64,000 nucleotides of DNA from contig NZ_JOII01000006.1 in the NCBI RefSeq assembly GCF_000719955.1, forward strand, positions 62,001-126,000, read 5' to 3'. The translations under genes were made by a program, and so were the position numbers. Source of the stretch: Streptomyces albidoflavus. GTDB taxonomy: Bacteria > Actinomycetota > Actinomycetes > Streptomycetales > Streptomycetaceae. This document shows positions 1-64,000 of the stretch, one piece after another. Below the pieces are notes generated by a model. The model had not been told where the DNA came from, did no database searches, and saw only the letters and a list, made by a program, of their open reading frames with translations. The stretch's first letter is position 1; every line of letters starts with the position of its first letter.

Positions 1-2
1 TC

Positions 3-329
3 GAGAAGACCGGCAACCTCTGGCGCGCCCAGGGCCGCCGGCTGCGCCTGGACCTCAAGCACTTCGCCCGCCACGTCACCCTCGGCCCGGACCCGGAGAT
101 CGAGGGCTGGCGCGGCGAGATCCGCGACGGCGAGGTGGTCCGCACCGACGAGGAGGCGCGGGAGGACGAGGAGTCCGAGGAGGAGTACGAGGACGGGTAC
201 GACGAGGACGAGGACGGGGAGTACGACGACGAGGACGGCTACGACGACGAGGACGACGAGGACGACGAGGACGACGAGGACGACGAGGACGACGAGGACG
301 ACGAGGACGACGAGGAGGAGAGGCGGTGA
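3..329 (+). CDS. Acidic gas-vesicle-cluster protein, C-terminal part (GvpZ-like by position)
   Basis: The reading frame enters from the left edge, so only the last 108 residues are present. The first half is ordinary mixed sequence; from about codon 45 it becomes almost purely Asp/Glu, with eight consecutive Asp-Asp-Glu triplets before the end at Glu-Arg-Arg. It ends in a 4-bp GTGA overlap with gvpJ, so it is translationally coupled to the gas-vesicle operon. In Streptomyces the usual order is gvpO-A-F-G-Y-Z-J-L-S-K, which would make this GvpZ; the protein itself carries no domain I recognise. A role in gas-vesicle assembly is inferred from position only. Confidence 0.6.
   Translation, partial: EKTGNLWRAQGRRLRLDLKHFARHVTLGPDPEIEGWRGEIRDGEVVRTDEEAREDEESEEEYEDGYDEDEDGEYDDEDGYDDEDDEDDEDDEDDEDDEDDEDDEEERR
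243..314 (+). repeat. Eight in-frame 9-bp repeats encoding Asp-Asp-Glu
   Basis: A 9-bp unit, GACGACGAG, is repeated eight times in frame with no interruption near the 3' end of the gvpZ-like gene. Copy number is likely to vary by slippage, and any change in whole units keeps the frame open into the gvpJ overlap. Confidence 0.9.
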
Positions 330-721
330 ATGGCGGCGCGGCCGGGCTGCAGAGCTGGGAGCAGACCGACGTGCTGCCGCACAACGGTCCCTCCTCGGGC
401 AACCTCGCCGACATCCTCGAACGCGTCCTGGACAAGGGCATCGTCATCGCCGGCGACATCAAGATCGACCTGCTCGACATCGAACTGCTCACCATCCGCC
501 TGAGGTTGTTCGTCTCCTCGGTCGACACCGCGAGGAAGGCGGGCATCGACTGGTGGGAGACCGACCCGGCCCTCTCCTCCCGCGCCAAACGGGACGCCCT
601 CATGGAGGAGAACGCCTTCCTCCGCGGCCGCCTCAGGGAACTGGACCCGGGCGACGGCGAGGAGGACGGCGCGGCAGAACGGACCACCAGGCCCCCGAAC
701 GAGAGGACGGCCTCCGCATGA
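326..721 (+). CDS. gvpJ: Gas vesicle protein GvpJ (GvpA family)
   Basis: This 131-residue protein carries the GvpA/GvpJ/GvpS shell-protein fold: residues about 25-65 contain the 'ADILERVLDKGIVIAGDI' type helix followed by the hydrophobic strand 'IDLLDIELLTIRLRL'. GvpJ is a minor structural protein of the gas vesicle, probably at the tips. The GTG start overlaps the stop of the acidic gene by 4 bp and its own stop overlaps the ATG of gvpL, so the genes are co-translated. The N-terminus (about 20 residues) and charged C-terminus extend beyond the family core, which separates J from the shorter A and S paralogues. Confidence 0.88.
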   Translation: MNGGAAGLQSWEQTDVLPHNGPSSGNLADILERVLDKGIVIAGDIKIDLLDIELLTIRLRLFVSSVDTARKAGIDWWETDPALSSRAKRDALMEENAFLRGRLRELDPGDGEEDGAAERTTRPPNERTASA

Positions 722-1545
722 CCTACGCGACGTACGTCTACGCCGTCCGCCGGACCGGCGGTCCCGAGATCCACAGCCCCGGCCATGACGGCGGCGGGCC
801 GGTGCGGCTGCTGCCGCTCGGTTCGCTGACCGCCGTCGTGCAGGACGTGCCGGCCGCCGAGTTCACCGAGGAGGCGCTGCGGCAGCGGTTCACCGACCGC
901 CTCGACCTGGAGCGGTGCGCCCGCACCCACCACCGGGTGGTCAGCGCCGCCGCGGCCGGCGCCGCCACCGTGCCGCTGCCGCTCGCCACCCTCTACGCCA
1001 ACGACGTGCGCACCAAGGTCGTCCTGGAGGAGCACGCCGAGCGGCTGAGCGAGGCCCTGCACCGGGTCACCGGGCACGTCGAGTGGGCGGTGAAGGTGCA
1101 CCGCGACACCGCCGTGCCGCTCCTGGAGCCGGACGCGGACGCGGACGCGGACCCCCCGGCGGCGTCCGCGCCCGACGAGCCCGCCACCGGCCGGGAGTAC
1201 CTGGCGCGGGTCCGCGACCGCCGAGCCACCCGCGAACGGCGGCAGGAGAGCGCGCTGGACGCCGTCGACCTGGTCGACCGGGTGGTCCGCACCGTCGCCG
1301 TCGCCTCCGTACGCAGGCCCCTGCACGGGGTGGAGCTGACCGGGCGGGACCGGCCGCAGGTGATGAACGGGGCGTACCTGGTGCCCCAGGACGACGAACG
1401 GCTGCTGAGCGCCGCCCTCGACACCCTGCGGCAGGACCCCCGGCTGAGCGGCTTCGCCGTCGAGGCGTCCGGGCCCTGGGTGCCGTACTCCTTCGCTTCG
1501 GTCGCCCTGACGGAAGGGGTCGGCCGTGACGGCGCCCCCGCGTGA
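718..1545 (+). CDS. gvpL: Gas vesicle protein GvpL/GvpF
   Basis: The 275-residue product matches the GvpL/GvpF family: it begins 'MTYATYVYAVRR', has the family's N-terminal ferredoxin-like half with 'LTAVVQDVP', then the helix-rich half with an HHRVV segment and a 'PLPLATLYAND' motif. These are cytoplasmic accessory proteins that chaperone GvpA during vesicle growth. I chose the ATG in the ATGA overlap with gvpJ; an upstream extension of the open frame inside gvpJ has no family similarity. The last 20 bp overlap gvpS. A central linker rich in Asp-Ala (about residues 138-150) is low complexity. Confidence 0.88.
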   Translation: MTYATYVYAVRRTGGPEIHSPGHDGGGPVRLLPLGSLTAVVQDVPAAEFTEEALRQRFTDRLDLERCARTHHRVVSAAAAGAATVPLPLATLYANDVRTKVVLEEHAERLSEALHRVTGHVEWAVKVHRDTAVPLLEPDADADADPPAASAPDEPATGREYLARVRDRRATRERRQESALDAVDLVDRVVRTVAVASVRRPLHGVELTGRDRPQVMNGAYLVPQDDERLLSAALDTLRQDPRLSGFAVEASGPWVPYSFASVALTEGVGRDGAPA

Positions 1546-1753
1546 GGTGGTCGACTGGGAGCACGTCCAGGCGCCGGTCGGGGTGCCGCTGGTCGACCTG
1601 CTCGACCGGGTGCTGGCCACCGGCGTGGTGATCAGCGGCGACCTGGTGATCGCCATCGCCGACGTGCCGCTGATCCGGCTCTCGCTGCACGCCCTGCTCG
1701 CCTCGGTCAGCGAACGCGTGCCCGCGCCCTGGGCCGACGGGGGGCCGCTGTGA
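1526..1753 (+). CDS. gvpS: Gas vesicle protein GvpS (GvpA family)
   Basis: A short 75-residue GvpA-type protein: 'VPLVDLLDRVLATGVVISGDL' type helix-turn-strand at residues 18-38 followed by a hydrophobic strand. It is distinguished from GvpJ by size and by its place between gvpL and gvpK. GTG start lies 20 bp inside gvpL and the gene ends in a GTGA overlap with gvpK, giving continuous coupling. It is presumably a minor shell or nucleating protein. Confidence 0.85.
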   Translation: MTAPPREVVDWEHVQAPVGVPLVDLLDRVLATGVVISGDLVIAIADVPLIRLSLHALLASVSERVPAPWADGGPL

Positions 1754-2031
1754 CCGGGACCCGGGTCGACATCGACCCACAGCAGGCCGGGCGGGACCTG
1801 GCCGCGCTGGTGCTGACCGTGGTCGAACTCCTCCGCCAGCTGATGGAGCGCCAGGCGCTGCGCAGGCTCGACCTCGGCGACCTCGACGACGGGCAGGAGG
1901 AGGCCATCGGCACCACCTTGATGATGCTCGACCGGCGGATGGACGAGCTCTGCGCCCAGCACGGCCTGCGCCGCGAGGATCTCAACCTCGATCTCGGCCC
2001 GCTCGGCACCCTGCTGCCGGACGGGGCCTGA
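1750..2031 (+). CDS. gvpK: Gas vesicle protein GvpK
   Basis: The 93-residue product fits the GvpK family: 'VDIDPQQAGRDLAALVLTVV' near the N-terminus, a Gln-rich LRQLMERQALRR helix, and the 'LDRRMDELCAQHGL' helix followed by the 'DLNLDLGPLG' tail. GvpK is a small helical protein needed for vesicle formation. It is the last gene of the operon in Streptomyces, in keeping with the 536-bp gap that follows. Confidence 0.88.
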   Translation: MTGTRVDIDPQQAGRDLAALVLTVVELLRQLMERQALRRLDLGDLDDGQEEAIGTTLMMLDRRMDELCAQHGLRREDLNLDLGPLGTLLPDGA

Positions 2032-2567
2032 GGGCGCGGGGGGTATCCAGGGATTGCGCCGGATTCGGGAGTAACGTACCGCCGCTCTCCGGTCACGGGG
2101 ACGGAAGATTTCCAGACTGGCTCGTTCTGCGGAGGATGCCTGACGCATTACTGCAAGAGGAGTCTTGTCTTCCGTTCGTGTGTGCGTTCCGACCTGGAAT
2201 GATGAGAAGCCGGGGCGGTGCGCGGTCTTTCCGCCGGGAGATCATCCGCGTGCGGGGAGGGGTTTCCCCTCTCGTGCGGCCGTTGTCCAGTGTGCGAAAT
2301 GGCCAAAGTGCAAATACTCCCGCGCGTATCCATGTCCGTTCGGTCGCACCGCTGTGACCTGCGTAGCTGTGGAGTTTGTCAGGCTCCCGAACGATATCCC
2401 CGCGGGCATATGCGCGGTTGACGCGTGGCTGAGGTGCGCTATAGCTTCCGCTTGGTCTTGCTGGAGGACTGCTAAAGGGGCTTCCGGCATCACCTGCGTT
2501 CTGCGTAAAGGACGCGCCCTCGTCCGGGGAGACCCCCCGGGCGAAAGGTTGCAGTGCGCTCAGGGGG
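2032..2567 (+). other. Intergenic region between gas-vesicle operon and biosynthetic cluster
   Basis: No convincing gene is present. The base composition is noticeably less G+C-rich than the flanking genes. It contains a short 6-bp inverted repeat (2257-2271, GAGGGG/CCCCTC) that could end the gvp transcript, and a good sigma-70-type promoter at 2418-2445. Reading frames through it on both strands lack family features and Streptomyces codon bias. Confidence 0.6.
2418..2445 (+). promoter_or_regulatory. Putative HrdB-type promoter of the biosynthetic cluster
   Basis: TTGACG at 2418-2423 and TATAGC at 2440-2445 are separated by 16 bp, close to the vegetative consensus. The next start codon downstream is at 2568, which implies a leader of roughly 115 nt. 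It is the only strong match seen ahead of the thirteen-gene cluster. Confidence 0.5.
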
Positions 2568-3914
2568 ATGTTCGTGATCAACGCTGTCACCAGACGCTAT
2601 GTCGACCGGTGCGCCGAGGCGGAATCGCCGTTGCGGAATGCCGCGCGGAAACTCAGCCTTCCGGCCGTCTACTCCCAGTCGTTCGGCCAGGTGCTCCTGG
2701 ACCGCCCGCTCTTCGCCGACCGGACGGAGACCGAGGAGTTCGCCGACGACCTCCGTTCCCTCTTCACCCTCATGACCTCGCTGCCGGCCCGCCTCTACGG
2801 CGGGGACCTGCGCGCCTACTGCGCGGCCATCGGCATGGACGACCGGCTCGCCGAGCTGATGTGCCGGGGCTCGGTGCAGCCGCCCGTCCTGCACGCCCGG
2901 GCCGACGCCTACCACGACGGCACCCGCTTCCACCTGCTGGAACTCAACGCCGGCAGTGAACTGGGCGGCACCGACACCGCCCAGCAGAACCGGGCCTGGC
3001 TCCGCGTCCCCGAGTTCGCCGCCTTCGCCGAGGAGCACGGCCTGCGGCACCTCGACACGACGCCCCGGGTGGCCGCCGCCCTGCGCCGCGCGGCCGAACC
3101 CGTCACCGGCGGCGAGCCGGTCGTCGCCCTGATCGAGAGCACCGGCGGCCTCGCCGCCCACGAGCACGTCTTCACCGCGGTCCGCGAGGCCATGGCGGCC
3201 GAGGGCATCACCCTGCTCCTCGGCGAGATCCACGAACTGGCCGAGCGGAACGGCAAGATCACCCTCCGGGGCACCCCCCTCGACGTCATCCTGCGCTACT
3301 TCGTCGCCGGTGAGCTGCTCGACGACCCGGCCGGCCAGCAGGTCCTCGACACGCTCATCCGTGCCGACCGCGAGGGACGCACCGCGCTCTTCCTGCCCCT
3401 GGACAGCGGGGTCTACGCCAGCAAGGGCAGCCTCGCCCTCCTCCACGACCCCGCCGTCCGGGCCGAGCTGACCGAGGCCGAACGCGCCACCGTCGACCGG
3501 GCCGTGCCCTGGACGCGGCTGCTCGACGAGGGCCGGCAGTACGCCGGTGACCGCGCCGGTCTCCTCGCGCGCTGTCGCGCCGAACGCGAGGAACTGGTCC
3601 TCAAGCCCGGTGTCGGCTACGGCGGCGTCGGCACCGTCATCGGCCACGAGACGGACGACGCGAGCTGGGCCGAGGCGCTGGAACGGGCCGCGGGCGGCGA
3701 CGCCGTCGTCCAGCGGCGGGTCCGCCCCGCCCCCGAACCCGTGGTGGACGCGGTCACCGGGCGCACCGAGGAGTGGGCCGCCAACTGGGGCGTCTTCGTC
3801 GACGGCGAGGGCTACGCCGGAGGCTTCGTCCGCGCGCTCCGGCCCGGCCACGGCGCCGTCATCTCCTTCTCCAACCCGGGCACGCGCAGCAGCTGCGTCT
3901 TCACCGCCGACTGA
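2568..3914 (+). CDS. Circularly permuted ATP-grasp protein (glutathionylspermidine-synthase-like)
   Basis: First gene of the cluster, 448 residues. An acidic metal-binding motif 'LLELNAGSELGG' lies at about residue 124, well before the nucleotide-binding lysine and glycine loop 'LKPGVGYGGVGTV' at about residue 344. That reversed order is the hallmark of circularly permuted ATP-grasp enzymes, which form amide bonds through acyl-phosphates. A late 'VVQRRVRPAPEPVVD' strand fits the adenine pocket. I expect it to join an amine to a carboxylate in the pathway, but the substrates cannot be read from sequence. GGGGG directly upstream of ATG 2568 serves as ribosome site; GTG 2574 is an alternative. 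A 149-bp gap follows. Confidence 0.72.
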   Translation: MFVINAVTRRYVDRCAEAESPLRNAARKLSLPAVYSQSFGQVLLDRPLFADRTETEEFADDLRSLFTLMTSLPARLYGGDLRAYCAAIGMDDRLAELMCRGSVQPPVLHARADAYHDGTRFHLLELNAGSELGGTDTAQQNRAWLRVPEFAAFAEEHGLRHLDTTPRVAAALRRAAEPVTGGEPVVALIESTGGLAAHEHVFTAVREAMAAEGITLLLGEIHELAERNGKITLRGTPLDVILRYFVAGELLDDPAGQQVLDTLIRADREGRTALFLPLDSGVYASKGSLALLHDPAVRAELTEAERATVDRAVPWTRLLDEGRQYAGDRAGLLARCRAEREELVLKPGVGYGGVGTVIGHETDDASWAEALERAAGGDAVVQRRVRPAPEPVVDAVTGRTEEWAANWGVFVDGEGYAGGFVRALRPGHGAVISFSNPGTRSSCVFTAD

Positions 3915-4063
3915 CCGGCCGCCGCACCCTTCCCGCGAGCTCTTCCGCATCGCCGCACCGTCGCACCGTCGCACTCCAGGGCAGCCCTGCCCTCCTTCGT
4001 CACGCACCCGGCCGCCGGGCCGCGCCCCCGCAGGCACGGCCGGCCGCCCTGAAGGGACCGCTG

Positions 4064-5389
4064 ATGTCCGAGCACGCCCCCGACGAGGAAGACCGCCCCC
4101 ACATAGTCGTCATCAACCGATGGCGGGAGCGGTACGCCGACTACGCCGGCTACCTCGACCACGCCACCCACCGCGTCACCTACGTCTCGACCGACGTGGG
4201 GCTCGGCTCCGTGCCGGCCACGGCCGCCGGGACCGAGGTGGTCGCCGCCACCGACGACCTGCCCGCCGTCCGCGCCGCCGTCGCCCGGCTCGCCGCACGC
4301 CACGGCGCCCCGCGCGCCCTGGTCGCCCTCAAGGAGGACGACCTGCTGACCGGCGCCGAGCTGCGGACCGAGTGGGAGCTGCCGGGGCCACGCCCCGAGG
4401 ACCTGGTGCGGTTCCGGGACAAGTACCTGATGTGCCGCGCGGTCGCCGCCGCCGGGCTGCCGGTACCCGCCTTCGCTGCGGCCGAACGCCCTTCAGATGT
4501 ACGGGAGTTCGCCGGCCGCGAGGGATGGCCCGTCGTGCTCAAACCCCGTATCGGCAGCTCCAGCGCGGGCGTTCGGGTCCTGGACGGGCCCGAGGAGCTG
4601 CCCGGGGACGCCCCGTTCGCCGAGCCGATGCTGGTCCAGAGCTTCGACGCACGCCCCATCCACCACGCCGACGGCGTCTTCGACGGCACCCGCGTCACCC
4701 GGCTGCGCCTCTCCCGGTACGTCAACACCTGCCTGGGCTTCCGCGAGGGCACCTTCCTCGGCTCCGTCGAGGTGGACGACCCGGCCGTGGTCCGGGCGGC
4801 CGAGCGGGCCGCGACCGCCTACCTGGCCGCGCTCACCGACGCCCCCACCCCCTTCCACCTGGAACTCTTCATCGGCCCCGCCGGGGAGGCCGGGCCGGAC
4901 TGCTCCTTCCTGGAGGTCGGTGCCCGGGTGGGCGGCTCGGAGATCCCCTTCATCTGGCGCGACCTGCACGGCCACGACCTGATGCGGACCGCCTTCGACC
5001 TCCAGCTCGGCCGCACCCCCGCCGCCGCGGACGCCGCTGCCACCGGCGAGGTCGGCGGCTGGCTGCTGATCCCCGCCCCGGCCGAACGCCCCTGCCTGAT
5101 CACCCACGTCACCTCGATGACCGGGCTGACCCCGGGGCCGTACGCCGAGGTGGTACTGGCCCCCGGCGGGGTGCTGCCGGAGGCGGACGCCTACTACGAG
5201 CACGTCGGCGGGAGGTTCCGGTTCCGGGGCCGCACCAGCGCCGAGGTGACCGAGGCGCTGATCCACACGGCGACCCGGTTCCGGGTCAGTGCCGAACCGA
5301 TTCTGCGGAGCACGCCCGCGGGCCCGTCGCCAAACGGCCGCACCGCGCTCTCCGCCGCGCACACCGCACCCGTGGAGGTGACCGGATGA
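4064..5389 (+). CDS. ATP-grasp domain carboxylate-amine ligase
   Basis: The 441-residue product has standard ATP-grasp order: N-terminal Rossmann-like domain, 'FRDKYLMCRAV' at the domain junction, ATP lysine and glycine loop 'VVLKPRIGSSSAGVRVL' (about residues 157-173), 'PMLVQSFD' hinge strand, then 'FLEVGARVGGSEIP' (about residues 284-297) for metals. In the usual E-x-N-x-R metal motif the Asn is Gly here, a variant seen among ligases of secondary metabolism. The start is the ATG at 4064; the open frame continues upstream but without similarity. The stop overlaps the next ATG (ATGA). Substrates unknown. Confidence 0.75.
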   Translation: MSEHAPDEEDRPHIVVINRWRERYADYAGYLDHATHRVTYVSTDVGLGSVPATAAGTEVVAATDDLPAVRAAVARLAARHGAPRALVALKEDDLLTGAELRTEWELPGPRPEDLVRFRDKYLMCRAVAAAGLPVPAFAAAERPSDVREFAGREGWPVVLKPRIGSSSAGVRVLDGPEELPGDAPFAEPMLVQSFDARPIHHADGVFDGTRVTRLRLSRYVNTCLGFREGTFLGSVEVDDPAVVRAAERAATAYLAALTDAPTPFHLELFIGPAGEAGPDCSFLEVGARVGGSEIPFIWRDLHGHDLMRTAFDLQLGRTPAAADAAATGEVGGWLLIPAPAERPCLITHVTSMTGLTPGPYAEVVLAPGGVLPEADAYYEHVGGRFRFRGRTSAEVTEALIHTATRFRVSAEPILRSTPAGPSPNGRTALSAAHTAPVEVTG

Positions 5390-6105
5390 AGGACTACGCC
5401 GAACAGATCCTCGACGGCGAGGGCGAGAACGACTACACCCGCTACATGCGGACCGACGCGCTGCTCTCCCTCCAGCGCGGGCCCGGGGAGTGGGTCCACC
5501 GGGACGAGATGCTCTTCCAGATCGTCCACCAGTCGACCGAGCTGTGGCTCAAGCTCGCCTGCGCGGAGGTGGCCGAGGCGACCCGCCGTATCGAGGCCGG
5601 CGAGCTGGACGCCGCCACCCGTCTGCTGGGCCGGGCCGCGCTCGGCGGCCAACTCGTCACCCAGCAGCTGGAGATGATGCGCCGTCTCTCCCCCTGGGAC
5701 TTCCAGACCATCCGCACCATCCTCGGCCACGGCTCCGGCGCCGACTCGCCGGGCTGGCGCGCGGTCCGCAGCCACAGCCGGGTGATCGGCGCCGCCTTCG
5801 ACAAGCTCGTCGCCGACCGGGGCATCGACCTCGCCGAGGTCTACCGCACCGGCGAGGACACCCCCGAGTACCGCCTCGCCGAGGCGATGATCGAGTGGGA
5901 CGACCGGATCTCCATCTGGCGCGTCCAGCACTTCAAGGTGATCACCCGCATCATCGGCCACCAGTCCGTCGGCACCCAGGGCACCCCGGTCGACATCCTG
6001 GCCAAGCTGATCTCGCACAAGCTCTTCCCCGAGCTGTGGCACCTGCGCACCGAACTCACCGCCACCGGACCGATGGGCGACCAGCCGGTACGGGAGGGAC
6101 TGTGA
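5386..6105 (+). CDS. Tryptophan 2,3-dioxygenase family protein
   Basis: A 239-residue haem dioxygenase of the TDO family, which oxidatively opens the indole ring of tryptophan to N-formylkynurenine. Visible hallmarks: 'DEMLFQIVHQSTELWLKL' with the distal His at residue 48, the substrate-carboxylate Arg at residue 125 (GWRAV), the axial haem ligand His182 in 'WRVQHFKVITRIIG', and 'KLFPELWHLRTEL' near the end. The loop normally reading G-x-G-G-x-x-G is 'GTQGTPVD', and the family F-Q-S-x-Q-Y-R stretch is ADSPGWR, so substrate choice may differ from free L-tryptophan. It is shorter than typical bacterial TDO (about 280). Its ends overlap both neighbours by 4 bp. Confidence 0.85.
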   Translation: MKDYAEQILDGEGENDYTRYMRTDALLSLQRGPGEWVHRDEMLFQIVHQSTELWLKLACAEVAEATRRIEAGELDAATRLLGRAALGGQLVTQQLEMMRRLSPWDFQTIRTILGHGSGADSPGWRAVRSHSRVIGAAFDKLVADRGIDLAEVYRTGEDTPEYRLAEAMIEWDDRISIWRVQHFKVITRIIGHQSVGTQGTPVDILAKLISHKLFPELWHLRTELTATGPMGDQPVREGL

Positions 6106-7247
6106 GCACCCTCGCCGCCGGACCGCGCCCCTCCGGCACGCTGAGCGCGGAGGAGTTCCGGGCCCACTTCCCCACGCTGGAGCGCGTCACCCACCTCGCC
6201 GGCTGCGGCCTCGCCCCCCGCTCGACCGCGCTGGACGAGGCGCTCGCCGAGATGCTGGAGGCGATGGCCTCGCACGGTGCTCCCTGGCATCTCTTCGAGG
6301 AGAGGACCGCCCAGGCCCGCGAGCGGTTCGCCGCCCTGGTCGGGGCCGACCCCGAGCAGATCGCCGTGGTCCCCAACGCCTCCGTCGGCGCCTACCAGGT
6401 CGCCTCCACCGCCGACTGGACCGCCCGGCCCCGCCTGGTCACCACGCCGCTGGAGTTCCCCTCCCTGGCCCACATCTGGCTCGCCCAGCGGCCCCGGGGC
6501 GCCGAGGTCGTCTTCGCCGAGGACCCCGAGGAGTACGCGGCGGCCGTCGACACCACCACCCGGCTGGTCTCGGTCCCCATGACGGCCTACCAGGACGCCC
6601 TGCGGATGCCGGTCGCCGAGATCGCCGAAATCGCCCACGCCCGCGGCGCCGAGGTCTTCGTCGACGCGTACCAGGCGGCCGGAGTCGAACCCGTCGACGT
6701 GCACCGCCTCGACTGCGACTACCTGGTCGCCGGCACCTCCAAGTACCTGCTCGGCCTCCCCGGCCTGGCTTTCCTCTACGCGCGTCGCCCTGAGGCGGCC
6801 GACCTGGACCCGGCCCTGACCGGCTGGTTCGGACGCCGCGACCCCTTCGCCTTCGACCCCCGCCTCCTCGACTTCTCCGGCACGGCGCGCCGCTACGAGA
6901 CCGGCACCCCGCCGGTCCCCGCCTGCTACGCCGCCGCCGCCGGGCTCGGGCTGATCGCCCGGACCGACCCGGCGCGGGTACGCGCCCACGTCCAGGAACT
7001 CACCGCCCGCGCCGCCGACGCGCTGCGCGCCCAGGGCGAGAGCGTCCGGGAGATCCCCGCCGCCCGGCGCGGCGCCCACATCGGTCTGCTCGACCCCGAA
7101 CCCGCCCGGCTCGCCGAGGAGCTGGGACGCCGCGGGGTCGCCGTGAGCGCCCGGGGCGACGTGGTCCGCGTCGCCTTCCACTACTACAACCACCCCGACG
7201 ACATCGCCTCGCTCTGTAAGGCGCTGCGTGAGTACAGGTCCCGCTGA
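6102..7247 (+). CDS. PLP-dependent class V aminotransferase / kynureninase-like enzyme
   Basis: The 381-residue product is a fold-type I PLP enzyme of the class V group (cysteine desulfurase, kynureninase, isopenicillin epimerase). The cofactor-binding lysine is Lys214 in 'VAGTSKYLLGLPG', preceded by the Asp of 'EVFVDAYQAAGV' that contacts the pyridine nitrogen. No catalytic cysteine loop of a desulfurase is apparent. Directly after a TDO-family gene, a kynurenine-cleaving (anthranilate-forming) or transaminating role is an attractive guess but is inference. GTG start overlaps the previous stop. Confidence 0.75.
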   Translation: MSTLAAGPRPSGTLSAEEFRAHFPTLERVTHLAGCGLAPRSTALDEALAEMLEAMASHGAPWHLFEERTAQARERFAALVGADPEQIAVVPNASVGAYQVASTADWTARPRLVTTPLEFPSLAHIWLAQRPRGAEVVFAEDPEEYAAAVDTTTRLVSVPMTAYQDALRMPVAEIAEIAHARGAEVFVDAYQAAGVEPVDVHRLDCDYLVAGTSKYLLGLPGLAFLYARRPEAADLDPALTGWFGRRDPFAFDPRLLDFSGTARRYETGTPPVPACYAAAAGLGLIARTDPARVRAHVQELTARAADALRAQGESVREIPAARRGAHIGLLDPEPARLAEELGRRGVAVSARGDVVRVAFHYYNHPDDIASLCKALREYRSR

Positions 7248-7301
7248 GAAACGAGCACCATCCGCCGAGCACACTCCCCACCCACACCCGTGGCAGGAAT
7301 C

Positions 7302-8546
7302 ATGTTCACAGCCGAACTCGCCTCCTGGGCCCGCGAACCGGACCCCGGAAGATTTCCCTACGACGCCGTCGTCCGCGAGTACCACCGCGTCGGCAAGCAC
7401 TTCGTCCCCGCCGAACTGCTCCAGGAACTCACCCGGGTACGCGACATGCTGCCGGCCGTGCACGGCCCCTGGCCGGAGATACGCGCCCTGGCGTCCTTCC
7501 TCGACACCGCGCTGGACAAGCCGGACGGCCGCTACGACTACCCGACCTACCTGGCGCTGCCCGTCCTGGAACTGCCCAGCGCCGACGACCCGGTCTCCAC
7601 CGCGCCCTTCGCCCGGCCCCGCTGCGACCGGCTCATCGCCCAGCTCGTCGCCGACGCGCTCGACTTCGAACTGGCCGCGCTGGACGGGCTGAGCGTACGG
7701 CTGCCGGAGATGCGCCCCGGCGAGGATCTCGTCGTCAAGCGCTGCAAGCACGGACTGCGCGCGGTCCTGCCCGCCCTCGGCCGGATGGCCCTGGACCGGG
7801 GCGTCACCGCCACCGGCCACATCGACCGGGCCCGCCAGGTCCGCACCCTGGTCCGCGCCGACATGTCGGTGGCCGAACGGCGCGCGGTCCAGCTGAGCGT
7901 CCTGCCGGTCTACGTCTCCCACGACGAGTACCTCTTCCTGCGCGTCCTGCAGTCCTTCGAGACGACGTTCGTGCTGCTCGCCATGGACCTGCGCGCCGCC
8001 ATCGAGGCACTCGCCGGGCGCCGCGCCGAGGAGGCCGTCCACTTCATCCGGGGCGCCGAGGAGGCGCTGCGCGAGTCCGCGCCGCTCTTCTCCATGCTCG
8101 CCACCATGCAGATCGGCTCGTTCCGCACGTTCCGCGAGTTCACCGAGGGCGCCAGCGCCATCCAGTCCCGCGGCTACAAGCTGGTCGAGGCGCTCTGCCG
8201 CACCCCCGACAAGGAGCGGGCCGAGTCGCCCGCCTTCCACTCGGTGCCCGAGATCCACGCCCGCCTCGCCGGGGGACACCCCAACCTCGACGACGCCTAC
8301 CGCGAGGCCCGGGAGTCCGGCGCCCTCGACGCGGAGGCGGCCGCGGCGGTCGAGTCGGCCATGACCGGCTTCGCCCAGGCGCTCCAGCGCTGGCGCGGCA
8401 CCCACTACCGGCTCGCCGTGCGGATGCTCGGCGAGGCCACCGGCACCGGCTACACCGAGGGCACCCCGTACCTCGACTCGGTGCGCGACATACCCGTCTT
8501 CCACCACGCCGCGCCCGCGGCCGACCGGACCGTGAGGACACGATGA
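7302..8546 (+). CDS. Divergent TDO-superfamily haem protein (TDO/PrnB-like)
   Basis: A 414-residue protein whose second half aligns with the TDO core by eye: 'LQSFETTF' at the position of the distal-His helix, 'EGASAIQSRGYKLVE' at the substrate-Arg segment, and 'WRGTHYRLAVRMLG' with the axial haem ligand His368, followed by a 'GTGYTEGTPYL' glycine loop. The distal His is replaced by Leu216 and the carboxylate-binding Arg by Lys293. The long N-terminal region recalls PrnB of pyrrolnitrin synthesis rather than catabolic TDO. ATG 7302 has GCAGGA at the right spacing; an in-frame GTG lies 12 bp upstream. The reaction is not predictable. Confidence 0.6.
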   Translation: MFTAELASWAREPDPGRFPYDAVVREYHRVGKHFVPAELLQELTRVRDMLPAVHGPWPEIRALASFLDTALDKPDGRYDYPTYLALPVLELPSADDPVSTAPFARPRCDRLIAQLVADALDFELAALDGLSVRLPEMRPGEDLVVKRCKHGLRAVLPALGRMALDRGVTATGHIDRARQVRTLVRADMSVAERRAVQLSVLPVYVSHDEYLFLRVLQSFETTFVLLAMDLRAAIEALAGRRAEEAVHFIRGAEEALRESAPLFSMLATMQIGSFRTFREFTEGASAIQSRGYKLVEALCRTPDKERAESPAFHSVPEIHARLAGGHPNLDDAYREARESGALDAEAAAAVESAMTGFAQALQRWRGTHYRLAVRMLGEATGTGYTEGTPYLDSVRDIPVFHHAAPAADRTVRTR

Positions 8547-10210
8547 CCGCAGTGGACGCACCCGTGGGGATCGTCGGAGCCGGGCCCGTCGGCCTGGTCG
8601 CCGCCCTCAGACTCGCCGGCCTCGGCGTGGCCAGCATCGTGCTGGACGCCAAACCCTCCCTGGTCAAGCAGGGTTCCAAAGCCTGCCTCATCCAGGGCGA
8701 CGTCCTGGAGATCCTCGACAAGGCGGGGTGCGCCGACCCCGTCGACGCCGAGGGCGTGACCTGGCGCGTCGCGCGGACCTACGTGGCGAACGAGGAGATC
8801 CGCGCGGTCACCCATCCCAAGCCGCTCGGCTACGGCCCGTTCGTCAACATCTCCCAGTACCGCATCGAACAGGTCCTGGCCGAACGCGCCGCCGCCGAAC
8901 CCCTCATCGACCTGCGCTGGGACCACCAGGTCGAGGACGTCGCCCAGGACGCCGCCGGGGTCACGCTCACCGCCAGGACCTCCGGCGCCGAACAGGTCCT
9001 GCGCTTCCGGCACCTGGTCGCCTGCGACGGCGTCCGCAGCACCCTGCGCGAACTGCTGGGGGTGGAGTGGACCGGGTACACCCACAAGGACCGGTTCCTC
9101 ATCACCGACATCAAGGCCGAACTGCCGCTCGCCAAGGAACGGCACTTCCACTACAACCCGTCGTTCAACCCGGGCCGCCAGCTGGTCATGCACCCGCAGC
9201 CGGACGACATCTGGCGCATCGACTGGCAGCTCCCGCCCGACGCCGACATCGAGGCCGAACGCGCCGACGGCCGCTTCGACGCCCGGGTGCGCGCCGTCAT
9301 CGGCGACATCCCCTACGAGATCGACTGGGTCAGCACCTACCGCTTCCACCAGCGCGTCGTCGCCCGGCTCCGGGTGGGCCGGGTGCTCTTCGCGGGCGAC
9401 GCCGCCCACGCCCTGCCGCCGTACGGCTCGCGCGGCATGAACAGCGGCATCCAGGACGCCGACAACCTCGCCTGGAAACTCGCCCAGATCGAGCGGGGCC
9501 TGGCCGACGAGGAACTGCTGGAGAGCTACCACACCGAGCGGTACGCCGCGGCGCGCGAGAACCTCCGGGTCACCGAGGCCACCATCCGCTTCATGGTGCC
9601 CCCGCACCCCCTGCGCCGCTGGGCCCGGTCCGTCCTGCTGCGCCTCTCCAAGGTCCTGCCCTCGGCCGAGCGGCGGGTCAACAGCGGCCGCATGGCGGAG
9701 CCGTACGTCTACCGCGAGTCGCCGCTCATCCCGGGGGCCGAGGCCCACCCGCTGCTCGGCGCCTTCGCACCGGACGCGGCGCTCACCGGCGAGGGCGCCC
9801 CCGACCGGCTGCGCCGCCTCTTCGGCCGCGGCTTCACCGGGCTGCTGATCGCCCCCGACGCGGCCGGCGCCGCCCGGCTCGCCGCCGAGGCCCGCTCGCA
9901 CCCGTGGGCCGTCCCGGCCGGCCTCGTCGCGGTGCTCCCCGCCGGCGTCCCGGCCGACGGCCTGCCCGAGGACGTCACCCTCGTCCGCACCGGCCCCGAG
10001 GGCCTGCCCGCCGGGTACGCCGCCACCACCCCGGTGTGGTGGCTGGTCCGGCCCGACGGCCACCTCGCCGCCCGCTCCACCCGCGGCGAGAGCTTCGCCG
10101 CCGCACTCCACACCGCCGCCGGAGCCAGCGTCCCGGCCGACGACGGCACCACTCCGGAAGGCGACGCCGCCCGCGTGGCCGCCCCCCTGCTGAGAGGAAC
10201 CCAGGCATGA
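8543..10210 (+). CDS. FAD-dependent aromatic hydroxylase (PHBH/PheA fold)
   Basis: The 555-residue flavoprotein monooxygenase has the GxGxxG dinucleotide motif at residues about 9-16 (GIVGAGPVG), the 'ACDGVRS' DG motif, and the 'VLFAGDAAHALPPYGSRGMNSG' GD motif near residue 285. These single-component enzymes use NAD(P)H and O2 to hydroxylate activated aromatic rings; closest relatives by feel are 3-(3-hydroxyphenyl)propionate and phenol hydroxylases, including the C-terminal thioredoxin-like tail. In this context ring hydroxylation of a kynurenine or anthranilate unit is likely. ATG lies in a 4-bp overlap with the preceding gene. Confidence 0.82.
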   Translation: MTAVDAPVGIVGAGPVGLVAALRLAGLGVASIVLDAKPSLVKQGSKACLIQGDVLEILDKAGCADPVDAEGVTWRVARTYVANEEIRAVTHPKPLGYGPFVNISQYRIEQVLAERAAAEPLIDLRWDHQVEDVAQDAAGVTLTARTSGAEQVLRFRHLVACDGVRSTLRELLGVEWTGYTHKDRFLITDIKAELPLAKERHFHYNPSFNPGRQLVMHPQPDDIWRIDWQLPPDADIEAERADGRFDARVRAVIGDIPYEIDWVSTYRFHQRVVARLRVGRVLFAGDAAHALPPYGSRGMNSGIQDADNLAWKLAQIERGLADEELLESYHTERYAAARENLRVTEATIRFMVPPHPLRRWARSVLLRLSKVLPSAERRVNSGRMAEPYVYRESPLIPGAEAHPLLGAFAPDAALTGEGAPDRLRRLFGRGFTGLLIAPDAAGAARLAAEARSHPWAVPAGLVAVLPAGVPADGLPEDVTLVRTGPEGLPAGYAATTPVWWLVRPDGHLAARSTRGESFAAALHTAAGASVPADDGTTPEGDAARVAAPLLRGTQA

Positions 10211-11151
10211 CCACCCAACCACCCCCGTACGCATGGCTCAACGGTGGAGTCGTCCCCTGGGACCAGTGTGTTCTGCACGCGCGCAGCCAGGGGGCGTTCT
10301 GGGGCGCCAACGTCTTCGAGGGGCTGCGGGTCTACCGGGACGAGGACGGGCAGCGCCAGGTCTTCCGCGTCCAGGACCACCTGGACCGGCTGCGCCGCTC
10401 GATGAAGAGCCTGCACATGGAGATCGAGTACACCGACGAGGAGCTGACCCGGGCCTGCATGGACCTGGTCCTCGCCAACGACTTCGAGGCCGACGCCCAC
10501 GTCTGCGTGGTCGCCTACTTCGGTCTGGGCTCCACCTTCGACCCGATGGGGCGCACCACCGAGACGGGCGTCCACATCACCTCCACGCCGGTGCCGCGCT
10601 CCGCCGCGCACGGCAGCGGGGTGGCCGCGACGATCTCCTCCTGGCGCCGCATCGGCGACGACACGATGCCCCCGCGCATCAAGACCGGCGCCAACTACCA
10701 CAACAGCCGCCTCGCCCAGCACGAGGCGCTGCGCAACGGCTACGACACGGCGCTCCTCCTCAACCAGCAGGGCACCCTCGCCGAGGCCCCCGGCTCCTGC
10801 GTGGTGGTCGTCCGCGACGGCCGGCTGATCACCCCGCCCGGCACCAGCGGCGTCCTGGAGGGCATCACCGTCGACACCGTCGCGCGCCTCGCCGACGAGC
10901 AGCTCGGCCTGACCCTCCAGCACCGCCCCGTCGACCGCACCGAGCTGTACGTGGCCGACGAGGTCTTCCTCTGCGGCACCATGTCCGAGCTGCTGCCGGT
11001 CACCAGCGTCGACCGGCTCCCCGTCGGCGACGGCACCCCGGGCCCGCTGACCCGCGCCCTGCAGAACCACTACGACGACGCGGTCCGCGGCCTCGGCAAG
11101 CACCCCGAGTGGTGCACCCCGGTCCCGGCCCGGACGGGCGGTGCCGCATGA
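10207..11151 (+). CDS. Class IV aminotransferase (branched-chain-aminotransferase-like)
   Basis: A 314-residue fold-type IV PLP enzyme. 'GANVFEGLRVYR' near residue 35 is the IlvE-like start of the fold; Lys159 in 'PRIKTGANYHNSRLA' is the Schiff-base lysine; 'LEGITVDTVARLA' and 'LYVADEVFLCGT' form the cofactor phosphate pocket as in IlvE. Its placement in a kynurenine-type cluster suggests transamination of a pathway intermediate rather than valine/leucine metabolism. Kynurenine transamination would give kynurenic-acid-type rings; that is inference. Translationally coupled on both sides. Confidence 0.82.
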   Translation: MTTQPPPYAWLNGGVVPWDQCVLHARSQGAFWGANVFEGLRVYRDEDGQRQVFRVQDHLDRLRRSMKSLHMEIEYTDEELTRACMDLVLANDFEADAHVCVVAYFGLGSTFDPMGRTTETGVHITSTPVPRSAAHGSGVAATISSWRRIGDDTMPPRIKTGANYHNSRLAQHEALRNGYDTALLLNQQGTLAEAPGSCVVVVRDGRLITPPGTSGVLEGITVDTVARLADEQLGLTLQHRPVDRTELYVADEVFLCGTMSELLPVTSVDRLPVGDGTPGPLTRALQNHYDDAVRGLGKHPEWCTPVPARTGGAA

Positions 11152-11927
11152 GCCTGCTGACCGACCTGGTGACGGCGGTGCGCACCGGCGGCGTCCGCGT
11201 CGTCGACCTGACCTCCCCGCTCAGCGAGGAGACCCCGATCATCGACCTGCCGCCCGAACGCGGCCAGCCCTGGCCCTTCGGCCGCGAGGTGATCAGCCAC
11301 TACGACGCGGCCGGCCCCACCGTCTACTGGAACAACATCCGGCTCTCCGAGCACACCGGCACCCACTTCGACGCGCCCGTGCACTGGCTCTCCGGCAAGG
11401 ACGGCCAGGACGTCTCCCAGGTCCCGGCCGAGCGCCTGGTCGGCCCCGCCGCCGTCATCGACCTCACCGCCGAGGCCGCCGACGATCCCGACTTCCTGAT
11501 GCGCCGCGAGCACGTCGAGGCGTGGCAGGAGCGCCACGGCGCGCTGCCCGAGGGCGGCTGGCTCCTCTACCGGAGCGGCTGGGCCGAGCGCCAGGACGAC
11601 CCGGCCGCCTTCCACAACGGCCGCCACACCCCGGGCGTCGCCCCCGACTGCGCGCGCTGGCTCGCCGAGGAGACCCCGCTGGCCGGGATCGGCGTGGAGA
11701 CCGTCGGCACCGACGCCGGACTCGCCGGCGAGTTCCCCGACCGGCCGTACCCCTGCCACTGGTACTTCCACGGCGCCGGCAAGTACGGCCTGACCCAGCT
11801 GCGGAACCTCGCCCAGCTGCCGCCCACCGGCGCGGTCCTCATCGCGGGGCCGCTGCCCATCGTCGGCGGCTCCGGCAGCCCCAGCCGGGTGCTCGCCCTG
11901 GTCGAGACCGCCCCCGAAGGAGCCTGA
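11148..11927 (+). CDS. Cyclase-family hydrolase (kynurenine formamidase-like)
   Basis: The 259-residue product contains the defining metal motif of this family, H-x-G-T-H-x-D-x-P-x-H, at residues 69-79 (His69, His73, Asp75, His79). Bacterial KynB, which deformylates N-formylkynurenine, belongs here, as do other amide hydrolases and isatin hydrolases. The early 'VDLTSPLSEETP' strand is also typical. With a TDO-family gene in the same operon, N-formylkynurenine hydrolysis is the most economical role. ATG in a 4-bp overlap with the aminotransferase gene. Confidence 0.82.
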   Translation: MSLLTDLVTAVRTGGVRVVDLTSPLSEETPIIDLPPERGQPWPFGREVISHYDAAGPTVYWNNIRLSEHTGTHFDAPVHWLSGKDGQDVSQVPAERLVGPAAVIDLTAEAADDPDFLMRREHVEAWQERHGALPEGGWLLYRSGWAERQDDPAAFHNGRHTPGVAPDCARWLAEETPLAGIGVETVGTDAGLAGEFPDRPYPCHWYFHGAGKYGLTQLRNLAQLPPTGAVLIAGPLPIVGGSGSPSRVLALVETAPEGA

Positions 11928-11929
11928 CC

Positions 11930-12619
11930 ATGCGGGACAGCACGGGATTCGACCGCGCCAGCGACCTGCTGCGGCGGCACACCGGTGACACCGGGCGCCC
12001 CGGCGAGTTCACCCTCCTGGACCGCGAATGGGAGCTGCTGGACGGGGTGTTCAGCCCGACCTACACCCCGGTCACCGGCCTGTTCACCACCTGGCTGCCG
12101 TTCCCCGACGGGGGCTCCTTCCTGGAGATCGGCTCGGGCACCGGGGTCACCGCCGTGGTCGCGGCCCAGGAGGGCTGCGCCTCGGTGACCGCCCTGGACC
12201 TGAGCGAGGAGGCCGTCGAGAACACCCGCCGCAACGCCGCCCGCCACGGCGCCGGGGACCGCGTACGGGTGCTCAGGAGTGACCTGTTCTCGGCGCTCGG
12301 GCCCGAGGAGCGCTTCGACCTCATCTACTGGAACTCCAACTTCGCCGAGCCGCCCGAGGGTTTCGTCAACGAGACCGACCTGCACCACGCCTTCTTCGAC
12401 CCCGGGTACGACGCGCACCGCCGCTTCCTGCGCGAGGCCCCGGCCCGGCTGAACCCCGGCGGACGCGTCCTCCTCGGCTTCAGCAGCATCGGCAACGTCG
12501 AACTGCTGCGTGCCCTGGCGGCCGAATCGGGACAGAAGCTCACGCTCTTCAGAAGTCAAGGGCGAGAAGTGGACACGATGGTGATCGAGTTTCAGATGTG
12601 GGAGCTCACGGCGGAGTGA
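11930..12619 (+). CDS. SAM-dependent methyltransferase
   Basis: The 229-residue class I methyltransferase shows motif I 'FLEIGSGTGVTAV' (about residues 65-77), the acidic 'TALDLSEEAVENTRRNA' ribose-binding strand, and 'LIYWNSNFAEPP', which takes the place of the N-P-P-Y motif found in HemK-like N-methyltransferases. 'LNPGGRVLLGFSSIG' completes the fold. The target could be an amino, hydroxyl or ring carbon of the pathway product. It begins 2 bp after the cyclase stop; the ribosome site GAAGGAG lies inside the end of that gene. Confidence 0.8.
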   Translation: MRDSTGFDRASDLLRRHTGDTGRPGEFTLLDREWELLDGVFSPTYTPVTGLFTTWLPFPDGGSFLEIGSGTGVTAVVAAQEGCASVTALDLSEEAVENTRRNAARHGAGDRVRVLRSDLFSALGPEERFDLIYWNSNFAEPPEGFVNETDLHHAFFDPGYDAHRRFLREAPARLNPGGRVLLGFSSIGNVELLRALAAESGQKLTLFRSQGREVDTMVIEFQMWELTAE

Positions 12620-12678
12620 CCTCCCCCACAATCGACGGGTCAGACCCACCGCACAGACGACCGACCGAAGGACCGCAC

Positions 12679-13122
12679 GTGCCCCAGAACGACGACGCCC
12701 GCGACCGCACCCTCTCCCTCCTGGACGACATCAGCCGGGGTGTGCTGGTCACCCTGAAGAAGGACGGCCGCCCGCAGCTGTCCAACGTCGACTTCACCTA
12801 CGACCCGGAGAAGGGCGTCATCCGCTTCTCCACCACCGACGGCCGCGCCAAGGTCCGCAACCTGCGCCGCGACCCCCGGATCAGCCTCCACGTCACCACC
12901 GCCAACGGCGGCGCGTACGCGGTCTTCGAGGGCACCGCCACCCTCTCCGACGTGGCCGCCGCCCCCGACGACGAGGCCGTCGAGGAACTGGTCGACGTCT
13001 ACCGCGCCGTCCAGGGGGAGCACCCCGACTGGGACGAGTACCGCACGGTCATGGTCGAGGACGGGCGCCTCGTCGTCCGGTTCTCCATCGACCACAGCTA
13101 CGGCTGGGTCCCCGGCGCCTGA
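12679..13122 (+). CDS. PPOX-class flavin/F420-dependent oxidoreductase
   Basis: The 147-residue split-barrel protein has the pattern of actinobacterial PPOX enzymes: 'GVLVTLKKDGRPQLSNVDFTY' type N-terminus, 'FSTTDGRAKVRNLRRDPRI' cofactor segment, 'YAVFEGTATLS', and a C-terminal 'YGWVPG'. Members bind F420, FMN or haem; actinobacterial ones are often F420-dependent reductases. GTG 12679 has GAAGGA 6 bp upstream. The 59-bp gap from the methyltransferase gene suggests the same transcript. It may reduce an intermediate produced by the dioxygenase or monooxygenase. Confidence 0.75.
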   Translation: MPQNDDARDRTLSLLDDISRGVLVTLKKDGRPQLSNVDFTYDPEKGVIRFSTTDGRAKVRNLRRDPRISLHVTTANGGAYAVFEGTATLSDVAAAPDDEAVEELVDVYRAVQGEHPDWDEYRTVMVEDGRLVVRFSIDHSYGWVPGA

Positions 13123-13202
13123 TCCTCGCCCCGCTCACCCCCGGCGGGGCGCCACCGCGCCCCGCCGTCCACCCCGCACCACCGGAACAAGGAGTCCCGC
13201 CC

Positions 13203-13775
13203 ATGCCCCGCCTGCACGTCGTCATAGCCTCCACCCGCCCCGGCCGCACCGGCCCGGCCGTCGCCGACTGGTTCACCGGCATCGCCGAGAAGCACGGCGG
13301 GTTCGACGTCCACGTCGTCGACCTGGCCGAGGTCGGGCTGCCCCTGCTGGACGAGCCGCACCACCCCGCGGAGCGGAACTACACCCACCAGCACACCAAG
13401 GACTGGAGCGCCTCGGTCGACGCCGCCGACGCCTTCGTCTTCGTCGCCCCCGAGTACAACTACGGCATCAACGCCGCCCTGAAGAACGCCATCGACTACC
13501 TCTACTTCGAGTGGCAGTACAAGCCGGTCGGCATCGTCAGCTACGGCAACACCTCCGCCGGCCTCCGGGCCGCGCAGATGACCAAGCAGGTCGTCACCAC
13601 GCTGAAGATGATGCCGGTCACCGAGTCCGTGGCGATCCACTTCATCGGCACCCACATCGCCGAGGAAGGCACCTTCCAGGGCACCGAGGGCATGGCCGAG
13701 GCCGCCGGCGGGATGCTCGACGAGATCGCCCGGTTCGCCGAGGCGCTGCGCCCGCTGCGCGAGCCCGCAGTCTGA
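13203..13775 (+). CDS. NADPH-dependent FMN reductase
   Basis: The 190-residue flavodoxin-fold protein has the phosphate-binding start 'VVIASTRPGRTGPAVADW' and the isoalloxazine motif 'APEYNYGINAALKNAIDYL', both diagnostic for NADPH:FMN reductases and azoreductases. It could deliver reduced flavin to another cluster enzyme or reduce a quinone or quinone-imine intermediate. A start at ATG 13203 follows AAGGAG at good spacing. The 80-bp gap to the PPOX gene contains no terminator. Confidence 0.85.
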   Translation: MPRLHVVIASTRPGRTGPAVADWFTGIAEKHGGFDVHVVDLAEVGLPLLDEPHHPAERNYTHQHTKDWSASVDAADAFVFVAPEYNYGINAALKNAIDYLYFEWQYKPVGIVSYGNTSAGLRAAQMTKQVVTTLKMMPVTESVAIHFIGTHIAEEGTFQGTEGMAEAAGGMLDEIARFAEALRPLREPAV

Positions 13776-13818
13776 CCCGACCGCCCTGACAGCGCCCGGA
13801 ACCCTGGAGGGGAACGCC

Positions 13819-15054
13819 GTGCAGCAAGCCCACATCATCCTGGTCGGAAGTGGCGGACAGCCCTACCGCGACTACGCCTTCCGGTCCCTGGCCGGACGGT
13901 ACCGGCTCTCGGCCCTGCTGCCGACGGACCCCACCTGGCAACAGCCCCACCTCCAGGACTGGCGCACCGCCGACCTCACCGACCCGGACGCCGTCACCGG
14001 CGCCCTGAAGGAGCTGGCCGACGACGGCTCCGCGGTGCTCACCTGGGACGAGACCGTCCTGGAGGTCACCGCGGAGGCGGCGGGCCGGCTCGGCCTGCAC
14101 CACATGAGCGCCCGCTCCGCCCAGCGCTGCCGGGACAAGTACCTCACCCGCCGCCTGCTGGACGAGGCGGGGCTGCCCGCCGTCCGCCACGGCCTCGCCC
14201 ACACCGCCCGGGAGGCCGAGGAGATCGCCGCCCGCCTGGGCTTCCCCGTCGTCGTCAAACCCCGCGCCCTCGCCGGCAGCGTCGGCGTGGTCCGCGTCGA
14301 GGAGCCGGAGGCGGTCGCCGCCGCCTTCGAGCTGGCGGGCGGCGCCGGGTACGCCACCCTGCCGAACGGCCACGGTATCCTCGTCGAGGAGTTCCTCGAC
14401 GGCCCCGAGATCAGCGTCGACAGCGCCGTCCTGGACGGCGAGGTGAGCTGTGTCCAGGTGGCCGCCAAACGCCTCGGCTACGCCCCGCACTTCGAGGAGA
14501 CCGGCCACCTCGTCAAGGGCTGGGACGGCACCGAGCCGTGGGCCGATGAGGTCCGCGCCCTGGTCACCGCCGCCCACACCGCCCTCGGCGTGGAGGCGGG
14601 CGTCACCCACGCCGAGGTCCGCCTCACCTCCCGCGGCCCGCGCCTGGTCGAACTCAACGGACGGCTCGGCGGCGACCTCATCCCGTACGCGGGACAGCTC
14701 GCCACCGGCGTCGACCTGGTCCGGGCGGCCGCCGCCGTCGCCCTCCGGGAGCGGCCCGACCTCACCCCCACCCGCGCCCTCACCACCGAGGTCCGGTTCG
14801 TCTACCCGCCGCACGACGGGCGGGTCGCGGCCGTCTCGGTCGGCCGGGCCGCCGAACTGCCCGGCGTGGCCCACGCCGCCACCCTGGTGGCCCCCGGCGA
14901 CACGCTGCTCCTCCCGCCGCGCCAGCCGATACCCCGGCTCGCGGTGCTCATCGCCGAGGCCGCCGACGAGGCCGGGTGCGCCGAGGTCCTGGCCCGGGCA
15001 CTGCCGGAGGTCACCAGCGAGGTCGTCCCGCTCACCGGGGAGCCCGGCCGATGA
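13819..15054 (+). CDS. ATP-grasp ligase (third of the cluster)
   Basis: The 411-residue ATP-grasp enzyme has 'RCRDKYLTRRLLDEAG' at the junction to the central domain, ATP lysine and loop 'VVVKPRALAGSVGVVRV' (about residues 150-166), 'ILVEEFLDGPEISVDS' hinge, and an intact metal motif 'LVELNGRLGGDLIP' near residue 278. It looks like the carnosine-synthase/PylC/bacilysin-ligase type of dipeptide-forming ligase. Unlike the ligase at 4064, Asn is retained in the metal motif. GTG start; GGAGGGG lies about 9 bp upstream. Its stop overlaps the transporter start. Confidence 0.78.
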   Translation: MQQAHIILVGSGGQPYRDYAFRSLAGRYRLSALLPTDPTWQQPHLQDWRTADLTDPDAVTGALKELADDGSAVLTWDETVLEVTAEAAGRLGLHHMSARSAQRCRDKYLTRRLLDEAGLPAVRHGLAHTAREAEEIAARLGFPVVVKPRALAGSVGVVRVEEPEAVAAAFELAGGAGYATLPNGHGILVEEFLDGPEISVDSAVLDGEVSCVQVAAKRLGYAPHFEETGHLVKGWDGTEPWADEVRALVTAAHTALGVEAGVTHAEVRLTSRGPRLVELNGRLGGDLIPYAGQLATGVDLVRAAAAVALRERPDLTPTRALTTEVRFVYPPHDGRVAAVSVGRAAELPGVAHAATLVAPGDTLLLPPRQPIPRLAVLIAEAADEAGCAEVLARALPEVTSEVVPLTGEPGR

Positions 15055-16289
15055 GCCTGCTCGGCCGCTTCCGCCCGGTCGACCGGCTGATCGTCACCCA
15101 CGGCCTGTCCTCCTTCTGCCTCGGCCTCGTCTTCCCGTACACCGCGATCCACCTCGCCGCCCAGCCCGGGGTCGGCACCGGCGGCGTCGCGCTCTTCTAC
15201 GGCGCGGCCGGCGTCGCCAACCTCGCCGTCGCCCTCCTGCTGACCGGCGGTGTGCTACGGCTGCCCCGGGTCACCCTCGGCGTGCTCGGCACCCTGCTGT
15301 GGTTCGTCGGCTACCTGACGATGCCGTTCGTCTCCTCGCACGCCCTGGCGCTGGTGGCGGGCGTGGCCATCGGCTGCGGCCAGGGCGGCTTCCTCGCCGC
15401 GATCGTGCCGCTGGTCAACTCCCTGGTCACCGCCGAGGAACGCCGCAAGGTCTTCGCCCGCCGCTACGCGGTGCTCAACGCCACCCTTGCCGCCGGCTCC
15501 CTGGTGGCCGGCGCGCTGACGCTGGTGCTGCCGCGCGGCGTCATCCCGTACTTCTTCGTCGCCAACGCGGTGGGCATCCTGCCGCTCACCCTCGCCATGC
15601 TGATCGCGGGGCGGCACGCCCGGGCCGCCGACGAGGAGAAGGAGAAGGCCGGGGGAGGGGAGGACGGGCCGCTGCTGCCGATGGCGGCGCTGGTCCGGCT
15701 GGCCATGCCGGCCGCCGCCGTCCAGCTCGCCGTCTTCCTCTTCGGCTTCAGCCAGTTCGAGGCGACCGCGCCGCTGGTCTCCGAACGGCTCATGCAGATG
15801 GGCCTGTTCGTGGTCTCCATCCTGCTCGCCGTCAACGTCCTGGTGATCGTCTGCACCCAGCGCCTGGTGACCCGCCTCCTGGAGGGCCGCCCGGAGACCG
15901 ACGGCCTGCGGATCGCGGTGGGCCTGTGGACCGTCGGCTACGCGGTGGCCGGGGCGATGGCCTTCCTGCCGTACGGCTTCCGCCTCACCGGGCTGCTGGT
16001 CTACGCCGTGCTCTTCGCCCTCGGGGAGTGCGCCTACTCCTGCTCGTTCCACCCGTGGCTGATCTCCCTGGTCCCCGACCGGGAGCTGACCCGGGCCAAC
16101 GCGCTGGCCAACTCCATGATGGGGGTGGGCAACTTCGCCGGGCCCTCGATCGGCGTGGCGCTCGCCGTCACCGGCAGCGCGCCCGTGGTCTGGTTCGGCC
16201 TCGGACTGTGCTGCACCCTCATCACGGTCGCCGTCGGCCTGCTGGCCCGCAGGAAGGCGGCGAAGGCTCCCGCCCCCGCCGCCGCCTGA
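15051..16289 (+). CDS. MFS transporter, probable product exporter
   Basis: The 412-residue protein has about twelve hydrophobic segments split by a charged cytoplasmic loop of Glu/Lys (about residues 188-202), the usual major-facilitator layout. It is coupled by ATGA to the last ATP-grasp gene and is the final gene of the cluster, which suggests export of, or self-resistance to, the pathway product. The gene ends only 12 bp before the convergent glycosidase gene, so transcription of the two may interfere. Confidence 0.8.
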   Translation: MSLLGRFRPVDRLIVTHGLSSFCLGLVFPYTAIHLAAQPGVGTGGVALFYGAAGVANLAVALLLTGGVLRLPRVTLGVLGTLLWFVGYLTMPFVSSHALALVAGVAIGCGQGGFLAAIVPLVNSLVTAEERRKVFARRYAVLNATLAAGSLVAGALTLVLPRGVIPYFFVANAVGILPLTLAMLIAGRHARAADEEKEKAGGGEDGPLLPMAALVRLAMPAAAVQLAVFLFGFSQFEATAPLVSERLMQMGLFVVSILLAVNVLVIVCTQRLVTRLLEGRPETDGLRIAVGLWTVGYAVAGAMAFLPYGFRLTGLLVYAVLFALGECAYSCSFHPWLISLVPDRELTRANALANSMMGVGNFAGPSIGVALAVTGSAPVVWFGLGLCCTLITVAVGLLARRKAAKAPAPAAA

Positions 16290-16301
16290 CGCACCCCCGG
16301 C

Positions 16302-18248
16302 TCAGACCCCGCCGACCGCCGTCAGCAGGGCCAGCGGGGTCGCCGCCACCCGGGACTCCCGGACACTGGCGTACGGGTGCGGGACCGGGGCGGGGGAGTC
16401 GGCCCGGTCGTACCCGGCGGCCACCGAGGGCAGGCCGCCGCCGGTCAGCGCGGCGGCCTCGGCGAAGGCCGCCGCCACCCGCCGGGCCTCGTCGTGCAGC
16501 CCGTACCGGGCCAGCCCCAGCGCGGCCAGCGCGTTGTCGTGCGGCCAGACGGCGCCCCGGTGGTAGCCGAGCGGGTGGTAGGCGGGCTGGCCGGCGGCCA
16601 GGGTGCGTACGCCCCAGCCGGAGAAGAAGTCCGGCTCCAGCAGGCGGCGCCCGACCACCTCCCCGTACTCCTTGTCGAGCAGCCCGGACCAGAGCAGGTG
16701 CCCGGCGTCCGAGGCGAGCGCGTCGAGCGGGCGGCCGTCGGCGTCGAGGGCGAGCGCGGGGAAGCCCTGCGGCTCCAGCCAGAAGTCGCGCTGGAAGCGG
16801 TCCCGCAGATCGGCGGCGGCCTGGTCGCAGAGGTCGGCGTAGGGCAGGTCCGCCCAGACGGTACGGGCCAGTTGGGCGACGCGGCGCAGCGCGTCGTACG
16901 CGTACCCCTGGGCGCCCGCCGAGGTGACCGCGCCCACCGGGCGGGAGCCGTCGGCGCGGCACAGGGCGCCGGGGGAGTCCTTCCAGTGGTGGTGGGCGTG
17001 GCCGCCCTCGTCGGCCCGGTGCAGCAGATAGCCGCTGGTGGCGAGCCCGCCGTGGTCCAGCATCCAGCCGACCGCCGCCCGGGCGTGCGGCTCCAGCCGC
17101 CGCGCGAGCGCCGCCTGTCCGGTCTGCTCGGTGTACGCGCCGAGCAGCACCAGGAAGAGCGGGGTGGCGTCGACCGAGCCGTAGTACCGCCCGTAGGGGA
17201 CCTGGCCGAAGTGGGCCAGTTCGCCGTGGCGCACCTCGTGGACGATCCGGCCGGGCCGGGCCGCCGGGTCGGCCGCGTCCGGGTCGTCCGGGGCCTGGGT
17301 CGCGGCCAGCGCCAGCAGGGTGGCCGCCGCCGGGGCCGCGCGGTACGGCAGTACGAAGAGCGAGGCCAGCAGGGCGTCGCGGCCGAAGAGCGCCGCGTAC
17401 CAGGGGACACCGGCGCCCGGCACGAGCAGCGCCTCGCCCTCCGGCCCGGCCGCCTCCACCTGGAGCAGCGCCAGTTCGGTCAGGCCCCGGTCGGCGGCGG
17501 CCGCGAGAGCCGGCTCGGAGGCGGGGAGCCTGACGCCCGCGCGGTACTCCTCGACGCTCCGCGCCCGCCGGGCCACCGCGTCCGCCACGGTGGCCGGGGG
17601 CGTCCGGGGCGCCGGGGCGTCACCGGGCAACGCCCGCACCCGCACGGTCAGCACCGCCTCCCCGGCCGCGTCCGGGTCGAGCGTCCAGACCAGCCGCCGG
17701 GCCCCGGTCCCGGTCTCCTCCACCGCCTCGGGGGCGGGCGTGGCGGTGATCCGCGTACGGGCCAGCCAGCCGCCCCGCCGGTAGCCGAACTCCACGCCGT
17801 CGTCCAGGAGTTCACGGCTCCGCTGGAGCGCGGCCTTGACGTAGGTGCGGTGGTCGGAGCGCAGCTCGAAGAGGTCGGCGAAGTCCGCGTCGACGGTGAG
17901 CGCGATCCGCAGCGGCGCCGCCGCCGGGGTGTTCCGCACCACCCGCAGCCGGTCGACGAGACACCCGTCGCTCAGCGCCTGCTCCCGGAAGACGGTGTAC
18001 GCGGGCGGCTCGCCCGGCCCCGACCGGGGCGCCAGCACGCACCGCAGCGTCTCCTCGCCGGAGGCCGGGACCAGCACGTCCGGCGCGGCCCCGTCCAGCG
18101 CCAGCTGCCACCGGCTGAGATGCCGCGCGTCCCGCACGAACAGCCCCTTCGGCACGGCCCCCCGGCCGGCCACCACCGCCTCCCCCTCGTCCCCGAGCGC
18201 GGCGAACGCGCCCCCGTGCACCAGCAGATGATGGTCTCGCCCGTTCAT
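16302..18248 (-). CDS. Amylo-alpha-1,6-glucosidase / glycogen-debranching-type glycosidase
   Basis: The 648-residue protein has the N-terminal bacterial GDE domain ('KGLFVRDARHLSRWQLALDG' type start at about residues 34-53) and a C-terminal (alpha/alpha)6 toroid with 'VPWYAALFGRDALLASL', 'SVDATPLFLVLLG' and 'WPHDNALAALGLARYG', as in GH133-like debranching enzymes. It probably hydrolyses alpha-1,6 or related glucosidic bonds in the cytoplasm. I chose the ATG at 18248 because GGGAGGG sits 8 bp upstream; the frame is open further upstream without support. It is the second gene of a two-gene operon, 35 bp after the MGH1-type glycosidase. Confidence 0.82.
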   Translation of the reverse strand: MNGRDHHLLVHGGAFAALGDEGEAVVAGRGAVPKGLFVRDARHLSRWQLALDGAAPDVLVPASGEETLRCVLAPRSGPGEPPAYTVFREQALSDGCLVDRLRVVRNTPAAAPLRIALTVDADFADLFELRSDHRTYVKAALQRSRELLDDGVEFGYRRGGWLARTRITATPAPEAVEETGTGARRLVWTLDPDAAGEAVLTVRVRALPGDAPAPRTPPATVADAVARRARSVEEYRAGVRLPASEPALAAAADRGLTELALLQVEAAGPEGEALLVPGAGVPWYAALFGRDALLASLFVLPYRAAPAAATLLALAATQAPDDPDAADPAARPGRIVHEVRHGELAHFGQVPYGRYYGSVDATPLFLVLLGAYTEQTGQAALARRLEPHARAAVGWMLDHGGLATSGYLLHRADEGGHAHHHWKDSPGALCRADGSRPVGAVTSAGAQGYAYDALRRVAQLARTVWADLPYADLCDQAAADLRDRFQRDFWLEPQGFPALALDADGRPLDALASDAGHLLWSGLLDKEYGEVVGRRLLEPDFFSGWGVRTLAAGQPAYHPLGYHRGAVWPHDNALAALGLARYGLHDEARRVAAAFAEAAALTGGGLPSVAAGYDRADSPAPVPHPYASVRESRVAATPLALLTAVGGV

Positions 18249-18283
18249 GGCATGGCCCTCCCTTGACCCCGTGCCGACAAGTC

Positions 18284-19840
18284 TCAGACGCGGACCCCGG
18301 CCGTCCGCCGGTCCGCCCACCGCCCCGCGCGCCCCGCAGCCGTCCGCACCACCGCGGCCGGTTCGCCCGCCGGCTCCTCGCTCAGCAGGTCCACGCAGAG
18401 CGCCGCCGTCCAGCTGAAGTCCCGCGTCCCGCAGCTCTCCTTGGTGTACGGGTCGACGTACTCGGCGAAGCCGGAGGCGGCGGCGGTCTCCACCAGCGCC
18501 GCCCGCAGCCCGGCGGCCAGGCCGCGTTCACCGTGGAGCCGCAGGCCCCGCTCCAGCAGCCAGTTGGTGTTGAACCAGGCCGGGCCCCGCCAGTAGCGGC
18601 GCGGGTCGAAGACGGGGCCGAGCAGGTCGTAGCTGGGGACCAGTTCCACCGGGCCGCCGAGGCCGAAGTGGGGACCGCACGCGGTGTGCACCAGGGCGTC
18701 CACCACCTGCGGCGGCAGGCCCGGCAGCAGCAGCGGGAGCAGCCCGCCGACGGCCCGCTCGGGGACGGGCGCGCCCTCGCCCCCGGGGCCGGCCGGCAGG
18801 TCGCGGCAGAGGAAGAGACCCGCTTCGGGGTCCCAGAGCCGTTCCACCAGCACCTCGGTCAGCCGTCCGGCGCGGGCCAGCCGCTCGGGCTCCGGCTCGC
18901 CCAGTTCGGCGGAGATCTCGGCGAGGGCCTGTTCGGAGGCGATCAGCAGGGCGTTGAAGGCGGGGTCCTCCACCGCGAACTCCGGCCCGTCCGCGCCGCC
19001 CGGGGCCCGGTCCGCGTAGCCGCCGTCCCGGTAGCGGACCGCGAGCCGGACGTACCGGCCGTAGTCCAGGTCGGTCGGGCGGTCGCTCACCGTGCCGTGG
19101 TCGAGGTCGGCGCGGCGGAAGGAGCGGGCCGGGGCCGGGGTGACGCGGGCGAGCGGCGCGTCCCAGCAGGGGCTGTTGTCCATGCCCTGTTCCCAGGGGT
19201 GGACCACCGAGGCGAGTCCGGCGCCGCCGAGGTCGCGCCGCTCCAGCAGGTAGCGGTGCCAGGCGGCGAGCTTCGGCCGCAGGCGGGCGAGGAAGCCGCG
19301 GGCCCGGGAGAGCCCCGGGTCGGCCCGGTGGACCAGGAGCGCGGCGAGCGCGTGCACCGGTGGCTGGACGATCCCGGAGGTTTCCACCGCCTCGGGGGCG
19401 CCGGCGCCCCGGCCGTCGGTGGAGGAGCGCCAGAAGCCGGGGCCGGGGAAGTAGGCGCCGGCCGGCACCTCCGGGTTGAAGACGATGTGCGGCACCCGGC
19501 CGTCGCCCCACTGGGCCGCCAGCAGCGTCTCCAGTTCGATCTGGGCGCGCAGCGGCGAGAGGTGGCGCAGGCCGATGGCGACGAAGGCGGAGTCCCAGGA
19601 CCACTGGTGGGGGTAGAGCCCGCGGGAGGGGACCGTGGAGGTGCCGGTCCAGTTGGCGTGCAGCACCCGGGCGGCGGCGGAGCGCAGCCGGGGCGCCGCC
19701 TCGGGCGCGGAGAACGGCGGGACCAGGGTGAGCGAGCCGGGGGTGACGTCGGTCACCCCAAGATCGGATGCAATCGTAGGCACACGCTCCGCTTCGGGCG
19801 CGGCGGTCTCGGCTGCCGGGTCGGCGGCGGTGCGGTCCAC
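18284..19840 (-). CDS. MGH1-type glycoside hydrolase (GH63/trehalase-like)
   Basis: A 518-residue (alpha/alpha)6-barrel glycosidase. Typical segments are 'LYPHQWSWDSAFVAIGL' near residue 72 with a catalytic-cleft Trp-Asp, 'SGIVQPPVHALAALLVHR', 'HPWEQGMDNSPCWD', 'VPSYDLLGP' and 'YWRGPAWFNTNWLL'. Relatives hydrolyse glucosylglycerate, mannosylglycerate or similar small glucosides. No signal peptide is seen, so it acts in the cytoplasm. GTG 19840 is preceded by GGGGAGAG. The gene is divergent from a ROK repressor, with a palindrome in the shared promoter region. Confidence 0.8.
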   Translation of the reverse strand: MDRTAADPAAETAAPEAERVPTIASDLGVTDVTPGSLTLVPPFSAPEAAPRLRSAAARVLHANWTGTSTVPSRGLYPHQWSWDSAFVAIGLRHLSPLRAQIELETLLAAQWGDGRVPHIVFNPEVPAGAYFPGPGFWRSSTDGRGAGAPEAVETSGIVQPPVHALAALLVHRADPGLSRARGFLARLRPKLAAWHRYLLERRDLGGAGLASVVHPWEQGMDNSPCWDAPLARVTPAPARSFRRADLDHGTVSDRPTDLDYGRYVRLAVRYRDGGYADRAPGGADGPEFAVEDPAFNALLIASEQALAEISAELGEPEPERLARAGRLTEVLVERLWDPEAGLFLCRDLPAGPGGEGAPVPERAVGGLLPLLLPGLPPQVVDALVHTACGPHFGLGGPVELVPSYDLLGPVFDPRRYWRGPAWFNTNWLLERGLRLHGERGLAAGLRAALVETAAASGFAEYVDPYTKESCGTRDFSWTAALCVDLLSEEPAGEPAAVVRTAAGRAGRWADRRTAGVRV

Positions 19841-19936
19841 GCGTTCTCTCCCCTGGAGGGTCGTACGGACGCACCACTGCCCCCGTCGTGCGGCAGTGGG
19901 TACCGTAGGGTTACGTCTATTTAACACGCAAAACTC

Positions 19937-19953
19937 ACTGTGTAATGCACAGT
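19937..19953. promoter_or_regulatory. Candidate operator in glycosidase/ROK divergent region
   Basis: ACTGTG-TAATG-CACAGT is a perfect inverted repeat of 6-bp arms with a 5-bp spacer. It lies 24 bp before the ROK start codon and about 100 bp before the divergent glycosidase start, in an unusually A+T-rich patch. Both features fit an autoregulated ROK repressor binding site. Confidence 0.5.
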
Positions 19954-19976
19954 TGATGAGCGCAAGGGGGTAGGAC

Positions 19977-21194
19977 ATGTCGAGTTCGGCCGGAAAGGCC
20001 GGTCCCCGGGCCGGTGCGGGGGATCTGCTCGCCCTCGTCCGGAGCGGCCGCGCCACCACGCGCGGCGCCCTCCAGCAGGCCACCGGACTCTCCCGCGCCA
20101 CCGTCGGCCACCGCCTCGACCGGCTCTTCCGCGCCGGATGGCTGCGCGAGGGCCCGGCCGACCCCGGCGGCTCCCCGCTCGGGGGACGCCCCTCCGTACG
20201 GCTGGAGTTCGACGACCGCCACGGCCTCGTCCTCGCCGCCGACCTGGAGACCCGGCACGCCCGCGCCGCCGTCCTCACCCTCGGCGGGGAACTCCTCGCC
20301 GAGCACACCGGTCCCCTCGACATCGCCGCCGGACCCGGCCCGGTCCTCGACACCCTCGGCCGCTGGTTCGCCGCCCTGCTCGTCCAGGCGCGGAGCCCCG
20401 CCGACGCCGTGTGTGGGATTGGTCTCGCCGTGCCCGGACCGGTCGACCACGCCACCGGCCGGGTCGTCCAGCCGCCGATCATGCCGGGCTGGGACGGGGC
20501 ACCCCTCCCCGGCCTCCTCGGCGACGCCTTCCGCCGCCACTGCGGCGCCCCGCCCCCGCCGGTCCTGGTCGACAACGACGCCAACCTCATGGCCTACGGC
20601 GAGCAGCGCCACGCCCACCGCGACTGCGCCGCCTTCGCCCTGGTCAAGGTCTCCACCGGGATCGGCGCGGGCGTCGTGGTGGACGGCGGGATCTTCCGGG
20701 GCGTCGACGGGGGCGCGGGCGACATCGGCCACATCCGGGTCCCCGCCGGGCAGGACGCCCGCTGCACCTGCGGGGCCCACGGCTGCCTCGCCGCCATCGC
20801 CAGCGGCCGGGCGCTCGCCGCACGGCTCACCGAGGCCGGGGTCCCGGCAGCCTCCGGCTCGGACGTCCGCGACCTCCTCGCCGCCGGGCACCCCGAGGCG
20901 TCCCGGCTGGCCCGCGAGGCCGGCCGGCACGTCGGCGAGGTCCTGGCCACCGTCGTCACCCTCCTCAACCCGGGCGTCCTGATGATCGCCGGCGACCTGG
21001 CCGGCACCGCCTTCCTCACCGGCGTCCGGGAACTCCTCTACGAACGGGCCCTGCCCCGCTCCACCGCCCACCTGGAGGTGGTCACCTCCCGGCTGGGGGA
21101 GCGGGCCGCCGTGCGCGGCGCCGGGGCACTCGTCGTGGAACACGTCTTCGCCCCGGAGCGCGTGGAGGAACGGCTGGCGGCCCTTTCCCTGTGA
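19977..21194 (+). CDS. ROK-family transcriptional repressor
   Basis: The 405-residue protein has an N-terminal winged helix-turn-helix (about residues 14-65, 'TRGALQQATGLSRATVGHRL') fused to a ROK sugar-kinase-like domain. The zinc motif 'CTCGAHGCL' begins at Cys263; the conserved Glu that follows in active sugar kinases is Ala here, consistent with a sensor rather than an enzyme. 'VLVDNDANLMAYGE' and 'VSTGIGAGVVVDGGIFRG' form the ligand pocket. It is likely to bind a sugar and control the divergent glycosidase pair. Confidence 0.88.
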   Translation: MSSSAGKAGPRAGAGDLLALVRSGRATTRGALQQATGLSRATVGHRLDRLFRAGWLREGPADPGGSPLGGRPSVRLEFDDRHGLVLAADLETRHARAAVLTLGGELLAEHTGPLDIAAGPGPVLDTLGRWFAALLVQARSPADAVCGIGLAVPGPVDHATGRVVQPPIMPGWDGAPLPGLLGDAFRRHCGAPPPPVLVDNDANLMAYGEQRHAHRDCAAFALVKVSTGIGAGVVVDGGIFRGVDGGAGDIGHIRVPAGQDARCTCGAHGCLAAIASGRALAARLTEAGVPAASGSDVRDLLAAGHPEASRLAREAGRHVGEVLATVVTLLNPGVLMIAGDLAGTAFLTGVRELLYERALPRSTAHLEVVTSRLGERAAVRGAGALVVEHVFAPERVEERLAALSL

Positions 21195-21212
21195 GGGGTG
21201 GGGCTCAGCCGG

Positions 21213-21410
21213 CGGCGGCCCCGGCAGGTACGCGATCTCCGGGTTGGCCCCGGTGTCGAGCGCGTCGGGGAAGGCGCTGACGGAGCACCCCGCGAAGGGC
21301 GAGGCCACCTTCCCCCTGCCCGCCGCGACCAGCGAGACGCGCCCGTGGCACAGCGTGACGACGAACCGGTCCTCGGCCGGCGACCGGTCCAGCGTCCCGG
21401 TGACCTCCTC
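21213..21410 (-). pseudogene. Remnant of a DJ-1/PfpI (Hsp31/HchA-like) gene
   Basis: Read on the minus strand, about 66 codons encode the nucleophile elbow and following strands of an Hsp31-type DJ-1/PfpI protein: 'DRFVVTLCHG' with the catalytic Cys, 'SPFAGCSVSAFPDALDTGANPEI' in two parts of the same strand order, then 'YLPGPPP'. The intact family needs about 150 residues upstream and 50 downstream; upstream sequence in this frame shows no similarity, and the family's usual downstream continuation is lost. I see no alternative frame that restores it. It is therefore a decayed fragment, not a working glyoxalase or chaperone. Confidence 0.6.
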
Positions 21411-21508
21411 GCTCTCCGCAGGCGCGCCAGGCACCCCCGCCCGCCCGGTGGCGGCCCCCACCACCCCGGGGCAGAGTGGCCGCGAGGGGGACGACGAGGA
21501 GGTCCCGC

Positions 21509-23386
21509 ATGTCCCAGCCGTCACCCCGGAACGGGCAGGAGTACGACTTCGTCGTCGTCGGCTCCGGAGCGGGCGGAGGCCCGCTCGCCGCCAACCTGGC
21601 CCTCGCCGGACACCGGGTGCTCGTGCTGGAGGCGGGCGGGGACCACGACTGCCCGTACCGCTCGATCCCGATCATGCAGTCCTTCGCCAGCGAGGACCCG
21701 GACATGGCGTGGAACTTCTTCGTCCACCACTGGGACGACCCGGCGACCGCGCGCCATGACCAGAAGTTCGACGAGGCCCGGGACGGCGTCCTGTACCCGC
21801 GTGGCAGCTCACTGGGCGGCAGCACGACGGTGAACGCGCTGATCACCCTCTTCCCCCAGGGGGAGGAGTGGCGGCGGCTGGCCGAGCTGACCGGGGACCC
21901 CGGCTGGGGCGTCGAGGCGATGCGGGAACGGTTCCGGCGCCTGGAGAACTGGCAGGGGCAGGACGCCGAGCCGCTGCCGGGCGAGAGCGCGGCCGAGCGG
22001 GACGCGAAGGCACGGCACGGCAGGGAGGGCTGGCTCGCCACGACGCGCGCCGCCCCGGGACTGGCCCCGCGCGAGCCCCGGTTCCTCGACATCATCGGCG
22101 CCGTCGAGCAGACCGCCCGCGCCCGCTTCGGCATCCCCGACGACGTCCCGCTGCCCCGCGATCCCAACGCCGCCGACACCCCGCCGGACTTCCAGGGGAT
22201 GGCCTTCATCCCGGTCGCGGTCGACCAGGGCGTGCGCAACGGCACCCGCGAGCGGCTGCTCGACGTCCGACGGCAGGTCGGCGACCGTCTGACGATCAGG
22301 ACCGACACCCTGGTGACCCGCGTGATCGTCGAGGACGGCCGCGCGGTCGGCGTCGCCTACCGCGAGCAGCGCCGGGCCTACGGCGCCGCGCCGGAGCGCA
22401 CCTGCCGCCTCTCGCCCGACCCGGCGGACAGGGGCGAGGCCGAGCCCGTGACCGGCGAGGCGTACGCCTCCAAGGAGGTCGTCCTGGCGGGCGGCACCTA
22501 CAACACCCCGCAACTGCTCATGCTCTCCGGCATCGGCCCCCGTGCCGAACTCGACCGCCTCGGCATCCCTGTGCTCGTCGACGCCCCGGGCGTCGGGCGG
22601 AACCTGCACGACCGGTACGAGGCCTCCGTCATCGCCGAACTCGACCGCAACTACCCGCTCTTCGACGGCTCCACGCTCGACGTCCCCGCCCCGGGCGAGC
22701 GGGAGGACGCGCTCATCGCCGAGTGGCGCGCCGGGCACGGCGGCCCGTACGGGACCAACGGCCAGCTCGCCGCGATCATCGGCCGGTCGAGCGTCTCCAG
22801 GGGCGACTCCGACCTCATGCTGCTGGTGACGCCCCTCGACTTCCACGGCTACTACCCGGGTTACGCCCAGGACGGCACCCTCGCCCACGACCGGCTGGGC
22901 GTGGTCGTGCTCAAGGGCCACACCAGGAACCGCGGCGGTGCGCTGACCCTGCGCTCGGCCGACCCCACGGACCCCCCGGAGATCCGGTTCCGCTACTTCG
23001 CCGAGGGCACCCCCGGCTGGGAGGAGGACCTGCGGGGCCTCGCCGACGGCCTGGAACTGGCCCGGGAGTTCCTGGACCAGGCCGCCGCCTCCGCCGGCGT
23101 CGTACGCGAGCTGGTCCCCGGTCCCGAAGTCCGCACTCCCGACCAGCTCATGGAGTGGGCGCGGACCCAGTCGTGGGGCCACCACGCCTGCGGCACCGCG
23201 AGGATCGGCGCCGACGACGACCCCGAAGCCGTGCTCGACGGCGATTTCCGGGTGCGCGGAGTGCCCGGGCTACGTGTCGTGGACGCCTCGGTCTTCCCGG
23301 ACATCCCGGGCCTGTTCATCGCCTCCGCGGTCTACCTCGCCAGCGAGAAGGCCACCGAGGCTCTGCTGGCGGAACACCCTGCCTGA
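21509..23386 (+). CDS. GMC-family FAD-dependent oxidoreductase
   Basis: The 625-residue flavoenzyme has an N-terminal FAD motif 'VVVGSGAGGGPLAANLA', GMC signature 1 in 'LYPRGSSLGGSTTVNALI' (about residues 97-114), signature 2 in 'GTYNTPQLLMLSGIGP', and a C-terminal 'WGHHACGTARIG' bearing the catalytic His. Relatives oxidise choline, alcohols or sugars; the substrate cannot be told. AGGAGG precedes ATG 21509 at good spacing. It stands alone, next to the Hsp31 remnant. Confidence 0.88.
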   Translation: MSQPSPRNGQEYDFVVVGSGAGGGPLAANLALAGHRVLVLEAGGDHDCPYRSIPIMQSFASEDPDMAWNFFVHHWDDPATARHDQKFDEARDGVLYPRGSSLGGSTTVNALITLFPQGEEWRRLAELTGDPGWGVEAMRERFRRLENWQGQDAEPLPGESAAERDAKARHGREGWLATTRAAPGLAPREPRFLDIIGAVEQTARARFGIPDDVPLPRDPNAADTPPDFQGMAFIPVAVDQGVRNGTRERLLDVRRQVGDRLTIRTDTLVTRVIVEDGRAVGVAYREQRRAYGAAPERTCRLSPDPADRGEAEPVTGEAYASKEVVLAGGTYNTPQLLMLSGIGPRAELDRLGIPVLVDAPGVGRNLHDRYEASVIAELDRNYPLFDGSTLDVPAPGEREDALIAEWRAGHGGPYGTNGQLAAIIGRSSVSRGDSDLMLLVTPLDFHGYYPGYAQDGTLAHDRLGVVVLKGHTRNRGGALTLRSADPTDPPEIRFRYFAEGTPGWEEDLRGLADGLELAREFLDQAAASAGVVRELVPGPEVRTPDQLMEWARTQSWGHHACGTARIGADDDPEAVLDGDFRVRGVPGLRVVDASVFPDIPGLFIASAVYLASEKATEALLAEHPA

Positions 23387-23694
23387 CTCCGTCAGACGGC
23401 AACCGTGCCGGAGGTGAAGAGGCCGCAGCGGTCTTGCCCCGCACCTGCCGGTCCACCAAAGTCTTGAGTCCAGGTGCGCCGCCGACCTCGAGTGTGGCCG
23501 ATTCGCATCGAACCCCTCCCGGGGACGGGCAGCCTGTAATCCCTCGGGACGTGGATCGACGCAGAGATGCCGGTCCTGGTTTCGTACATGGCAGCTCGTT
23601 GGAGCTGCACCTGCTGATCGGCGCCTGGGAGCGCACGTTCAAGCAACTCCCATTTCCAGTAGGCGAGTTCGTCCGTAACCAAGGAGAGTCCCCC
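23387..23694 (+). other. Intergenic region with a short palindrome
   Basis: No gene is supported. It holds a perfect inverted repeat GCAGCTC-GTTG-GAGCTGC at 23591-23608, about 90 bp before the next gene, which could be an operator or a leader hairpin. G+C content is lower than in the flanking genes. Confidence 0.45.
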
Positions 23695-24375
23695 GTGGCA
23701 TCCAGGAGCGAGCAGCGCATGATGGCGGACCGCCTCGGTGTCCGTGCCGAAGCCGCTGAGTGGTGCACGATCGACAAGATCCCCCAGCCTCCCGCGGAGG
23801 TTCTCCGGGCCGCCGGCCATCCCCCGCTGCGGCCGGGGAGACTTCGCCCTCTGGGCATGGTCGGCGCGGCGCTCGCGCTGCTTTTCGCGCCGCTCGTCAT
23901 GCTGTTGTCCCTTTTGTCCGACGCGAAGGAAGCGCTGAAGCGGGCCCTCGCGACGAAGTCCGAGAGGGAGCGGCTGCGCGCCAAGGACGCCGCCGACAGG
24001 CGGCGGGACGCTCTCATCGCCGAGCGCGGACTCGACCAGGTCTTCGACGGGAACTGGCACGGCGACGCGGGGCGTTTCCTGCTGGGCTGGTACAGCCGCT
24101 CCGCTCACCCCGAACGGCTCGTCGTCGCGGTGGAGGACGGGATCGTCCTGGCGGCTCCGCCGAAACGCGTGTCGGTCGGAAAGGAGAAGCACATGCGCGT
24201 GGTCGCGCGTCTCTCCGGCTCCGAGGCCGTCCTCGTCGACCCGTTCAACGGCGAGTTCGACACCCGCATCGTCCTGGTCCGCTTCCGGGACCGCTCCTGG
24301 CTCCGTCTGGGGACGGTCGAGCCGCGCGGTGCGCTGCACAAGCACCTGCTTCGTCAGCCTCTTGCCGACAGTTGA
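23695..24375 (+). CDS. Hypothetical membrane-associated protein
   Basis: A 226-residue protein I do not recognise. Residues about 53-75 form one membrane span rich in Leu/Ala/Val, followed by a highly charged Lys/Arg/Glu helix (about 76-110, possibly coiled coil) and a C-terminal soluble beta-rich domain with 'LDQVFDGNWHGDAGRFLLGWY' type sequence split by charged loops. The GTG start is preceded by AAGGAG 8 bp upstream. The stop codon lies within the left arm of a strong hairpin. Codon bias is weaker than in the neighbours, suggesting accessory DNA. Confidence 0.6.
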   Translation: MASRSEQRMMADRLGVRAEAAEWCTIDKIPQPPAEVLRAAGHPPLRPGRLRPLGMVGAALALLFAPLVMLLSLLSDAKEALKRALATKSERERLRAKDAADRRRDALIAERGLDQVFDGNWHGDAGRFLLGWYSRSAHPERLVVAVEDGIVLAAPPKRVSVGKEKHMRVVARLSGSEAVLVDPFNGEFDTRIVLVRFRDRSWLRLGTVEPRGALHKHLLRQPLADS

Positions 24376-24406
24376 CCCGCCCGGTCTGCAGGACGGGTCA
24401 GCTGTC
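24367..24406 (+). terminator. Hairpin overlapping the stop of the hypothetical gene
   Basis: Two 13-nt arms (24367-24379 and 24394-24406) pair fully with one G-U wobble around a 14-nt loop. The left arm contains the TGA of the upstream gene, so it is likely to end that transcript. There is no T tract, as is common in Streptomyces. Confidence 0.6.
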
Positions 24407-25096
24407 GGCGCCCCTTGCTCCGCGCCTGCTTCGCTCGTTCTGCCGGGCGTGGGTGGGGATGGATGCCGATGTGGCTCGTAGTGGAGACGCCGCAGGCGGC
24501 ACCAGCCCGTCTCCGTCGCGACGAACGACGAGGCCACATCCCCCAAGCCGCAGCCTCGTCACTTGAGCACGGTTGCGGCACTTGGCCCCGCTCATCCGAG
24601 CACACCCCACCCCCGCCCCCGGATTGGCGCAAACCCGCGCCCCCGCGGGGCCATCCGTGCGGCACCCCGTGCCGAGAGTGCCGGTATGCGGTGTGAGCTG
24701 TTCGCCTGGCGTGCGGAAGTGGTCCACATGGTGGCCCGAACCCCTGGCGTAGGGCGTGATTCTCGCCACCCCTGATCGGGCCTCTGCTCAGATGAGCGCG
24801 AATTGGGGGTCTGCACTTGTCAAAGGGTGGCACTGGGTGCCAATGCTCGATCATTTTTGAGCCGAACATCAATGTTGCCGAGCGTCACCGAATCGGCCCC
24901 GGAGTCTCACGTTCCGCTTTTATCCGTTCGACTCTTGAACGCGGATTCTTGATCCGCGCTCCCTTGCGATCACTTTAGATCTGCTGGCAGACGGGTGGCG
25001 GCAGCCCCATGACGCGCAAGTGGACGTACCGAGGAGCCTTCGATCTGGGTATGTTCCTCGCCGTCAGGGCAGCCAGTCCGCGAGGAGTCGAATCCC
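24376..25096 (+). other. Gene-poor 720-bp region upstream of ppdK
   Basis: After the terminator I see no reading frame with codon bias or recognisable protein on either strand. The last 250 bp are the least G+C-rich stretch of the window and contain a perfect palindrome (24940-24958). They presumably carry the ppdK promoter, but I cannot place -35 and -10 boxes with confidence. Confidence 0.5.
24940..24958. promoter_or_regulatory. Palindrome upstream of ppdK
   Basis: CGCGGAT-TCTTG-ATCCGCG has perfect 7-bp arms with a 5-bp spacer, about 140 bp ahead of the ppdK start in an A+T-richer promoter region. It may be a regulator site or a leader hairpin. Confidence 0.4.
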
Positions 25097-27853
<2,757 letters not shown>

Positions 27854-27990
27854 CCCGCGACCTCCGGAGCCGCCCGCACGCCAGCCCCTGACCCTCACCG
27901 GCGTGCACCGCGTAAGGTTCCGGTTCCACCCTGGACCGGACCCGTCGCCACCCTTGTGCGGGGGAGCGCCGGGCCCGGTCCGGTGACAGA

Positions 27991-28029
27991 GCCCCTGGGT
28001 CCCGCTTCACGAGGGCGGGCCCCAGGGGC
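27991..28029 (+). terminator. Terminator after ppdK
   Basis: 15-nt arms 27991-28005 and 28015-28029 pair with one mismatch around a 9-nt loop, 137 bp beyond the ppdK stop. It is G+C-rich and lacks a T tract. Confidence 0.6.
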
Positions 28030-28122
28030 GCTGTGGTGTCCGGGGCCCGGGAGCGGGCGTGCGCCGTCTCGGCCCGTGGGCTCCCGAGGGGCTGGGCGCG
28101 CCTCCCCGATAGGGTCATGCCC

Positions 28123-28908
28123 ATGCCTGACATAGCCCTGACCAGCATCATCCTGCTCTGCGTGGCCGCGCTGGCCGCCGGCTGGATCGACGCCGTGGTC
28201 GGCGGCGGTGGGCTGCTCCTGCTGCCCGCGCTGCTCCTGGGGCTCCCCGCCAACACCCCCGCCGCCTTCGCCCTCGGCACCAACAAGGCCGTCGCCATCG
28301 TCGGCACCACCGGGGCCGCCGTCACCTACGCCCGCCGCGCCCCCGTCGACGTCCGCACCGCCGTCCGGATCGGCCTGGCCGCGCTGGCCGGCTCGACCGG
28401 CGGCGCCTTCTTCGCGGCGGGGATGAGCACCGAGGTGCTCAAGCCGGTGATCATGGTGGTGCTGCTCGCCGTCGCCGCCTTCGTCATCCTCAAGCCCGCC
28501 TTCGGCACCACCGCGCCCCCGCCGGGCCCGGTCTCGCGGCGCCGCACCCTCGCCGCGATCGGCCTGGCCGGCCTCGGCATCGGCTTCTACGACGGGCTGA
28601 TCGGCCCCGGCACCGGCACCTTCCTGGTGCTGGCGCTGACCGCCGTCCTCCACCTGAACCTGGTCACCGCCTCCGCCACCGCGAAGATCGTCAACTGCTG
28701 CACCAACGCCGGCGCGCTCGCCATGTTCGCCTGGCAGGGCACCGTCTTCTGGCAGCTCGCCGTGGTGATGGCCGTCTTCAACCTCGCCGGGGCCACCCTC
28801 GGCGCCCGCACCGCCCTCAAGCGGGGCAGCGGCTTCGTCCGGATCGTCCTGCTGGTCGTCGTCCTCGCCCTGGTCGCCAACATGGCGTACGAGCAGTGGA
28901 TCGCCTGA
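28123..28908 (+). CDS. TSUP/TauE-SafE family membrane permease
   Basis: The 261-residue protein has about eight hydrophobic spans arranged as two repeats. Each repeat begins with the family's Gly-rich signature: 'AGWIDAVVGGGGLLLLPALL' near residue 15 and 'IGFYDGLIGPGTGTFLVLAL' near residue 150. The family exports or imports sulfite, sulfoacetate and related organic anions; the substrate is open. ATG 28123 is chosen; another ATG lies 6 bp upstream. TAGGGT just before it could serve as a -10 box for a leaderless transcript. Confidence 0.85.
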   Translation: MPDIALTSIILLCVAALAAGWIDAVVGGGGLLLLPALLLGLPANTPAAFALGTNKAVAIVGTTGAAVTYARRAPVDVRTAVRIGLAALAGSTGGAFFAAGMSTEVLKPVIMVVLLAVAAFVILKPAFGTTAPPPGPVSRRRTLAAIGLAGLGIGFYDGLIGPGTGTFLVLALTAVLHLNLVTASATAKIVNCCTNAGALAMFAWQGTVFWQLAVVMAVFNLAGATLGARTALKRGSGFVRIVLLVVVLALVANMAYEQWIA

Positions 28909-28920
28909 CCGGACCGGCCC

Positions 28921-29064
28921 TCACCTGATCCCGCGCGCCAGCAGCCACAGCCCCAGGCAGAAGAAGAACCAGGTCCCGGCGCCGACGGCCAGCGTGACCG
29001 CCCTGCGCCGCGACAGCCCCGCCGCCCCGGCCGCGCGGACCGGACGCCGGGCGGGCCCGGTCAG
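28921..29064 (-). CDS. Possible 47-residue membrane peptide with CTG start
   Basis: Directly downstream of the secreted-protein gene, a frame of 47 codons encodes a basic N-terminus followed by a clear membrane span (VTLAVGAGTWFFFCLGLWLL) and an Arg tail. It has no ATG, GTG or TTG start; a CTG overlapping the upstream TGA (CTGA, 29061-29064) is the only sensible one, which would be translational coupling with a rare start. The hydrophobic run argues that it is real, but a sequence error or the decayed end of a longer protein is also possible. Confidence 0.35.
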   Translation of the reverse strand: MTGPARRPVRAAGAAGLSRRRAVTLAVGAGTWFFFCLGLWLLARGIR

Positions 29065-29696
29065 AGCCCGCCGCCACGCGTGTGGCGGTGCAGCAGCCAG
29101 GTGCCGCCGGCGGCGGCCAGCCCCAGCGCCGCCACCCCGGCCGTGACCTGCACCGGGTCGGTGCCCAGCGCCGAGTCGACGCCCGCCACGGAACCCTGGG
29201 TCACCTTCTCCCCGGCGGCGTCCGCCGGTTCGCCCCCGGGCCCCGAACGCCCCTCGGGCCGCTCGCCCGGCAGCAACTCCTCCCGCTCCCGGGAGTCGTC
29301 CTCGCCCAGCGAGGTGAGCCTCACCACCAGATCCGCGGCCACCACCTCTCCCTGCGGGCAGCGCGCCACGATCTCGTACGTCCCCGGGACCGCCGAGCGC
29401 GGCACCCGGAAGGTGCCCCGCGCCTCCTCGCCCTCCGCGTCCGGCGCCAGGCTGAACCGCCCCGCGCCGACCGCGCCCGCGTCGCCCGTGACGGTCCCGC
29501 CGCCCCGGCCCTCCTCGGCGCAGGCGCCGGTCAGCAGGGTGACCGCGGCGCCGGGCGCCACCTGCCGGGGCTCGACGGCCGCCCGCCCGCCGCCCCCCGC
29601 GTCGGCGTACGCGGCCGGGGCGGCGGACAGGGCGAGACCGGCACCGAGGGCGGCGGCCGCTCGGACCGTACCGGTCAGCAGACGGGCAGTACGCAT
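29061..29696 (-). CDS. Secreted or membrane-anchored protein
   Basis: The 211-residue product has a typical Sec signal peptide (Arg residues, hydrophobic core, cleavage near 'APAAYA'), an immunoglobulin-like middle with two cysteines ('LLTGACAEEG', 'EIVARCPQGE'), a Glu/Arg/Gly/Pro-rich spacer, and a C-terminal hydrophobic segment followed by a short basic tail. It would face the outside and be anchored by its C-terminus. AAGGAG precedes ATG 29696; an upstream in-frame ATG lacks a ribosome site. Function unknown. Confidence 0.7.
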   Translation of the reverse strand: MRTARLLTGTVRAAAALGAGLALSAAPAAYADAGGGGRAAVEPRQVAPGAAVTLLTGACAEEGRGGGTVTGDAGAVGAGRFSLAPDAEGEEARGTFRVPRSAVPGTYEIVARCPQGEVVAADLVVRLTSLGEDDSREREELLPGERPEGRSGPGGEPADAAGEKVTQGSVAGVDSALGTDPVQVTAGVAALGLAAAGGTWLLHRHTRGGGL

Positions 29697-30024
29697 GGTG
29701 CTCCTTAGCCACAGACGACAGCGGCACACGGGTGCCGCCGGGGCGCGTCCCCGCTACCGAGGTAAAGCCGCCCCGCCGCGCACCGCCTGTCGGACACCTC
29801 GTCACAGCCCCGCGCCCGCCCAGTCGGCTGACGCCTCGTCGGCCTCGTCGGCGCAGGTCACAGCAGGTGTACCCGCGAGCGGCCGCCCCTTCCCCCGCCC
29901 CGCCGGTGAACGGGTGACCCGCACCCCCGACCGGCCCAACCCCCTCGCCCGCCCGCCGTCCGACGTACCGTGAGCGCGACACTCAGCCCGAGGAACCCGA
30001 GTAACCCCAGGAGAGGGAACCGAG
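29697..30024 (+). other. Divergent promoter region, secreted protein / cutA
   Basis: The 328-bp gap separates two divergently transcribed genes and should hold both promoters. I see no clear boxes, palindrome or small gene in it. Confidence 0.5.
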
Positions 30025-30375
30025 ATGACCGCCCCGCAGGAGTCCACGCCCCCGCCCGCGCTCGTCGTCGTCACGACCGTCGACACCCCCGACCGGGCCG
30101 AGACGCTGGCCGCCGGAGCCGTCGAGGCCCGTCTCGCCGCCTGCGTACAGATCGTCGGCCCCGTGACCTCGGTCTACCGCTGGCAGGGCGCGGTCGAGAA
30201 CGCCCGCGAATGGCAGCTCCACCTCAAGACCGCCGAGTGGCGCTACCCGGCCCTGGAGGAGTGGCTGCTGAGCCACCACGACTACGACACCCCGGAGATC
30301 CTCGCCGCCCCCGTCACCGGCAGCCCCGCCTACCTCCGCTGGATCGCCGAGGAGACGGCCCCTGACGCCGGGTGA
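30025..30375 (+). CDS. cutA: Divalent-cation tolerance protein CutA
   Basis: The 116-residue product fits the trimeric CutA1 family: 'VVVTTVDTPDRAETLAAGAVE', 'RLAACVQIVGPVTSVYRWQG', 'EWQLHLKTAEWRYPALEEWL' and 'YDTPEILAAPV' occur in the family order. CutA affects copper tolerance and may have a signalling role through its PII-like fold. ATG 30025 follows GAGAGGGA. A 43-bp gap leads to the broken ridA gene on the same strand. Confidence 0.92.
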   Translation: MTAPQESTPPPALVVVTTVDTPDRAETLAAGAVEARLAACVQIVGPVTSVYRWQGAVENAREWQLHLKTAEWRYPALEEWLLSHHDYDTPEILAAPVTGSPAYLRWIAEETAPDAG

Positions 30376-30418
30376 AATCCCCGTGCGGGCCACCCCGCCC
30401 GCGCGCCGGACTCCCCGC

Positions 30419-30836
30419 ATGACGCCACGCCTGACCCGCCTCGACCCCGACGCCCTGCACGCCACCCCCGGCTACCACCACGTCACCGTGGTCGAGGCGG
30501 GCCGCACCGCCCACCTGGCCGGACAGTGCCCCCTCGACCCCCAGGGCGACCTCGTCGGCCCCGGCTCCCTCGACGCCCAGACCGACCAGGTCGTCGCCAA
30601 CGCCCTCACCGCCCTGGCCGCCGTCGGCGCCGGTCCCGACGATGTCGTCCGCGCGGTGATCTACGTACGCAGCGACGAGCGGGGCCGACCTCTCGGCCAC
30701 CTGGGCGCGGCTCATGGACTCCGCCCTGGCCCCCGCCTTCACCGGCGCCGCGACCCTGCTGGGCGTCGCTCAACTGGGCTTCGCGGGGCAGCTCGTGGAG
30801 ATCGACCTGACGGCGGCGCTTCCGGACGGGGGCTGA
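30419..30836 (+). pseudogene. RidA (YjgF) family gene with a +1 frameshift
   Basis: Codons from ATG 30419 give the RidA N-terminal half ('VVEAGRTAHLAGQCPLDPQG', 'QVVANALTALAAVGAGPDDV', 'VIYVRSDER'). At the G run 30681-30684 the frame is lost; removing one G restores 'ADLSATWARLMDSALAP', '[14 protein letters not shown]' and the family end '[10 protein letters not shown]', stopping at 30836. The corrected protein would be about 138 residues, the normal size. Either one base has been gained in a homopolymer (real mutation) or it is a sequencing error. RidA removes reactive enamine/imine intermediates from PLP enzymes. The 3' end overlaps the convergent ureD by 67 bp. Confidence 0.75.
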
Positions 30837-31588
30837 GGGCGGCACTCCGTCGCTGTCCAGCTCTCCCAGACGGCCGCCAGCCCCGCCTCGACCGGCGGAG
30901 TCACCCGGTCGAGCAGTCTGACCTGCGCCCCTGGCCCCGCCAGCTCCATCCGGGAGGGATGGCCGGCTCCGGGCGGCCGGACGCCCAGCGAGGTGACCGA
31001 GCCGATCACCCGGTGGGGGCCGAGCACGCCGGGCAGTTCGCGCTGCTCAGGGTCGAGCAGGTCGAGGTCCTCCATGAGGAGTTCGGTGCCCTCGTGCCGG
31101 GCCCGGGTCAGCGCCCGGACCGCCCCGCCGCGCTCTCCGGAACGGCCCAGGACCAGCAGGTCCCGCCAGAGCATCCGGCCGCCCGCGGCCACCTCCACCT
31201 CCGTCAGCCGCTCCACCCTGGCCCCCGAGGCGATCACGAACGGGGCTCCTGACCAGAGGAGTTCACCGCCCTCGGCGATCTCCACCCGGGCCCGCCACCG
31301 GGAGGCCCCGCCCCGGTGGTCGTAGGCGACCAGGCCGGAGGGTTCCACCAGTTCCAGCCGCGCGCCCGCCCCGACCGTGATCCGCAGGTCGAGGGTGTCC
31401 CCGGCCAGCAGCCCCGCCCGGGTCGAGACCAGGGCGACACGGACCCGGTCGGGCGGGGAGAACAGCGGCCGGGGCGCCAGGAACGCGCCCGGGCTCAGCT
31501 CGGCGGCCACCTGCCGCCCGGCCCCGTCGCGCACCGCTTCGACCAGGGTGGGGCGGGTCTCCTCGCCGGTCGGGTCGGTCCCCGTCAC
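30770..31588 (-). CDS. ureD: Urease accessory protein UreD
   Basis: The 272-residue protein has family segments '[21 protein letters not shown]' (in part), '[17 protein letters not shown]' and '[22 protein letters not shown]'. UreD binds apo-urease and, with UreF and UreG, forms the complex that inserts nickel. It is the last gene of the operon; its GTG start overlaps ureG by 4 bp. Its C-terminal end runs antisense over the 3' end of the ridA gene, and the last 25 or so residues look unlike the family. Confidence 0.85.
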
Positions 31589-32289
31589 GCGTGCCGGTGC
31601 GGGGCCATGGGGCCCGGGTCGGTGGGCACATGGACGCCCGCGCGGTGGCGTACCAGCAGCGCCCGTACCCAGTCGGCGAGTTCGGCGACCGAGGCCGGGT
31701 CCTTGCGGGAGAGGGCCAGGACCGGGAGCCCGTCGCGGGCCGCCTCGGCGTCGGCGACCATGGCGGCCACGTCGACCTCGACGTGCGGGGCCAGATCCGT
31801 CTTGTTGACGATCAGCAGGTCGGCGCCGGTGATGCCGGGGCCGCCCTTGCGGGCCACGTCCCCGCCTCCCGCGACGTCGATGCAGAAGAGCTGGGCGTCG
31901 GCGAGGGCCGGGCTGAAGGTCGCGGTGAGGTTGTCGCCGCCGCTCTCCACCAGGACGAGGTCGAGCGGTCCGTACGCCTCCTCCAGATCCTCGACCGCGT
32001 CGAGGTTGGCGGTGACGTCGTCGCGGATCGCGGTGTGCGGGCAGGCGCCCGTCTCCACGGCGCGGATGCGCTCGGTCGGCAGGACCCCGGCGGAGCGCAG
32101 GAAGCGGGCGTCCTCGTCGGTGTAGATGTCGTTGGTGACGACGGCCATCGACAGCTCGGGGGCGAGCGCCCGGCAGAGCGCCGCCAGGATGGAGCTCTTC
32201 CCGGTGCCGACGGGGCCGGCGACCCCCAGCCGCAGTGCGCGCGGCCGGCCGGCGTGGTGGGTGTGCGGACGGTTCTCGTGGTCAGGCAA
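31585..32289 (-). CDS. ureG: Urease accessory GTPase UreG
   Basis: The 234-residue SIMIBI GTPase supplies energy for nickel delivery to urease. P-loop 'GPVGTGKSS' occupies residues 25-33, the metal-binding Cys-Pro-His occurs in '[12 protein letters not shown]', 'ESGGDNLTA' is the switch region and 'NKTDLAPHV' the guanine motif. The His-rich N-terminus (HENRPHTHH) may help nickel storage in the absence of ureE, which is not in this operon. It overlaps ureF by 8 bp. Confidence 0.95.
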
Positions 32290-32956
32290 GGAAGAGTCTC
32301 CGTTCTCGTCGTGCGTGGTCCAGCGCCCACTGTTCGGTGAGCGGGGCCGCGCGGGCGGGCAGGCCGTCCGGGGTCCGGACGGCGAGGGCCAGTTCCACCG
32401 CCGACTCGGCGTCGGGCCGGGCGGCGAGGAGCCAGGCGACCGAGTCGAGCGGGTCGCCGGGCAGCAGTTTGAGTGCGGCGGCCGCGACGGTCTGCAGCTC
32501 GTCGTGGACCACCGCGTGGGCCAGTTCGGCCGCCGTCACCCCCATCACGGCGCCGAGCGCGCCGAGCGCGCCGAACGCCACCGGGCGCAGCGGGCGGGAG
32601 CCCAGCCCCGCCAGGGCGGTGACCGCCGGATGGTCCGGGGCCAGCCGCCGCGCCAGCCGGTGGACACCCCGGCCCAGGGTGGCCGAGACCTCGCGCTGCG
32701 GCGCCGCCGGCATCCGCGCGGCCAGCGCCCGCTGGACGGGCTCGTACGCCACCGGCGTCCGGTGTGCCGCCCGCAGCGCGAGGACGGCGCCGGCCGCCTC
32801 GGTGACCGCCGTGGTGCGCAGCCGGGCCCGCAGCAGCGCCGGGACGCGGTCGCGGGTCAGCCCGGCGGCGACGGCGGGTTCGAGCCCGGCGCTGTAGGTG
32901 TGGCCACCGACCGGCAGGCGCCCGTCACCCAGCAGCAGGGCGGCGAGGGCACCCAT
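32282..32956 (-). CDS. ureF: Urease accessory protein UreF
   Basis: The 224-residue all-helical protein has the UreF start '[20 protein letters not shown]' and the late '[22 protein letters not shown]' type helix (given here in part). UreF bridges UreD and UreG. The ATG overlaps the ureC stop (ATGA). Similarity is less strict than for UreG, as is usual for this fast-evolving family. Confidence 0.88.
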
Positions 32957-34659
32957 CAGAAGAGGCTGTACCGCTGGGCCAGCGGAAGGGTGGTGGCGGG
33001 TGCCGGCACGACGGGCTCCCCGTCGACGCTGATGGCGAAGGTCTCCGGGTCGACGTCGATCGCCGGGAGTGCGGTGTTGTTCGGCAGGTCCGCCTTGGTG
33101 AGGTGCCGGGTCGGCCGGACCGGCAGCAACTCCCGTGCGAGGCCGAGGCGTCCGGCGAGCCCGTCGTCCAGGGCGGCGGGGGCGACGAAGCTCACCGAGA
33201 GGTGGGCCCCGGCTCCGGCGGCCGCGGTGGGGCGCAGCAGGACCGGCTGGGTGGTGGGGATGGCGGCGTTGGCGTCGCCGAGCGGCGCGTACACCACCAT
33301 GCCGCCCTTGAGGACCGCGGCGGGGCGGATGCCGAAGAAGGCCGGGTCCCACAGGACCAGGTCCGCGAGTTTGCCGGGCTCCACCGAGCCCACGACGTGG
33401 TCGATGCCGTGCGCGACGGCCGGGCAGATCGTGTACTTGGCGACGTAGCGGCGGGCGCGTTCGTTGTCGGCGGGCAGCGAGCCGCCGAGGCGGCCGAAGC
33501 GCTGCTTCATGGTGTGGGCGACCTGCCAGGTGCGGCAGACGACCTCGCCGATCCGGCCCATCGCCTGGGCGTCGGAGGAGGTGATGGAGAGGGCGCCGAG
33601 GTCGTGGAGGATGTCCTCGGCGGCGATGGTGGTGGCGCGGATGCGCGACTCGGCGAAGGCGAGGTCCTCGGGCACCCGAGGGTTGAGGTGGTGGCAGACC
33701 ATCAGCATGTCGAGGTGTTCGGCGACGGTGTTGACGGTGTGCGGCAGCGTCGGGTTGGTGGAGGCGGGCAGGATGTGCGCCTCGGCGGCGAGGGTGATGA
33801 TGTCGGGCGCGTGCCCGCCGCCCGCCCCCTCGGCGTGGAAGACGTGGATGCCCCGCCCGGCGATCGCGCCGAGGGTCCCTTCCACGTAGCCGGTCTCGTT
33901 GAGGCTGTCGGCGTGCAGCGCGACCTGGAGTCCGTACGTGTCGGCGGCGCGCAGGGCGGCGTCGACGGCGGCCGGGGTGGCGCCCCAGTCCTCGTGGACC
34001 TTGTAGCCGCCGGCGCCGCCGAGCGCGGCCTCGGCCAGCGCCTGTTCGCCGACGGTGGAGCCCTTGCCGAAGAGCATGACGTTGAGCGGCAGGGAGTCCA
34101 GCGAGCGGTGCATCATCGCCAGGTTCCACGGCCCCGGGGTCACGGTGGTCGCCTTGGACGCCTCGGTGGCGCCGGTGCCGCCGCCGATCACGGTGGTGGT
34201 GCCGGTGGCGAGCGCCTCGTGCAGGGTCTGCGGCATCAGGAAGTGGACGTGGGTGTCGACGGCCCCGGCCGTGAGGATGCGCCCCTCGCCGGAGACGACG
34301 TCGGTGCCGGGGCCGATCACCAGCTCCGGGTGGACCCCGTCGCTGATGTCCGGGTTGCCCGCGCGGCCCAGCGCGACGACCCGCCCGGCGCGGACGCCGA
34401 CGTCGGCCTTGACGACGCCCCAGTGGTCGAGGACGAGGGCGTTGGTGACGACCAGGTCGAGGGCGCCGCCGGCGCGCGAGGTGGTGGCCTGGGCCATCGA
34501 CTCGCGCACGGACTTGCCGCCACCGAAGACGGCCTCGTCGCCGCCGAAGCAGCGGTCCTCCTCGACCTCGATCCACAGGTCGGTGTCGGCGAGGCGGACG
34601 CGGTCCCCGGTGGTGGTACCGTAGAGCGCCGCGTAGGCGGCACGGGTCAGCCGGGCCAT
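32956..34659 (-). CDS. ureC: Urease alpha subunit UreC
   Basis: The 567-residue catalytic subunit hydrolyses urea to ammonia and carbamate. The nickel site is complete: His137 and His139 (DTHVHF), carbamylated Lys220 ([10 protein letters not shown]), His249 (ALHAD), His275 (FHAEG) and a later Asp in the [10 protein letters not shown] segment; the mobile flap has Cys322-His323 (MVCHHLNPR). Length is normal. It follows ureB with 1 bp between the genes and is coupled to ureF. Confidence 0.97.
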
Positions 34660-34660
34660 G

Positions 34661-35083
34661 TCAGGTTCCCTCCATCGGCAGGGGACGGGTGGACGGGGCC
34701 AGCACCGTCGGCGCCACGGCGGGTGCCCCGGGTGTCAGGAGGGCCGTGGGCCCGGCCGCGCCGGTGCCGGCGGCGGGAGGCTCCGGCCGCGCGGTGCGCA
34801 CGAGGATGCCGGGGACGTGCCGCCGGCCGCCGAGTGCCACCAGGGGGACATCGACCCCGACCCCCGGCTCGAAGCGCAGCGAGGTGCCGGAGGGAATGTC
34901 GAGGCGGAATCCCTCAGCCGCGGAACGGTCGAAGGAAAGCGCCGGATTCGCGTCGGGGAAATGCAGATGCGAGCCGACCTGAATAGGGCGGTCGCCGTCG
35001 TTCACCACGGAAATCAGTATCGTGGAAAGAGTTGAGTTCAGTATCAGTTCGCCGGGACCGGTCCGGGTCTCGCCGGGGATCAC
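34661..35083 (-). CDS. ureB: Urease beta subunit UreB
   Basis: The 140-residue protein starts '[16 protein letters not shown]' and carries '[18 protein letters not shown]' and '[17 protein letters not shown]', all family hallmarks. The usual aromatic in S-H-x-H-F-x-E-V-N is altered (HLHFPDAN) and a Pro/Ala-rich tail of about 35 residues extends the family core of about 102 residues. ATG overlaps the end of ureA by 4 bp. Confidence 0.92.
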
Positions 35084-35382
35084 GGGATCGGCGAGGTGAT
35101 CGTGACGAGCTTGCGCCCGTCCGGGAAGGTCGCCTCGACCTGGACGTCGTGCACCATCTCCGGGACGCCTTCCAGCACGTCAGCACGGGTGAGGACGGAA
35201 CGGCCCGTCGTCATCAGCTCGCTGACCGAGGCGCCTTCCCTGGCCCGTTCCACGGCCCAGCAGGAGAGCAGTGCGACCGCCTCGGGGTAATTGAGGAGAA
35301 CGCCGCGTTCACGCCGGTCGCGCGCCACCATTCCGGCGACGCTCAACAGTAGTTTCTCCGTGTCGGACGGAGTGAGAAACAT
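35080..35382 (-). CDS. ureA: Urease gamma subunit UreA
   Basis: The 100-residue protein is full length: '[20 protein letters not shown]', '[17 protein letters not shown]', '[20 protein letters not shown]' and '[11 protein letters not shown]' occur in order. It is the first gene of ureABCFGD. GGAGG lies 7 bp before the ATG. The 170-bp region upstream includes A+T-rich sequence and a short palindrome. Confidence 0.95.
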
Positions 35383-35503
35383 GGGAAACCTCCGTGGCGG
35401 CGGCACTCCCCGGAATTCCCGGATTCGCCCCGGCCACGGTCCTCTTATAAGCCCCGGAAGAGCGTGCTGGCAACTTCCTCCGCACCGCAAAAAGTCCCTT
35501 TCT

Positions 35504-35518
35504 GGGGTTAGCTACCCC
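35504..35518. promoter_or_regulatory. Short palindrome in the ureA upstream region
   Basis: GGGGT-TAGCT-ACCCC has perfect 5-bp arms and lies about 120 bp before ureA, next to an A+T-rich stretch with TATATA that could be the promoter. It may be a regulator site, for example for nitrogen or nickel control; I cannot match it to a known box. Confidence 0.3.
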
Positions 35519-35555
35519 TATATACGGGCAAATCAGGCAAAATTTGGTGCCGGAG

Positions 35556-36776
35556 TCAGTCGCCCGGACGGTCCCGCCGCCCCTGAAGCACCCCGGCGAG
35601 CAGCAGCACCAGCACCCCCGCGAAGGGCACCACCAGCAGCCCCACCCGCAGGCTCGCCGCGTCGGCGACCAGGCCGACCAGGGGCGGGGAGAGCAGGAAG
35701 CCGAGCCGCATCAGCCAGGAGACCAGGGCGAGGCCCGATCCGGGTTTGAGCCCCGGCAGTTCGTCGGCCTCGTGCATCGCCGCCGGTACCAGCGTGGCCA
35801 CGCCGAACCCGGCCGCCGCGAAGCCGAGGATCGTCCCCGGCGCGGTCGGGAAGGCCAGGGCGAGGCCCATCCCCGCCGCCGCGATCAGCCCTCCGGCGCG
35901 GGCCACCGCCCGCTGGCCGAACCGGTCGACCAGCCGGTCCCCGAGGATGCGGCCGACGAACTGGGCCCCGACCAGGGCGATGAAGCCGAAGGCGGCCAGC
36001 GCCACCGAGGCGTGCAGCGGTCCCGAGAGGTAGAGCGCCGCCCAGGAACTGCCGGCGTCCTCGACCTGCGTGCCCGCGGTCGCGATGAGGACCAGCGCGG
36101 CCAGTACCCAGGCCGTACGGCGGCCCGGGGTGACCGTCTTCCCCGGCCGTTCGGCGGGCGCGTCGGCCACCGGCTCGACGGGGGAGTCGGTGTCCGGGCC
36201 CGGCAGGCAGAACCGCAGGGCGCCGAAGGCGGCGGCGGTGCACACCGCGCCGGAGACGGCCAGATGCTGTCCCGGCGGCAGGCCGAGCGCGATGGCTCCG
36301 GCGGCCGTCGCCCCGCCGGTGACGGCGCCGATCGACCAGATGGCGTGGAAGGAGTTGATGACCGAGCGCCCGTACCGCCGCTGCACCCGCAGCCCGTGGG
36401 CGTTCTGCGCCACGTCGGTGATGGCGTCCATCGCCCCGGCGAGGAAGAGCGCGGCGGCGAACAGGCCGACCGTGCCGGAGAATCCGGCGGCGACGATCCC
36501 CGCCGCCGTCAGCAGCGTCCCGGCCACCGCCGCCCGCGCCGACCCCAGCCGCCGGATGACCACCCCGGCCGCGAGCCCCGCCGCGACCGCCCCCGCCGGG
36601 AACGCGGCCACGGCCAGCCCGTACCCCGCGTTCCCGATGCCGAGGGCCTCCTTGATCTGCGGATACCGCGGCAGGAGGTTGGCGAAGAGCGCGCCGTTGG
36701 TGAAGAAGAGCACGGCGACGGCCACCCGCGCCCGCCGGACGGCCACGGGGGGCCCGGTCGCAACATCGACTGTCAT
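35556..36776 (-). CDS. MFS transporter
   Basis: The 406-residue protein has about twelve spans, with the cytoplasmic central loop rich in Pro/Glu (about residues 196-218). It resembles the fucose-permease/YbjJ-like MFS group ('LFFTNGALFANLLPRYPQIKEALG' type start, given here in part; 'NAHGLRVQRRYGRSVINSFHA'-type loop). Substrate unknown. A perfect palindrome sits 24 bp upstream of its ATG, suggesting control by a TetR-like or similar repressor not encoded next to it. Confidence 0.8.
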   Translation of the reverse strand: MTVDVATGPPVAVRRARVAVAVLFFTNGALFANLLPRYPQIKEALGIGNAGYGLAVAAFPAGAVAAGLAAGVVIRRLGSARAAVAGTLLTAAGIVAAGFSGTVGLFAAALFLAGAMDAITDVAQNAHGLRVQRRYGRSVINSFHAIWSIGAVTGGATAAGAIALGLPPGQHLAVSGAVCTAAAFGALRFCLPGPDTDSPVEPVADAPAERPGKTVTPGRRTAWVLAALVLIATAGTQVEDAGSSWAALYLSGPLHASVALAAFGFIALVGAQFVGRILGDRLVDRFGQRAVARAGGLIAAAGMGLALAFPTAPGTILGFAAAGFGVATLVPAAMHEADELPGLKPGSGLALVSWLMRLGFLLSPPLVGLVADAASLRVGLLVVPFAGVLVLLLAGVLQGRRDRPGD

Positions 36777-36799
36777 GCGCGGGAGCCTATAGCCCGGAG

Positions 36800-36813
36800 T
36801 GTACGAACGTACA
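36800..36813. promoter_or_regulatory. Candidate operator upstream of the MFS gene
   Basis: TGTACG-AA-CGTACA is an inverted repeat with perfect 6-bp arms, directly ahead of the MFS start on the minus strand. Shape and position fit a TetR-type operator. Confidence 0.45.
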
Positions 36814-36876
36814 TTCCTCGGGCGGGTCCGTCCTGGCCGGGCCCGTCCTGGCCGGGAGCGGGCCCGGCCGGAGCGG

Positions 36877-37626
36877 TCAGACGATGCCGCCGTTGGCGCG
36901 CACCACCTGGCCGTTGACCCAGTGCCCGGCCGGAGAGGCGAGGAAGGCGACCACCTCGGCGATGTCCTCGGGCGTGCCCAGGCGTTCCAGCGGCGGCTGC
37001 GACGCCAGCCGCGCCACGGTCTCCTCGTCCTTGCCGTCGAGGAAGAGGTCGGTGGCGGTCGGGCCGGGGGCGACGGCGTTGACCGTGACGTTCCGTCCGC
37101 GCAGTTCGCGGGCGAGCACCAGGGTCAGCGCCTCCACCGCGCCCTTGCTCGCGCTGTACGCGCCGTAGGTGGGGAAGGCCAGGCCCACCACCGAGGTGGA
37201 GAAGGTGACGAGGGCGCCACCGTCGCGCAGCGTCCGGGCCGCCTGCCGCGCGACCACGAAGGTGCCCCGCACGTTGGTCCGCAACACCGCGTCCAGCTCC
37301 GCCAGTTCCAGCTCGGCGACGGGCGCCAGGTGCATGCGCCCGGCCGCGTTCACCACCACGTCGACCCCGCCGAACGCGGCTTCGGCCTCGGAGAAGAGCG
37401 CCGCCACCTGCTCCTCCTCGGCGATGTCGGCCTGGACCGCGACGGCCCGGCCGCCGTTCGCGGTGACCTCCCGCGCGGCGTTCTCGGCCAGCTCGCGGTT
37501 GCCCGCGTACCCCACCACCACCGCGAAACCGTCGGCGGCCAGCCTGCGCACCGTCTCGCGGCCGATGCCCCGCGAACCACCGGTGACGATCGCGACGCGA
37601 CCGCCCTTCTCCTCCTGCGACGCCAT
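36877..37626 (-). CDS. Short-chain dehydrogenase/reductase
   Basis: The 249-residue classical SDR has the NADP(H) motif 'VTGGSRGIGRETVRRL' (residues about 15-30), 'VNAAGRMH' (the N-N/A-A-G strand), catalytic Ser in 'FSTSVVG', Tyr-x-x-x-Lys in 'YGAYSASKGAV', and 'VAPGPTATDLF'. It probably reduces a ketone with NADPH; substrate unknown. AGGAGC precedes ATG 37626. The gene is divergent from formate dehydrogenase, sharing a 235-bp promoter region with two palindromes. Confidence 0.9.
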   Translation of the reverse strand: MASQEEKGGRVAIVTGGSRGIGRETVRRLAADGFAVVVGYAGNRELAENAAREVTANGGRAVAVQADIAEEEQVAALFSEAEAAFGGVDVVVNAAGRMHLAPVAELELAELDAVLRTNVRGTFVVARQAARTLRDGGALVTFSTSVVGLAFPTYGAYSASKGAVEALTLVLARELRGRNVTVNAVAPGPTATDLFLDGKDEETVARLASQPPLERLGTPEDIAEVVAFLASPAGHWVNGQVVRANGGIV

Positions 37627-37711
37627 GAAAGCTCCTGAAGGTCGGACGGGCTGCGGACAGGGGCGCCGGACGCCGACGCCATTGTTCTCCCGCCCCACCC
37701 CCACCGCATCT

Positions 37712-37730
37712 CGATAAGCGCCCCTTATCG
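37712..37730. promoter_or_regulatory. Palindrome in the SDR/formate dehydrogenase divergent region
   Basis: CGATAAG-CGCCC-CTTATCG has perfect 7-bp arms. A second inverted repeat, GCATT-CGAA-AATGC, follows immediately at 37732-37745. Both lie between the divergent SDR and formate dehydrogenase starts and may bind one regulator. Confidence 0.5.
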
Positions 37731-37861
37731 CGCATTCGAAAATGCCTCTTTGACGCCACCGTGCGTGCGGGTGGAAGGTGGATATCGGCTCGGAAAACGG
37801 ACCGGAAATACCCCGGTCACGCGAAACCGCATTTCCGATGCCTGTTTCCCAGGAGGAAATC

Positions 37862-39040
37862 ATGGCGAAGATCGTCTGCGTTCTCTACCCGGACCCGGTC
37901 ACCGGCTTCCCGCCCCAGTACGCGCGCACCTCCCTCCCCGCGCTCGACGGCTACCCCGGCGGCCAGACCCTGCCGACCCCCGAGGGCCTCGACTTCACCC
38001 CCGGCGAACTGGTGGGCAGCGTCTCCGGGGAGCTGGGGCTGCGGGAATTCCTGGAGTCCCAGGGACACACCCTGGTGGTCACCTCCGACAAGGAGGGCCC
38101 CGACTCCGAGCTGGACCGTGAACTGGCCGACGCCGACGTGGTGATATCCCAGCCGTTCTGGCCCGCCTACCTCACCGCCGAACGCATCGCCCGCGCCCCG
38201 AAGCTGAAGCTGGCGCTGACCGCCGGCATCGGCTCCGACCACGTCGACCTGGACGCCGCCATCGCCCGCGGCATCACCGTCGCCGAGGTCACGTACAGCA
38301 ACAGCATCAGCGTCGCCGAGCACGCCGTGATGCAGATCCTGGCCCTGGTCCGCAACTACCTGCCCTCCCACAAGATCGCGGCCGAGGGCGGCTGGAACAT
38401 CGCCGACTGCGTCTCGCACGCCTACGACCTGGAGGGCATGGACGTCGGCGTCATCGCCGCCGGCCGCATCGGCCAGGCCGTGCTGCGCCGCCTCAAGCCC
38501 TTCGGCGTCCGCCTCCACTACACCGACAAGCGCCGGCTGCCGCGCGAGGTCGAGGAGGAGCTGGGCCTGACCTTCCACGCGAGTGCCCAGGAACTCGCCC
38601 GCAACATCGACGTGGTCTCCATCCACGCCCCGCTCCACCCCGAGACGCAGAACCTCTTCGACGAGAAGCTGCTGGCGGCCATGCGGCCGGGCTCCTACAT
38701 CGTCAACACCGCCCGCGCCCAGATCGTCGACCGCGACGCGATCGTCCGCGCCCTGGAGTCGGGACAGCTCGCCGGTTACGCGGGCGACGTCTGGTACCCC
38801 CAGCCCGCCCCCGCCGACCACCCCTGGCGCACCATGCCGCACAACGGCATGACCCCCCACATCTCCGGCACCACCCTCACCGCCCAGGCCCGCTACGCGG
38901 CCGGCACCCGCGAGATCCTGGAGGACTGGCTGCAGGGCACGCCGATCCGCGAGGAATACCTCATCGTCGACGGCGGCCGCCTCGCCGGAACGGGTGCCGC
39001 GTCGTACACGGCGGGAGAAAAGACGGAAGAAAAGAGCTGA
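37862..39040 (+). CDS. fdh: NAD-dependent formate dehydrogenase
   Basis: The 392-residue D-2-hydroxyacid-dehydrogenase-fold enzyme oxidises formate to CO2 with NAD+. The family-specific 'SQPFWPAYLTAERI' and 'ALTAGIGSDHVDL' formate-binding strands, 'VISIAEHAVMQIL'-type segment, coenzyme motif 'AAGRIGQAVLRRL', 'NTARAQIVDRDA' with the catalytic Arg nearby, and 'MTPHISGTTLTAQARYAAG' with the catalytic His are all present. AGGAGG lies 6 bp before ATG 37862. It could consume formate released by formylkynurenine hydrolysis elsewhere in the window, though the two loci are 20 kb apart. Confidence 0.93.
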   Translation: MAKIVCVLYPDPVTGFPPQYARTSLPALDGYPGGQTLPTPEGLDFTPGELVGSVSGELGLREFLESQGHTLVVTSDKEGPDSELDRELADADVVISQPFWPAYLTAERIARAPKLKLALTAGIGSDHVDLDAAIARGITVAEVTYSNSISVAEHAVMQILALVRNYLPSHKIAAEGGWNIADCVSHAYDLEGMDVGVIAAGRIGQAVLRRLKPFGVRLHYTDKRRLPREVEEELGLTFHASAQELARNIDVVSIHAPLHPETQNLFDEKLLAAMRPGSYIVNTARAQIVDRDAIVRALESGQLAGYAGDVWYPQPAPADHPWRTMPHNGMTPHISGTTLTAQARYAAGTREILEDWLQGTPIREEYLIVDGGRLAGTGAASYTAGEKTEEKS

Positions 39041-39090
39041 CCCGCACCAGAACAACCGGCCAGTGAATTCCGGCCGTAATGTCGGAACAC

Positions 39091-39121
39091 CGGTGGCGCT
39101 TTTCCCCGAAAAGCGCCACCG
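39091..39121 (+). terminator. Strong bidirectional terminator after fdh
   Basis: Perfect 13-nt arms (39091-39103 and 39109-39121) with a 5-nt loop. The left arm ends in TTTT and the right starts with AAAA, so it can act as an intrinsic terminator for fdh and for the convergent methyltransferase gene. Confidence 0.85.
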
Positions 39122-39145
39122 ATGACTGTCCGCCTGCCGGCGCTC

Positions 39146-39691
39146 TCACTCCCGCCGGTGCACCGACACCGCGTACGCCCCGCCGTCGTACGGCTCCCGG
39201 TCCCAGGTCGCGTACCGGGCCTCAAGGTCCAGCCCCGCCGCCGAGGCGTGCGCGTCGTACGCCTCCAGGGTGTACCCCCGGTCCAGCGAGAACCCCGCGA
39301 CCAGTCGGCCGCCTTCCGGGCGCACATGCCGGGCCACCCCGGCGACCAGCGCGGCCTCGGTTCCCGGTGCGGTGAACAGAGGGACGTTGCCCGCCATCAC
39401 CACCACGTCGAAGGAGCGCCCGAGGTCGAGGCCGGCCAGATCGCTCCGGTGCCACGCGAGGCCGGGGGCGAGGCGTCGCGCGGTCGCCAGCATCGAGGGG
39501 TCGAGGTCCACCCCCACCACCTCGATCCCGTGCCGCGCCAGCTCGACCGCCACCCGCCCGGTCCCGCACCCGGCGTCGAGCACACTGCCCGGCCCCAGCG
39601 ACCGCACCAGCTCCGCCTCCCCGTGCACCTCGCCGCCCCCGGCAGCGATCTCGTCGAACCGTGCCTGATACGCGTCGCCGTTCCACACCAT
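39146..39691 (-). CDS. SAM-dependent methyltransferase
   Basis: The 181-residue class I methyltransferase of the small Methyltransf_25/11 type has motif I 'VLDAGCGTGRVAVELA' at about residues 37-52, 'VVGVDLDPSMLATARR' and 'FDVVVMAGNVPLF'. The start 'MVWNGDAYQARFDEIA' is typical of a widespread actinobacterial family of unknown substrate. No operon partner. Confidence 0.85.
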   Translation of the reverse strand: MVWNGDAYQARFDEIAAGGGEVHGEAELVRSLGPGSVLDAGCGTGRVAVELARHGIEVVGVDLDPSMLATARRLAPGLAWHRSDLAGLDLGRSFDVVVMAGNVPLFTAPGTEAALVAGVARHVRPEGGRLVAGFSLDRGYTLEAYDAHASAAGLDLEARYATWDREPYDGGAYAVSVHRRE

Positions 39692-39738
39692 GCGGGGAAC
39701 TCTGGCACAGGCGGGAAGGGGGCCGGGGCGGCGGGGGC

Positions 39739-40776
39739 TCAGCGGTGCTGGGGCGTCGGATGGTGCTGTTCCCGCCAGGCACGCGGGGAGATGCCGTAGG
39801 CGTGTTTGAACGCCTTGCTGAAGTGGGTGGCGTCCACGAATCCCCAGGTGCGGCCGATGCTCGCGATGGTGCGGAGGCGGCCCTGCGGCCCGGCCAGTTC
39901 CCGTCGGCACTCGGCCAGCCGGTGGGCGCGTATCCAGTCGCCGAGGCTGATGCCCGACCGGGCCAGCACGGTGTAGAGGTGGCGTACCGAGATGCCGTGC
40001 GCGGCGGCGATGCGCGGGGCGCACAGGCCGGGGTCGGCCAGGTGGTCGCGGATGTACTGGGTGATCCGCAGGCTGAGCGGCGCTTCCGGCACCTTCGCCC
40101 GCCCGGGCAGCACCCCGCCGAACTGGGAGACGACCACGGCCCGCAGGAGTTCGACGCTGGGGTGTACGAGTGCTTCCGCCCCGGAGCCGCCGCGTAACTC
40201 CTCGCTCGCGGCCAGCTGGGAGAAGTAGGTGAAGGCGAGACGCGCCGTGGGATTGGCGGGGCCGAAGGCGGTGGCGGTGACCGCGCGCAGGACCCGTTCC
40301 GGGAGCGCGAGCGTCTCGCGGGGGATGCGCAGGGAGAGGTAGTCCACCCCCTGCTCGAAGCTCAGCGAATATGGCGCGGTCGACTCGAAGACCACCAGGC
40401 TCCCCGGCCCGACCCGGCACTGCCGGCCGTACTGTCCCACCACGTTGGTCCCCGTGACCTGGAGTCCGAGGAAGACCGCCGGCGCGTGGTCCCCCCGGGC
40501 CAGCCGCTCGGTACGGCGCAGGGTCACCGGGGTGCCCCGGGCGGAGCAGACCTTGAGGGGGCCCACGGCGCCGAGTCCCATCCGGGCGCCGATGCGCTCC
40601 TCGGGACCGTGGTGCTGGATGTCGATGCGGGAGAAGGACTCCCACAGGGCGTGCCGGATCAGGTCCTCACGCTCCGGCGGGGCCACCGCCGAGGTGTCGA
40701 GCACCGCCGTGCGGCCGGTTCCGGGCCCCGCCCGGCCCGGGACCGGCATGACGGCCTGGTGATCTGTTCCCCCCAC
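39739..40776 (-). CDS. AraC-family transcriptional regulator
   Basis: The 345-residue protein has an N-terminal AraC-binding-like domain (about residues 40-215, 'HAPAVFLGLQVTGTNVV', 'SLVVFESTAPYSLSF') and a C-terminal double helix-turn-helix (about 235-335, 'YIRDHLADPGLCAPRIAAAHG' start in part, 'WGFVDATHFSKAFKHAYGISPR'). I chose GTG 40776 because GGAGGGG lies 7 bp upstream; ATG 40749 is an in-frame alternative. The target is unknown; the adjacent methyltransferase on the same strand is one candidate. Confidence 0.85.
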   Translation of the reverse strand: MGGTDHQAVMPVPGRAGPGTGRTAVLDTSAVAPPEREDLIRHALWESFSRIDIQHHGPEERIGARMGLGAVGPLKVCSARGTPVTLRRTERLARGDHAPAVFLGLQVTGTNVVGQYGRQCRVGPGSLVVFESTAPYSLSFEQGVDYLSLRIPRETLALPERVLRAVTATAFGPANPTARLAFTYFSQLAASEELRGGSGAEALVHPSVELLRAVVVSQFGGVLPGRAKVPEAPLSLRITQYIRDHLADPGLCAPRIAAAHGISVRHLYTVLARSGISLGDWIRAHRLAECRRELAGPQGRLRTIASIGRTWGFVDATHFSKAFKHAYGISPRAWREQHHPTPQHR

Positions 40777-40984
40777 GAGCCACCCCTCCTCGTGCGCACT
40801 CGGCGCTCCGCACCACCCAGCAGGATGTGGCGTGCGCCCCCGTCGCACAAGGCGCGGGCGGAGACCGGCGGCAGGGCGCACGACTGACCAAGAGCCATGC
40901 ACGCTCGACCAGGTCGCGCCTCCTTCTTACTCCTACTGTTCCGAGCCGACGGGCTCACCGGAGCGCGCGGGAGGGGGGAACAGG

Positions 40985-41869
40985 GTGCGGGGGAAGAAGA
41001 GTCTGCCGCTGGCCGTTCTCCTCCTCGTGCTGACCGCCGGCTGCGCGGGCGGAACGGGGGAGCACGCCACCGGCTCCGGAACGCGGGCCAGGGAGCTGAC
41101 CCTCGCCGAGGAGGCCGCGATCGACCGGGCGGAGGACACCCTGGTCGGCGTCTGTATGCGGCGCGAGGGCTTCCGGTACTGGCCGGGCCCGGTGCCGGGC
41201 GTCGCGGAACGCCAGGCGGGCCGCTACGTCGTGGACGACGTCGACTGGGCCCGCCGGTACGGCTACGGCCGGTCCTTCGACCTCGCCGCCGAGAAGGCGC
41301 GCGTCGGCCACCCCAACGTCACCTACGCCAACGCGCTGCCGGCGCGCGAGCGCGTCCGTTACTCCCACGCGCTCGACGGGGACCTCGACGACGCCGTCAC
41401 CGTCAGCCTGCCCTCCGGAGGCACGGTCGCGACCCCGCGCACCGGCTGCTACGCCGAGGCGCGGACCCGCCTGTACGGCGACCACGCGGCCTGGTTCCGC
41501 GCCCGGAAGACCGTCACGTCCCTGACCCCCCTGTACGTCCCGCGCATCCTCGAGGACGCACGCCTGTCCACCGCGGTCGCCGCCTGGTCCCGGTGCATGA
41601 AGGAGGCGGGCAGGCCCTTCGCGAGCCCCGACGAGATCCGCCGCGAACGGGACGGCCTGGTCGAGGGCATGAGCCGGGCCGAGGCCCTGCGCACCGAATC
41701 CGCGCTGGCCGTGACCGAGGCCGAGTGCGCGCGGGAGACCTCCCTGGGCGAGACCGCACGCGCACTGGAGACCGAGTACCGCGCCGAGGCCCTGCGCCCG
41801 TACGCCGAGGAATCCACCGCGTACCGCCGGATGAGGCTGGCCGCCCTCGCCCGGGCCCGGGAGCTGTGA
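40985..41869 (+). CDS. Lipoprotein, hypothetical
   Basis: A 294-residue exported lipoprotein: basic N-terminus, hydrophobic core and lipobox 'LTAGC' with the lipidated Cys20. The mature part is helical and charged with five further cysteines ('VGVCMRREGF', 'TGCYAEART', 'WSRCMKEAG', 'EAECARET'). This Cys-Met-x-x-x-Gly-(Phe/Arg) pattern recurs in actinomycete lipoproteins of unknown function. GTG 40985 follows GGAGGGGGGA. Confidence 0.75.
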   Translation: MRGKKSLPLAVLLLVLTAGCAGGTGEHATGSGTRARELTLAEEAAIDRAEDTLVGVCMRREGFRYWPGPVPGVAERQAGRYVVDDVDWARRYGYGRSFDLAAEKARVGHPNVTYANALPARERVRYSHALDGDLDDAVTVSLPSGGTVATPRTGCYAEARTRLYGDHAAWFRARKTVTSLTPLYVPRILEDARLSTAVAAWSRCMKEAGRPFASPDEIRRERDGLVEGMSRAEALRTESALAVTEAECARETSLGETARALETEYRAEALRPYAEESTAYRRMRLAALARAREL

Positions 41870-41948
41870 AGCAGGCCGGCGCCCCCAGATCTCCGTGGCA
41901 TCCCGTCACGGGAGTACCGACCCTTCCACCCACCGAGGAGTCCCGCTC

Positions 41949-42401
41949 ATGAGGAAACTGCCCGCCGCCCTCACCGTGCTCGCGATGGCCGCACTCGGCA
42001 CCGCCGTCCCCGTCTCCACCGCGCAGGCCGCCGCAGGCTGCGCCGACGCCTACGCCGGCGCGATCTCCGGCTACATGTACGCCTACGACTACACCAACTG
42101 CAGCGGCTACCTCGGCAGGGCCGAGGGCAACGACTCCAACTGGGGTGACAGCGGCGGCAGCTTCCAGGGCTCCGACACCAACAGAGCCACCTCCGTCCTG
42201 AACAAGGGCAACAGCCAGGAGGTCCAGTTCTTCAACGGGACCGGCACCCAGTGGAGCGGCGGCCAGATCTGCCTCTCCCGCTCCGAGCGCTACGCCTCCG
42301 ACCTCACCAACGACTACTTCACCAGCGGCGCCCTGGTCAGCAACGCCATCAGCTCGCACCGCTGGGTGAATTCCGGCACGTGCACCAAGTGGGCCGTCTG
42401 A
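41949..42401 (+). CDS. Secreted peptidase-inhibitor I36-like (beta/gamma-crystallin fold) protein
   Basis: The 150-residue product has a Sec signal peptide (cleavage near residue 27, 'VSTAQA') and a mature domain of about 120 residues with four cysteines and many Tyr, Asn, Ser and Gly residues ('YLGRAEGNDSNWGDSGGSF', 'ATSVLNKGNSQEVQFFNG'). That pattern matches Streptomyces I36-type proteins (SMPI-like metalloproteinase inhibitors) with a beta/gamma-crystallin fold. Inhibition activity is inferred. Confidence 0.72.
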   Translation: MRKLPAALTVLAMAALGTAVPVSTAQAAAGCADAYAGAISGYMYAYDYTNCSGYLGRAEGNDSNWGDSGGSFQGSDTNRATSVLNKGNSQEVQFFNGTGTQWSGGQICLSRSERYASDLTNDYFTSGALVSNAISSHRWVNSGTCTKWAV

Positions 42402-42426
42402 CCCCCGCCTGACACCGGTACGAAGA

Positions 42427-42460
42427 AAGGGGGCCGCCATCGTGAGATGGCGGCCCCCTT
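42427..42460 (+). terminator. Terminator after the I36-like gene
   Basis: Perfect 15-nt arms (42427-42441, 42446-42460) around a GTGA loop, 26 bp after the stop; the right arm ends in CTT. Confidence 0.85.
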
Positions 42461-42502
42461 CTCAGGTTCCGCGGCTGCGAAGGCCCCCGGGGCGCCTTGC
42501 GG

Positions 42503-42576
42503 TGGGGCGGGTGGGACTCGAACCCACGACCGACGGATTATGAGTCCGCTGCTCTAACCGGCTGAGCTACCGCCCC
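42503..42576 (-). tRNA. tRNA with CAU anticodon (elongator Met; Ile2 possible)
   Basis: The reverse strand folds as a 74-nt tRNA: acceptor arm GGGGCGG/CCGCCCC, D-arm 'TAGCTCAGCCGGTTAGAGCA', anticodon loop CTCATAA and T-arm GTGGG-TTCGAGT-CCCAC. The CAU anticodon reads AUG, or AUA if modified to lysidine; sequence alone does not settle which. CCA is not encoded. Confidence 0.9.
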
Positions 42577-42786
42577 GTAGCGGCGTGTCGCGTACATGTG
42601 TACGTGCCGTCTGCCGCAGCATAGCCGCTCATACGATCTGCTGCCCCGGCTGGTCGGCCTTGCCCGATCTTGAGGACTCCGCGGCGGCGTGTGCGGTTCC
42701 ACGAACGGGGCAGAAGCTCCGCACATGGACTTCGACGAGACGCCGGGCGCACGAAAAAGGACCCCCGAGGGGGCCCTCATCGTTTG

Positions 42787-42859
42787 CTCTCCCGACTGGA
42801 CTCGAACCAGTAACCTGCCGGTTAACAGCCGGCTGCTCTGCCAATTGAGCTACAGGAGA
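42787..42859 (-). tRNA. tRNA-Asn(GUU), copy 1
   Basis: 73-nt cloverleaf on the minus strand with acceptor TCTCCTG/CGGGAGA, anticodon loop CTGTTAA (GUU) and T-loop TTCGAGT. Nearly identical to the tRNA-Asn 5 bp away; the differences are in the acceptor stem only. CCA not encoded. Confidence 0.95.
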
Positions 42860-42864
42860 TCGAG

Positions 42865-42937
42865 CTCCCCCGACTGGACTCGAACCAGTAACCTGCCGGT
42901 TAACAGCCGGCTGCTCTGCCAATTGAGCTACAGGGGA
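42865..42937 (-). tRNA. tRNA-Asn(GUU), copy 2
   Basis: 73-nt cloverleaf with acceptor TCCCCTG/CGGGGGA and the same anticodon, D and T arms as copy 1. It is upstream of copy 1 on the minus strand with a 5-bp spacer, so the two are probably processed from one transcript. Confidence 0.95.
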
Positions 42938-43110
42938 ATGCTGCTTCGCATCGAACGGGGCTCCCGCGCGGAGTGCTCCGGAGGGCGCTCGTTCGCTGCG
43001 ACACATACATTAGCGCAAGCAGGGGGGTGCTTCGCCAATCGGTACCCGGCGGGGCCTCGCCCCTGCTCCCGCGCTCGGCAGAACCGACCACTACGGAAGG
43101 GTGGCAGTTG

Positions 43111-43410
43111 ATGCGCTACCGGCTCACCTTCGTCGCCGGAGTGGCCCTGGGCTACGTGCTCGGGAGCCGCGCGGGCCGCGAGCGGTACGAACAGTTGAGG
43201 AAGTGTGCGGAGCGCGTGGCGCAGAACCCGGCGGTCCGCAACGCCGCCGAGAGCGCCGCCCAGCAGGGGCGGGGCTTCGCCGGCAAGGCCTACCACTCGG
43301 TGAGCGAGCGGGTCGGTGACCGGGTCCCGGCGCCGGTCGCCGAGCGGGTGCGGTCGCTGCGCGAGCGCGGCCAGAACCCGGGCGACGACTGGGGTACCGG
43401 GAACCTCTGA
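43111..43410 (+). CDS. Small YtxH-like membrane-associated protein
   Basis: The 99-residue protein begins with 'MRYRLTFVAGVALGYVLGSR', a short glycine-containing membrane helix followed by Ala-Gly-Arg-Glu-Arg-Tyr-Glu, the typical start of YtxH-type actinobacterial proteins. The rest is amphipathic helix with charged residues. Probably membrane-associated, possibly stress-related; function unknown. A strong hairpin follows. Confidence 0.7.
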   Translation: MRYRLTFVAGVALGYVLGSRAGRERYEQLRKCAERVAQNPAVRNAAESAAQQGRGFAGKAYHSVSERVGDRVPAPVAERVRSLRERGQNPGDDWGTGNL

Positions 43411-43449
43411 GACCGGTCTCACACCCCGCCGCCCGCCCGGCGCGGACCC

Positions 43450-43477
43450 AGGGCGCCCCGTCTCCACGGGGCGCCCT
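43450..43477 (+). terminator. Terminator between YtxH-like gene and xylB
   Basis: Perfect 12-nt arms (43450-43461, 43466-43477) with a CTCC loop, 39 bp after the YtxH-like gene and 22 bp before xylB. Confidence 0.8.
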
Positions 43478-43499
43478 CCGCGTGCGGCAGAATCGTCCT

Positions 43500-44954
43500 A
43501 TGGGCATAGTCGCCGGGCTGGACAGTTCGTCCGCATTCACGCGCATGGTCGTCTGCGACACCGAGACGGGTGCCGTACTGCGGCAGGGGTACGCGCCGCA
43601 TCCGAAGGAGGGTGAGGGGCCGGTCTCGGACGTCGATCCGCAGAGCTGGCTGCTCTCGCTCGGCGAGGCCGCGGCCGGCGGGCTGCTGGAGAACGTCGAG
43701 GCCATCGGGGTCTCCGCCCAGCAGAACGGCCTGGTGCCGCTGGACGCGCAGGGCGGGACGGCACGGCCCGCCATGGTCGGCGGGGACAAGCGGGCGCAGG
43801 TCGCCGCGGCCGATCTGACGGCGGAGCTCGGCGGGCGCGAGGCGTGGGTCCGGGCGGTCGGCTGCGTACCGCAGCCCGCCCAGCCGGTGGCCAAGCTGCG
43901 CTGGCTGGCGAAGAACGAGCCGGAGAACGCCGCCCGTACCGCCGGGCTGCTCCAGGCCCACGACTGGCTGGTCTGGCAGTTGCTGGGCCGGCCCGTCCGC
44001 CGCACCACGGACCGGGGCGGCGCCTCGGGTACCGGCTACTGGTCGGCGGCGGCGGGGGAGTACCGGCCCGAGCTGGTGGAGCTGGCGCTCGGCCACCGGG
44101 CCGTGCTGCCCGAGGTGACCGGCCCGGCCGAAGCGGCGGGCACCACCCCGGAGGGGCTGCTGATCTCGGCGGGGACCGGCGAGACGATGGCGGCCGCCTT
44201 CGGTCTCGGCGTCGGTCACGGTGACGCCGTGGTCTCGCTGGGCGCCTCCGGCTCGGTGATGGCCGTCCACCACGAGGCCGCCTGGGACCCGGACGGCCTG
44301 ATCACCTCCTACGCCGACGCCACCGGCATGCACCTCCCGGTCGTCCACACCCTCAACGCGGTACGGGCCCTGCGCGGCACCGCCGACCTGCTCGGCGTCG
44401 ACCTGCCCGAACTCTCGCGGCTGGCCCTGGAGTCGACGCCCGGTTCGCACGGCCTGGTGCTGCTGCCGTACCTGGAGGGGGAGCGCACGCCCCGGCTGCC
44501 GCACACCGCGGGGACGCTCAGCGGGCTGCGGCGCGAGTCGATGAAGCGGGAGCACCTGGCGCGGGCCGCGTTCGAGGGGATGCTCTGCTCGCTCGCCGAC
44601 GCCCTCGACGTGCTGCGCGGCCGGGGCGTGGCGATCCGCCGCGTCTTCCTGCTGGGTGCCGCCGCCGACCTGCCGGCGATCCGGGCCGCCGCCCCGATGA
44701 TCTTCGGCGCCCCGGTGATCGTCCCCGAACCGGCCGACTACGCGGCCCTCGGCGCGGCCCGCCAGGCGGCCTGGGCCCTCGGCGTCGAGCGGGGCACCCT
44801 GGACCGCTCGGCCCCGCCGGCGTGGGGCGGCGCGGCCGGTACGCACCTGGAGCCGGGCGAGGAACTCCCCGTCGGCCAGGCCGTACGCCAGCAGTACACG
44901 GCCGTGCGGGACCAGACCCACCCGGACGCCTTCGGCGGGGGAACTCCGGCCTGA
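43500..44954 (+). CDS. xylB: Xylulokinase (FGGY family)
   Basis: The 484-residue sugar kinase phosphorylates D-xylulose for the pentose phosphate pathway. It has the N-terminal phosphate loop 'AGLDSSSAFTRMVVCD', 'GVSAQQNGLVPLD', 'DWLVWQLLGR', 'TDRGGASGTGYW' and the C-terminal 'VFLLGAAADLPAIRAAAP' / 'DYAALGAARQAAW' nucleotide segments. FGGY enzymes differ in sugar choice; xylulose is favoured by overall pattern. The ATG follows a terminator by 22 bp with no ribosome site, so the mRNA may be leaderless. No xylose isomerase lies beside it. Confidence 0.85.
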   Translation: MGIVAGLDSSSAFTRMVVCDTETGAVLRQGYAPHPKEGEGPVSDVDPQSWLLSLGEAAAGGLLENVEAIGVSAQQNGLVPLDAQGGTARPAMVGGDKRAQVAAADLTAELGGREAWVRAVGCVPQPAQPVAKLRWLAKNEPENAARTAGLLQAHDWLVWQLLGRPVRRTTDRGGASGTGYWSAAAGEYRPELVELALGHRAVLPEVTGPAEAAGTTPEGLLISAGTGETMAAAFGLGVGHGDAVVSLGASGSVMAVHHEAAWDPDGLITSYADATGMHLPVVHTLNAVRALRGTADLLGVDLPELSRLALESTPGSHGLVLLPYLEGERTPRLPHTAGTLSGLRRESMKREHLARAAFEGMLCSLADALDVLRGRGVAIRRVFLLGAAADLPAIRAAAPMIFGAPVIVPEPADYAALGAARQAAWALGVERGTLDRSAPPAWGGAAGTHLEPGEELPVGQAVRQQYTAVRDQTHPDAFGGGTPA

Positions 44955-45087
44955 CCTGCGGCGGGGCCTGGGGCCGGAGCGGCCACCCAGGAGTCTTGAC
45001 CCGGGTTTGGACAAAACCGGTGGGTTCCGGCGGGCCGGGTGGCGCAGGATGGGTGCGCATCCCGTACGGCCGATCCGGAAGAGACCT

Positions 45088-46821
45088 GTGCTCATACGAC
45101 TCCTGCGGACGTATCTGCGTCCGTACCAGAAACCCATCGCGCTGGTGATGGTGCTCCAACTGCTCCAGACCTGCGCGGCCCTGTACCTTCCGTCGCTCAA
45201 CGCGGACATCATCGACCGGGGCGTCGTGCGGGGCGACACGGGCGTCATCCTCGGGCTCGGCGCCGTCATGCTGGCGGTCACGCTGGTGCAGATGGCGGGC
45301 AACATCGGCGCCGTCTACTTCGGCGCCCGGACCGCCGCCGCCCTCGGCCGGGACGTGCGGGCGGCCGTCTTCGACCGGGTGCAGTCCTTCTCGGCACGGG
45401 AGCTGAACGGCTTCGGGGCACCGTCCCTGATCACCCGGACCACCAACGACGTCCAGCAGGTCCAGATGCTGGCCCTGATGACCTTCACGCTGATGGTGAC
45501 GGCGCCCATCATGTGCGTGGGCGGCGTGATCATGGCGCTGGGCCAGGACGTACCGCTCTCCGGGGTGCTGCTGGCGGTGCTGCCCGTGATGGCGGCCTCG
45601 GTCGGCGTGGTCGTCTGGCGGCTGCGGCCGCTCTTCCGCTCCATGCAGAAGCGGCTGGACACCGTCAACCGGGTGCTGCGGGAGCAGATCACCGGCAACC
45701 GCGTCATCCGCGCCTTCGTCCGCGACCGGTACGAGACCGAGCGGTTCGGCCGGGCCAACACCGACCTGACCGAGGTCTCGCTGGGCACCGGCCGGCTGCT
45801 GGCGCTGATGTTCCCGCTGGTGATGCTGGTGGTGAACCTGTCCTCGCTGGCCGTGGTCTGGTTCGGCGCCCACCGGATCGACAGCGGCGCGATGGAGATC
45901 GGCTCGCTCACCGCCTTCCTCGCCTACCTGATGCAGATCGTCATGTCCGTGATGATGGCCACCTTCATGTTCATGATGGTGCCGCGCGCCGAGGTGTGCG
46001 CCGAGCGCATCCAGGAGGTGCTGGGGACGAGCAGCAGCGTCGTCCCGCCCGCCGAGCCGGTCCGCGAACTGGCCGGCCGGGGCACGCTGGAGATGCGGGC
46101 CGCGGGGTTCCGCTACCCGGGCGCCGAGGAGTGGGTCCTGCGCGACGTGGAGCTGTTCGCCGGGCCCGGCGAGACCACCGCCGTCATCGGCTCGACCGGC
46201 TCCGGCAAGACCACCCTGCTCGGCCTCGCCGCCCGGCTGATCGACCCCGTCGAGGGCGAGGTGCTGGTCGACGGCGTCGACATCCGCCGGATCGACCCGG
46301 CGCTGCTGGCCCGCACCGTCGGCCTCGTCCCGCAGAAGCCGTACCTCTTCTCCGGCACCGTGGCGAGCAACCTGCGGTACGGCAACCCCGAGGCGAGTGA
46401 CGAGGAGCTGTGGCACGCGCTGGAGGTGGCGCAGGCCAAGGAGTTCGTCGAGCGGCTGGAAGGCGGGCTGGAGGCTCCCGTCTCGCAGGGCGGGACCAAC
46501 GTCTCGGGCGGTCAGCGGCAGCGGCTCGCCATCGCGCGGACCCTGGTGCAGCGCCCCGAGATCTACCTCTTCGACGACTCGTTCTCGGCGCTGGACTACG
46601 CGACCGACGCGGCGCTGCGGGCAGCCCTGCGCGCGGAGACCGCCGAGGCGGGCGTGGTGATCGTCGCCCAGCGGGTGTCGACCATCCGGGACGCCGACCG
46701 GATCGTCGTCCTCGACGAGGGCCGGGTGGTGGCGGTCGGCCGCCACCACGACCTGATGGAACGGGACGAGACCTACCGGGAGATCGTGCTCTCCCAGCTG
46801 ACGGAAGCGGAGGCCGCGTGA
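45088..46821 (+). CDS. ABC exporter half-transporter (degenerate NBD)
   Basis: A 577-residue TMD-NBD half-transporter with six spans and a nucleotide domain: Walker A 'GSTGSGKTT', signature 'VSGGQRQRLAIAR', Walker B 'IYLFDDSFSALD'. The catalytic Glu after Walker B is Asp, and the switch His is Gln (IVAQRVSTI), so its consensus ATP site is weak. That is the pattern of one half of a heterodimeric exporter. GTG 45088 with GGAAGAG was chosen; longer starts at 45007 and 45049 are open. Confidence 0.85.
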   Translation: MLIRLLRTYLRPYQKPIALVMVLQLLQTCAALYLPSLNADIIDRGVVRGDTGVILGLGAVMLAVTLVQMAGNIGAVYFGARTAAALGRDVRAAVFDRVQSFSARELNGFGAPSLITRTTNDVQQVQMLALMTFTLMVTAPIMCVGGVIMALGQDVPLSGVLLAVLPVMAASVGVVVWRLRPLFRSMQKRLDTVNRVLREQITGNRVIRAFVRDRYETERFGRANTDLTEVSLGTGRLLALMFPLVMLVVNLSSLAVVWFGAHRIDSGAMEIGSLTAFLAYLMQIVMSVMMATFMFMMVPRAEVCAERIQEVLGTSSSVVPPAEPVRELAGRGTLEMRAAGFRYPGAEEWVLRDVELFAGPGETTAVIGSTGSGKTTLLGLAARLIDPVEGEVLVDGVDIRRIDPALLARTVGLVPQKPYLFSGTVASNLRYGNPEASDEELWHALEVAQAKEFVERLEGGLEAPVSQGGTNVSGGQRQRLAIARTLVQRPEIYLFDDSFSALDYATDAALRAALRAETAEAGVVIVAQRVSTIRDADRIVVLDEGRVVAVGRHHDLMERDETYREIVLSQLTEAEAA

Positions 46822-48737
46822 TGGCGGGCCCGATGGGCGCGGGAGCGCCGGGACAGCAGTCGATGGACTTCAAGGGTTCGGGCAAGCGGCTGCTGGCCCA
46901 GTTCCGCCCCGAGAAGAAGGTGCTGTGGGCGATGCTCGCCACCGGCCTGGTCAGCGTGGCGCTCTCGGTGACCGGCCCGAAGATCCTCGGCTGGGCCACC
47001 GACCTGGTCTTCGCGGGCATCGTCGGCCGCGACATGCCGGCCGGCGCCACCCGCGAGCAGGTACTGGCGGGGATGCGCGAGGGCGGCGACGACGGCGTGG
47101 CCGACATGCTCTCCGGGATGGACTTCACCCCCGGCCAGGGCATCGACTTCGGTGCCGTCGGCGAGGTGCTGCTGCTGGCCCTCGGCGTCTTCCTGCTGGC
47201 CAGCGCCCTGATGGCGGTCTCGGCCCGGCTGAGCAACCGCGCGATCAACCGCACCGTCTTCCGGATGCGCCGCGACGTGCAGACCAAGCTGTCGCGGCTC
47301 CCGCTCTCCTACTTCGACCAGCGCCAGCGCGGCGAGGTGCTCAGCCGTGCCACCAACGACATCGACAACATCGGCCAGACGCTCCAGCAGACGATGGGCC
47401 AGGTGGTCAACTCGCTGCTGACCGTCATCGGTGTGCTGGTGATGATGTTCTGGATATCGCCGCTGCTCGCCCTGGTGGCGCTGGTGACGGTGCCGCTCTC
47501 CTTCGTGGTCGCCACCCGGGTCGGCAAGCGCTCCCAGCCGCACTTCGTCAGCCAGTGGTCCTCCACGGGCACGCTCAACGCCCACATCGAGGAGATGTAC
47601 ACCGGCCACAGCCTGGTCAAGGTCTTCGGCCGCCAGGACGAGTCGGCCGAGCGGTTCGCCGAGGAGAACGACGCGCTGTACCAGGCGTCCTTCAAGGCCC
47701 AGTTCACCAGCGGCATCATGCAGCCGCTGATGATGTTCGTCTCCAACTTCAACTACGTGCTGGTCGCGGTCGTCGGCGGCCTCCGGGTCGCCTCGGGCGC
47801 CCTGTCCATCGGCGACGTGCAGGCGTTCATCCAGTACTCCCGGCAGTTCTCGATGCCGCTGACCCAGGTCGCCTCGATGGCCAACCTGGTGCAGTCCGGC
47901 GTCGCCTCCGCCGAGCGGGTCTTCGAACTCCTCGACGCCGACGAGCAGGAGCCCGACCCGGTCCCCGGCGCCCGCCTGGAGAAGCCGCTGGGCCGCGTCG
48001 CCCTGGAGAAGGTCTCCTTCCGCTACGAGCCGGACCGGCCCCTGATCGAGGACCTCTCCCTGACCGTCGAGCCGGGCCGCACGGTCGCCATCGTCGGCCC
48101 GACCGGCGCCGGCAAGACCACCCTGGTCAACCTGCTGATGCGGTTCTACGAGGTCACGGGCGGCCGGATCACCCTGGACGGCGTCGAGATCGCCGCCATG
48201 GCCCGGGAGGACCTGCGCTCCCGGATCGGCATGGTCCTCCAGGACACCTGGCTGTTCGGCGGCACCATCGCGGAGAACATCGCCTACGGCGCCTCCCGCG
48301 AGGTCAGCCGCGAGGAGGTCGAGGAGGCGGCCCGCGCCGCCCACGCCGACCGCTTCGTCCGCACGCTCCCCGACGGCTACGACACCGTCCTCGACGACGA
48401 GGGCAGCGGGGTCAGCGCCGGGGAGAAGCAGCTCGTCACCATCGCGCGGGCCTTCCTCTCCGACCCGGTGATCCTCGTCCTGGACGAGGCCACCAGCTCG
48501 GTGGACACCCGTACCGAGGTGCTGATCCAGCAGGCCATGGCCCGGCTCGCGCACGGCCGGACCTCCTTCGTCATCGCCCACCGCCTCTCCACGATCCGGG
48601 ACGCCGACACGATCCTGGTGATGGAGAACGGGGCCATCGTCGAGCAGGGCTCGCACACCGAACTCCTCGCCGCCGAGGGAGCGTACGCCCGCCTCTACGC
48701 GGCCCAGTTCGCCGAGGCGGCCGTCGAGGTCGACTGA
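46821..48737 (+). CDS. ABC exporter half-transporter (catalytic NBD)
   Basis: The 638-residue partner of the preceding gene: six-span domain with a loop insert (about residues 70-100), then Walker A 'GPTGAGKTT', signature 'GVSAGEKQLVTIARAF' (S-A-G-E instead of S-G-G-Q), Walker B 'ILVLDEATSSVD' with catalytic Glu, and switch His in 'VIAHRLSTI'. The changed signature completes the weak site of its partner, so one of the two composite ATP sites would hydrolyse. Such exporters move drugs, lipids or peptides. Starts are coupled by TGATG. Confidence 0.88.
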   Translation: MAGPMGAGAPGQQSMDFKGSGKRLLAQFRPEKKVLWAMLATGLVSVALSVTGPKILGWATDLVFAGIVGRDMPAGATREQVLAGMREGGDDGVADMLSGMDFTPGQGIDFGAVGEVLLLALGVFLLASALMAVSARLSNRAINRTVFRMRRDVQTKLSRLPLSYFDQRQRGEVLSRATNDIDNIGQTLQQTMGQVVNSLLTVIGVLVMMFWISPLLALVALVTVPLSFVVATRVGKRSQPHFVSQWSSTGTLNAHIEEMYTGHSLVKVFGRQDESAERFAEENDALYQASFKAQFTSGIMQPLMMFVSNFNYVLVAVVGGLRVASGALSIGDVQAFIQYSRQFSMPLTQVASMANLVQSGVASAERVFELLDADEQEPDPVPGARLEKPLGRVALEKVSFRYEPDRPLIEDLSLTVEPGRTVAIVGPTGAGKTTLVNLLMRFYEVTGGRITLDGVEIAAMAREDLRSRIGMVLQDTWLFGGTIAENIAYGASREVSREEVEEAARAAHADRFVRTLPDGYDTVLDDEGSGVSAGEKQLVTIARAFLSDPVILVLDEATSSVDTRTEVLIQQAMARLAHGRTSFVIAHRLSTIRDADTILVMENGAIVEQGSHTELLAAEGAYARLYAAQFAEAAVEVD

Positions 48738-48743
48738 GGGGCG

Positions 48744-48771
48744 GCCACGGGGGCCGGGCGGCCCCCGTGGC
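48744..48771 (+). terminator. Terminator after the ABC exporter operon
   Basis: Perfect 12-nt arms (48744-48755, 48760-48771) with a GGGC loop, 6 bp after the stop. Confidence 0.8.
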
Positions 48772-48827
48772 ATGCTGGAACGGCCGCCCGTGTACAGGAC
48801 AAGGGCGCCGGACGGACGAAGGAACGG

Positions 48828-49043
48828 GTGGCGGAGTTGGCGGAGGAACCGCGCGAACGAGGGGCCGGCGGGCGGGGTTCCGAGCAGCCGTCGGCGATCG
48901 CCCTCTACCTGCCCGTCGGGATGTGCCTCGGGGTGGCGGCCGGCCTGCTCCTCGACAACCTCGCCGTCGGGATCGGCCTCGGCCTCGCGCTCGGCGTCGC
49001 CCTCGGCGCGGTCGTCGACGCCAGGCGGCGCGGCCAGGAGTGA
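48828..49043 (+). CDS. Small two-span membrane protein
   Basis: A 71-residue protein with a charged N-terminus (about 20 residues) and two glycine-rich membrane helices: residues about 22-42 and 44-63, ending in Arg-Arg-Arg. GTG start with AAGGA upstream. It ends 16 bp from the convergent sigma-factor gene. Function unknown; small Gly-rich pairs of this kind are frequent in Streptomyces. Confidence 0.6.
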   Translation: MAELAEEPRERGAGGRGSEQPSAIALYLPVGMCLGVAAGLLLDNLAVGIGLGLALGVALGAVVDARRRGQE

Positions 49044-49059
49044 GCCGGGCCCGCCCCGC

Positions 49060-50133
49060 TCACTCCAGATAGCCCCGCAACTGCCCCGCCGCCGTGTGCT
49101 CCCGGAGCCGGCGCAGCGTCTTCGACTCGATCTGGCGGACCCGTTCGCGGGTGACCCCGAAGAGCCGGCCGATCTCCTCCAGGGTGCGCGGCCGGCCGTC
49201 GTCGAACCCGTACCGCAACTGCACCACCTGGCGTTCGCGGTCGCCGAGGGTGGCGAGGACCGCGTCGAGGTGCTGGCGGAGCAGGAGCAGGGCGGCGCTC
49301 TCGGCGGGGGAGGCCGCGTCGGCGTCCTCGATGAGGTCGCCGAGGAAGACGTCGTCCTCGCCGCCGACCGGCGCGTGCAGGGAGATGGGTTCGCGGGCCA
49401 GCCGCAGCACCTCCTCGACCTTCTCGGCGCTCAGCCCGAGCCGCTCACCGACCTCCTCGGCGGCCGGCTCGCGCCCCGCCTCCTGGAGCAGGGCGCGCTG
49501 GGTGCGCACGACCCGGTTGATCAGCTCCACGACGTGCACCGGCACCCGGATGGTGCGGGCCTGGTCGGCGAGGGCGCGGGACATCGCCTGGCGTATCCAC
49601 CAGGTCGCGTACGTGGAGAACTTGAAGCCCCGGGTGTAGTCGAACTTCTCCACCGCGCGGATCAGCCCGAGATTGCCCTCCTGCACCAGGTCGAGCATGG
49701 TCAGGCCGCGGCCCGTGTACCGCTTGGCGACCGAGACGACGAGCCGCAGGTTGGCCTCGATGAGCCGCCCCTTGGCCCGCTCCCCGAGGACCACCAGCCG
49801 CCGCAGGTCCCGGGCGAGACCGGCGTCCGCGCAGCCCCCGGCGAGCTTCGCCGCGGCGAACACGCCCGCCTCGACGCGCCGGGCCAGCTCCACCTCGTCG
49901 GCGGCCGAGAGCAGCGGGATGCGCCCGATCTCCCGGAGGTACTGCCGGAAGAGGTCGGGGGCGGCCGCCCCCGCCTGCTCGGATCCGGCCGGTACCCGCC
50001 CGCCCGCGCCCTGCGGCCCGGTCCCGGCTCCGCCGGCCGGGGCCCGCTGGGGCGACCTGCGCGGGGTGGGGACGGCCGGGGCGAGGACCGCGGACGGAGC
50101 GGTGGGGGCGGAGCGAGGGGGCCTGGTCTGCAC
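49060..50133 (-). CDS. Group-2 principal-like sigma factor (Hrd family)
   Basis: The 357-residue sigma-70 has a Pro/Ala-rich N-terminus of about 65 residues in place of region 1.1, then region 1.2 ('[20 protein letters not shown]'), region 2 with '[18 protein letters not shown]' and '[18 protein letters not shown]', region 3, and region 4 with '[19 protein letters not shown]'. It is one of the non-essential HrdA/C/D-type factors; position next to dnaG and an ABC exporter pair suggests HrdA, but that is from memory of gene order. GTG 50133 has GGAGG 10 bp upstream. Confidence 0.88.
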
Positions 50134-50330
50134 GGGGGGTGACCTCCCGGGTGATCGCGTGGCGGATCGGGGGATGGTGCGTACGACGTGCGAGGTGCGG
50201 CGGTGCGGGGGGAGCACGCCCGGGGCCGAGGGCGCCGCACCAGTGTGCGGCACACCGCGCCTTAACCACGAGAGTGCGTCCGGACTTTTCCGGCAGGGCC
50301 TCCGCCCGGGCGGCGAGCGGGGCGTGGCGT

Positions 50331-52235
50331 CTACAGGGCCTGGGCGCCGTTGTTGCGCAGGCTCCGGTCGTACTGCTGGAGGACCCACAACTCGTTCTGT
50401 ACGGAGGCGAGTTGCGTCTGGTCGCCCTGGGCGGCGACGCGGGTGAAGGTGCCCTGGAGGTCGCGGATGCGGCGTTCGACGGCGCGCAGGCGGACCTTGA
50501 CCAGCTGCTCCCCGGCGTAGACCTCGTCGACGGTGCGGCGGCGGATCGCCTCGACGGCCAGTTCGGTGACCATGGCGCGGACCGTGTCGTCGGGGGCGGC
50601 CTCGCGGACCCGGGTGAGGTAGTCCATGCCGAGGTCGGCGCCGAGTTCCGCGCCGCCCGCCTCCTCGATGGCCTCGCGCACCGCGGCGTAGGGGGCGGCG
50701 GTGAACTCGTCGGAGCCGTAGGCGTCGAAGGCCGGGGAGACGAGTTCAGGGCGTTGCAGGGCGAGCTTCAGCAGTTCGCGTTCGGTGGTGAAGGCGGGGC
50801 TGCGGAGGTTGAGGGCGGGGCCGCTGAAGCGGGGGGCGCTCGTCTCGACGGCGTGGCCGGCGACGTCGGCGCGGCGGGGCGCGGGCCCGGCGTCGGAGCC
50901 GCGGTCGCGGGCCCAGCGGGCGAGCTGCCCGATCCGGCGGACGACGAACTGGGTGTCGAGGATGCCGAGCATCCCGGCGAGCTGGACGGCCACCTCGTGC
51001 TGGGAGGAGGCGGACTTGATGCGGGCGACGACCGGACCGGCCTCGTCCAGCGCGGCCGCGCGGCCCGCCGGGGTCTCCAGGTCGTACCGGGAGACGATCT
51101 GGCGCAGGGCGAACTCGAAGAGCGGGGTGCGGGGTTCGACCAGGTCGGCGACGGCCTCGTCGCCCTTGGCGAGACGGAGGTCGCAGGGGTCCATGCCGTC
51201 CGGGGCGATGGCGATGTAGGTCTCGGCAGCGAACTTCTGGTCGTCCTCGAAGGCGCGCAGGGCGGCCTTCTGCCCGGCCGCGTCGCCGTCGAAGGTGAAG
51301 ATCACCCGGGCGCTGCCGTTGTCCATCAGCAGGCGCCGGAGGATCTTGATGTGGTCCTGGCCGAAGGCGGTGCCGCAGGTGGCGACGGCGGTGGTGATCC
51401 CCGCCAGGTGGCAGGCCATGACGTCGGTGTACCCCTCGACGACCACGGCCCGGCTCGCCTTGGCGATGTCCTTCTTGGCGAGGTCGATGCCGTAGAGGAC
51501 CTGCGACTTGCGGTAGATCGGGGTCTCGGGGGTGTTGAGGTACTTGGGGCCGTTGTCGTCCTCGCGCAGGCGGCGGGCGCCGAAGCCGACGACCTCGCCG
51601 CCGATGTCGCGGATGGGCCACATCAGGCGGCCCCGGAAGCGGTCGACGGGGCCGCGGCGGCCGTCCTGGGCGAGGCCGGAGGTGATCAGTTCCTTGTCGG
51701 TGAAGCCCTGGCCGCGGAGGTAGCGGGTGAGGTGGTCCCAGCCGACCGGGCTGTAGCCGATGCCGAAGTGGGTGGCGGCGGCCTGGTCGAAGCCGCGCTC
51801 GGCGAGGAAGCGGCGGCCGGTCTCCGCCTCGGGGCCGTCGAGCTGCTTGGCGTAGAACTCGGCGGCGGCCTTGTGCGCCTCGATCAGCCGGATGCGCTCG
51901 CCGCGCTGGTGGGAGGGGTTGTACCCGCCCTCCTCGTAGCGCAAGGTGATGCCGGCCTTGGCGGCGAGGCGTTCGACGGCCTCGGAGAACGTGAGGTGAT
52001 CGACCTTCCGCACGAAGGTGATCGTGTCGCCGCCCTCCTGGCAGCCGAAGCAGTGGAAGAGGCCCTTGGCCGGGCTGACCTGGAACGACGGGGACTTCTC
52101 GTCGTGGAAGGGGCAGAGACCCTTGAGGTTTCCGCCGCCCGCGTTGCGCAGCGAGAGGTACTCGGACACGACGGCGTCGATCGGGACCGCGTCCCGGACC
52201 GCCTTCACGTCCTCGTCATTGATCCTGCCTGCCAC
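50331..52235 (-). CDS. dnaG: DNA primase DnaG
   Basis: The 634-residue primase makes RNA primers for replication. The N-terminal CHC2 zinc finger is intact (Cys41-Pro-Phe-His44, then '[11 protein letters not shown]'), followed by the RNA-polymerase core with '[20 protein letters not shown]'-type strand, Toprim motifs '[13 protein letters not shown]' and '[12 protein letters not shown]', and a helical C-terminal DnaB-binding domain. Length is normal. It lies upstream of the sigma-factor gene on the same strand with a 197-bp gap. Confidence 0.97.
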
Positions 52236-52263
52236 GCGGAAAGTCTACGGCCGTCGCGAGGCT

Positions 52264-52338
52264 GGTCCGCCGTCCGGTCTCCCTCCGGACCTCCGGCCCC
52301 GCAGCTCACCGGAGCCGGGGAACGGAGGACGGCGGACC
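52264..52338. terminator. Long-range stem between dnaG and the oxidoreductase gene
   Basis: Perfect 12-nt arms (52264-52275 and 52327-52338) enclose a 51-nt loop that can form further G+C-rich stems. It lies downstream of the minus-strand oxidoreductase gene and ahead of dnaG, so it is probably that gene's terminator. Confidence 0.4.
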
Positions 52339-52355
52339 GGACGGCCCGTGCGGCG

Positions 52356-53618
52356 TCAGGCCCCGAGGCTCTCCAGCGGCACCGAGGGGTCGGCCAGCGC
52401 GTCGGCGTCGACCGGTTGGCCGTGCCGGATCAGCCGCTGGATCTGGTCGGTGACGTCCCACACATTGACGCTCATCCCGGCCAGCACCCGCCCCTCGGAG
52501 AGCCAGAAGGCGACGAACTGGCGGCGGCCCGCGTCACCCCGGATGACGACCTGGTCGTAGGTGCCGGGCGGGGCGTAGCCGGAGTACTCCAGCCCGATGT
52601 CGTACTGGTCCGAGAAGAAGTACGGGACGCGGTCGTAGCGGACCATGCGGCCCAGCATGGCGCGGGCGGCGGCCGGGCCGCCGTTGAGGGCGTTGGCCCA
52701 GTGCTCGACGCGCAGCCGGGTGTCGAGGAGCGGGTGGTGGGCGGCGGCCACGTCGCCGGCCGCGTAGATGTCCGGGTCGGAGGTGCGCAGCGAGGCGTCC
52801 ACCGCGATGCCGCCGCCGTGCTCGCGGTCGACCAGGGCGAGCCCGGCCGCCTCGGCCAGCGCGGTGCGCGGCGCGGCGCCGACCGCGGCCAGCACGTCGT
52901 GGGCCGGGTGCTCCTCGCCGTCGTCGGTGTGCGCGGCCAGGACCACCCCGTCCTGGCCGCTGATGGAGGTGAGGCGGGCGCCGAAGTGGAAGCGGACCCC
53001 GTGGTCGCCGTGGAGCTCGGTGAAGACCTGGCCCAGCTCGGGGCCGAGCACGTCGTGCAGCGGCGTCGGCTGCGCCTCCACCACAGTGACCTCGGCGCCG
53101 TAGCCGCGTGCGGCGGCCGCCACCTCCAGGCCGATCCAGCCGCCCCCGGCGATCACCAGGTGGCCGTTGTCCCGGCCGAGCGCGGTGAGGACCTGGCGGA
53201 GCCGGTCGGCGTGGGCGAGGCGGCGCAGGTGGTGGACGCCGACCAGGTCGGTGCCCGGGACGTCGAGGCGGCGCGGTTCGGCGCCGGTGGCCAGCAGCAG
53301 CTTGTCGTACTTGAGGACCGTGCCGTCGCCGAGCCGGACGGTGTGCGCCTCGCGGTCGAGGGCGACGGCGGGCTGGCCGAGGTGCAGCTCGATGTGGTGG
53401 CGGGCGTACCAGGAGGGTTCGTGGACGAAGACGCTGTCCCGCTCGTCCTTGCCGGTCAGATAGCCCTTGGAGAGCGCGGGCCGCTCGTAGGGCCGGTCGC
53501 GTTCGTCGCAGACGAGGATCACCCGGCCTCTGAAGCCTTCCTCGCGGAGGGTTTCGGCCGCCTTGGCCCCGGCCAGTCCTCCTCCGACGATGACGAATGT
53601 CTGATCCGCGTCGACCAC
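52356..53618 (-). CDS. NAD(P)/FAD-dependent oxidoreductase (ferredoxin-reductase type)
   Basis: The 420-residue flavoprotein has two dinucleotide folds: FAD motif 'FVIVGGGLAGAKAAETLREE' at the N-terminus and NAD motif 'VIAGGGWIGLEVAAAARGYG' near residue 150, plus 'DIYAAGDVAAAHHP' and the C-terminal reductase domain. It resembles rubredoxin/ferredoxin reductases (putidaredoxin reductase type) that pass electrons from NADH to small iron-sulfur partners. GTG 53618 follows GGGAGG. It is divergent from the two-component system across a palindrome-rich region. Confidence 0.88.
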   Translation of the reverse strand: MVDADQTFVIVGGGLAGAKAAETLREEGFRGRVILVCDERDRPYERPALSKGYLTGKDERDSVFVHEPSWYARHHIELHLGQPAVALDREAHTVRLGDGTVLKYDKLLLATGAEPRRLDVPGTDLVGVHHLRRLAHADRLRQVLTALGRDNGHLVIAGGGWIGLEVAAAARGYGAEVTVVEAQPTPLHDVLGPELGQVFTELHGDHGVRFHFGARLTSISGQDGVVLAAHTDDGEEHPAHDVLAAVGAAPRTALAEAAGLALVDREHGGGIAVDASLRTSDPDIYAAGDVAAAHHPLLDTRLRVEHWANALNGGPAAARAMLGRMVRYDRVPYFFSDQYDIGLEYSGYAPPGTYDQVVIRGDAGRRQFVAFWLSEGRVLAGMSVNVWDVTDQIQRLIRHGQPVDADALADPSVPLESLGA

Positions 53619-53713
53619 GTCGAGCCTCCCTGTTCTTCCTGCCCTGCGGCGCAGGTGCGGTGCTGCCCGCCTCAGCGAGCGTCCCGTACGGAGCGTAATG
53701 CGGGAAGAGGGGG

Positions 53714-53729
53714 TGGCCCGATCGGGCCA
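53714..53729. promoter_or_regulatory. 16-bp perfect palindrome
   Basis: TGGCCCGATCGGGCCA equals its own reverse complement. It lies about 95 bp upstream of the oxidoreductase start on the minus strand and 217 bp upstream of the kinase start. Confidence 0.5.
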
Positions 53730-53740
53730 ACGAGTCGTCA

Positions 53741-53752
53741 CACCACGTGGTG
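53741..53752. promoter_or_regulatory. 12-bp perfect palindrome
   Basis: CACCACGTGGTG equals its own reverse complement and contains the CACGTG core. Its neighbour palindrome is 11 bp away, roughly one helical turn. Confidence 0.45.
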
Positions 53753-53945
53753 GACAAGGGGCTTGACGCCTGGGCCGCCCGGCCCTTGCGCGGCCGCCCA
53801 AAGGGGTTGCGCCGCCGGGTCACAATGGTGCGGAGTGTGTGCGTCCGCGCTGGTGGGGAGCGGTGGACGCAGAGTTCCAGGCGGTGGCCGAGGGTGACGG
53901 GAGTCCTGGCCGGGCCGCGACCGGGACCCGGAGACAGGAGGAGCC

Positions 53946-55760
53946 GTGGTGGGTCAGCGAGGCCATGACACCGTCCTGGGCACGGCCGGTACGCCGGGAG
54001 CCGGGGCCGGCCCGGTGACCGCCGAGCCCGGGGCGGTGCGCGGGGCCGCGCCCCAGCCGCCGCCCGCCCGGCCGCGCCGCCCCCGCCCGTGGGCGCTGCG
54101 CGCCCCGCGCCGGATGGCCTCGCAGGTGCTGCTGGTCCAGCTGGTCATCGCCGTCGGCGTGACCGCCCTGGCCACCGGGCTCTTCCTCGCCCCGCTCAGC
54201 GACCAGCTCGACGACCAGGCCACCCACCGCGCGCTCGCCGTCGCCCAGGCCATGGCGAGCGACGAGGACCTCGCCGGCGACCTGCTGCGCGCCGAGCCGG
54301 TCCGGGGCAACCCGGTGCAGCGCTCGGCGGAGCGGGTCCGGCGGGCCACCGGCGCCGAGTACGTCGTCGTCCTGGACCGGCAGGGCGTCCGCTACTCGCA
54401 CACCGACCCGGCGCTGATCGGCCGCCGCGTCTCCACCGACCCCTCCCGGGCCCTGGCCGGGCACGAGGTGCGGGAGATCGACGTCGGCACCCTCGGCCGC
54501 TCGGCCCGCGGCAAGACACCCCTGCGCGACGCCGACGGCCGGGTGATCGGCGCCGTCTCGGCCGGCATCCGCTACGAGTCCGTCCGCGACCGGCTGACCG
54601 GGGCCGTCCCGCAGGTCGCCGGGTACGCCACGGGCGCGCTCGGCGTCGGGGTCCTCGGCGCGCTCGCCTTCTCGCGCGTCGTCTACCGGCGCACCCGGGG
54701 CCTCACCTTCTCCGACATCGCCGCCCTGCTCGACGAGCGCGAGGCGATGCTCCACTCGATCCGCGAGGGCGTTCTCGCCCTGGACGGCCAGGGCAGGGTC
54801 CGGCTCGTCAACGACGAGGCGCAGCGGCTGCTGGGTCTCGGCCGCCCGCGCGCCGGGGAGCCCGACGGGATCGGCCGGCCGGTGGCGGCCCTGCTCGGGC
54901 CCGGGCGGCTCACCTCCGTGCTGACCGGCGAGGTCGCCGGGACCGATCTGCTGGCGGTGCGCGGCGGCCGGGTCCTGGTGGTCAACCGGATGCCCACCGA
55001 GGACGGCGGCGCCGTCGCCACCCTGCGCGACCGCACCGAGCTGGAGGCGCTCGGCCGCGAGCTGGACGCCACCCGCGCCCTCCTGGACGCCCTGCGCGCC
55101 CAGGACCACGAGCACGCCAACCGCCTCCACACCCTGCTGGGCCTGCTGGAACTCGGGCTGTACGAGGAGGCCGTCGACTTCGTCACCGAGACGGTCGGCT
55201 CGCACCGCGCCACTGCCGAGCAGATCGCCGAGTCGGTGGGCGACCCGCTGCTGGCCGCGCTGCTGGTCGGCAAGGCCACGGTGGCCGCCGAACGCGGGGT
55301 GGCGCTGCGGCTGGCCCCCGGCTCACGGCTGCTCGGCCGGCTGGTCGCCCCGCACGATCTGGTCACCGTCCTGGGCAACCTGGTCGACAACGCCCTGGAG
55401 GCGGTCGGTGCTCCCGGGCCCTCCGTACCCGCCGGCGGCGAGGACCGGCTGGTGGAGGTCGGGCTGCGGGCGCGCGGGCGTACGGCGGAGCTGACGGTGC
55501 GCGACACCGGCGCGGGCGTGCCGCCCACCCAGCGCGAGCTGGTCTTCGCCGACGGCTTCTCGACCAAGGAGGCCGCGCCCGGCCGGGGCGGCCGCGGACT
55601 CGGCCTCGCCCTGGTCAAACGCCACGCCCAGCGGTACGGAGGTACCGTCTCGGTGGCGGGGGCCGAGGGCGGCGGCGCCGTGTTCACCGTGGTCCTGCCC
55701 GAGGCGCTGGCCGCCCCGGAGGGGTCCGCGTCCGACCCGCACGAGGAGGAGGGCCGATGA
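53946..55760 (+). CDS. Sensor histidine kinase, CitA/DcuS family
   Basis: The 604-residue kinase senses a di- or tricarboxylate outside the cell. Layout: Pro/Arg-rich N-terminus, membrane span about 58-80, extracellular PAS sensor (about 85-215, with 'RYSHTDPALIGRRVSTDPS'), second span about 222-243, cytoplasmic PAS (about 260-365), H-box 'QDHEHANRLHTLLGLLELG' with phosphorylated His388, and ATPase domain with 'GNLVDNALEAV' and 'GRGLGLALVKRH'. AGGAGGAG precedes GTG 53946. Its stop overlaps the response-regulator start by 4 bp. Confidence 0.92.
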   Translation: MVGQRGHDTVLGTAGTPGAGAGPVTAEPGAVRGAAPQPPPARPRRPRPWALRAPRRMASQVLLVQLVIAVGVTALATGLFLAPLSDQLDDQATHRALAVAQAMASDEDLAGDLLRAEPVRGNPVQRSAERVRRATGAEYVVVLDRQGVRYSHTDPALIGRRVSTDPSRALAGHEVREIDVGTLGRSARGKTPLRDADGRVIGAVSAGIRYESVRDRLTGAVPQVAGYATGALGVGVLGALAFSRVVYRRTRGLTFSDIAALLDEREAMLHSIREGVLALDGQGRVRLVNDEAQRLLGLGRPRAGEPDGIGRPVAALLGPGRLTSVLTGEVAGTDLLAVRGGRVLVVNRMPTEDGGAVATLRDRTELEALGRELDATRALLDALRAQDHEHANRLHTLLGLLELGLYEEAVDFVTETVGSHRATAEQIAESVGDPLLAALLVGKATVAAERGVALRLAPGSRLLGRLVAPHDLVTVLGNLVDNALEAVGAPGPSVPAGGEDRLVEVGLRARGRTAELTVRDTGAGVPPTQRELVFADGFSTKEAAPGRGGRGLGLALVKRHAQRYGGTVSVAGAEGGGAVFTVVLPEALAAPEGSASDPHEEEGR

Positions 55761-56446
55761 TCGACGTCCTGGTCGTCGACGACGATCCCCGGGTGGCGCG
55801 GATCAACGCCGCCTACACCGACCGGGTGCCCGGCTTCCGCACGGCCGGCACCGCCCACACCACCGGCCAGGCCCTGGCCTGGCTGGACGGCCACCACGCC
55901 GACCTGGTCCTCCTCGACCACTACCTCCCCGACGAGAACGGCCTCGGCCTCGTGCGGCGGCTGCGCGCCGGCGACTCCCGCACCGACGTGATCATGGTGA
56001 CGGCCGCCCGCGACGTGGCCACCGTGGAGGCGGCGATGCGGTACGGCGCCCTGCACTATCTGGTCAAGCCGTTCAGCTACAGCGGCCTGCGCGCCAAGCT
56101 GGAGGGGTACGCCGTCCTGCGCCGCACCCTCGCCGACGGCCCCGAGGCCGGCCAGGAGCGGGTCGACCGGATCTTCGGCGTGCTGGGCAGCGCGGCGGCC
56201 GGCCCGATGGCCCTGCCCAAGGGCCACTCGGCGCAGACGGTGCGGCTGGTGCGGCAGGCGCTGAAGGAGGCCGGCCAGCTCTCCGCGACCGGCGTGGCCG
56301 ACCGGACCGGGCTCAGCCGCCAGACCGCCCAGCGCTACCTGAAGCTGCTGGAACGCTCCGGCCAGGTCGGTCTCACCCTCCGCTACACCGGTTCCGGGCG
56401 CCCGGAGCACGTCTACACCTGGACGGGGACCGGCGACGACGCGTGA
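55757..56446 (+). CDS. Response regulator, CitB/DcuR family
   Basis: The 229-residue regulator has a receiver domain with Asp8-Asp9, phosphorylated Asp54, Thr82 and Lys104, and a C-terminal helix-turn-helix (about 170-215, 'GVADRTGLSRQTAQRYLKLL') of the CitB type. With the coupled CitA-type kinase it should control C4-dicarboxylate or citrate uptake; the convergent CitM-type transporter next door is the obvious target. A 19-bp hairpin ends the operon. Confidence 0.92.
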   Translation: MIDVLVVDDDPRVARINAAYTDRVPGFRTAGTAHTTGQALAWLDGHHADLVLLDHYLPDENGLGLVRRLRAGDSRTDVIMVTAARDVATVEAAMRYGALHYLVKPFSYSGLRAKLEGYAVLRRTLADGPEAGQERVDRIFGVLGSAAAGPMALPKGHSAQTVRLVRQALKEAGQLSATGVADRTGLSRQTAQRYLKLLERSGQVGLTLRYTGSGRPEHVYTWTGTGDDA

Positions 56447-56449
56447 CGA

Positions 56450-56495
56450 CGAGGGCGCGCCCCGGTCCCTCGTGGTGGACCGGGGCGCGCCCTCG
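56450..56495. terminator. Bidirectional terminator between response regulator and citM
   Basis: Perfect 19-nt arms (56450-56468, 56477-56495) with an 8-nt loop, the longest perfect hairpin found in the window. It begins 4 bp after the regulator stop and lies 24 bp beyond the end of the convergent transporter gene. Confidence 0.88.
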
Positions 56496-56518
56496 TGCGG
56501 GCGGTACGGGCGGGGGCC

Positions 56519-58027
56519 TCAGGCGATGCCGAGGAGCAGGGCGGCGGCCAGGATCACCAGGGAGACCATCACGGCCCACTTGACCGTGGCGCGGGTGTGG
56601 TCGCCGAACTCCACCTTGGCCATGCCGACCAGCACGTAGACGGCGGGGACCAGCGGGCTGGACATGTGGAGCGGCTGGGCGATGAGTGAGGCGCGGGCGA
56701 TCTCCAGCGGGGAGACGCCGTGCTGGGCGCCGGCCTCGGCGAGGATCGGCACGATGCCGAAGTAGAACCCGTCGTTGGACATGAAGTACGTGAAGGGGAT
56801 GCTCAGCAGGCCGGTGATGAGGGCCATGTGCGGCCCGAGGCTGTCCGGGACCGCGCCGACCAGCGTCTTCGCCATCTCCTCGACCATGCCGGTACCGGTC
56901 AGCACGCCGGTGAAGACGGCGGCGGCGAAGACCATGCCCGAGACGTTCAGGACGTTGTCCGCGTGGGCGGCGATCCGCTCCCGCTGCTGCTTCATGTGCG
57001 GGAAGTTGACGGTCAGGGCGAGGGCCGCGCCGAACATGAAGATGACCGGGATCGGCAGCAGCTGGGCGACCAGGGTGACCAGGACCGCCAGCGTCAGCAG
57101 GGCGTTGAACCAGAAGAGCTTCGGGCGCAGCGTGGGGCGGTTCGGGTCGAGCGTGCCCCCTTCCCCGTCCTCGGCGGGCCCGTCGCCGGAGTCGCCGCCG
57201 GTGCCGGGTTTCGCCAGGTCCGGGGTGGCCGTACCGCCGGAACCGCTCGCGGCGGCGGGGCCGGTGGCCGTACGGGTGGCGGTCGGCCCGGCGGAGCCGG
57301 TGCGGCTGCCCGCGCCCACGCCGGCCGGGGTGCGGTCGCGGGTCTCGGCCCCGGCCTCCTCGTCCTCGGTGGTGGTCACGGTGTCGGAGGCCGGGCCGGA
57401 CTCGGTGAGCAGGCCCAGGCGGCGGCGCTCGCGCAGGCCGAGAATCCAGGCCAGGGCGAAGACGCTGAGCAGGCCGATGGCGAGGGCGGGCACCATCGGG
57501 ACGAAGATGTCGCCGGCGTCGAGCTTCAGCGCGGTGGCGGCGCGGGCGGTGGGGCCGCCCCAGGGGACGGTGTTCATCACGCCGTTGGCGGTGGCGGTGA
57601 CCATGGTCATCGTCAGCACGCTCATCTTCAGCCGCAGGTAGAGCGGGAGCATCGCGGAGACGGTGATCATGAACGTGGTCGAGCCGTCGCCGTCCAGCGA
57701 GACGATCGCCGCGAGCACCGCCGTGCCGAGCACGACCCGGGCGGGGTCGGCCTTGCAGAACCGCAGGATGCCCCGGACGATCGGGTCGAACAGGCCGACG
57801 TCGATCATCACGCCGAAGAAGATGATCGCGAACATCAGCATGGCCGCCGTGGGCGCCAGTTCGCCGATCCCCTCCAGCACGTACTCACCCAGGTGGGACC
57901 CCTGTCCCGCGATCACGCAGAAGAGGGCCGGGATGAGGATGAGCGACGTCATCGGGGACATCTTCTTCGTCATGATCAGCGTCAGGAATGTCGCGATCAT
58001 GACGAATCCGAGGACCGTCAGCAGCAT
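56519..58027 (-). CDS. CitMHS-family citrate-metal:proton symporter
   Basis: The 502-residue transporter has about twelve spans and the CitM signature sequences 'SLDGDGSTTFMITVSAMLPL' and 'FTYFMSNDGFYFGIVPIL'. A hydrophilic cytoplasmic loop (about residues 215-310, rich in Gly, Thr, Pro and acidic residues) divides it into halves; that loop is longer than usual. It imports citrate complexed with Mg, Ca or Fe. GGTGGAAG precedes ATG 58027. Proximity to a CitA/CitB-type system suggests induction by citrate. Confidence 0.9.
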   Translation of the reverse strand: MLLTVLGFVMIATFLTLIMTKKMSPMTSLILIPALFCVIAGQGSHLGEYVLEGIGELAPTAAMLMFAIIFFGVMIDVGLFDPIVRGILRFCKADPARVVLGTAVLAAIVSLDGDGSTTFMITVSAMLPLYLRLKMSVLTMTMVTATANGVMNTVPWGGPTARAATALKLDAGDIFVPMVPALAIGLLSVFALAWILGLRERRRLGLLTESGPASDTVTTTEDEEAGAETRDRTPAGVGAGSRTGSAGPTATRTATGPAAASGSGGTATPDLAKPGTGGDSGDGPAEDGEGGTLDPNRPTLRPKLFWFNALLTLAVLVTLVAQLLPIPVIFMFGAALALTVNFPHMKQQRERIAAHADNVLNVSGMVFAAAVFTGVLTGTGMVEEMAKTLVGAVPDSLGPHMALITGLLSIPFTYFMSNDGFYFGIVPILAEAGAQHGVSPLEIARASLIAQPLHMSSPLVPAVYVLVGMAKVEFGDHTRATVKWAVMVSLVILAAALLLGIA

Positions 58028-58602
58028 AGAACTTCCACCTTCGTCCGGCTCGTGGCCACAGCTCCGTGGCCGGACGAAAGTACGAGCGGCGCTCCGGCGG
58101 ACACAAGGAGTCAACGCGAGAGCAATACGCGCGAAACCTTCCCGCCCCCTCCCGGTCGCCTCGGCGGCGCGGGCGAAGCCTCCGGCGGCGTCCTGATCTG
58201 CGGTGACGGGTCGAAGAGCGGATGGCGGGGGCCGGGCGCGAGGTTCCGGGGACCGGCTACGGTCGGTGGCGTGACCGGTCCCTGGGGTGGCGCTGAACGC
58301 GCCTCACCGAGCCGGTACGGGTCCCTGGCGGGCCGACGCGGCGGCGGACGCGGACGGGCGCTGACGGAACGGCCCGCCGGGCGGGCGAGCGGGACCGTGG
58401 CCGGGCCGCGCCCTGGTCGACGTCCCGCTCAGCTGACGCCTCGTCAAGAGGGTGGCCCCTGCGGCAAATACCGGCGCACGCCGTGGACATCCGTGTCCCG
58501 GTGCCGGGGTGGGTCGGGCTCCTCGCGGTCGCGCCGGTGGGTGCCGGGCGGCGGCCAGTCGGCCTCCACCCGGGAGGCCGTCTCGATGTCCGGGGCGGAG
58601 CT
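58028..58602 (-). other. Intergenic region upstream of citM, no gene seen
   Basis: About 575 bp without a supportable gene. Open frames here are extensions of neighbouring genes in other frames. The first 100 bp before the citM start are relatively A+T-rich and probably hold its promoter; I cannot assign boxes. Confidence 0.5.
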
Positions 58603-59460
58603 TCAGGGCGGCTCCCGCCGGTGCCTGCGGGCCGCCGCCGGCTTGGCCTTGCGCGCGACCCGCTCGGCCCTGCTCCCGCCCTCGTGCCGCGCGCCCCTGC
58701 GTGCCGTCCGCCCGGAAGAGCCCACCTCCGCCGTCCGCCGGGCCGTCCGCCCGGCCGACCCGGCCGCCTCCGAGGCCGTGTCCCCGGCTTCGGACGCCGT
58801 GTCCCCGGCCTCGGAGGCGACGTCGGAGGCCGCGTCTCCGGCCTCCTCGACCGCCTCGCCGGCGCTTCCCCCGACCTCCTCCGCCGCCTTTCCCGCGCCC
58901 TGTCCGACCTCCTCGGTCGCCTTCCCCGCGCCCTCCCCGACACCCTCTACGGCCTTGCGCGCCCCCTTGCCCGTCTCCTGCACGGCCTCCCCGGCGCCCT
59001 CGCCCAGCTCCCCGACCGCCTGACCGGCGCCCTCGCCCAGGTTCTCCGCCGTGGCGCCGAGCCCGGCGGTGATCTGCTCCAGGATCTGCGGGTTCCGGTC
59101 GATGGTGGCGAGCACCCGGCCGATGATCGCGGCGACGTTGTCGAGCCGGACGTTGAGCAGCGCCTGCGCGTCCACGCCCTTGATGTCCAGCTCCACGCCG
59201 GAGAGTTCGACGTCTGCGCCGACGTTCAGCTTGAGGAGGCTCAGCACCTCGGCCTGGAGGGAGACCTTGGCCCGCAACTCCTCGACCTGGAGATCGATCT
59301 CGTCCACGTGGAGCTGCGGAACGTCGAGGTGGACGTCCGGCTCGCCGGACGTCCCGGCGGGCGGCGAGGGCGGGGCCGGCTCGGCCAGCTCCCCCTCGAT
59401 CGGCTCTTCGAGCTCCTCCTCGCGGTCCGCCTCGTCCTCCGCGTAACCGTGTTCTGTCAT
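58603..59460 (-). CDS. Repeat-rich hypothetical protein with conserved N-terminal domain
   Basis: The 285-residue protein has an acidic N-terminus, a conserved-looking domain of about 90 residues ('LQVEELRAKVSLQAEVLSLL', 'LNVGADVELSGVELDIKG', 'LDNVAAIIGRVLATIDRNP') and then about 100 residues of Gly-Glu-Gly-Ala-Gly / Val-Gly-Glu heptad-like repeats that should form long amphipathic helices, ending in a strongly basic tail. It resembles actinobacterial structural or gas-vesicle-like helper proteins of unknown function. No signal peptide. It stands alone. Confidence 0.7.
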   Translation of the reverse strand: MTEHGYAEDEADREEELEEPIEGELAEPAPPSPPAGTSGEPDVHLDVPQLHVDEIDLQVEELRAKVSLQAEVLSLLKLNVGADVELSGVELDIKGVDAQALLNVRLDNVAAIIGRVLATIDRNPQILEQITAGLGATAENLGEGAGQAVGELGEGAGEAVQETGKGARKAVEGVGEGAGKATEEVGQGAGKAAEEVGGSAGEAVEEAGDAASDVASEAGDTASEAGDTASEAAGSAGRTARRTAEVGSSGRTARRGARHEGGSRAERVARKAKPAAARRHRREPP

Positions 59461-59657
59461 GCGGCCCTCCGTGGATCTGCGGGCATACCGTCACATTTCA
59501 CCCTAGGTGAGGTGTGCGCGGAGTGCGCCCGGAGAGCCGTCGGCGCAGGTCGTCGGGGAGCACCACGTCGTGGGGCTCCCGCCTCGTGATGCCTTCCGGC
59601 CGCCCGGTGACGCGGTCCTCCCGTGTGGTCACGCCTCCCGGCCGGGGCCGCCGTGCC

Positions 59658-60992
59658 TCAGCAGCGGCTGCCCGGCTCCGTCAGGTCCGCGTGCAGGGAG
59701 CGGGCGGAGGCGTCGGTGAGCGAGGCGATCTGGTCGATGACGACGCGCTTGCGGGACCGGTCGTCCTGCGCGGCCTCGAAGAGCGCGCGGAACTGCGGGT
59801 CCAGCCCGAACGGGGCGCGGGCGAGGAGCGCCTGCGCCAGCTCGGCGATGACCACGCGCTGCTCGGCCCGCAGCACCTCCTGCTCGGCGCGCTGCATCAC
59901 GTACCGGTCGGCCAGCGCCTTCAGCACCGCGCACTCCAGCCGTGCCTCACGCGGCACGACCAGCTCCGCCGCGTACCGCACGGGGGAGGTGCCGCGTCCG
60001 GCGCCGGTGGGCGGTCCGAGGACGTACGCGGCGCGGGTGGCGGCCTCGGCGGCCAGGCAGAAGCGGCCGATCAGCTGGCTGGTGGCGTCCTTCAGCCGGG
60101 CCTGCGCGGCGGCGGTGCCGTCGTACCCGTGCGGCCACCACTCCTCGTCCATGAGGCGGTCCAGCGCGGCCGTCACCTCGGCCGGGTCGCTCCCCGCCGG
60201 GGCGTACCGCTCCAGGGCGAGGCGGGCGATGTCGCGGCGCTCGGGGTCCGCGTGCAGCAGATTGGGGTCGATGTGACCCGCGTGCAGGCCGTCCTCCAGG
60301 TCGTGGACGGAGTACGCGACATCGTCCGACCAGTCCATGATCTGGGCCTCGAAGCAGGTCCGCCCGGCCGGGGCCTGGTCGCGGAGCCAGGTGAAGACCG
60401 GCAGGTCGTCCTCGTAGACGCCGAACTTCGGGGAGGCCGGATCGGTGGGGTGACCGCCGCGCGGCCACGGGTACTTGGTGGCGGCGTCCAGGGAGGCGCG
60501 GGTGAGGTTGAGCCCGACGCTGGTCTGCTCGCCGGTACGCGGGTCGGTGCGGAACCGCTTGGGCTCGATCCGGGTGAGCAGGCGCAGCGACTGGGCGTTG
60601 CCCTCGAAGCCGCCGCAGTCCCCGGCGATCTCGCTCAGCGCCTGCTCGCCGTTGTGCCCGAAGGGCGGGTGGCCCAGGTCGTGCGAGAGGCAGGCCGTCT
60701 CGACCAGGTCCGGGTCGCAGCCCAGGGCGGCGGAGAGGTCGCGCCCGACCTGGGCGCACTCCAGGGAGTGCGTGAGGCGGGTGCGGGGCGCGGCATCCCA
60801 CACCCGGCTGCGCGTACCCGGGGTCACCACCTGCGTCTTGCCGGCGAGGCGGCGCAGGGCGGAGGAGTGCAGGACGCGGGCCCGGTCCCGCTGGTACGCG
60901 GTCCGGCCCGGTCGTTTGTCCGGCTCCGGGTCCCACCGCTCCACGGCGGTGACCGCCGCCTCGACCGGATGGGGATGCTCTGCTGCCGTCAT
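59658..60992 (-). CDS. dgt: Deoxyguanosinetriphosphate triphosphohydrolase-like protein
   Basis: The 444-residue HD-domain enzyme removes triphosphate from dNTPs. Metal ligands are visible in '[16 protein letters not shown]' (His), '[15 protein letters not shown]' (His-Asp) and '[16 protein letters not shown]' (Asp). Length is typical of the short dGTPase-like family found near dnaG in actinobacteria. ATG 60992 has CGGAG close by; the frame is open further upstream. It may tune dNTP pools for replication. Confidence 0.92.
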
Positions 60993-61209
60993 GGCTCCGA
61001 CCGTAGCCGCCGCGAGTGACAACCGTGCACGCGGAGCCTCCGGTGGGGTGTCCGTGCCGAGGCGCACGCTGGAGGGCGGCGCGGGCTGAGGTGCCGTCAG
61101 GCAGGTTTCCCACCGGCTTCGTTGTGGAGGCGCGTGGCGGGAACCGGGGCAGACCGGGCGGCGTTGGAGAGGGCAGGGGGATCACGGAGCGTGAAGTGTG
61201 GGGGTAGAG

Positions 61210-61974
61210 ATGGGGAACGGTGTGCGGGCCACGGCCGAGCGGGCCGGGCGCGCGGTGCTGAAGGCCCGGCGGGCGGCGGCGCACCTCGTGGCGGGGCGGG
61301 CGCCGGCGTCCCGGGCCGCCGGCGGGAGACGGCCGGGCGGGCGCCGGGCGCTGCTCGCGGTGATGGTCCTCTGCGTGCTGGCGCTGCTGCCCGCCGCCTG
61401 GATGCGCTTCTCGGCCGACGGCCACCTGCGGAGCACGGCGGACGTGGAGCGGACCGAGGTCGCGGTGGTCTTCGGCGCCGGTCTGTGGGGCGAGGAGCCC
61501 TCGCCCTACCTCGCCCGCCGCCTGGACGCGGCGGCCGAGCTGTACGAGGCGGGCCGCACCGAGGTGGTCCTGGTGACCGGGGACAACAGCCGCGAGGAGT
61601 ACGACGAACCGGAGGCGATGCGCCGCTACCTGGTGGCCCGGGGCGTCCCCGACCACCGGATCGTCAGCGACTACGCGGGCTTCGACACCTGGGACTCCTG
61701 CGTCCGCGCCCGGAAGATCTTCGGCGTGGACAAGGCCGTCCTGATCAGCCAGGGCTTCCACATACACCGGGCGGTGACCCTCTGCCGTTCCGCCGGGCTC
61801 CAGGCGTACGGCATCGGCGTCGACGACCGCCACGACGTCAGCTGGTACGCGGGCGGCGCCCGTGAGGTCCTGGCCTCGGGCAAGGCCGCCCTGGACGTCC
61901 TGCTCCGCCCCGACCCGGTCTTCCTCGGCGAGCAGGAGGAAGGGGTGACCCGCGCGCTGGAGTCCGCGCGGTGA
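61210..61974 (+). CDS. SanA/YdcF-family (DUF218) membrane protein
   Basis: The 254-residue protein has a basic Ala-rich N-terminus, one membrane span (about residues 48-66), and a DUF218 domain: 'AVVFGAGLWGEEPSPYLARRL', 'VTGDNSREEYDEPEAM', 'DYAGFDTWDSCVRARKIFG', 'LISQGFHIHRAVTLCRSAG'. SanA of enterics affects envelope permeability and vancomycin tolerance. ATG 61210 has GGGGG 5 bp upstream; GTG 61198 is an equally good start. The following gene overlaps it by 4 bp. Confidence 0.88.
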   Translation: MGNGVRATAERAGRAVLKARRAAAHLVAGRAPASRAAGGRRPGGRRALLAVMVLCVLALLPAAWMRFSADGHLRSTADVERTEVAVVFGAGLWGEEPSPYLARRLDAAAELYEAGRTEVVLVTGDNSREEYDEPEAMRRYLVARGVPDHRIVSDYAGFDTWDSCVRARKIFGVDKAVLISQGFHIHRAVTLCRSAGLQAYGIGVDDRHDVSWYAGGAREVLASGKAALDVLLRPDPVFLGEQEEGVTRALESAR

Positions 61975-62399
61975 CCTGGCGGCGGTGGCGAGCGCGCCGT
62001 TCGACCGGGTGGCGGTTCCCCTTTGGCAAGGCCACCCGGGTCCGGTCGAAGGGTGAGAAGCGACGGGGGTTCCGCAGGGCTGTGAAGCGGGTGGGGGAGG
62101 GGCTGGTCGAGGCGGTGGGGGAGGCCGTCGCCGAGGTGATTCTCGGCCTGCTCGCCTGTGCCCTGCTCGGCTGCCTGGTGCTGATCGCCTACCTGAGCTG
62201 GTCCTTCAGTCCGCGCCTCACCCTCGCAGGGGCCGGGCTGTTCAGCCTCCTCCTCGCCCATGGGGCCTGGCGGACCTTCCGCACCACCGCGAAGGGGCGC
62301 CGCCGGGGCTTCGCCGCCTTCACCGCCGGCATCTTCAGCGTCACCGCCGTGACGGCCCTCTTCCTGCTGTTCTACGCCACAGGATGCGACTGCCTGTGA
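61971..62399 (+). CDS. Hypothetical three-span membrane protein
   Basis: A 142-residue protein with a very basic N-terminus (about 40 residues) and three hydrophobic segments: about 55-75, 81-98 and 115-138. The GTG start overlaps the sanA-like stop (GTGA), so the two are co-translated and may act together at the envelope. No family recognised. It ends 35 bp from the convergent ATP-grasp gene. Confidence 0.65.
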   Translation: MTWRRWRARRSTGWRFPFGKATRVRSKGEKRRGFRRAVKRVGEGLVEAVGEAVAEVILGLLACALLGCLVLIAYLSWSFSPRLTLAGAGLFSLLLAHGAWRTFRTTAKGRRRGFAAFTAGIFSVTAVTALFLLFYATGCDCL

Positions 62400-62434
62400 G
62401 GCCCGGGTGGCACGACCCCGGCGCCCCACTACGA

Positions 62435-63205
62435 TCACCGCCGTGCGAACGCCCGGTCTCGCGGTCGCAGGTGTTCGCGTGGGCCCGCCGCCCGCAGGAC
62501 CACGTCCAGGACCCGTGCCGGGTCGGCCGCGTAGGCGTGCGAGAACCACGCCATGTTGGCCTCCACCACGGCCCACCGGTGGCGTTCCTGGCGCTGGTCG
62601 CGCAGGTGCCCGATGTCCAGGACGACGGCACTCGGCAGCGTGTGCCCGGCGGCGGCGGTCAGCCGGTCGACGAACTCCCGGATCTGCGTGGCGACGGCCC
62701 TGCCCGCGCGGTCCGTACTGAGCGGGCAGGGGTCGAGTCGGCCGAACACCGCATACCGGCTCGCCGTGGCGATGCGCCCGTCCAGCAGGAAGAGCCGGTA
62801 CTCCGCTGCGAAGGTCACCACGTCGGACAGCAGCACCGGTTCGGCCGGGTCGAGGGAGGGGGAGAGCTGGGAGCCGTCGGTATAGACATCGGCCGGGAAG
62901 GACTTTTCGCGGGGCGGTTTGACGAACGTCGGACGGTCGATCGCCCGCGCGTCCGCGACGGTCCCCGTGCGGACCCGGCGCCCGGTGAACTCCTCCGGCA
63001 GCTCGGCGAGCCAGCGGTCCGCCGGTTCCAGCAGCGCCAGGCCGAGCCGCCCTGCCAGCCGCTCACCTGCGGCGGGTCCGCCGTACCAGTGGGCCGGCCC
63101 GGTCAGGCCGGGCTCCTCCGCCGCTCTGACCGGCATCCCCCGGCGCGCCGCCTCGGCGGCCAGGAGTTCCATGGTCGACGTCCGCCACCCGGGCATGACC
63201 AGCAC
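62435..63205 (-). CDS. ATP-grasp domain protein (DUF4343-like)
   Basis: The 256-residue protein looks like a minimal ATP-grasp enzyme: 'RPTFVKPPREKSFPADVY' around residue 92 supplies an ATP lysine, 'SDVVTFAAEYRLFLLDGRI' the hinge region, and 'AVVLDIGHLRD' plus 'WAVVEANMAWFSHAYAADP' the acidic metal motif E-x-N. Small stand-alone proteins of this kind are common in Streptomyces and of unknown function. GTG 63205 has GGGGAGGGG 6 bp upstream; ATG 63196 is an in-frame alternative. It lies 62 bp after the HAD gene. Confidence 0.7.
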   Translation of the reverse strand: MLVMPGWRTSTMELLAAEAARRGMPVRAAEEPGLTGPAHWYGGPAAGERLAGRLGLALLEPADRWLAELPEEFTGRRVRTGTVADARAIDRPTFVKPPREKSFPADVYTDGSQLSPSLDPAEPVLLSDVVTFAAEYRLFLLDGRIATASRYAVFGRLDPCPLSTDRAGRAVATQIREFVDRLTAAAGHTLPSAVVLDIGHLRDQRQERHRWAVVEANMAWFSHAYAADPARVLDVVLRAAGPREHLRPRDRAFARR

Positions 63206-63267
63206 CGAGCACCCCTCCCCACCCTTCGCCGGACCGCCACGCCGACCCGGCGGCGTCCGCCGTCGTT

Positions 63268-63948
63268 CTACGCCGCCAGGGGGCTCGTGTCCAGGTGGGC
63301 CAGGAGGTCGCCCGGGGTGTCGTAGACCGCGACGGCGCCCGCCTCCTTCAGTTCGGCGGCGCTGACGCCGCCGGAGAGCAGGGCCGTGCAGTCGACGCCC
63401 GCGCGGCCGGCTGAGACCACGTCCCAGACCGAGTCGCCGACGAAGTGGGCACGGTTCGGGGGGACGCGGGCCTCGCGAAGGGCGGCTTCGACCAGGTCGG
63501 GGGCGGGTTTGCCGGCGTCCACCTGGTCGCTGTCGGTGGTGGCGAGGATGGCGTCGTCGGCGTCGATGGTGCCCAGCATCGCCTTCAGGTCGTGACCGCG
63601 CGCCGAGGTGGCGAGGACCACCCGCCAGCCGCGCCGGGCCAGCGCGCGCAGCAGGTCGGCGGCGCCGGGGACGGGCTGGAGCCGGTCGTGCCAGGTGCCG
63701 AAGAGAGTGGCGTGGGCGTCGCTGATCGCGGAGACGTGCTCCTCGGAGTGGCCGGGGCCGATCAGGCGCTCGACGAGGTGGCCGCCGGACATGCCGATGA
63801 GCCGGTGGATGTCGCGGGTCGCCACCTTGTGCCCGGCCTGCCGGAACGCCTCCCACCAGGCGACGGTGTGGAAGTAGGTGGAGTCGACCAGGGTGCCGTC
63901 GACGTCGATGATGGCGGCGCGGGCCTGCTCGGGGGGTGGTGTGGTCAC
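63268..63948 (-). CDS. HAD-superfamily phosphatase
   Basis: The 226-residue HAD hydrolase has motif I 'IIDVDGTLVDSTYFH' (nucleophile Asp), motif II 'VVLATSARG', motif III Lys in 'DAGKPAPDLVEAAL' and motif IV 'HFVGDSVWDVVSAG'. The cap is the small helical type of phosphoglycolate phosphatase and beta-phosphoglucomutase. Of two GTG starts, 63948 has AGCGAGG at the proper distance; the one at 63957 sits on the ribosome site itself. The substrate is not predictable. Confidence 0.9.
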   Translation of the reverse strand: MTTPPPEQARAAIIDVDGTLVDSTYFHTVAWWEAFRQAGHKVATRDIHRLIGMSGGHLVERLIGPGHSEEHVSAISDAHATLFGTWHDRLQPVPGAADLLRALARRGWRVVLATSARGHDLKAMLGTIDADDAILATTDSDQVDAGKPAPDLVEAALREARVPPNRAHFVGDSVWDVVSAGRAGVDCTALLSGGVSAAELKEAGAVAVYDTPGDLLAHLDTSPLAA

Positions 63949-64000
63949 GGCGGGCACCTCGCTGAGGTAGGGCGGACACGGGCACGGCGTGCGGTCCCGC

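What the first reader, a model, noticed from the sequence alone, without database searches (positions are those of the whole stretch)
2568..16289. Natural-product cluster with three ATP-grasp ligases, two TDO-fold enzymes and no NRPS/PKS
Thirteen co-directional genes, mostly with 4-bp overlaps, combine three different ATP-grasp proteins (one circularly permuted), two members of the haem tryptophan-dioxygenase superfamily, a formamidase-like cyclase, two PLP enzymes, an FAD hydroxylase, a methyltransferase, two flavin/F420-type proteins and an exporter. ATP-grasp ligases form amide bonds without carrier proteins, so the likely product is a small peptide-like or amide-linked compound built on a tryptophan-derived aromatic unit. 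I know no characterised pathway with this exact set.
Basis: partly seen in the sequence, partly recalled or inferred. Interest (0 to 1): 0.87.

Follow-up and report, generated by a model that had tools for sequence, protein, structure and literature searches.

The report
Tryptophan-based peptide cluster with ATP-grasp ligases
A streptomycete carries a 13-gene pathway that probably oxidises tryptophan with two haem enzymes, turns it into an unusual amino acid and joins it to other building blocks with stand-alone ligases; no described pathway with this gene set was found.

Summary
Thirteen co-directional genes (2568-16289) encode three ATP-grasp ligases (one circularly permuted), two TDO-fold haem proteins, two PLP enzymes, an FAD hydroxylase, a methyltransferase, two flavin/F420-type proteins and an exporter, without NRPS/PKS domains. 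Of 80 related loci, 16 carry the core G3-G8 plus ATP-grasp genes, and gene presence is nested (G5, G3, G4, G8, G6, G7, ligases). Tryptophan-supply genes adjoin 8 of 80 loci, all ATP-grasp ones, so tryptophan is the likely precursor. The 'formamidase-like cyclase' is closest to isatin hydrolase (51% identical; catalytic residues kept, two pocket motifs changed); the kynureninase-like enzyme lacks the Tyr before its PLP lysine. I propose tryptophan -> oxidised indole amino acid -> isatin + alanine -> isatinate -> 2-aminophenylglycine -> ATP-grasp peptide. Shown: families, folds, residues, co-conservation, Trp link. Inferred: every reaction and the product. Main rival: a kynurenine/hydroxyanthranilate route. 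The listed results of ten literature searches (several capped) held no such pathway; MIBiG was not available. Verdict: real, conserved, apparently uncharacterised; new variant of a known kind.

The parts
2568..3914 (+). G1: circularly permuted (glutathione-synthetase-fold) ATP-grasp ligase, 448 aa
   Evidence: Pfam CP_ATPgrasp_1 E 0.0012, below cut-off; model pLDDT 90.6; Foldseek to glutathione synthetase 8fbz E 9.8e-18, 3n6x 2.8e-14, Cp1B 9cjn 7.8e-13
4064..5389 (+). G2: ATP-grasp ligase, 441 aa
   Evidence: phmmer to L-amino acid ligase 4wd3 E 5.1e-10; Pfam ATP-grasp only below cut-off
5386..6105 (+). G3: short TDO-superfamily haem protein, 239 aa
   Evidence: PF03301 E 2.5e-24; Phe51, His55 and proximal-His equivalents kept in the family; a segment present in this genome's other TDOs is missing
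6102..7247 (+). G4: class V PLP enzyme, distant kynureninase relative, proposed C-C lyase
   Evidence: best solved match kynureninase 1qz9 E 4.7e-29; PLP Lys and carboxylate Arg 61 of 61, Tyr before Lys 0 of 61
7302..8546 (+). G5: long TDO/IDO/PrnB-like haem protein, 414 aa
8543..10210 (+). G6: FAD aromatic hydroxylase, PRK08132-type
   Evidence: NF006002 520.7 bits, cut-off 416; FAD_binding_3 E 2.1e-68
10207..11151 (+). G7: class IV (BCAT-like) aminotransferase
   Evidence: TIGR01122 256.4 bits, cut-off 245.55; 6h65 E 1.7e-97
11148..11927 (+). G8: isatin-hydrolase-like cyclic amidohydrolase
   Evidence: 5nmp isatin hydrolase E 3.1e-78, 128/250 identical; catalytic residues kept, two pocket motifs changed
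11930..12619 (+). G9: SAM methyltransferase
   Evidence: PF13649 E 1e-12; present in 10 of 17 loci with the full core
12679..13122 (+). G10: PPOX-class F420-type oxidoreductase
   Evidence: TIGR03618 128.7 bits, cut-off 79.05; 4 of 17
13203..13775 (+). G11: NADPH-dependent FMN reductase family
   Evidence: PF03358 E 8e-38; 8 of 17
13819..15054 (+). G12: ATP-grasp, L-amino-acid-ligase type
   Evidence: PF13535 E 3.7e-17 and LAL_C2 over cut-off; 3vot L-amino acid ligase E 2e-23
15051..16289 (+). G13: MFS exporter
   Evidence: PF07690 E 2.1e-21

Best explanation
A carrier-free biosynthetic cluster for a small peptide or amide built on a tryptophan-derived arylglycine. Proposed order: the two haem proteins G3 and G5 put oxygen on C2 and C3 of the indole of L-Trp without completing the ring cleavage of an ordinary TDO (oxindolyl/dioxindolyl-alanine type intermediate). 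G4 cleaves Cbeta-Cgamma in a kynureninase-like retro-aldol step and releases alanine and isatin. G8 opens isatin to isatinate (2-aminophenylglyoxylate), an alpha-keto acid. G7 aminates it to 2-aminophenylglycine. G6 and G9 add ring hydroxyl and methyl groups at an unknown point. G1, G2 and G12 make up to three ATP-dependent amide bonds and G13 exports the product. Supported by calls: protein families, folds, conserved residues, co-conservation and the link to Trp supply. Inferred: each reaction, its order and the product.
For: Trp link: Trp-pathway or DAHP-synthase genes lie in 8 of 80 related loci, all 8 with ATP-grasp genes and G3-G6; 0 of the other 72 (rows; Pfam). Nesting over the 80 loci: G5 alone 11, G3+G5 11, +G4 31, +G8 1 (L072), +G6 6, +G7 17. 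Of the 17 with G7, 16 have ATP-grasp genes over 85 bits (the 17th, L021, has a G1-profile match of 67 bits); of the 6 with G3-G6+G8 but no G7, 0. This fits a linear path in which G7 feeds the ligases. G8: isatin hydrolases are its nearest solved relatives, 51% identical. Mn-site motif, His79 and Trp80 equivalents in 28 of 28, Asp193 and His207 in 27 of 27 readable (roles from passages of PMC6117287). The substrate-recognition Ile32 and Leu34 named in PMC10470551 (passages) are kept in 26 of 28 at fixed spacing. G7 belongs to alpha-keto-acid aminotransferases, which isatinate would suit and anthranilate would not. TDO-superfamily members can do single oxygenation: MarE forms 2-oxindole, IDO has monooxygenase activity (passages of PMC11904535 and PMC12921851). 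Dioxindole acid, isatin and isatinic acid are reported in auxin degradation (passages of PMC12633357). G1's fold matches Cp1B, a natural-product ATP-grasp. The genome has a separate TDO and kynureninase elsewhere.
Against: G8 departs from both motifs that the isatin hydrolase paper highlights: WXW/FXW is [VA]xW in 28 of 28 and GLQC/GLAS is xTQ in 27 of 27, so its substrate may be a different or substituted lactam; a related enzyme with another ring substrate exists (dihydrophloroglucinol cyclohydrolase). No enzyme of the set has been assayed. G4's retro-aldol on dioxindolylalanine has no precedent looked up here (a kynureninase side reaction is recalled). Dioxygenation to N-formylkynurenine by G3 or G5 is not excluded. 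The nesting is imperfect (L054 has G4+G5 without G3), rests on one locus for G8 without G6, includes cut contigs (L023, L028; L044 ends just after G5) and reflects a G5-based search. The loci are not independent: 23 of 80 are titled Micromonospora, and L019, L020, L023, L026 look like one Streptomyces lineage. Two ATP-grasp loci (L005, L016) have an NRPS gene right after G13, and L007 lies beside type I PKS genes, so assembly may not be carrier-free in every relative.
Confidence: 0.42

Rival explanations
1. Kynurenine-type route. One or both haem proteins make N-formylkynurenine, G8 deformylates, G6 hydroxylates, G4 works as a kynureninase to give a (hydroxy)anthranilate, G9 methylates; the ATP-grasps link this acid to amino acids, one of them made by G7.
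For: TDO, cyclase, FAD hydroxylase and class V PLP genes parallel the 3-hydroxyanthranilate set of known actinomycete pathways (recalled). Kynureninase is G4's best solved match, E 4.7e-29. Trp supply genes beside 8 of 80 loci fit this too.
Against: G8 scores 42.1 bits against arylformamidase TIGR03035 (cut-off 223.05) and is far closer to isatin hydrolase. G4 scores 53.1 against kynureninase TIGR01814 (cut-off 246.4) and 0 of 61 relatives have the Tyr before the PLP Lys. It gives no clear role to two haem oxygenases and no cluster-made substrate to G7.
Confidence: 0.25
2. G3 and G5 are subunits of one heteromeric haem oxygenase: G5 binds the substrate and G3, a shortened TDO, supplies the N-terminal segment that caps the neighbour's active site. 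The pair makes one oxidised Trp that the different cluster types share. This can combine with either pathway.
For: G3 is found in 68 of 80 G5 loci. G5 keeps the carboxylate Arg in 93 of 93 and a Thr and a Gly of a TDO-like GTG loop in 87 and 92 of 93; G3 keeps the distal His in 78 of 78 but has another residue for the Arg in 25 of 78, 2 of these Lys. G3 keeps an N-terminal YxxY/M segment, which in MarE comes from the neighbouring subunit (Tyr24, Val27, Leu28; PMC11904535 passages).
Against: 12 of 80 G5 loci have no G3 in the flanks, 3 of them on shorter stretches (L033, L056, L066). No complex prediction could be run. In the two Tropicimonas loci aligned (L062, L073) the partner is a full-length TDO.
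Confidence: 0.4
3. The haem pair only hydroxylates the benzene ring of Trp, and the later enzymes act on hydroxytryptophan; the product is a hydroxyindole peptide.
For: Haem-dependent Trp hydroxylases are known (mentioned in passages of PMC12921851). NRPS-type loci carry the G3/G5 pair without G4, so an intact amino acid can be its product (L136; L027, L035, L036).
Against: Leaves an isatin-hydrolase-like enzyme and a kynureninase-like enzyme, both tied to the pair in the fuller clusters, without substrates.
Confidence: 0.12
4. A catabolic operon for an indole compound rather than a biosynthetic one.
For: Isatin chemistry occurs in auxin degradation; Tropicimonas/Aliiruegeria relatives of the pair sit with peptide import genes.
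Against: Three ATP-consuming ligases, an MFS exporter and Trp-synthesis neighbours point to synthesis; the genome has its own TDO and kynureninase elsewhere.
Confidence: 0.04

Closest known systems
Auxin (IAA) degradation with dioxindole-acetate, isatin and isatinic acid (iad locus) and the isatin hydrolases LaIHA, RsIHA, LaIHB
   Same: Isatin-hydrolase-like enzyme; proposed oxidation of the indole at C2/C3 before the side chain is lost
   Different: Catabolic; first oxygenase is a Rieske-type protein (IadCDE), not a haem pair; ends in anthranilate (passages); G8 lacks two isatin hydrolase motifs
E-64 and cystargolide ATP-grasp pathways
   Same: Amide bonds by stand-alone ATP-grasp enzymes; Cp1B shares G1's glutathione-synthetase fold (74)
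   Different: Epoxysuccinate or beta-lactone units; amide bond synthetases also take part; no tryptophan unit
MarE (maremycin) and PrnB (pyrrolnitrin), haem-dependent aromatic oxygenase superfamily
   Same: Fold of G5; altered oxygen chemistry on Trp
   Different: Described as single enzymes, not a pair; G5 has Leu in place of the distal His (93 of 93)
Kynureninase / 3-hydroxyanthranilate cassettes (recalled: actinomycin, anthramycin type)
   Same: TDO, class V PLP, FAD hydroxylase and methyltransferase types
   Different: One TDO, kynureninase and formamidase, NRPS assembly (recalled); here the equivalog cut-offs are missed
L-amino acid ligases (3vot BL00235, BacD; 4wd3)
   Same: G12 and, weakly, G2
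   Different: Those make dipeptides such as alanyl-anticapsin (recalled); no Trp-oxidising partners

Membership tests
Isatin hydrolase (for G8) | Nearest characterised relatives are isatin hydrolases over the full length | tested here: met
   E 3.1e-78 to 1.1e-59 for the four isatin hydrolase sequences, 128/250 identical to 5nmp
Isatin hydrolase (for G8) | Mn ligands and catalytic Asp-His-His (His69, His73, Asp75, His79, Asp193, His207) | tested here: met
   EHTGTHFDAPxHW 28 of 28; Asp193 and His207 27 of 27 readable, 1 row (L024) split; roles, His73 inferred from the motif; numbering counted on the alignments
Isatin hydrolase (for G8) | Substrate-recognition Ile32 and Leu34 | tested here: met
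   26 of 28 at fixed spacing; L025 and L059 are shifted by one residue and read I/L and L/L by eye (residues)
Isatin hydrolase (for G8) | Isatin pocket motif WXW/FXW | tested here: not met
   [VA]xW in 28 of 28
Isatin hydrolase (for G8) | GLQC/GLAS motif | tested here: not met
   GLTQ 24, GITQ 2, GVTQ 1 of 27
Isatin hydrolase (for G8) | Hydrolyses isatin | not testable with these tools
   needs purified enzyme
Kynurenine formamidase (for G8) | Arylformamidase model TIGR03035 | tested here: not met
   42.1 bits, cut-off 223.05
Kynureninase (for G4) | Equivalog TIGR01814 | tested here: not met
   53.1 bits, cut-off 246.4
Kynureninase (for G4) | Tyr before the PLP Lys (importance recalled) | tested here: not met
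   0 of 61; H 21, M 20, S 12, others 8
Kynureninase (for G4) | PLP Lys, Asp and substrate-carboxylate Arg | tested here: met
   61 of 61 each
TDO-fold haem proteins (G3, G5) | Pfam PF03301 over its cut-off | tested here: met
   86.7 and 49 bits, cut-off 34.9
True tryptophan 2,3-dioxygenase (G3, G5) | Equivalog TIGR03036 | tested here: not met
   129.8 and 62.4 bits, cut-off 390.7
TDO-fold haem proteins (G3, G5) | Proximal haem His | tested here: met
   G3 77 of 78, G5 92 of 93, one gap each
ATP-grasp, circularly permuted (G1) | Pfam cut-off | tested here: not met
   18.3 bits, cut-off 23.1
ATP-grasp, circularly permuted (G1) | Glutathione-synthetase fold | tested here: met
   E 9.8e-18, TM 0.66 on a model of pLDDT 90.6
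L-amino acid ligase (G12) | ATP-grasp_4 and LAL_C2 domains | tested here: met
   62.8 and 35.5 bits, cut-offs 27 and 29.4
ATP-grasp ligase (G2) | Pfam ATP-grasp cut-off | tested here: not met
   14.7 bits, cut-off 27; homology to 4wd3 E 5.1e-10
Branched-chain aminotransferase (G7) | TIGR01122 / NF005146 cut-offs | tested here: inconclusive
   256.4 over 245.55; 275.5 under 279
NRPS/PKS cluster | Adenylation, condensation or ketosynthase domains | tested here: not met
   none listed for the 13 window proteins; relatives L005 and L016 have an adjoining NRPS gene, L007 adjoining PKS genes
ATP-grasp RiPP | Conserved precursor peptide gene | tested here: inconclusive
   intergenic stretches read by eye; blastn of 2032-4075 against the corresponding gaps of 5 loci gave nothing

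The most novel reading that the evidence does not exclude
A widespread, undescribed route turns tryptophan into 2-aminophenylglycine: two paired haem oxygenases split the job of one dioxygenase so that the indole is oxidised but not cleaved, a kynureninase-like PLP enzyme expels alanine to leave isatin, an isatin hydrolase and a class IV aminotransferase make the arylglycine, and stand-alone ATP-grasp ligases build the peptide. The G3/G5 pair would be a portable tryptophan-oxidation module reused by NRPS, nitric-oxide-synthase and methyltransferase clusters.
Probability: 0.33. Interest if true: 0.86.

Novelty: new variant of a known kind. Interest (0 to 1): 0.68.

Why it matters
If right, it adds a tryptophan-based route to an arylglycine, gives the TDO superfamily a paired mode of action, and supplies a signature (G3+G5+G4+G8+G7) for finding ATP-grasp peptides that NRPS/PKS-based searches may miss. 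Because the core occurs in actinomycetes, in contigs titled Chloroflexota and in one gammaproteobacterium, and in nested forms, each step can be tested by comparing minimal and full versions.

Tried and rejected
Kynurenine formamidase for G8: dropped. True kynureninase for G4: weakened. Hydrazine-forming haem enzymes (PMC12154649; abstract and first of seven parts): a KinJ-type family described as new, not pursued. A-domain motifs of neighbouring NRPS genes: pulled out, not interpreted. NOS-guided mining paper (PMC10831120, passages): the terms dioxygenase, PLP and aminotransferase had 0 occurrences. Plasmid collection: 4 records with G5 relatives; H1, H2 and H4 opened, no named product; H3 not opened. 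First neighbourhood clustering seemed to lose genes to overlapping reading frames and was replaced by codon-based calls. SfmD/TyrH were not among the structural matches shown for G5; that absence shows nothing. Distal His as a diagnostic: dropped, since another TDO of this genome (L082, 271 bits to PF03301) also lacks it. Phylum-wide count of G8: not obtained.

Limits: antiSMASH, BiG-SCAPE and MIBiG were not available. One search confirmed 121 relatives and returned 80, so counts 'of 80' concern the best 80. Gene presence used an 85-bit profile threshold of my own. Literature absence is weak: several listings were capped (for example 30 of 2,210 papers, 25 of 1,734, 15 of 29,536, 25 of 99). 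Every paper cited was seen as passages found by terms, except PMC12154649 as said. The genus name is an inference: unnamed same-genus genome G274 has a contig as long as one of Streptomyces griseus BIG105.

Full report
WHAT IS THERE. Codon-based gene calling finds 13 genes on the + strand from 2568 to 16289. Six of 12 junctions are 4-bp overlaps, the rest gaps of 2-149 bp. Family scans give: G1 circularly permuted ATP-grasp (weak), G2 ATP-grasp (weak), G3 short TDO-like, G4 class V PLP, G5 long TDO-like, G6 FAD hydroxylase, G7 class IV PLP, G8 PF04199 cyclase, G9 methyltransferase, G10 PPOX/F420, G11 FMN reductase, G12 L-amino-acid-ligase-type ATP-grasp, G13 MFS. No NRPS or PKS domain was listed for any of them.

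THE CLUSTER IS A CONSERVED UNIT. A scan of one genome per species with a G5 alignment confirmed 121 relatives and returned 80 (L002-L081). Gene order by family is, profile-based presence, tallies (85-bit threshold). Of the 80: 31 have G3+G4+G5, 11 G3+G5, 17 all of G3-G8, 6 G3-G6+G8 without G7, 2 cut contigs G3-G6 (L023, L028), 1 G3+G4+G5+G8 (L072), 1 G4+G5 (L054), 11 G5 alone. ATP-grasp genes (G1, G2 or G12 type) occur in 16 of the 17 full sets and both cut ones, in 0 of the 6 without G7, and in 2 of the other 55 (L010, L032, possibly unrelated). The 17th full set, L021, has a G1-profile match of 67 bits just upstream. G7 thus goes with the ligases. Within the 17, G1 is in 14, G2 in 12, G12 in 12, all three in 9, G9 in 10, G10 in 4, G11 in 8, G13 in 10: the number of ligases and the tailoring genes vary.

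WHERE IT IS LESS CLEAN. In L005 and L016 a co-directional NRPS gene (condensation + adenylation) starts 82 and 19 bp after G13, and L007, where G12 and G13 look degraded, lies beside type I PKS genes. So assembly without carrier proteins is the reading for the window, not shown for every relative. In the genus sample, 18 of 295 genomes have a G5 relative and 52 of 295 a G1 relative; in 4 (G000, G065, G071, G274) the two lie within 5 kb, in 2 (G074, G199) they lie far apart. The G1 family is thus shared with other clusters, several with G12-type ligases. Flanking genes differ between loci; in S. griseus BIG105 (L002) the cluster lies beside triose-phosphate-isomerase-like and 6-phosphogluconolactonase-like genes (read by eye), which suggests insertion as a block.

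TRYPTOPHAN IS THE LIKELY PRECURSOR. Eight of the 80 loci carry Trp-pathway or DAHP-synthase genes within the flanks: L019, L020, L023, L026 (TrpE, TrpG, TrpD), L022 and L077 (class II DAHP synthase), L025 (TrpA, TrpB, TrpF, TrpC) and L028 (TrpE and DAHP synthase I). All eight are ATP-grasp loci; none of the other 72 has any at this threshold. Pfam supports at least one member of each type (TrpB only as the general PALP family). The first four loci look like one lineage, so about five independent cases.

THE CYCLASE IS ISATIN-HYDROLASE-LIKE. G8's best solved relatives are isatin hydrolases (E 3.1e-78, 4.7e-77, 1.5e-76, 1.1e-59); kynurenine formamidases come at E 8e-7. It is 128/250 identical to 5nmp. 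Passages of PMC6117287 name metal and catalytic residues, Trp59/61/80, Tyr204, Gln219, and two motifs (WXW/FXW; GLQC/GLAS). In 28 G8 relatives the metal and catalytic residues are kept (motif 28 of 28; Asp193 and His207 27 of 27), position 204 is aromatic in 27 of 27, and Ile32/Leu34 are kept in 26 of 28; but Trp59 is Val or Ala in all 28 and the second motif is xTQ in 27 of 27. It is a separate, uniform subfamily with the catalytic core of isatin hydrolase and a changed pocket, so a substituted isatin or another activated lactam is possible.

THE PLP ENZYMES AND HAEM PAIR. G4's best solved match is kynureninase (E 4.7e-29), but it misses the kynureninase cut-off and none of 61 relatives has the Tyr before the PLP Lys; the Lys, Asp and carboxylate Arg are invariant. 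G5 keeps the carboxylate Arg (93 of 93) and has Leu for the distal His (93 of 93); G3 keeps the distal His (78 of 78) and the proximal His (77 of 78, one gap), but its carboxylate Arg is replaced in 25 of 78, 19 of them in loci titled Micromonospora (titles). The distal position is not diagnostic, since another TDO of this genome has Thr there. The genome carries that TDO and a kynureninase over its cut-off at C7, so the cluster copies are extra, specialised ones.

MECHANISM. I favour Trp -> oxidised indole amino acid (G3, G5) -> isatin + alanine (G4) -> isatinate (G8) -> 2-aminophenylglycine (G7) -> amides (G1, G2, G12) -> export (G13), with G6 and G9 as ring tailoring. Support for the order is the nesting: loci stop after G3+G5, after G4, in one case after G8 without G6 (L072), and G7 appears only with G8 and G6. 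Dioxindole acid, isatin and isatinic acid are reported in auxin breakdown (PMC12633357), and single oxygenation is reported for MarE and IDO. No step has been assayed. The pocket changes in G8 are the main result against it, and dioxygenation to N-formylkynurenine by either haem protein remains possible.

NOVELTY. The papers listed in ten full-text searches include no pathway with this set, judged by their titles and abstract starts; in the 25 of 99 papers listed the terms aminophenylglycine, isatinate, isatinic acid and dioxindolylalanine have 0 occurrences. Several listings were capped and MIBiG was not searchable, so 'undescribed' is provisional. ATP-grasp-built peptides and Trp-oxidising haem enzymes are each known, so this is a new variant of a known kind; the isatin route, if shown, would be the new chemistry.

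Noticed in passing
L045, L053, L061, L079; L137:9395-17652: Micromonospora loci pair G3, a class V PLP enzyme and G5 with a nitric oxide synthase oxygenase (Pfam E 5.7e-115, tested in L053); the M. zamorensis plasmid copy adds a globin and an MFS transporter: a small NO-linked cluster for which I saw no description.
   Followed up: partly
L136:3434-40778; L027, L035, L036: The G3/G5 pair inside NRPS clusters; the Streptomyces sp. NBC_01006 plasmid copy also has LysW and [LysW]-aminoadipate kinase, a sulfotransferase, sulfate-activation genes and a penicillin acylase.
   Followed up: partly
21 loci with family f5, mostly Micromonospora, e.g. L039, L032, L040: Four-gene cassette G3-G5-class V PLP-O-methyltransferase (methyltransferase tested in L039); in most of these G3 has lost the substrate-carboxylate Arg.
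   Followed up: no
L062, L064, L070, L071, L073, L081: Tropicimonas and Aliiruegeria loci with G5 and a fuller-length TDO (seen in L062, L073); five of the six sit beside peptide ABC transporter genes and an M24 peptidase, L081 not within its flank.
   Followed up: no
L003, L006, L009, L011: Clusters G3-G4-G5-G6-Rieske protein-G8 with no ligase and no G7 (Rieske domain tested in L011); in L003 and L006 a UvrA-like gene follows (read by eye).
   Followed up: no
L005:18432-21200; L016:18355-21252: An NRPS gene (condensation + adenylation) directly follows the exporter gene of two otherwise near-complete clusters; it may extend the product there.
   Followed up: partly
L120, L121: Other same-genus clusters join a G1-type ligase, two G12-type ligases and a G7-type aminotransferase with PKS-like genes (read by eye), so ligase plus class IV aminotransferase looks like a reused module.
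   Followed up: partly
L058 (Cysteiniphilum marinum); L025, L028 (contigs titled Chloroflexota/Chloroflexi): The core with an ATP-grasp gene outside actinomycetes: G3-G8 in L058, a gammaproteobacterium, and in L025; G3-G6 in L028, a shorter stretch.
   Followed up: no
G000:C7:162296-164548 and C18:52210-52980: The same genome has another TDO next to a kynureninase, and a third TDO next to an alpha/beta-hydrolase-like gene (read by eye).
   Followed up: partly
window 135-2031: The five genes before the cluster look like gas-vesicle proteins by eye; not tested.
   Followed up: no
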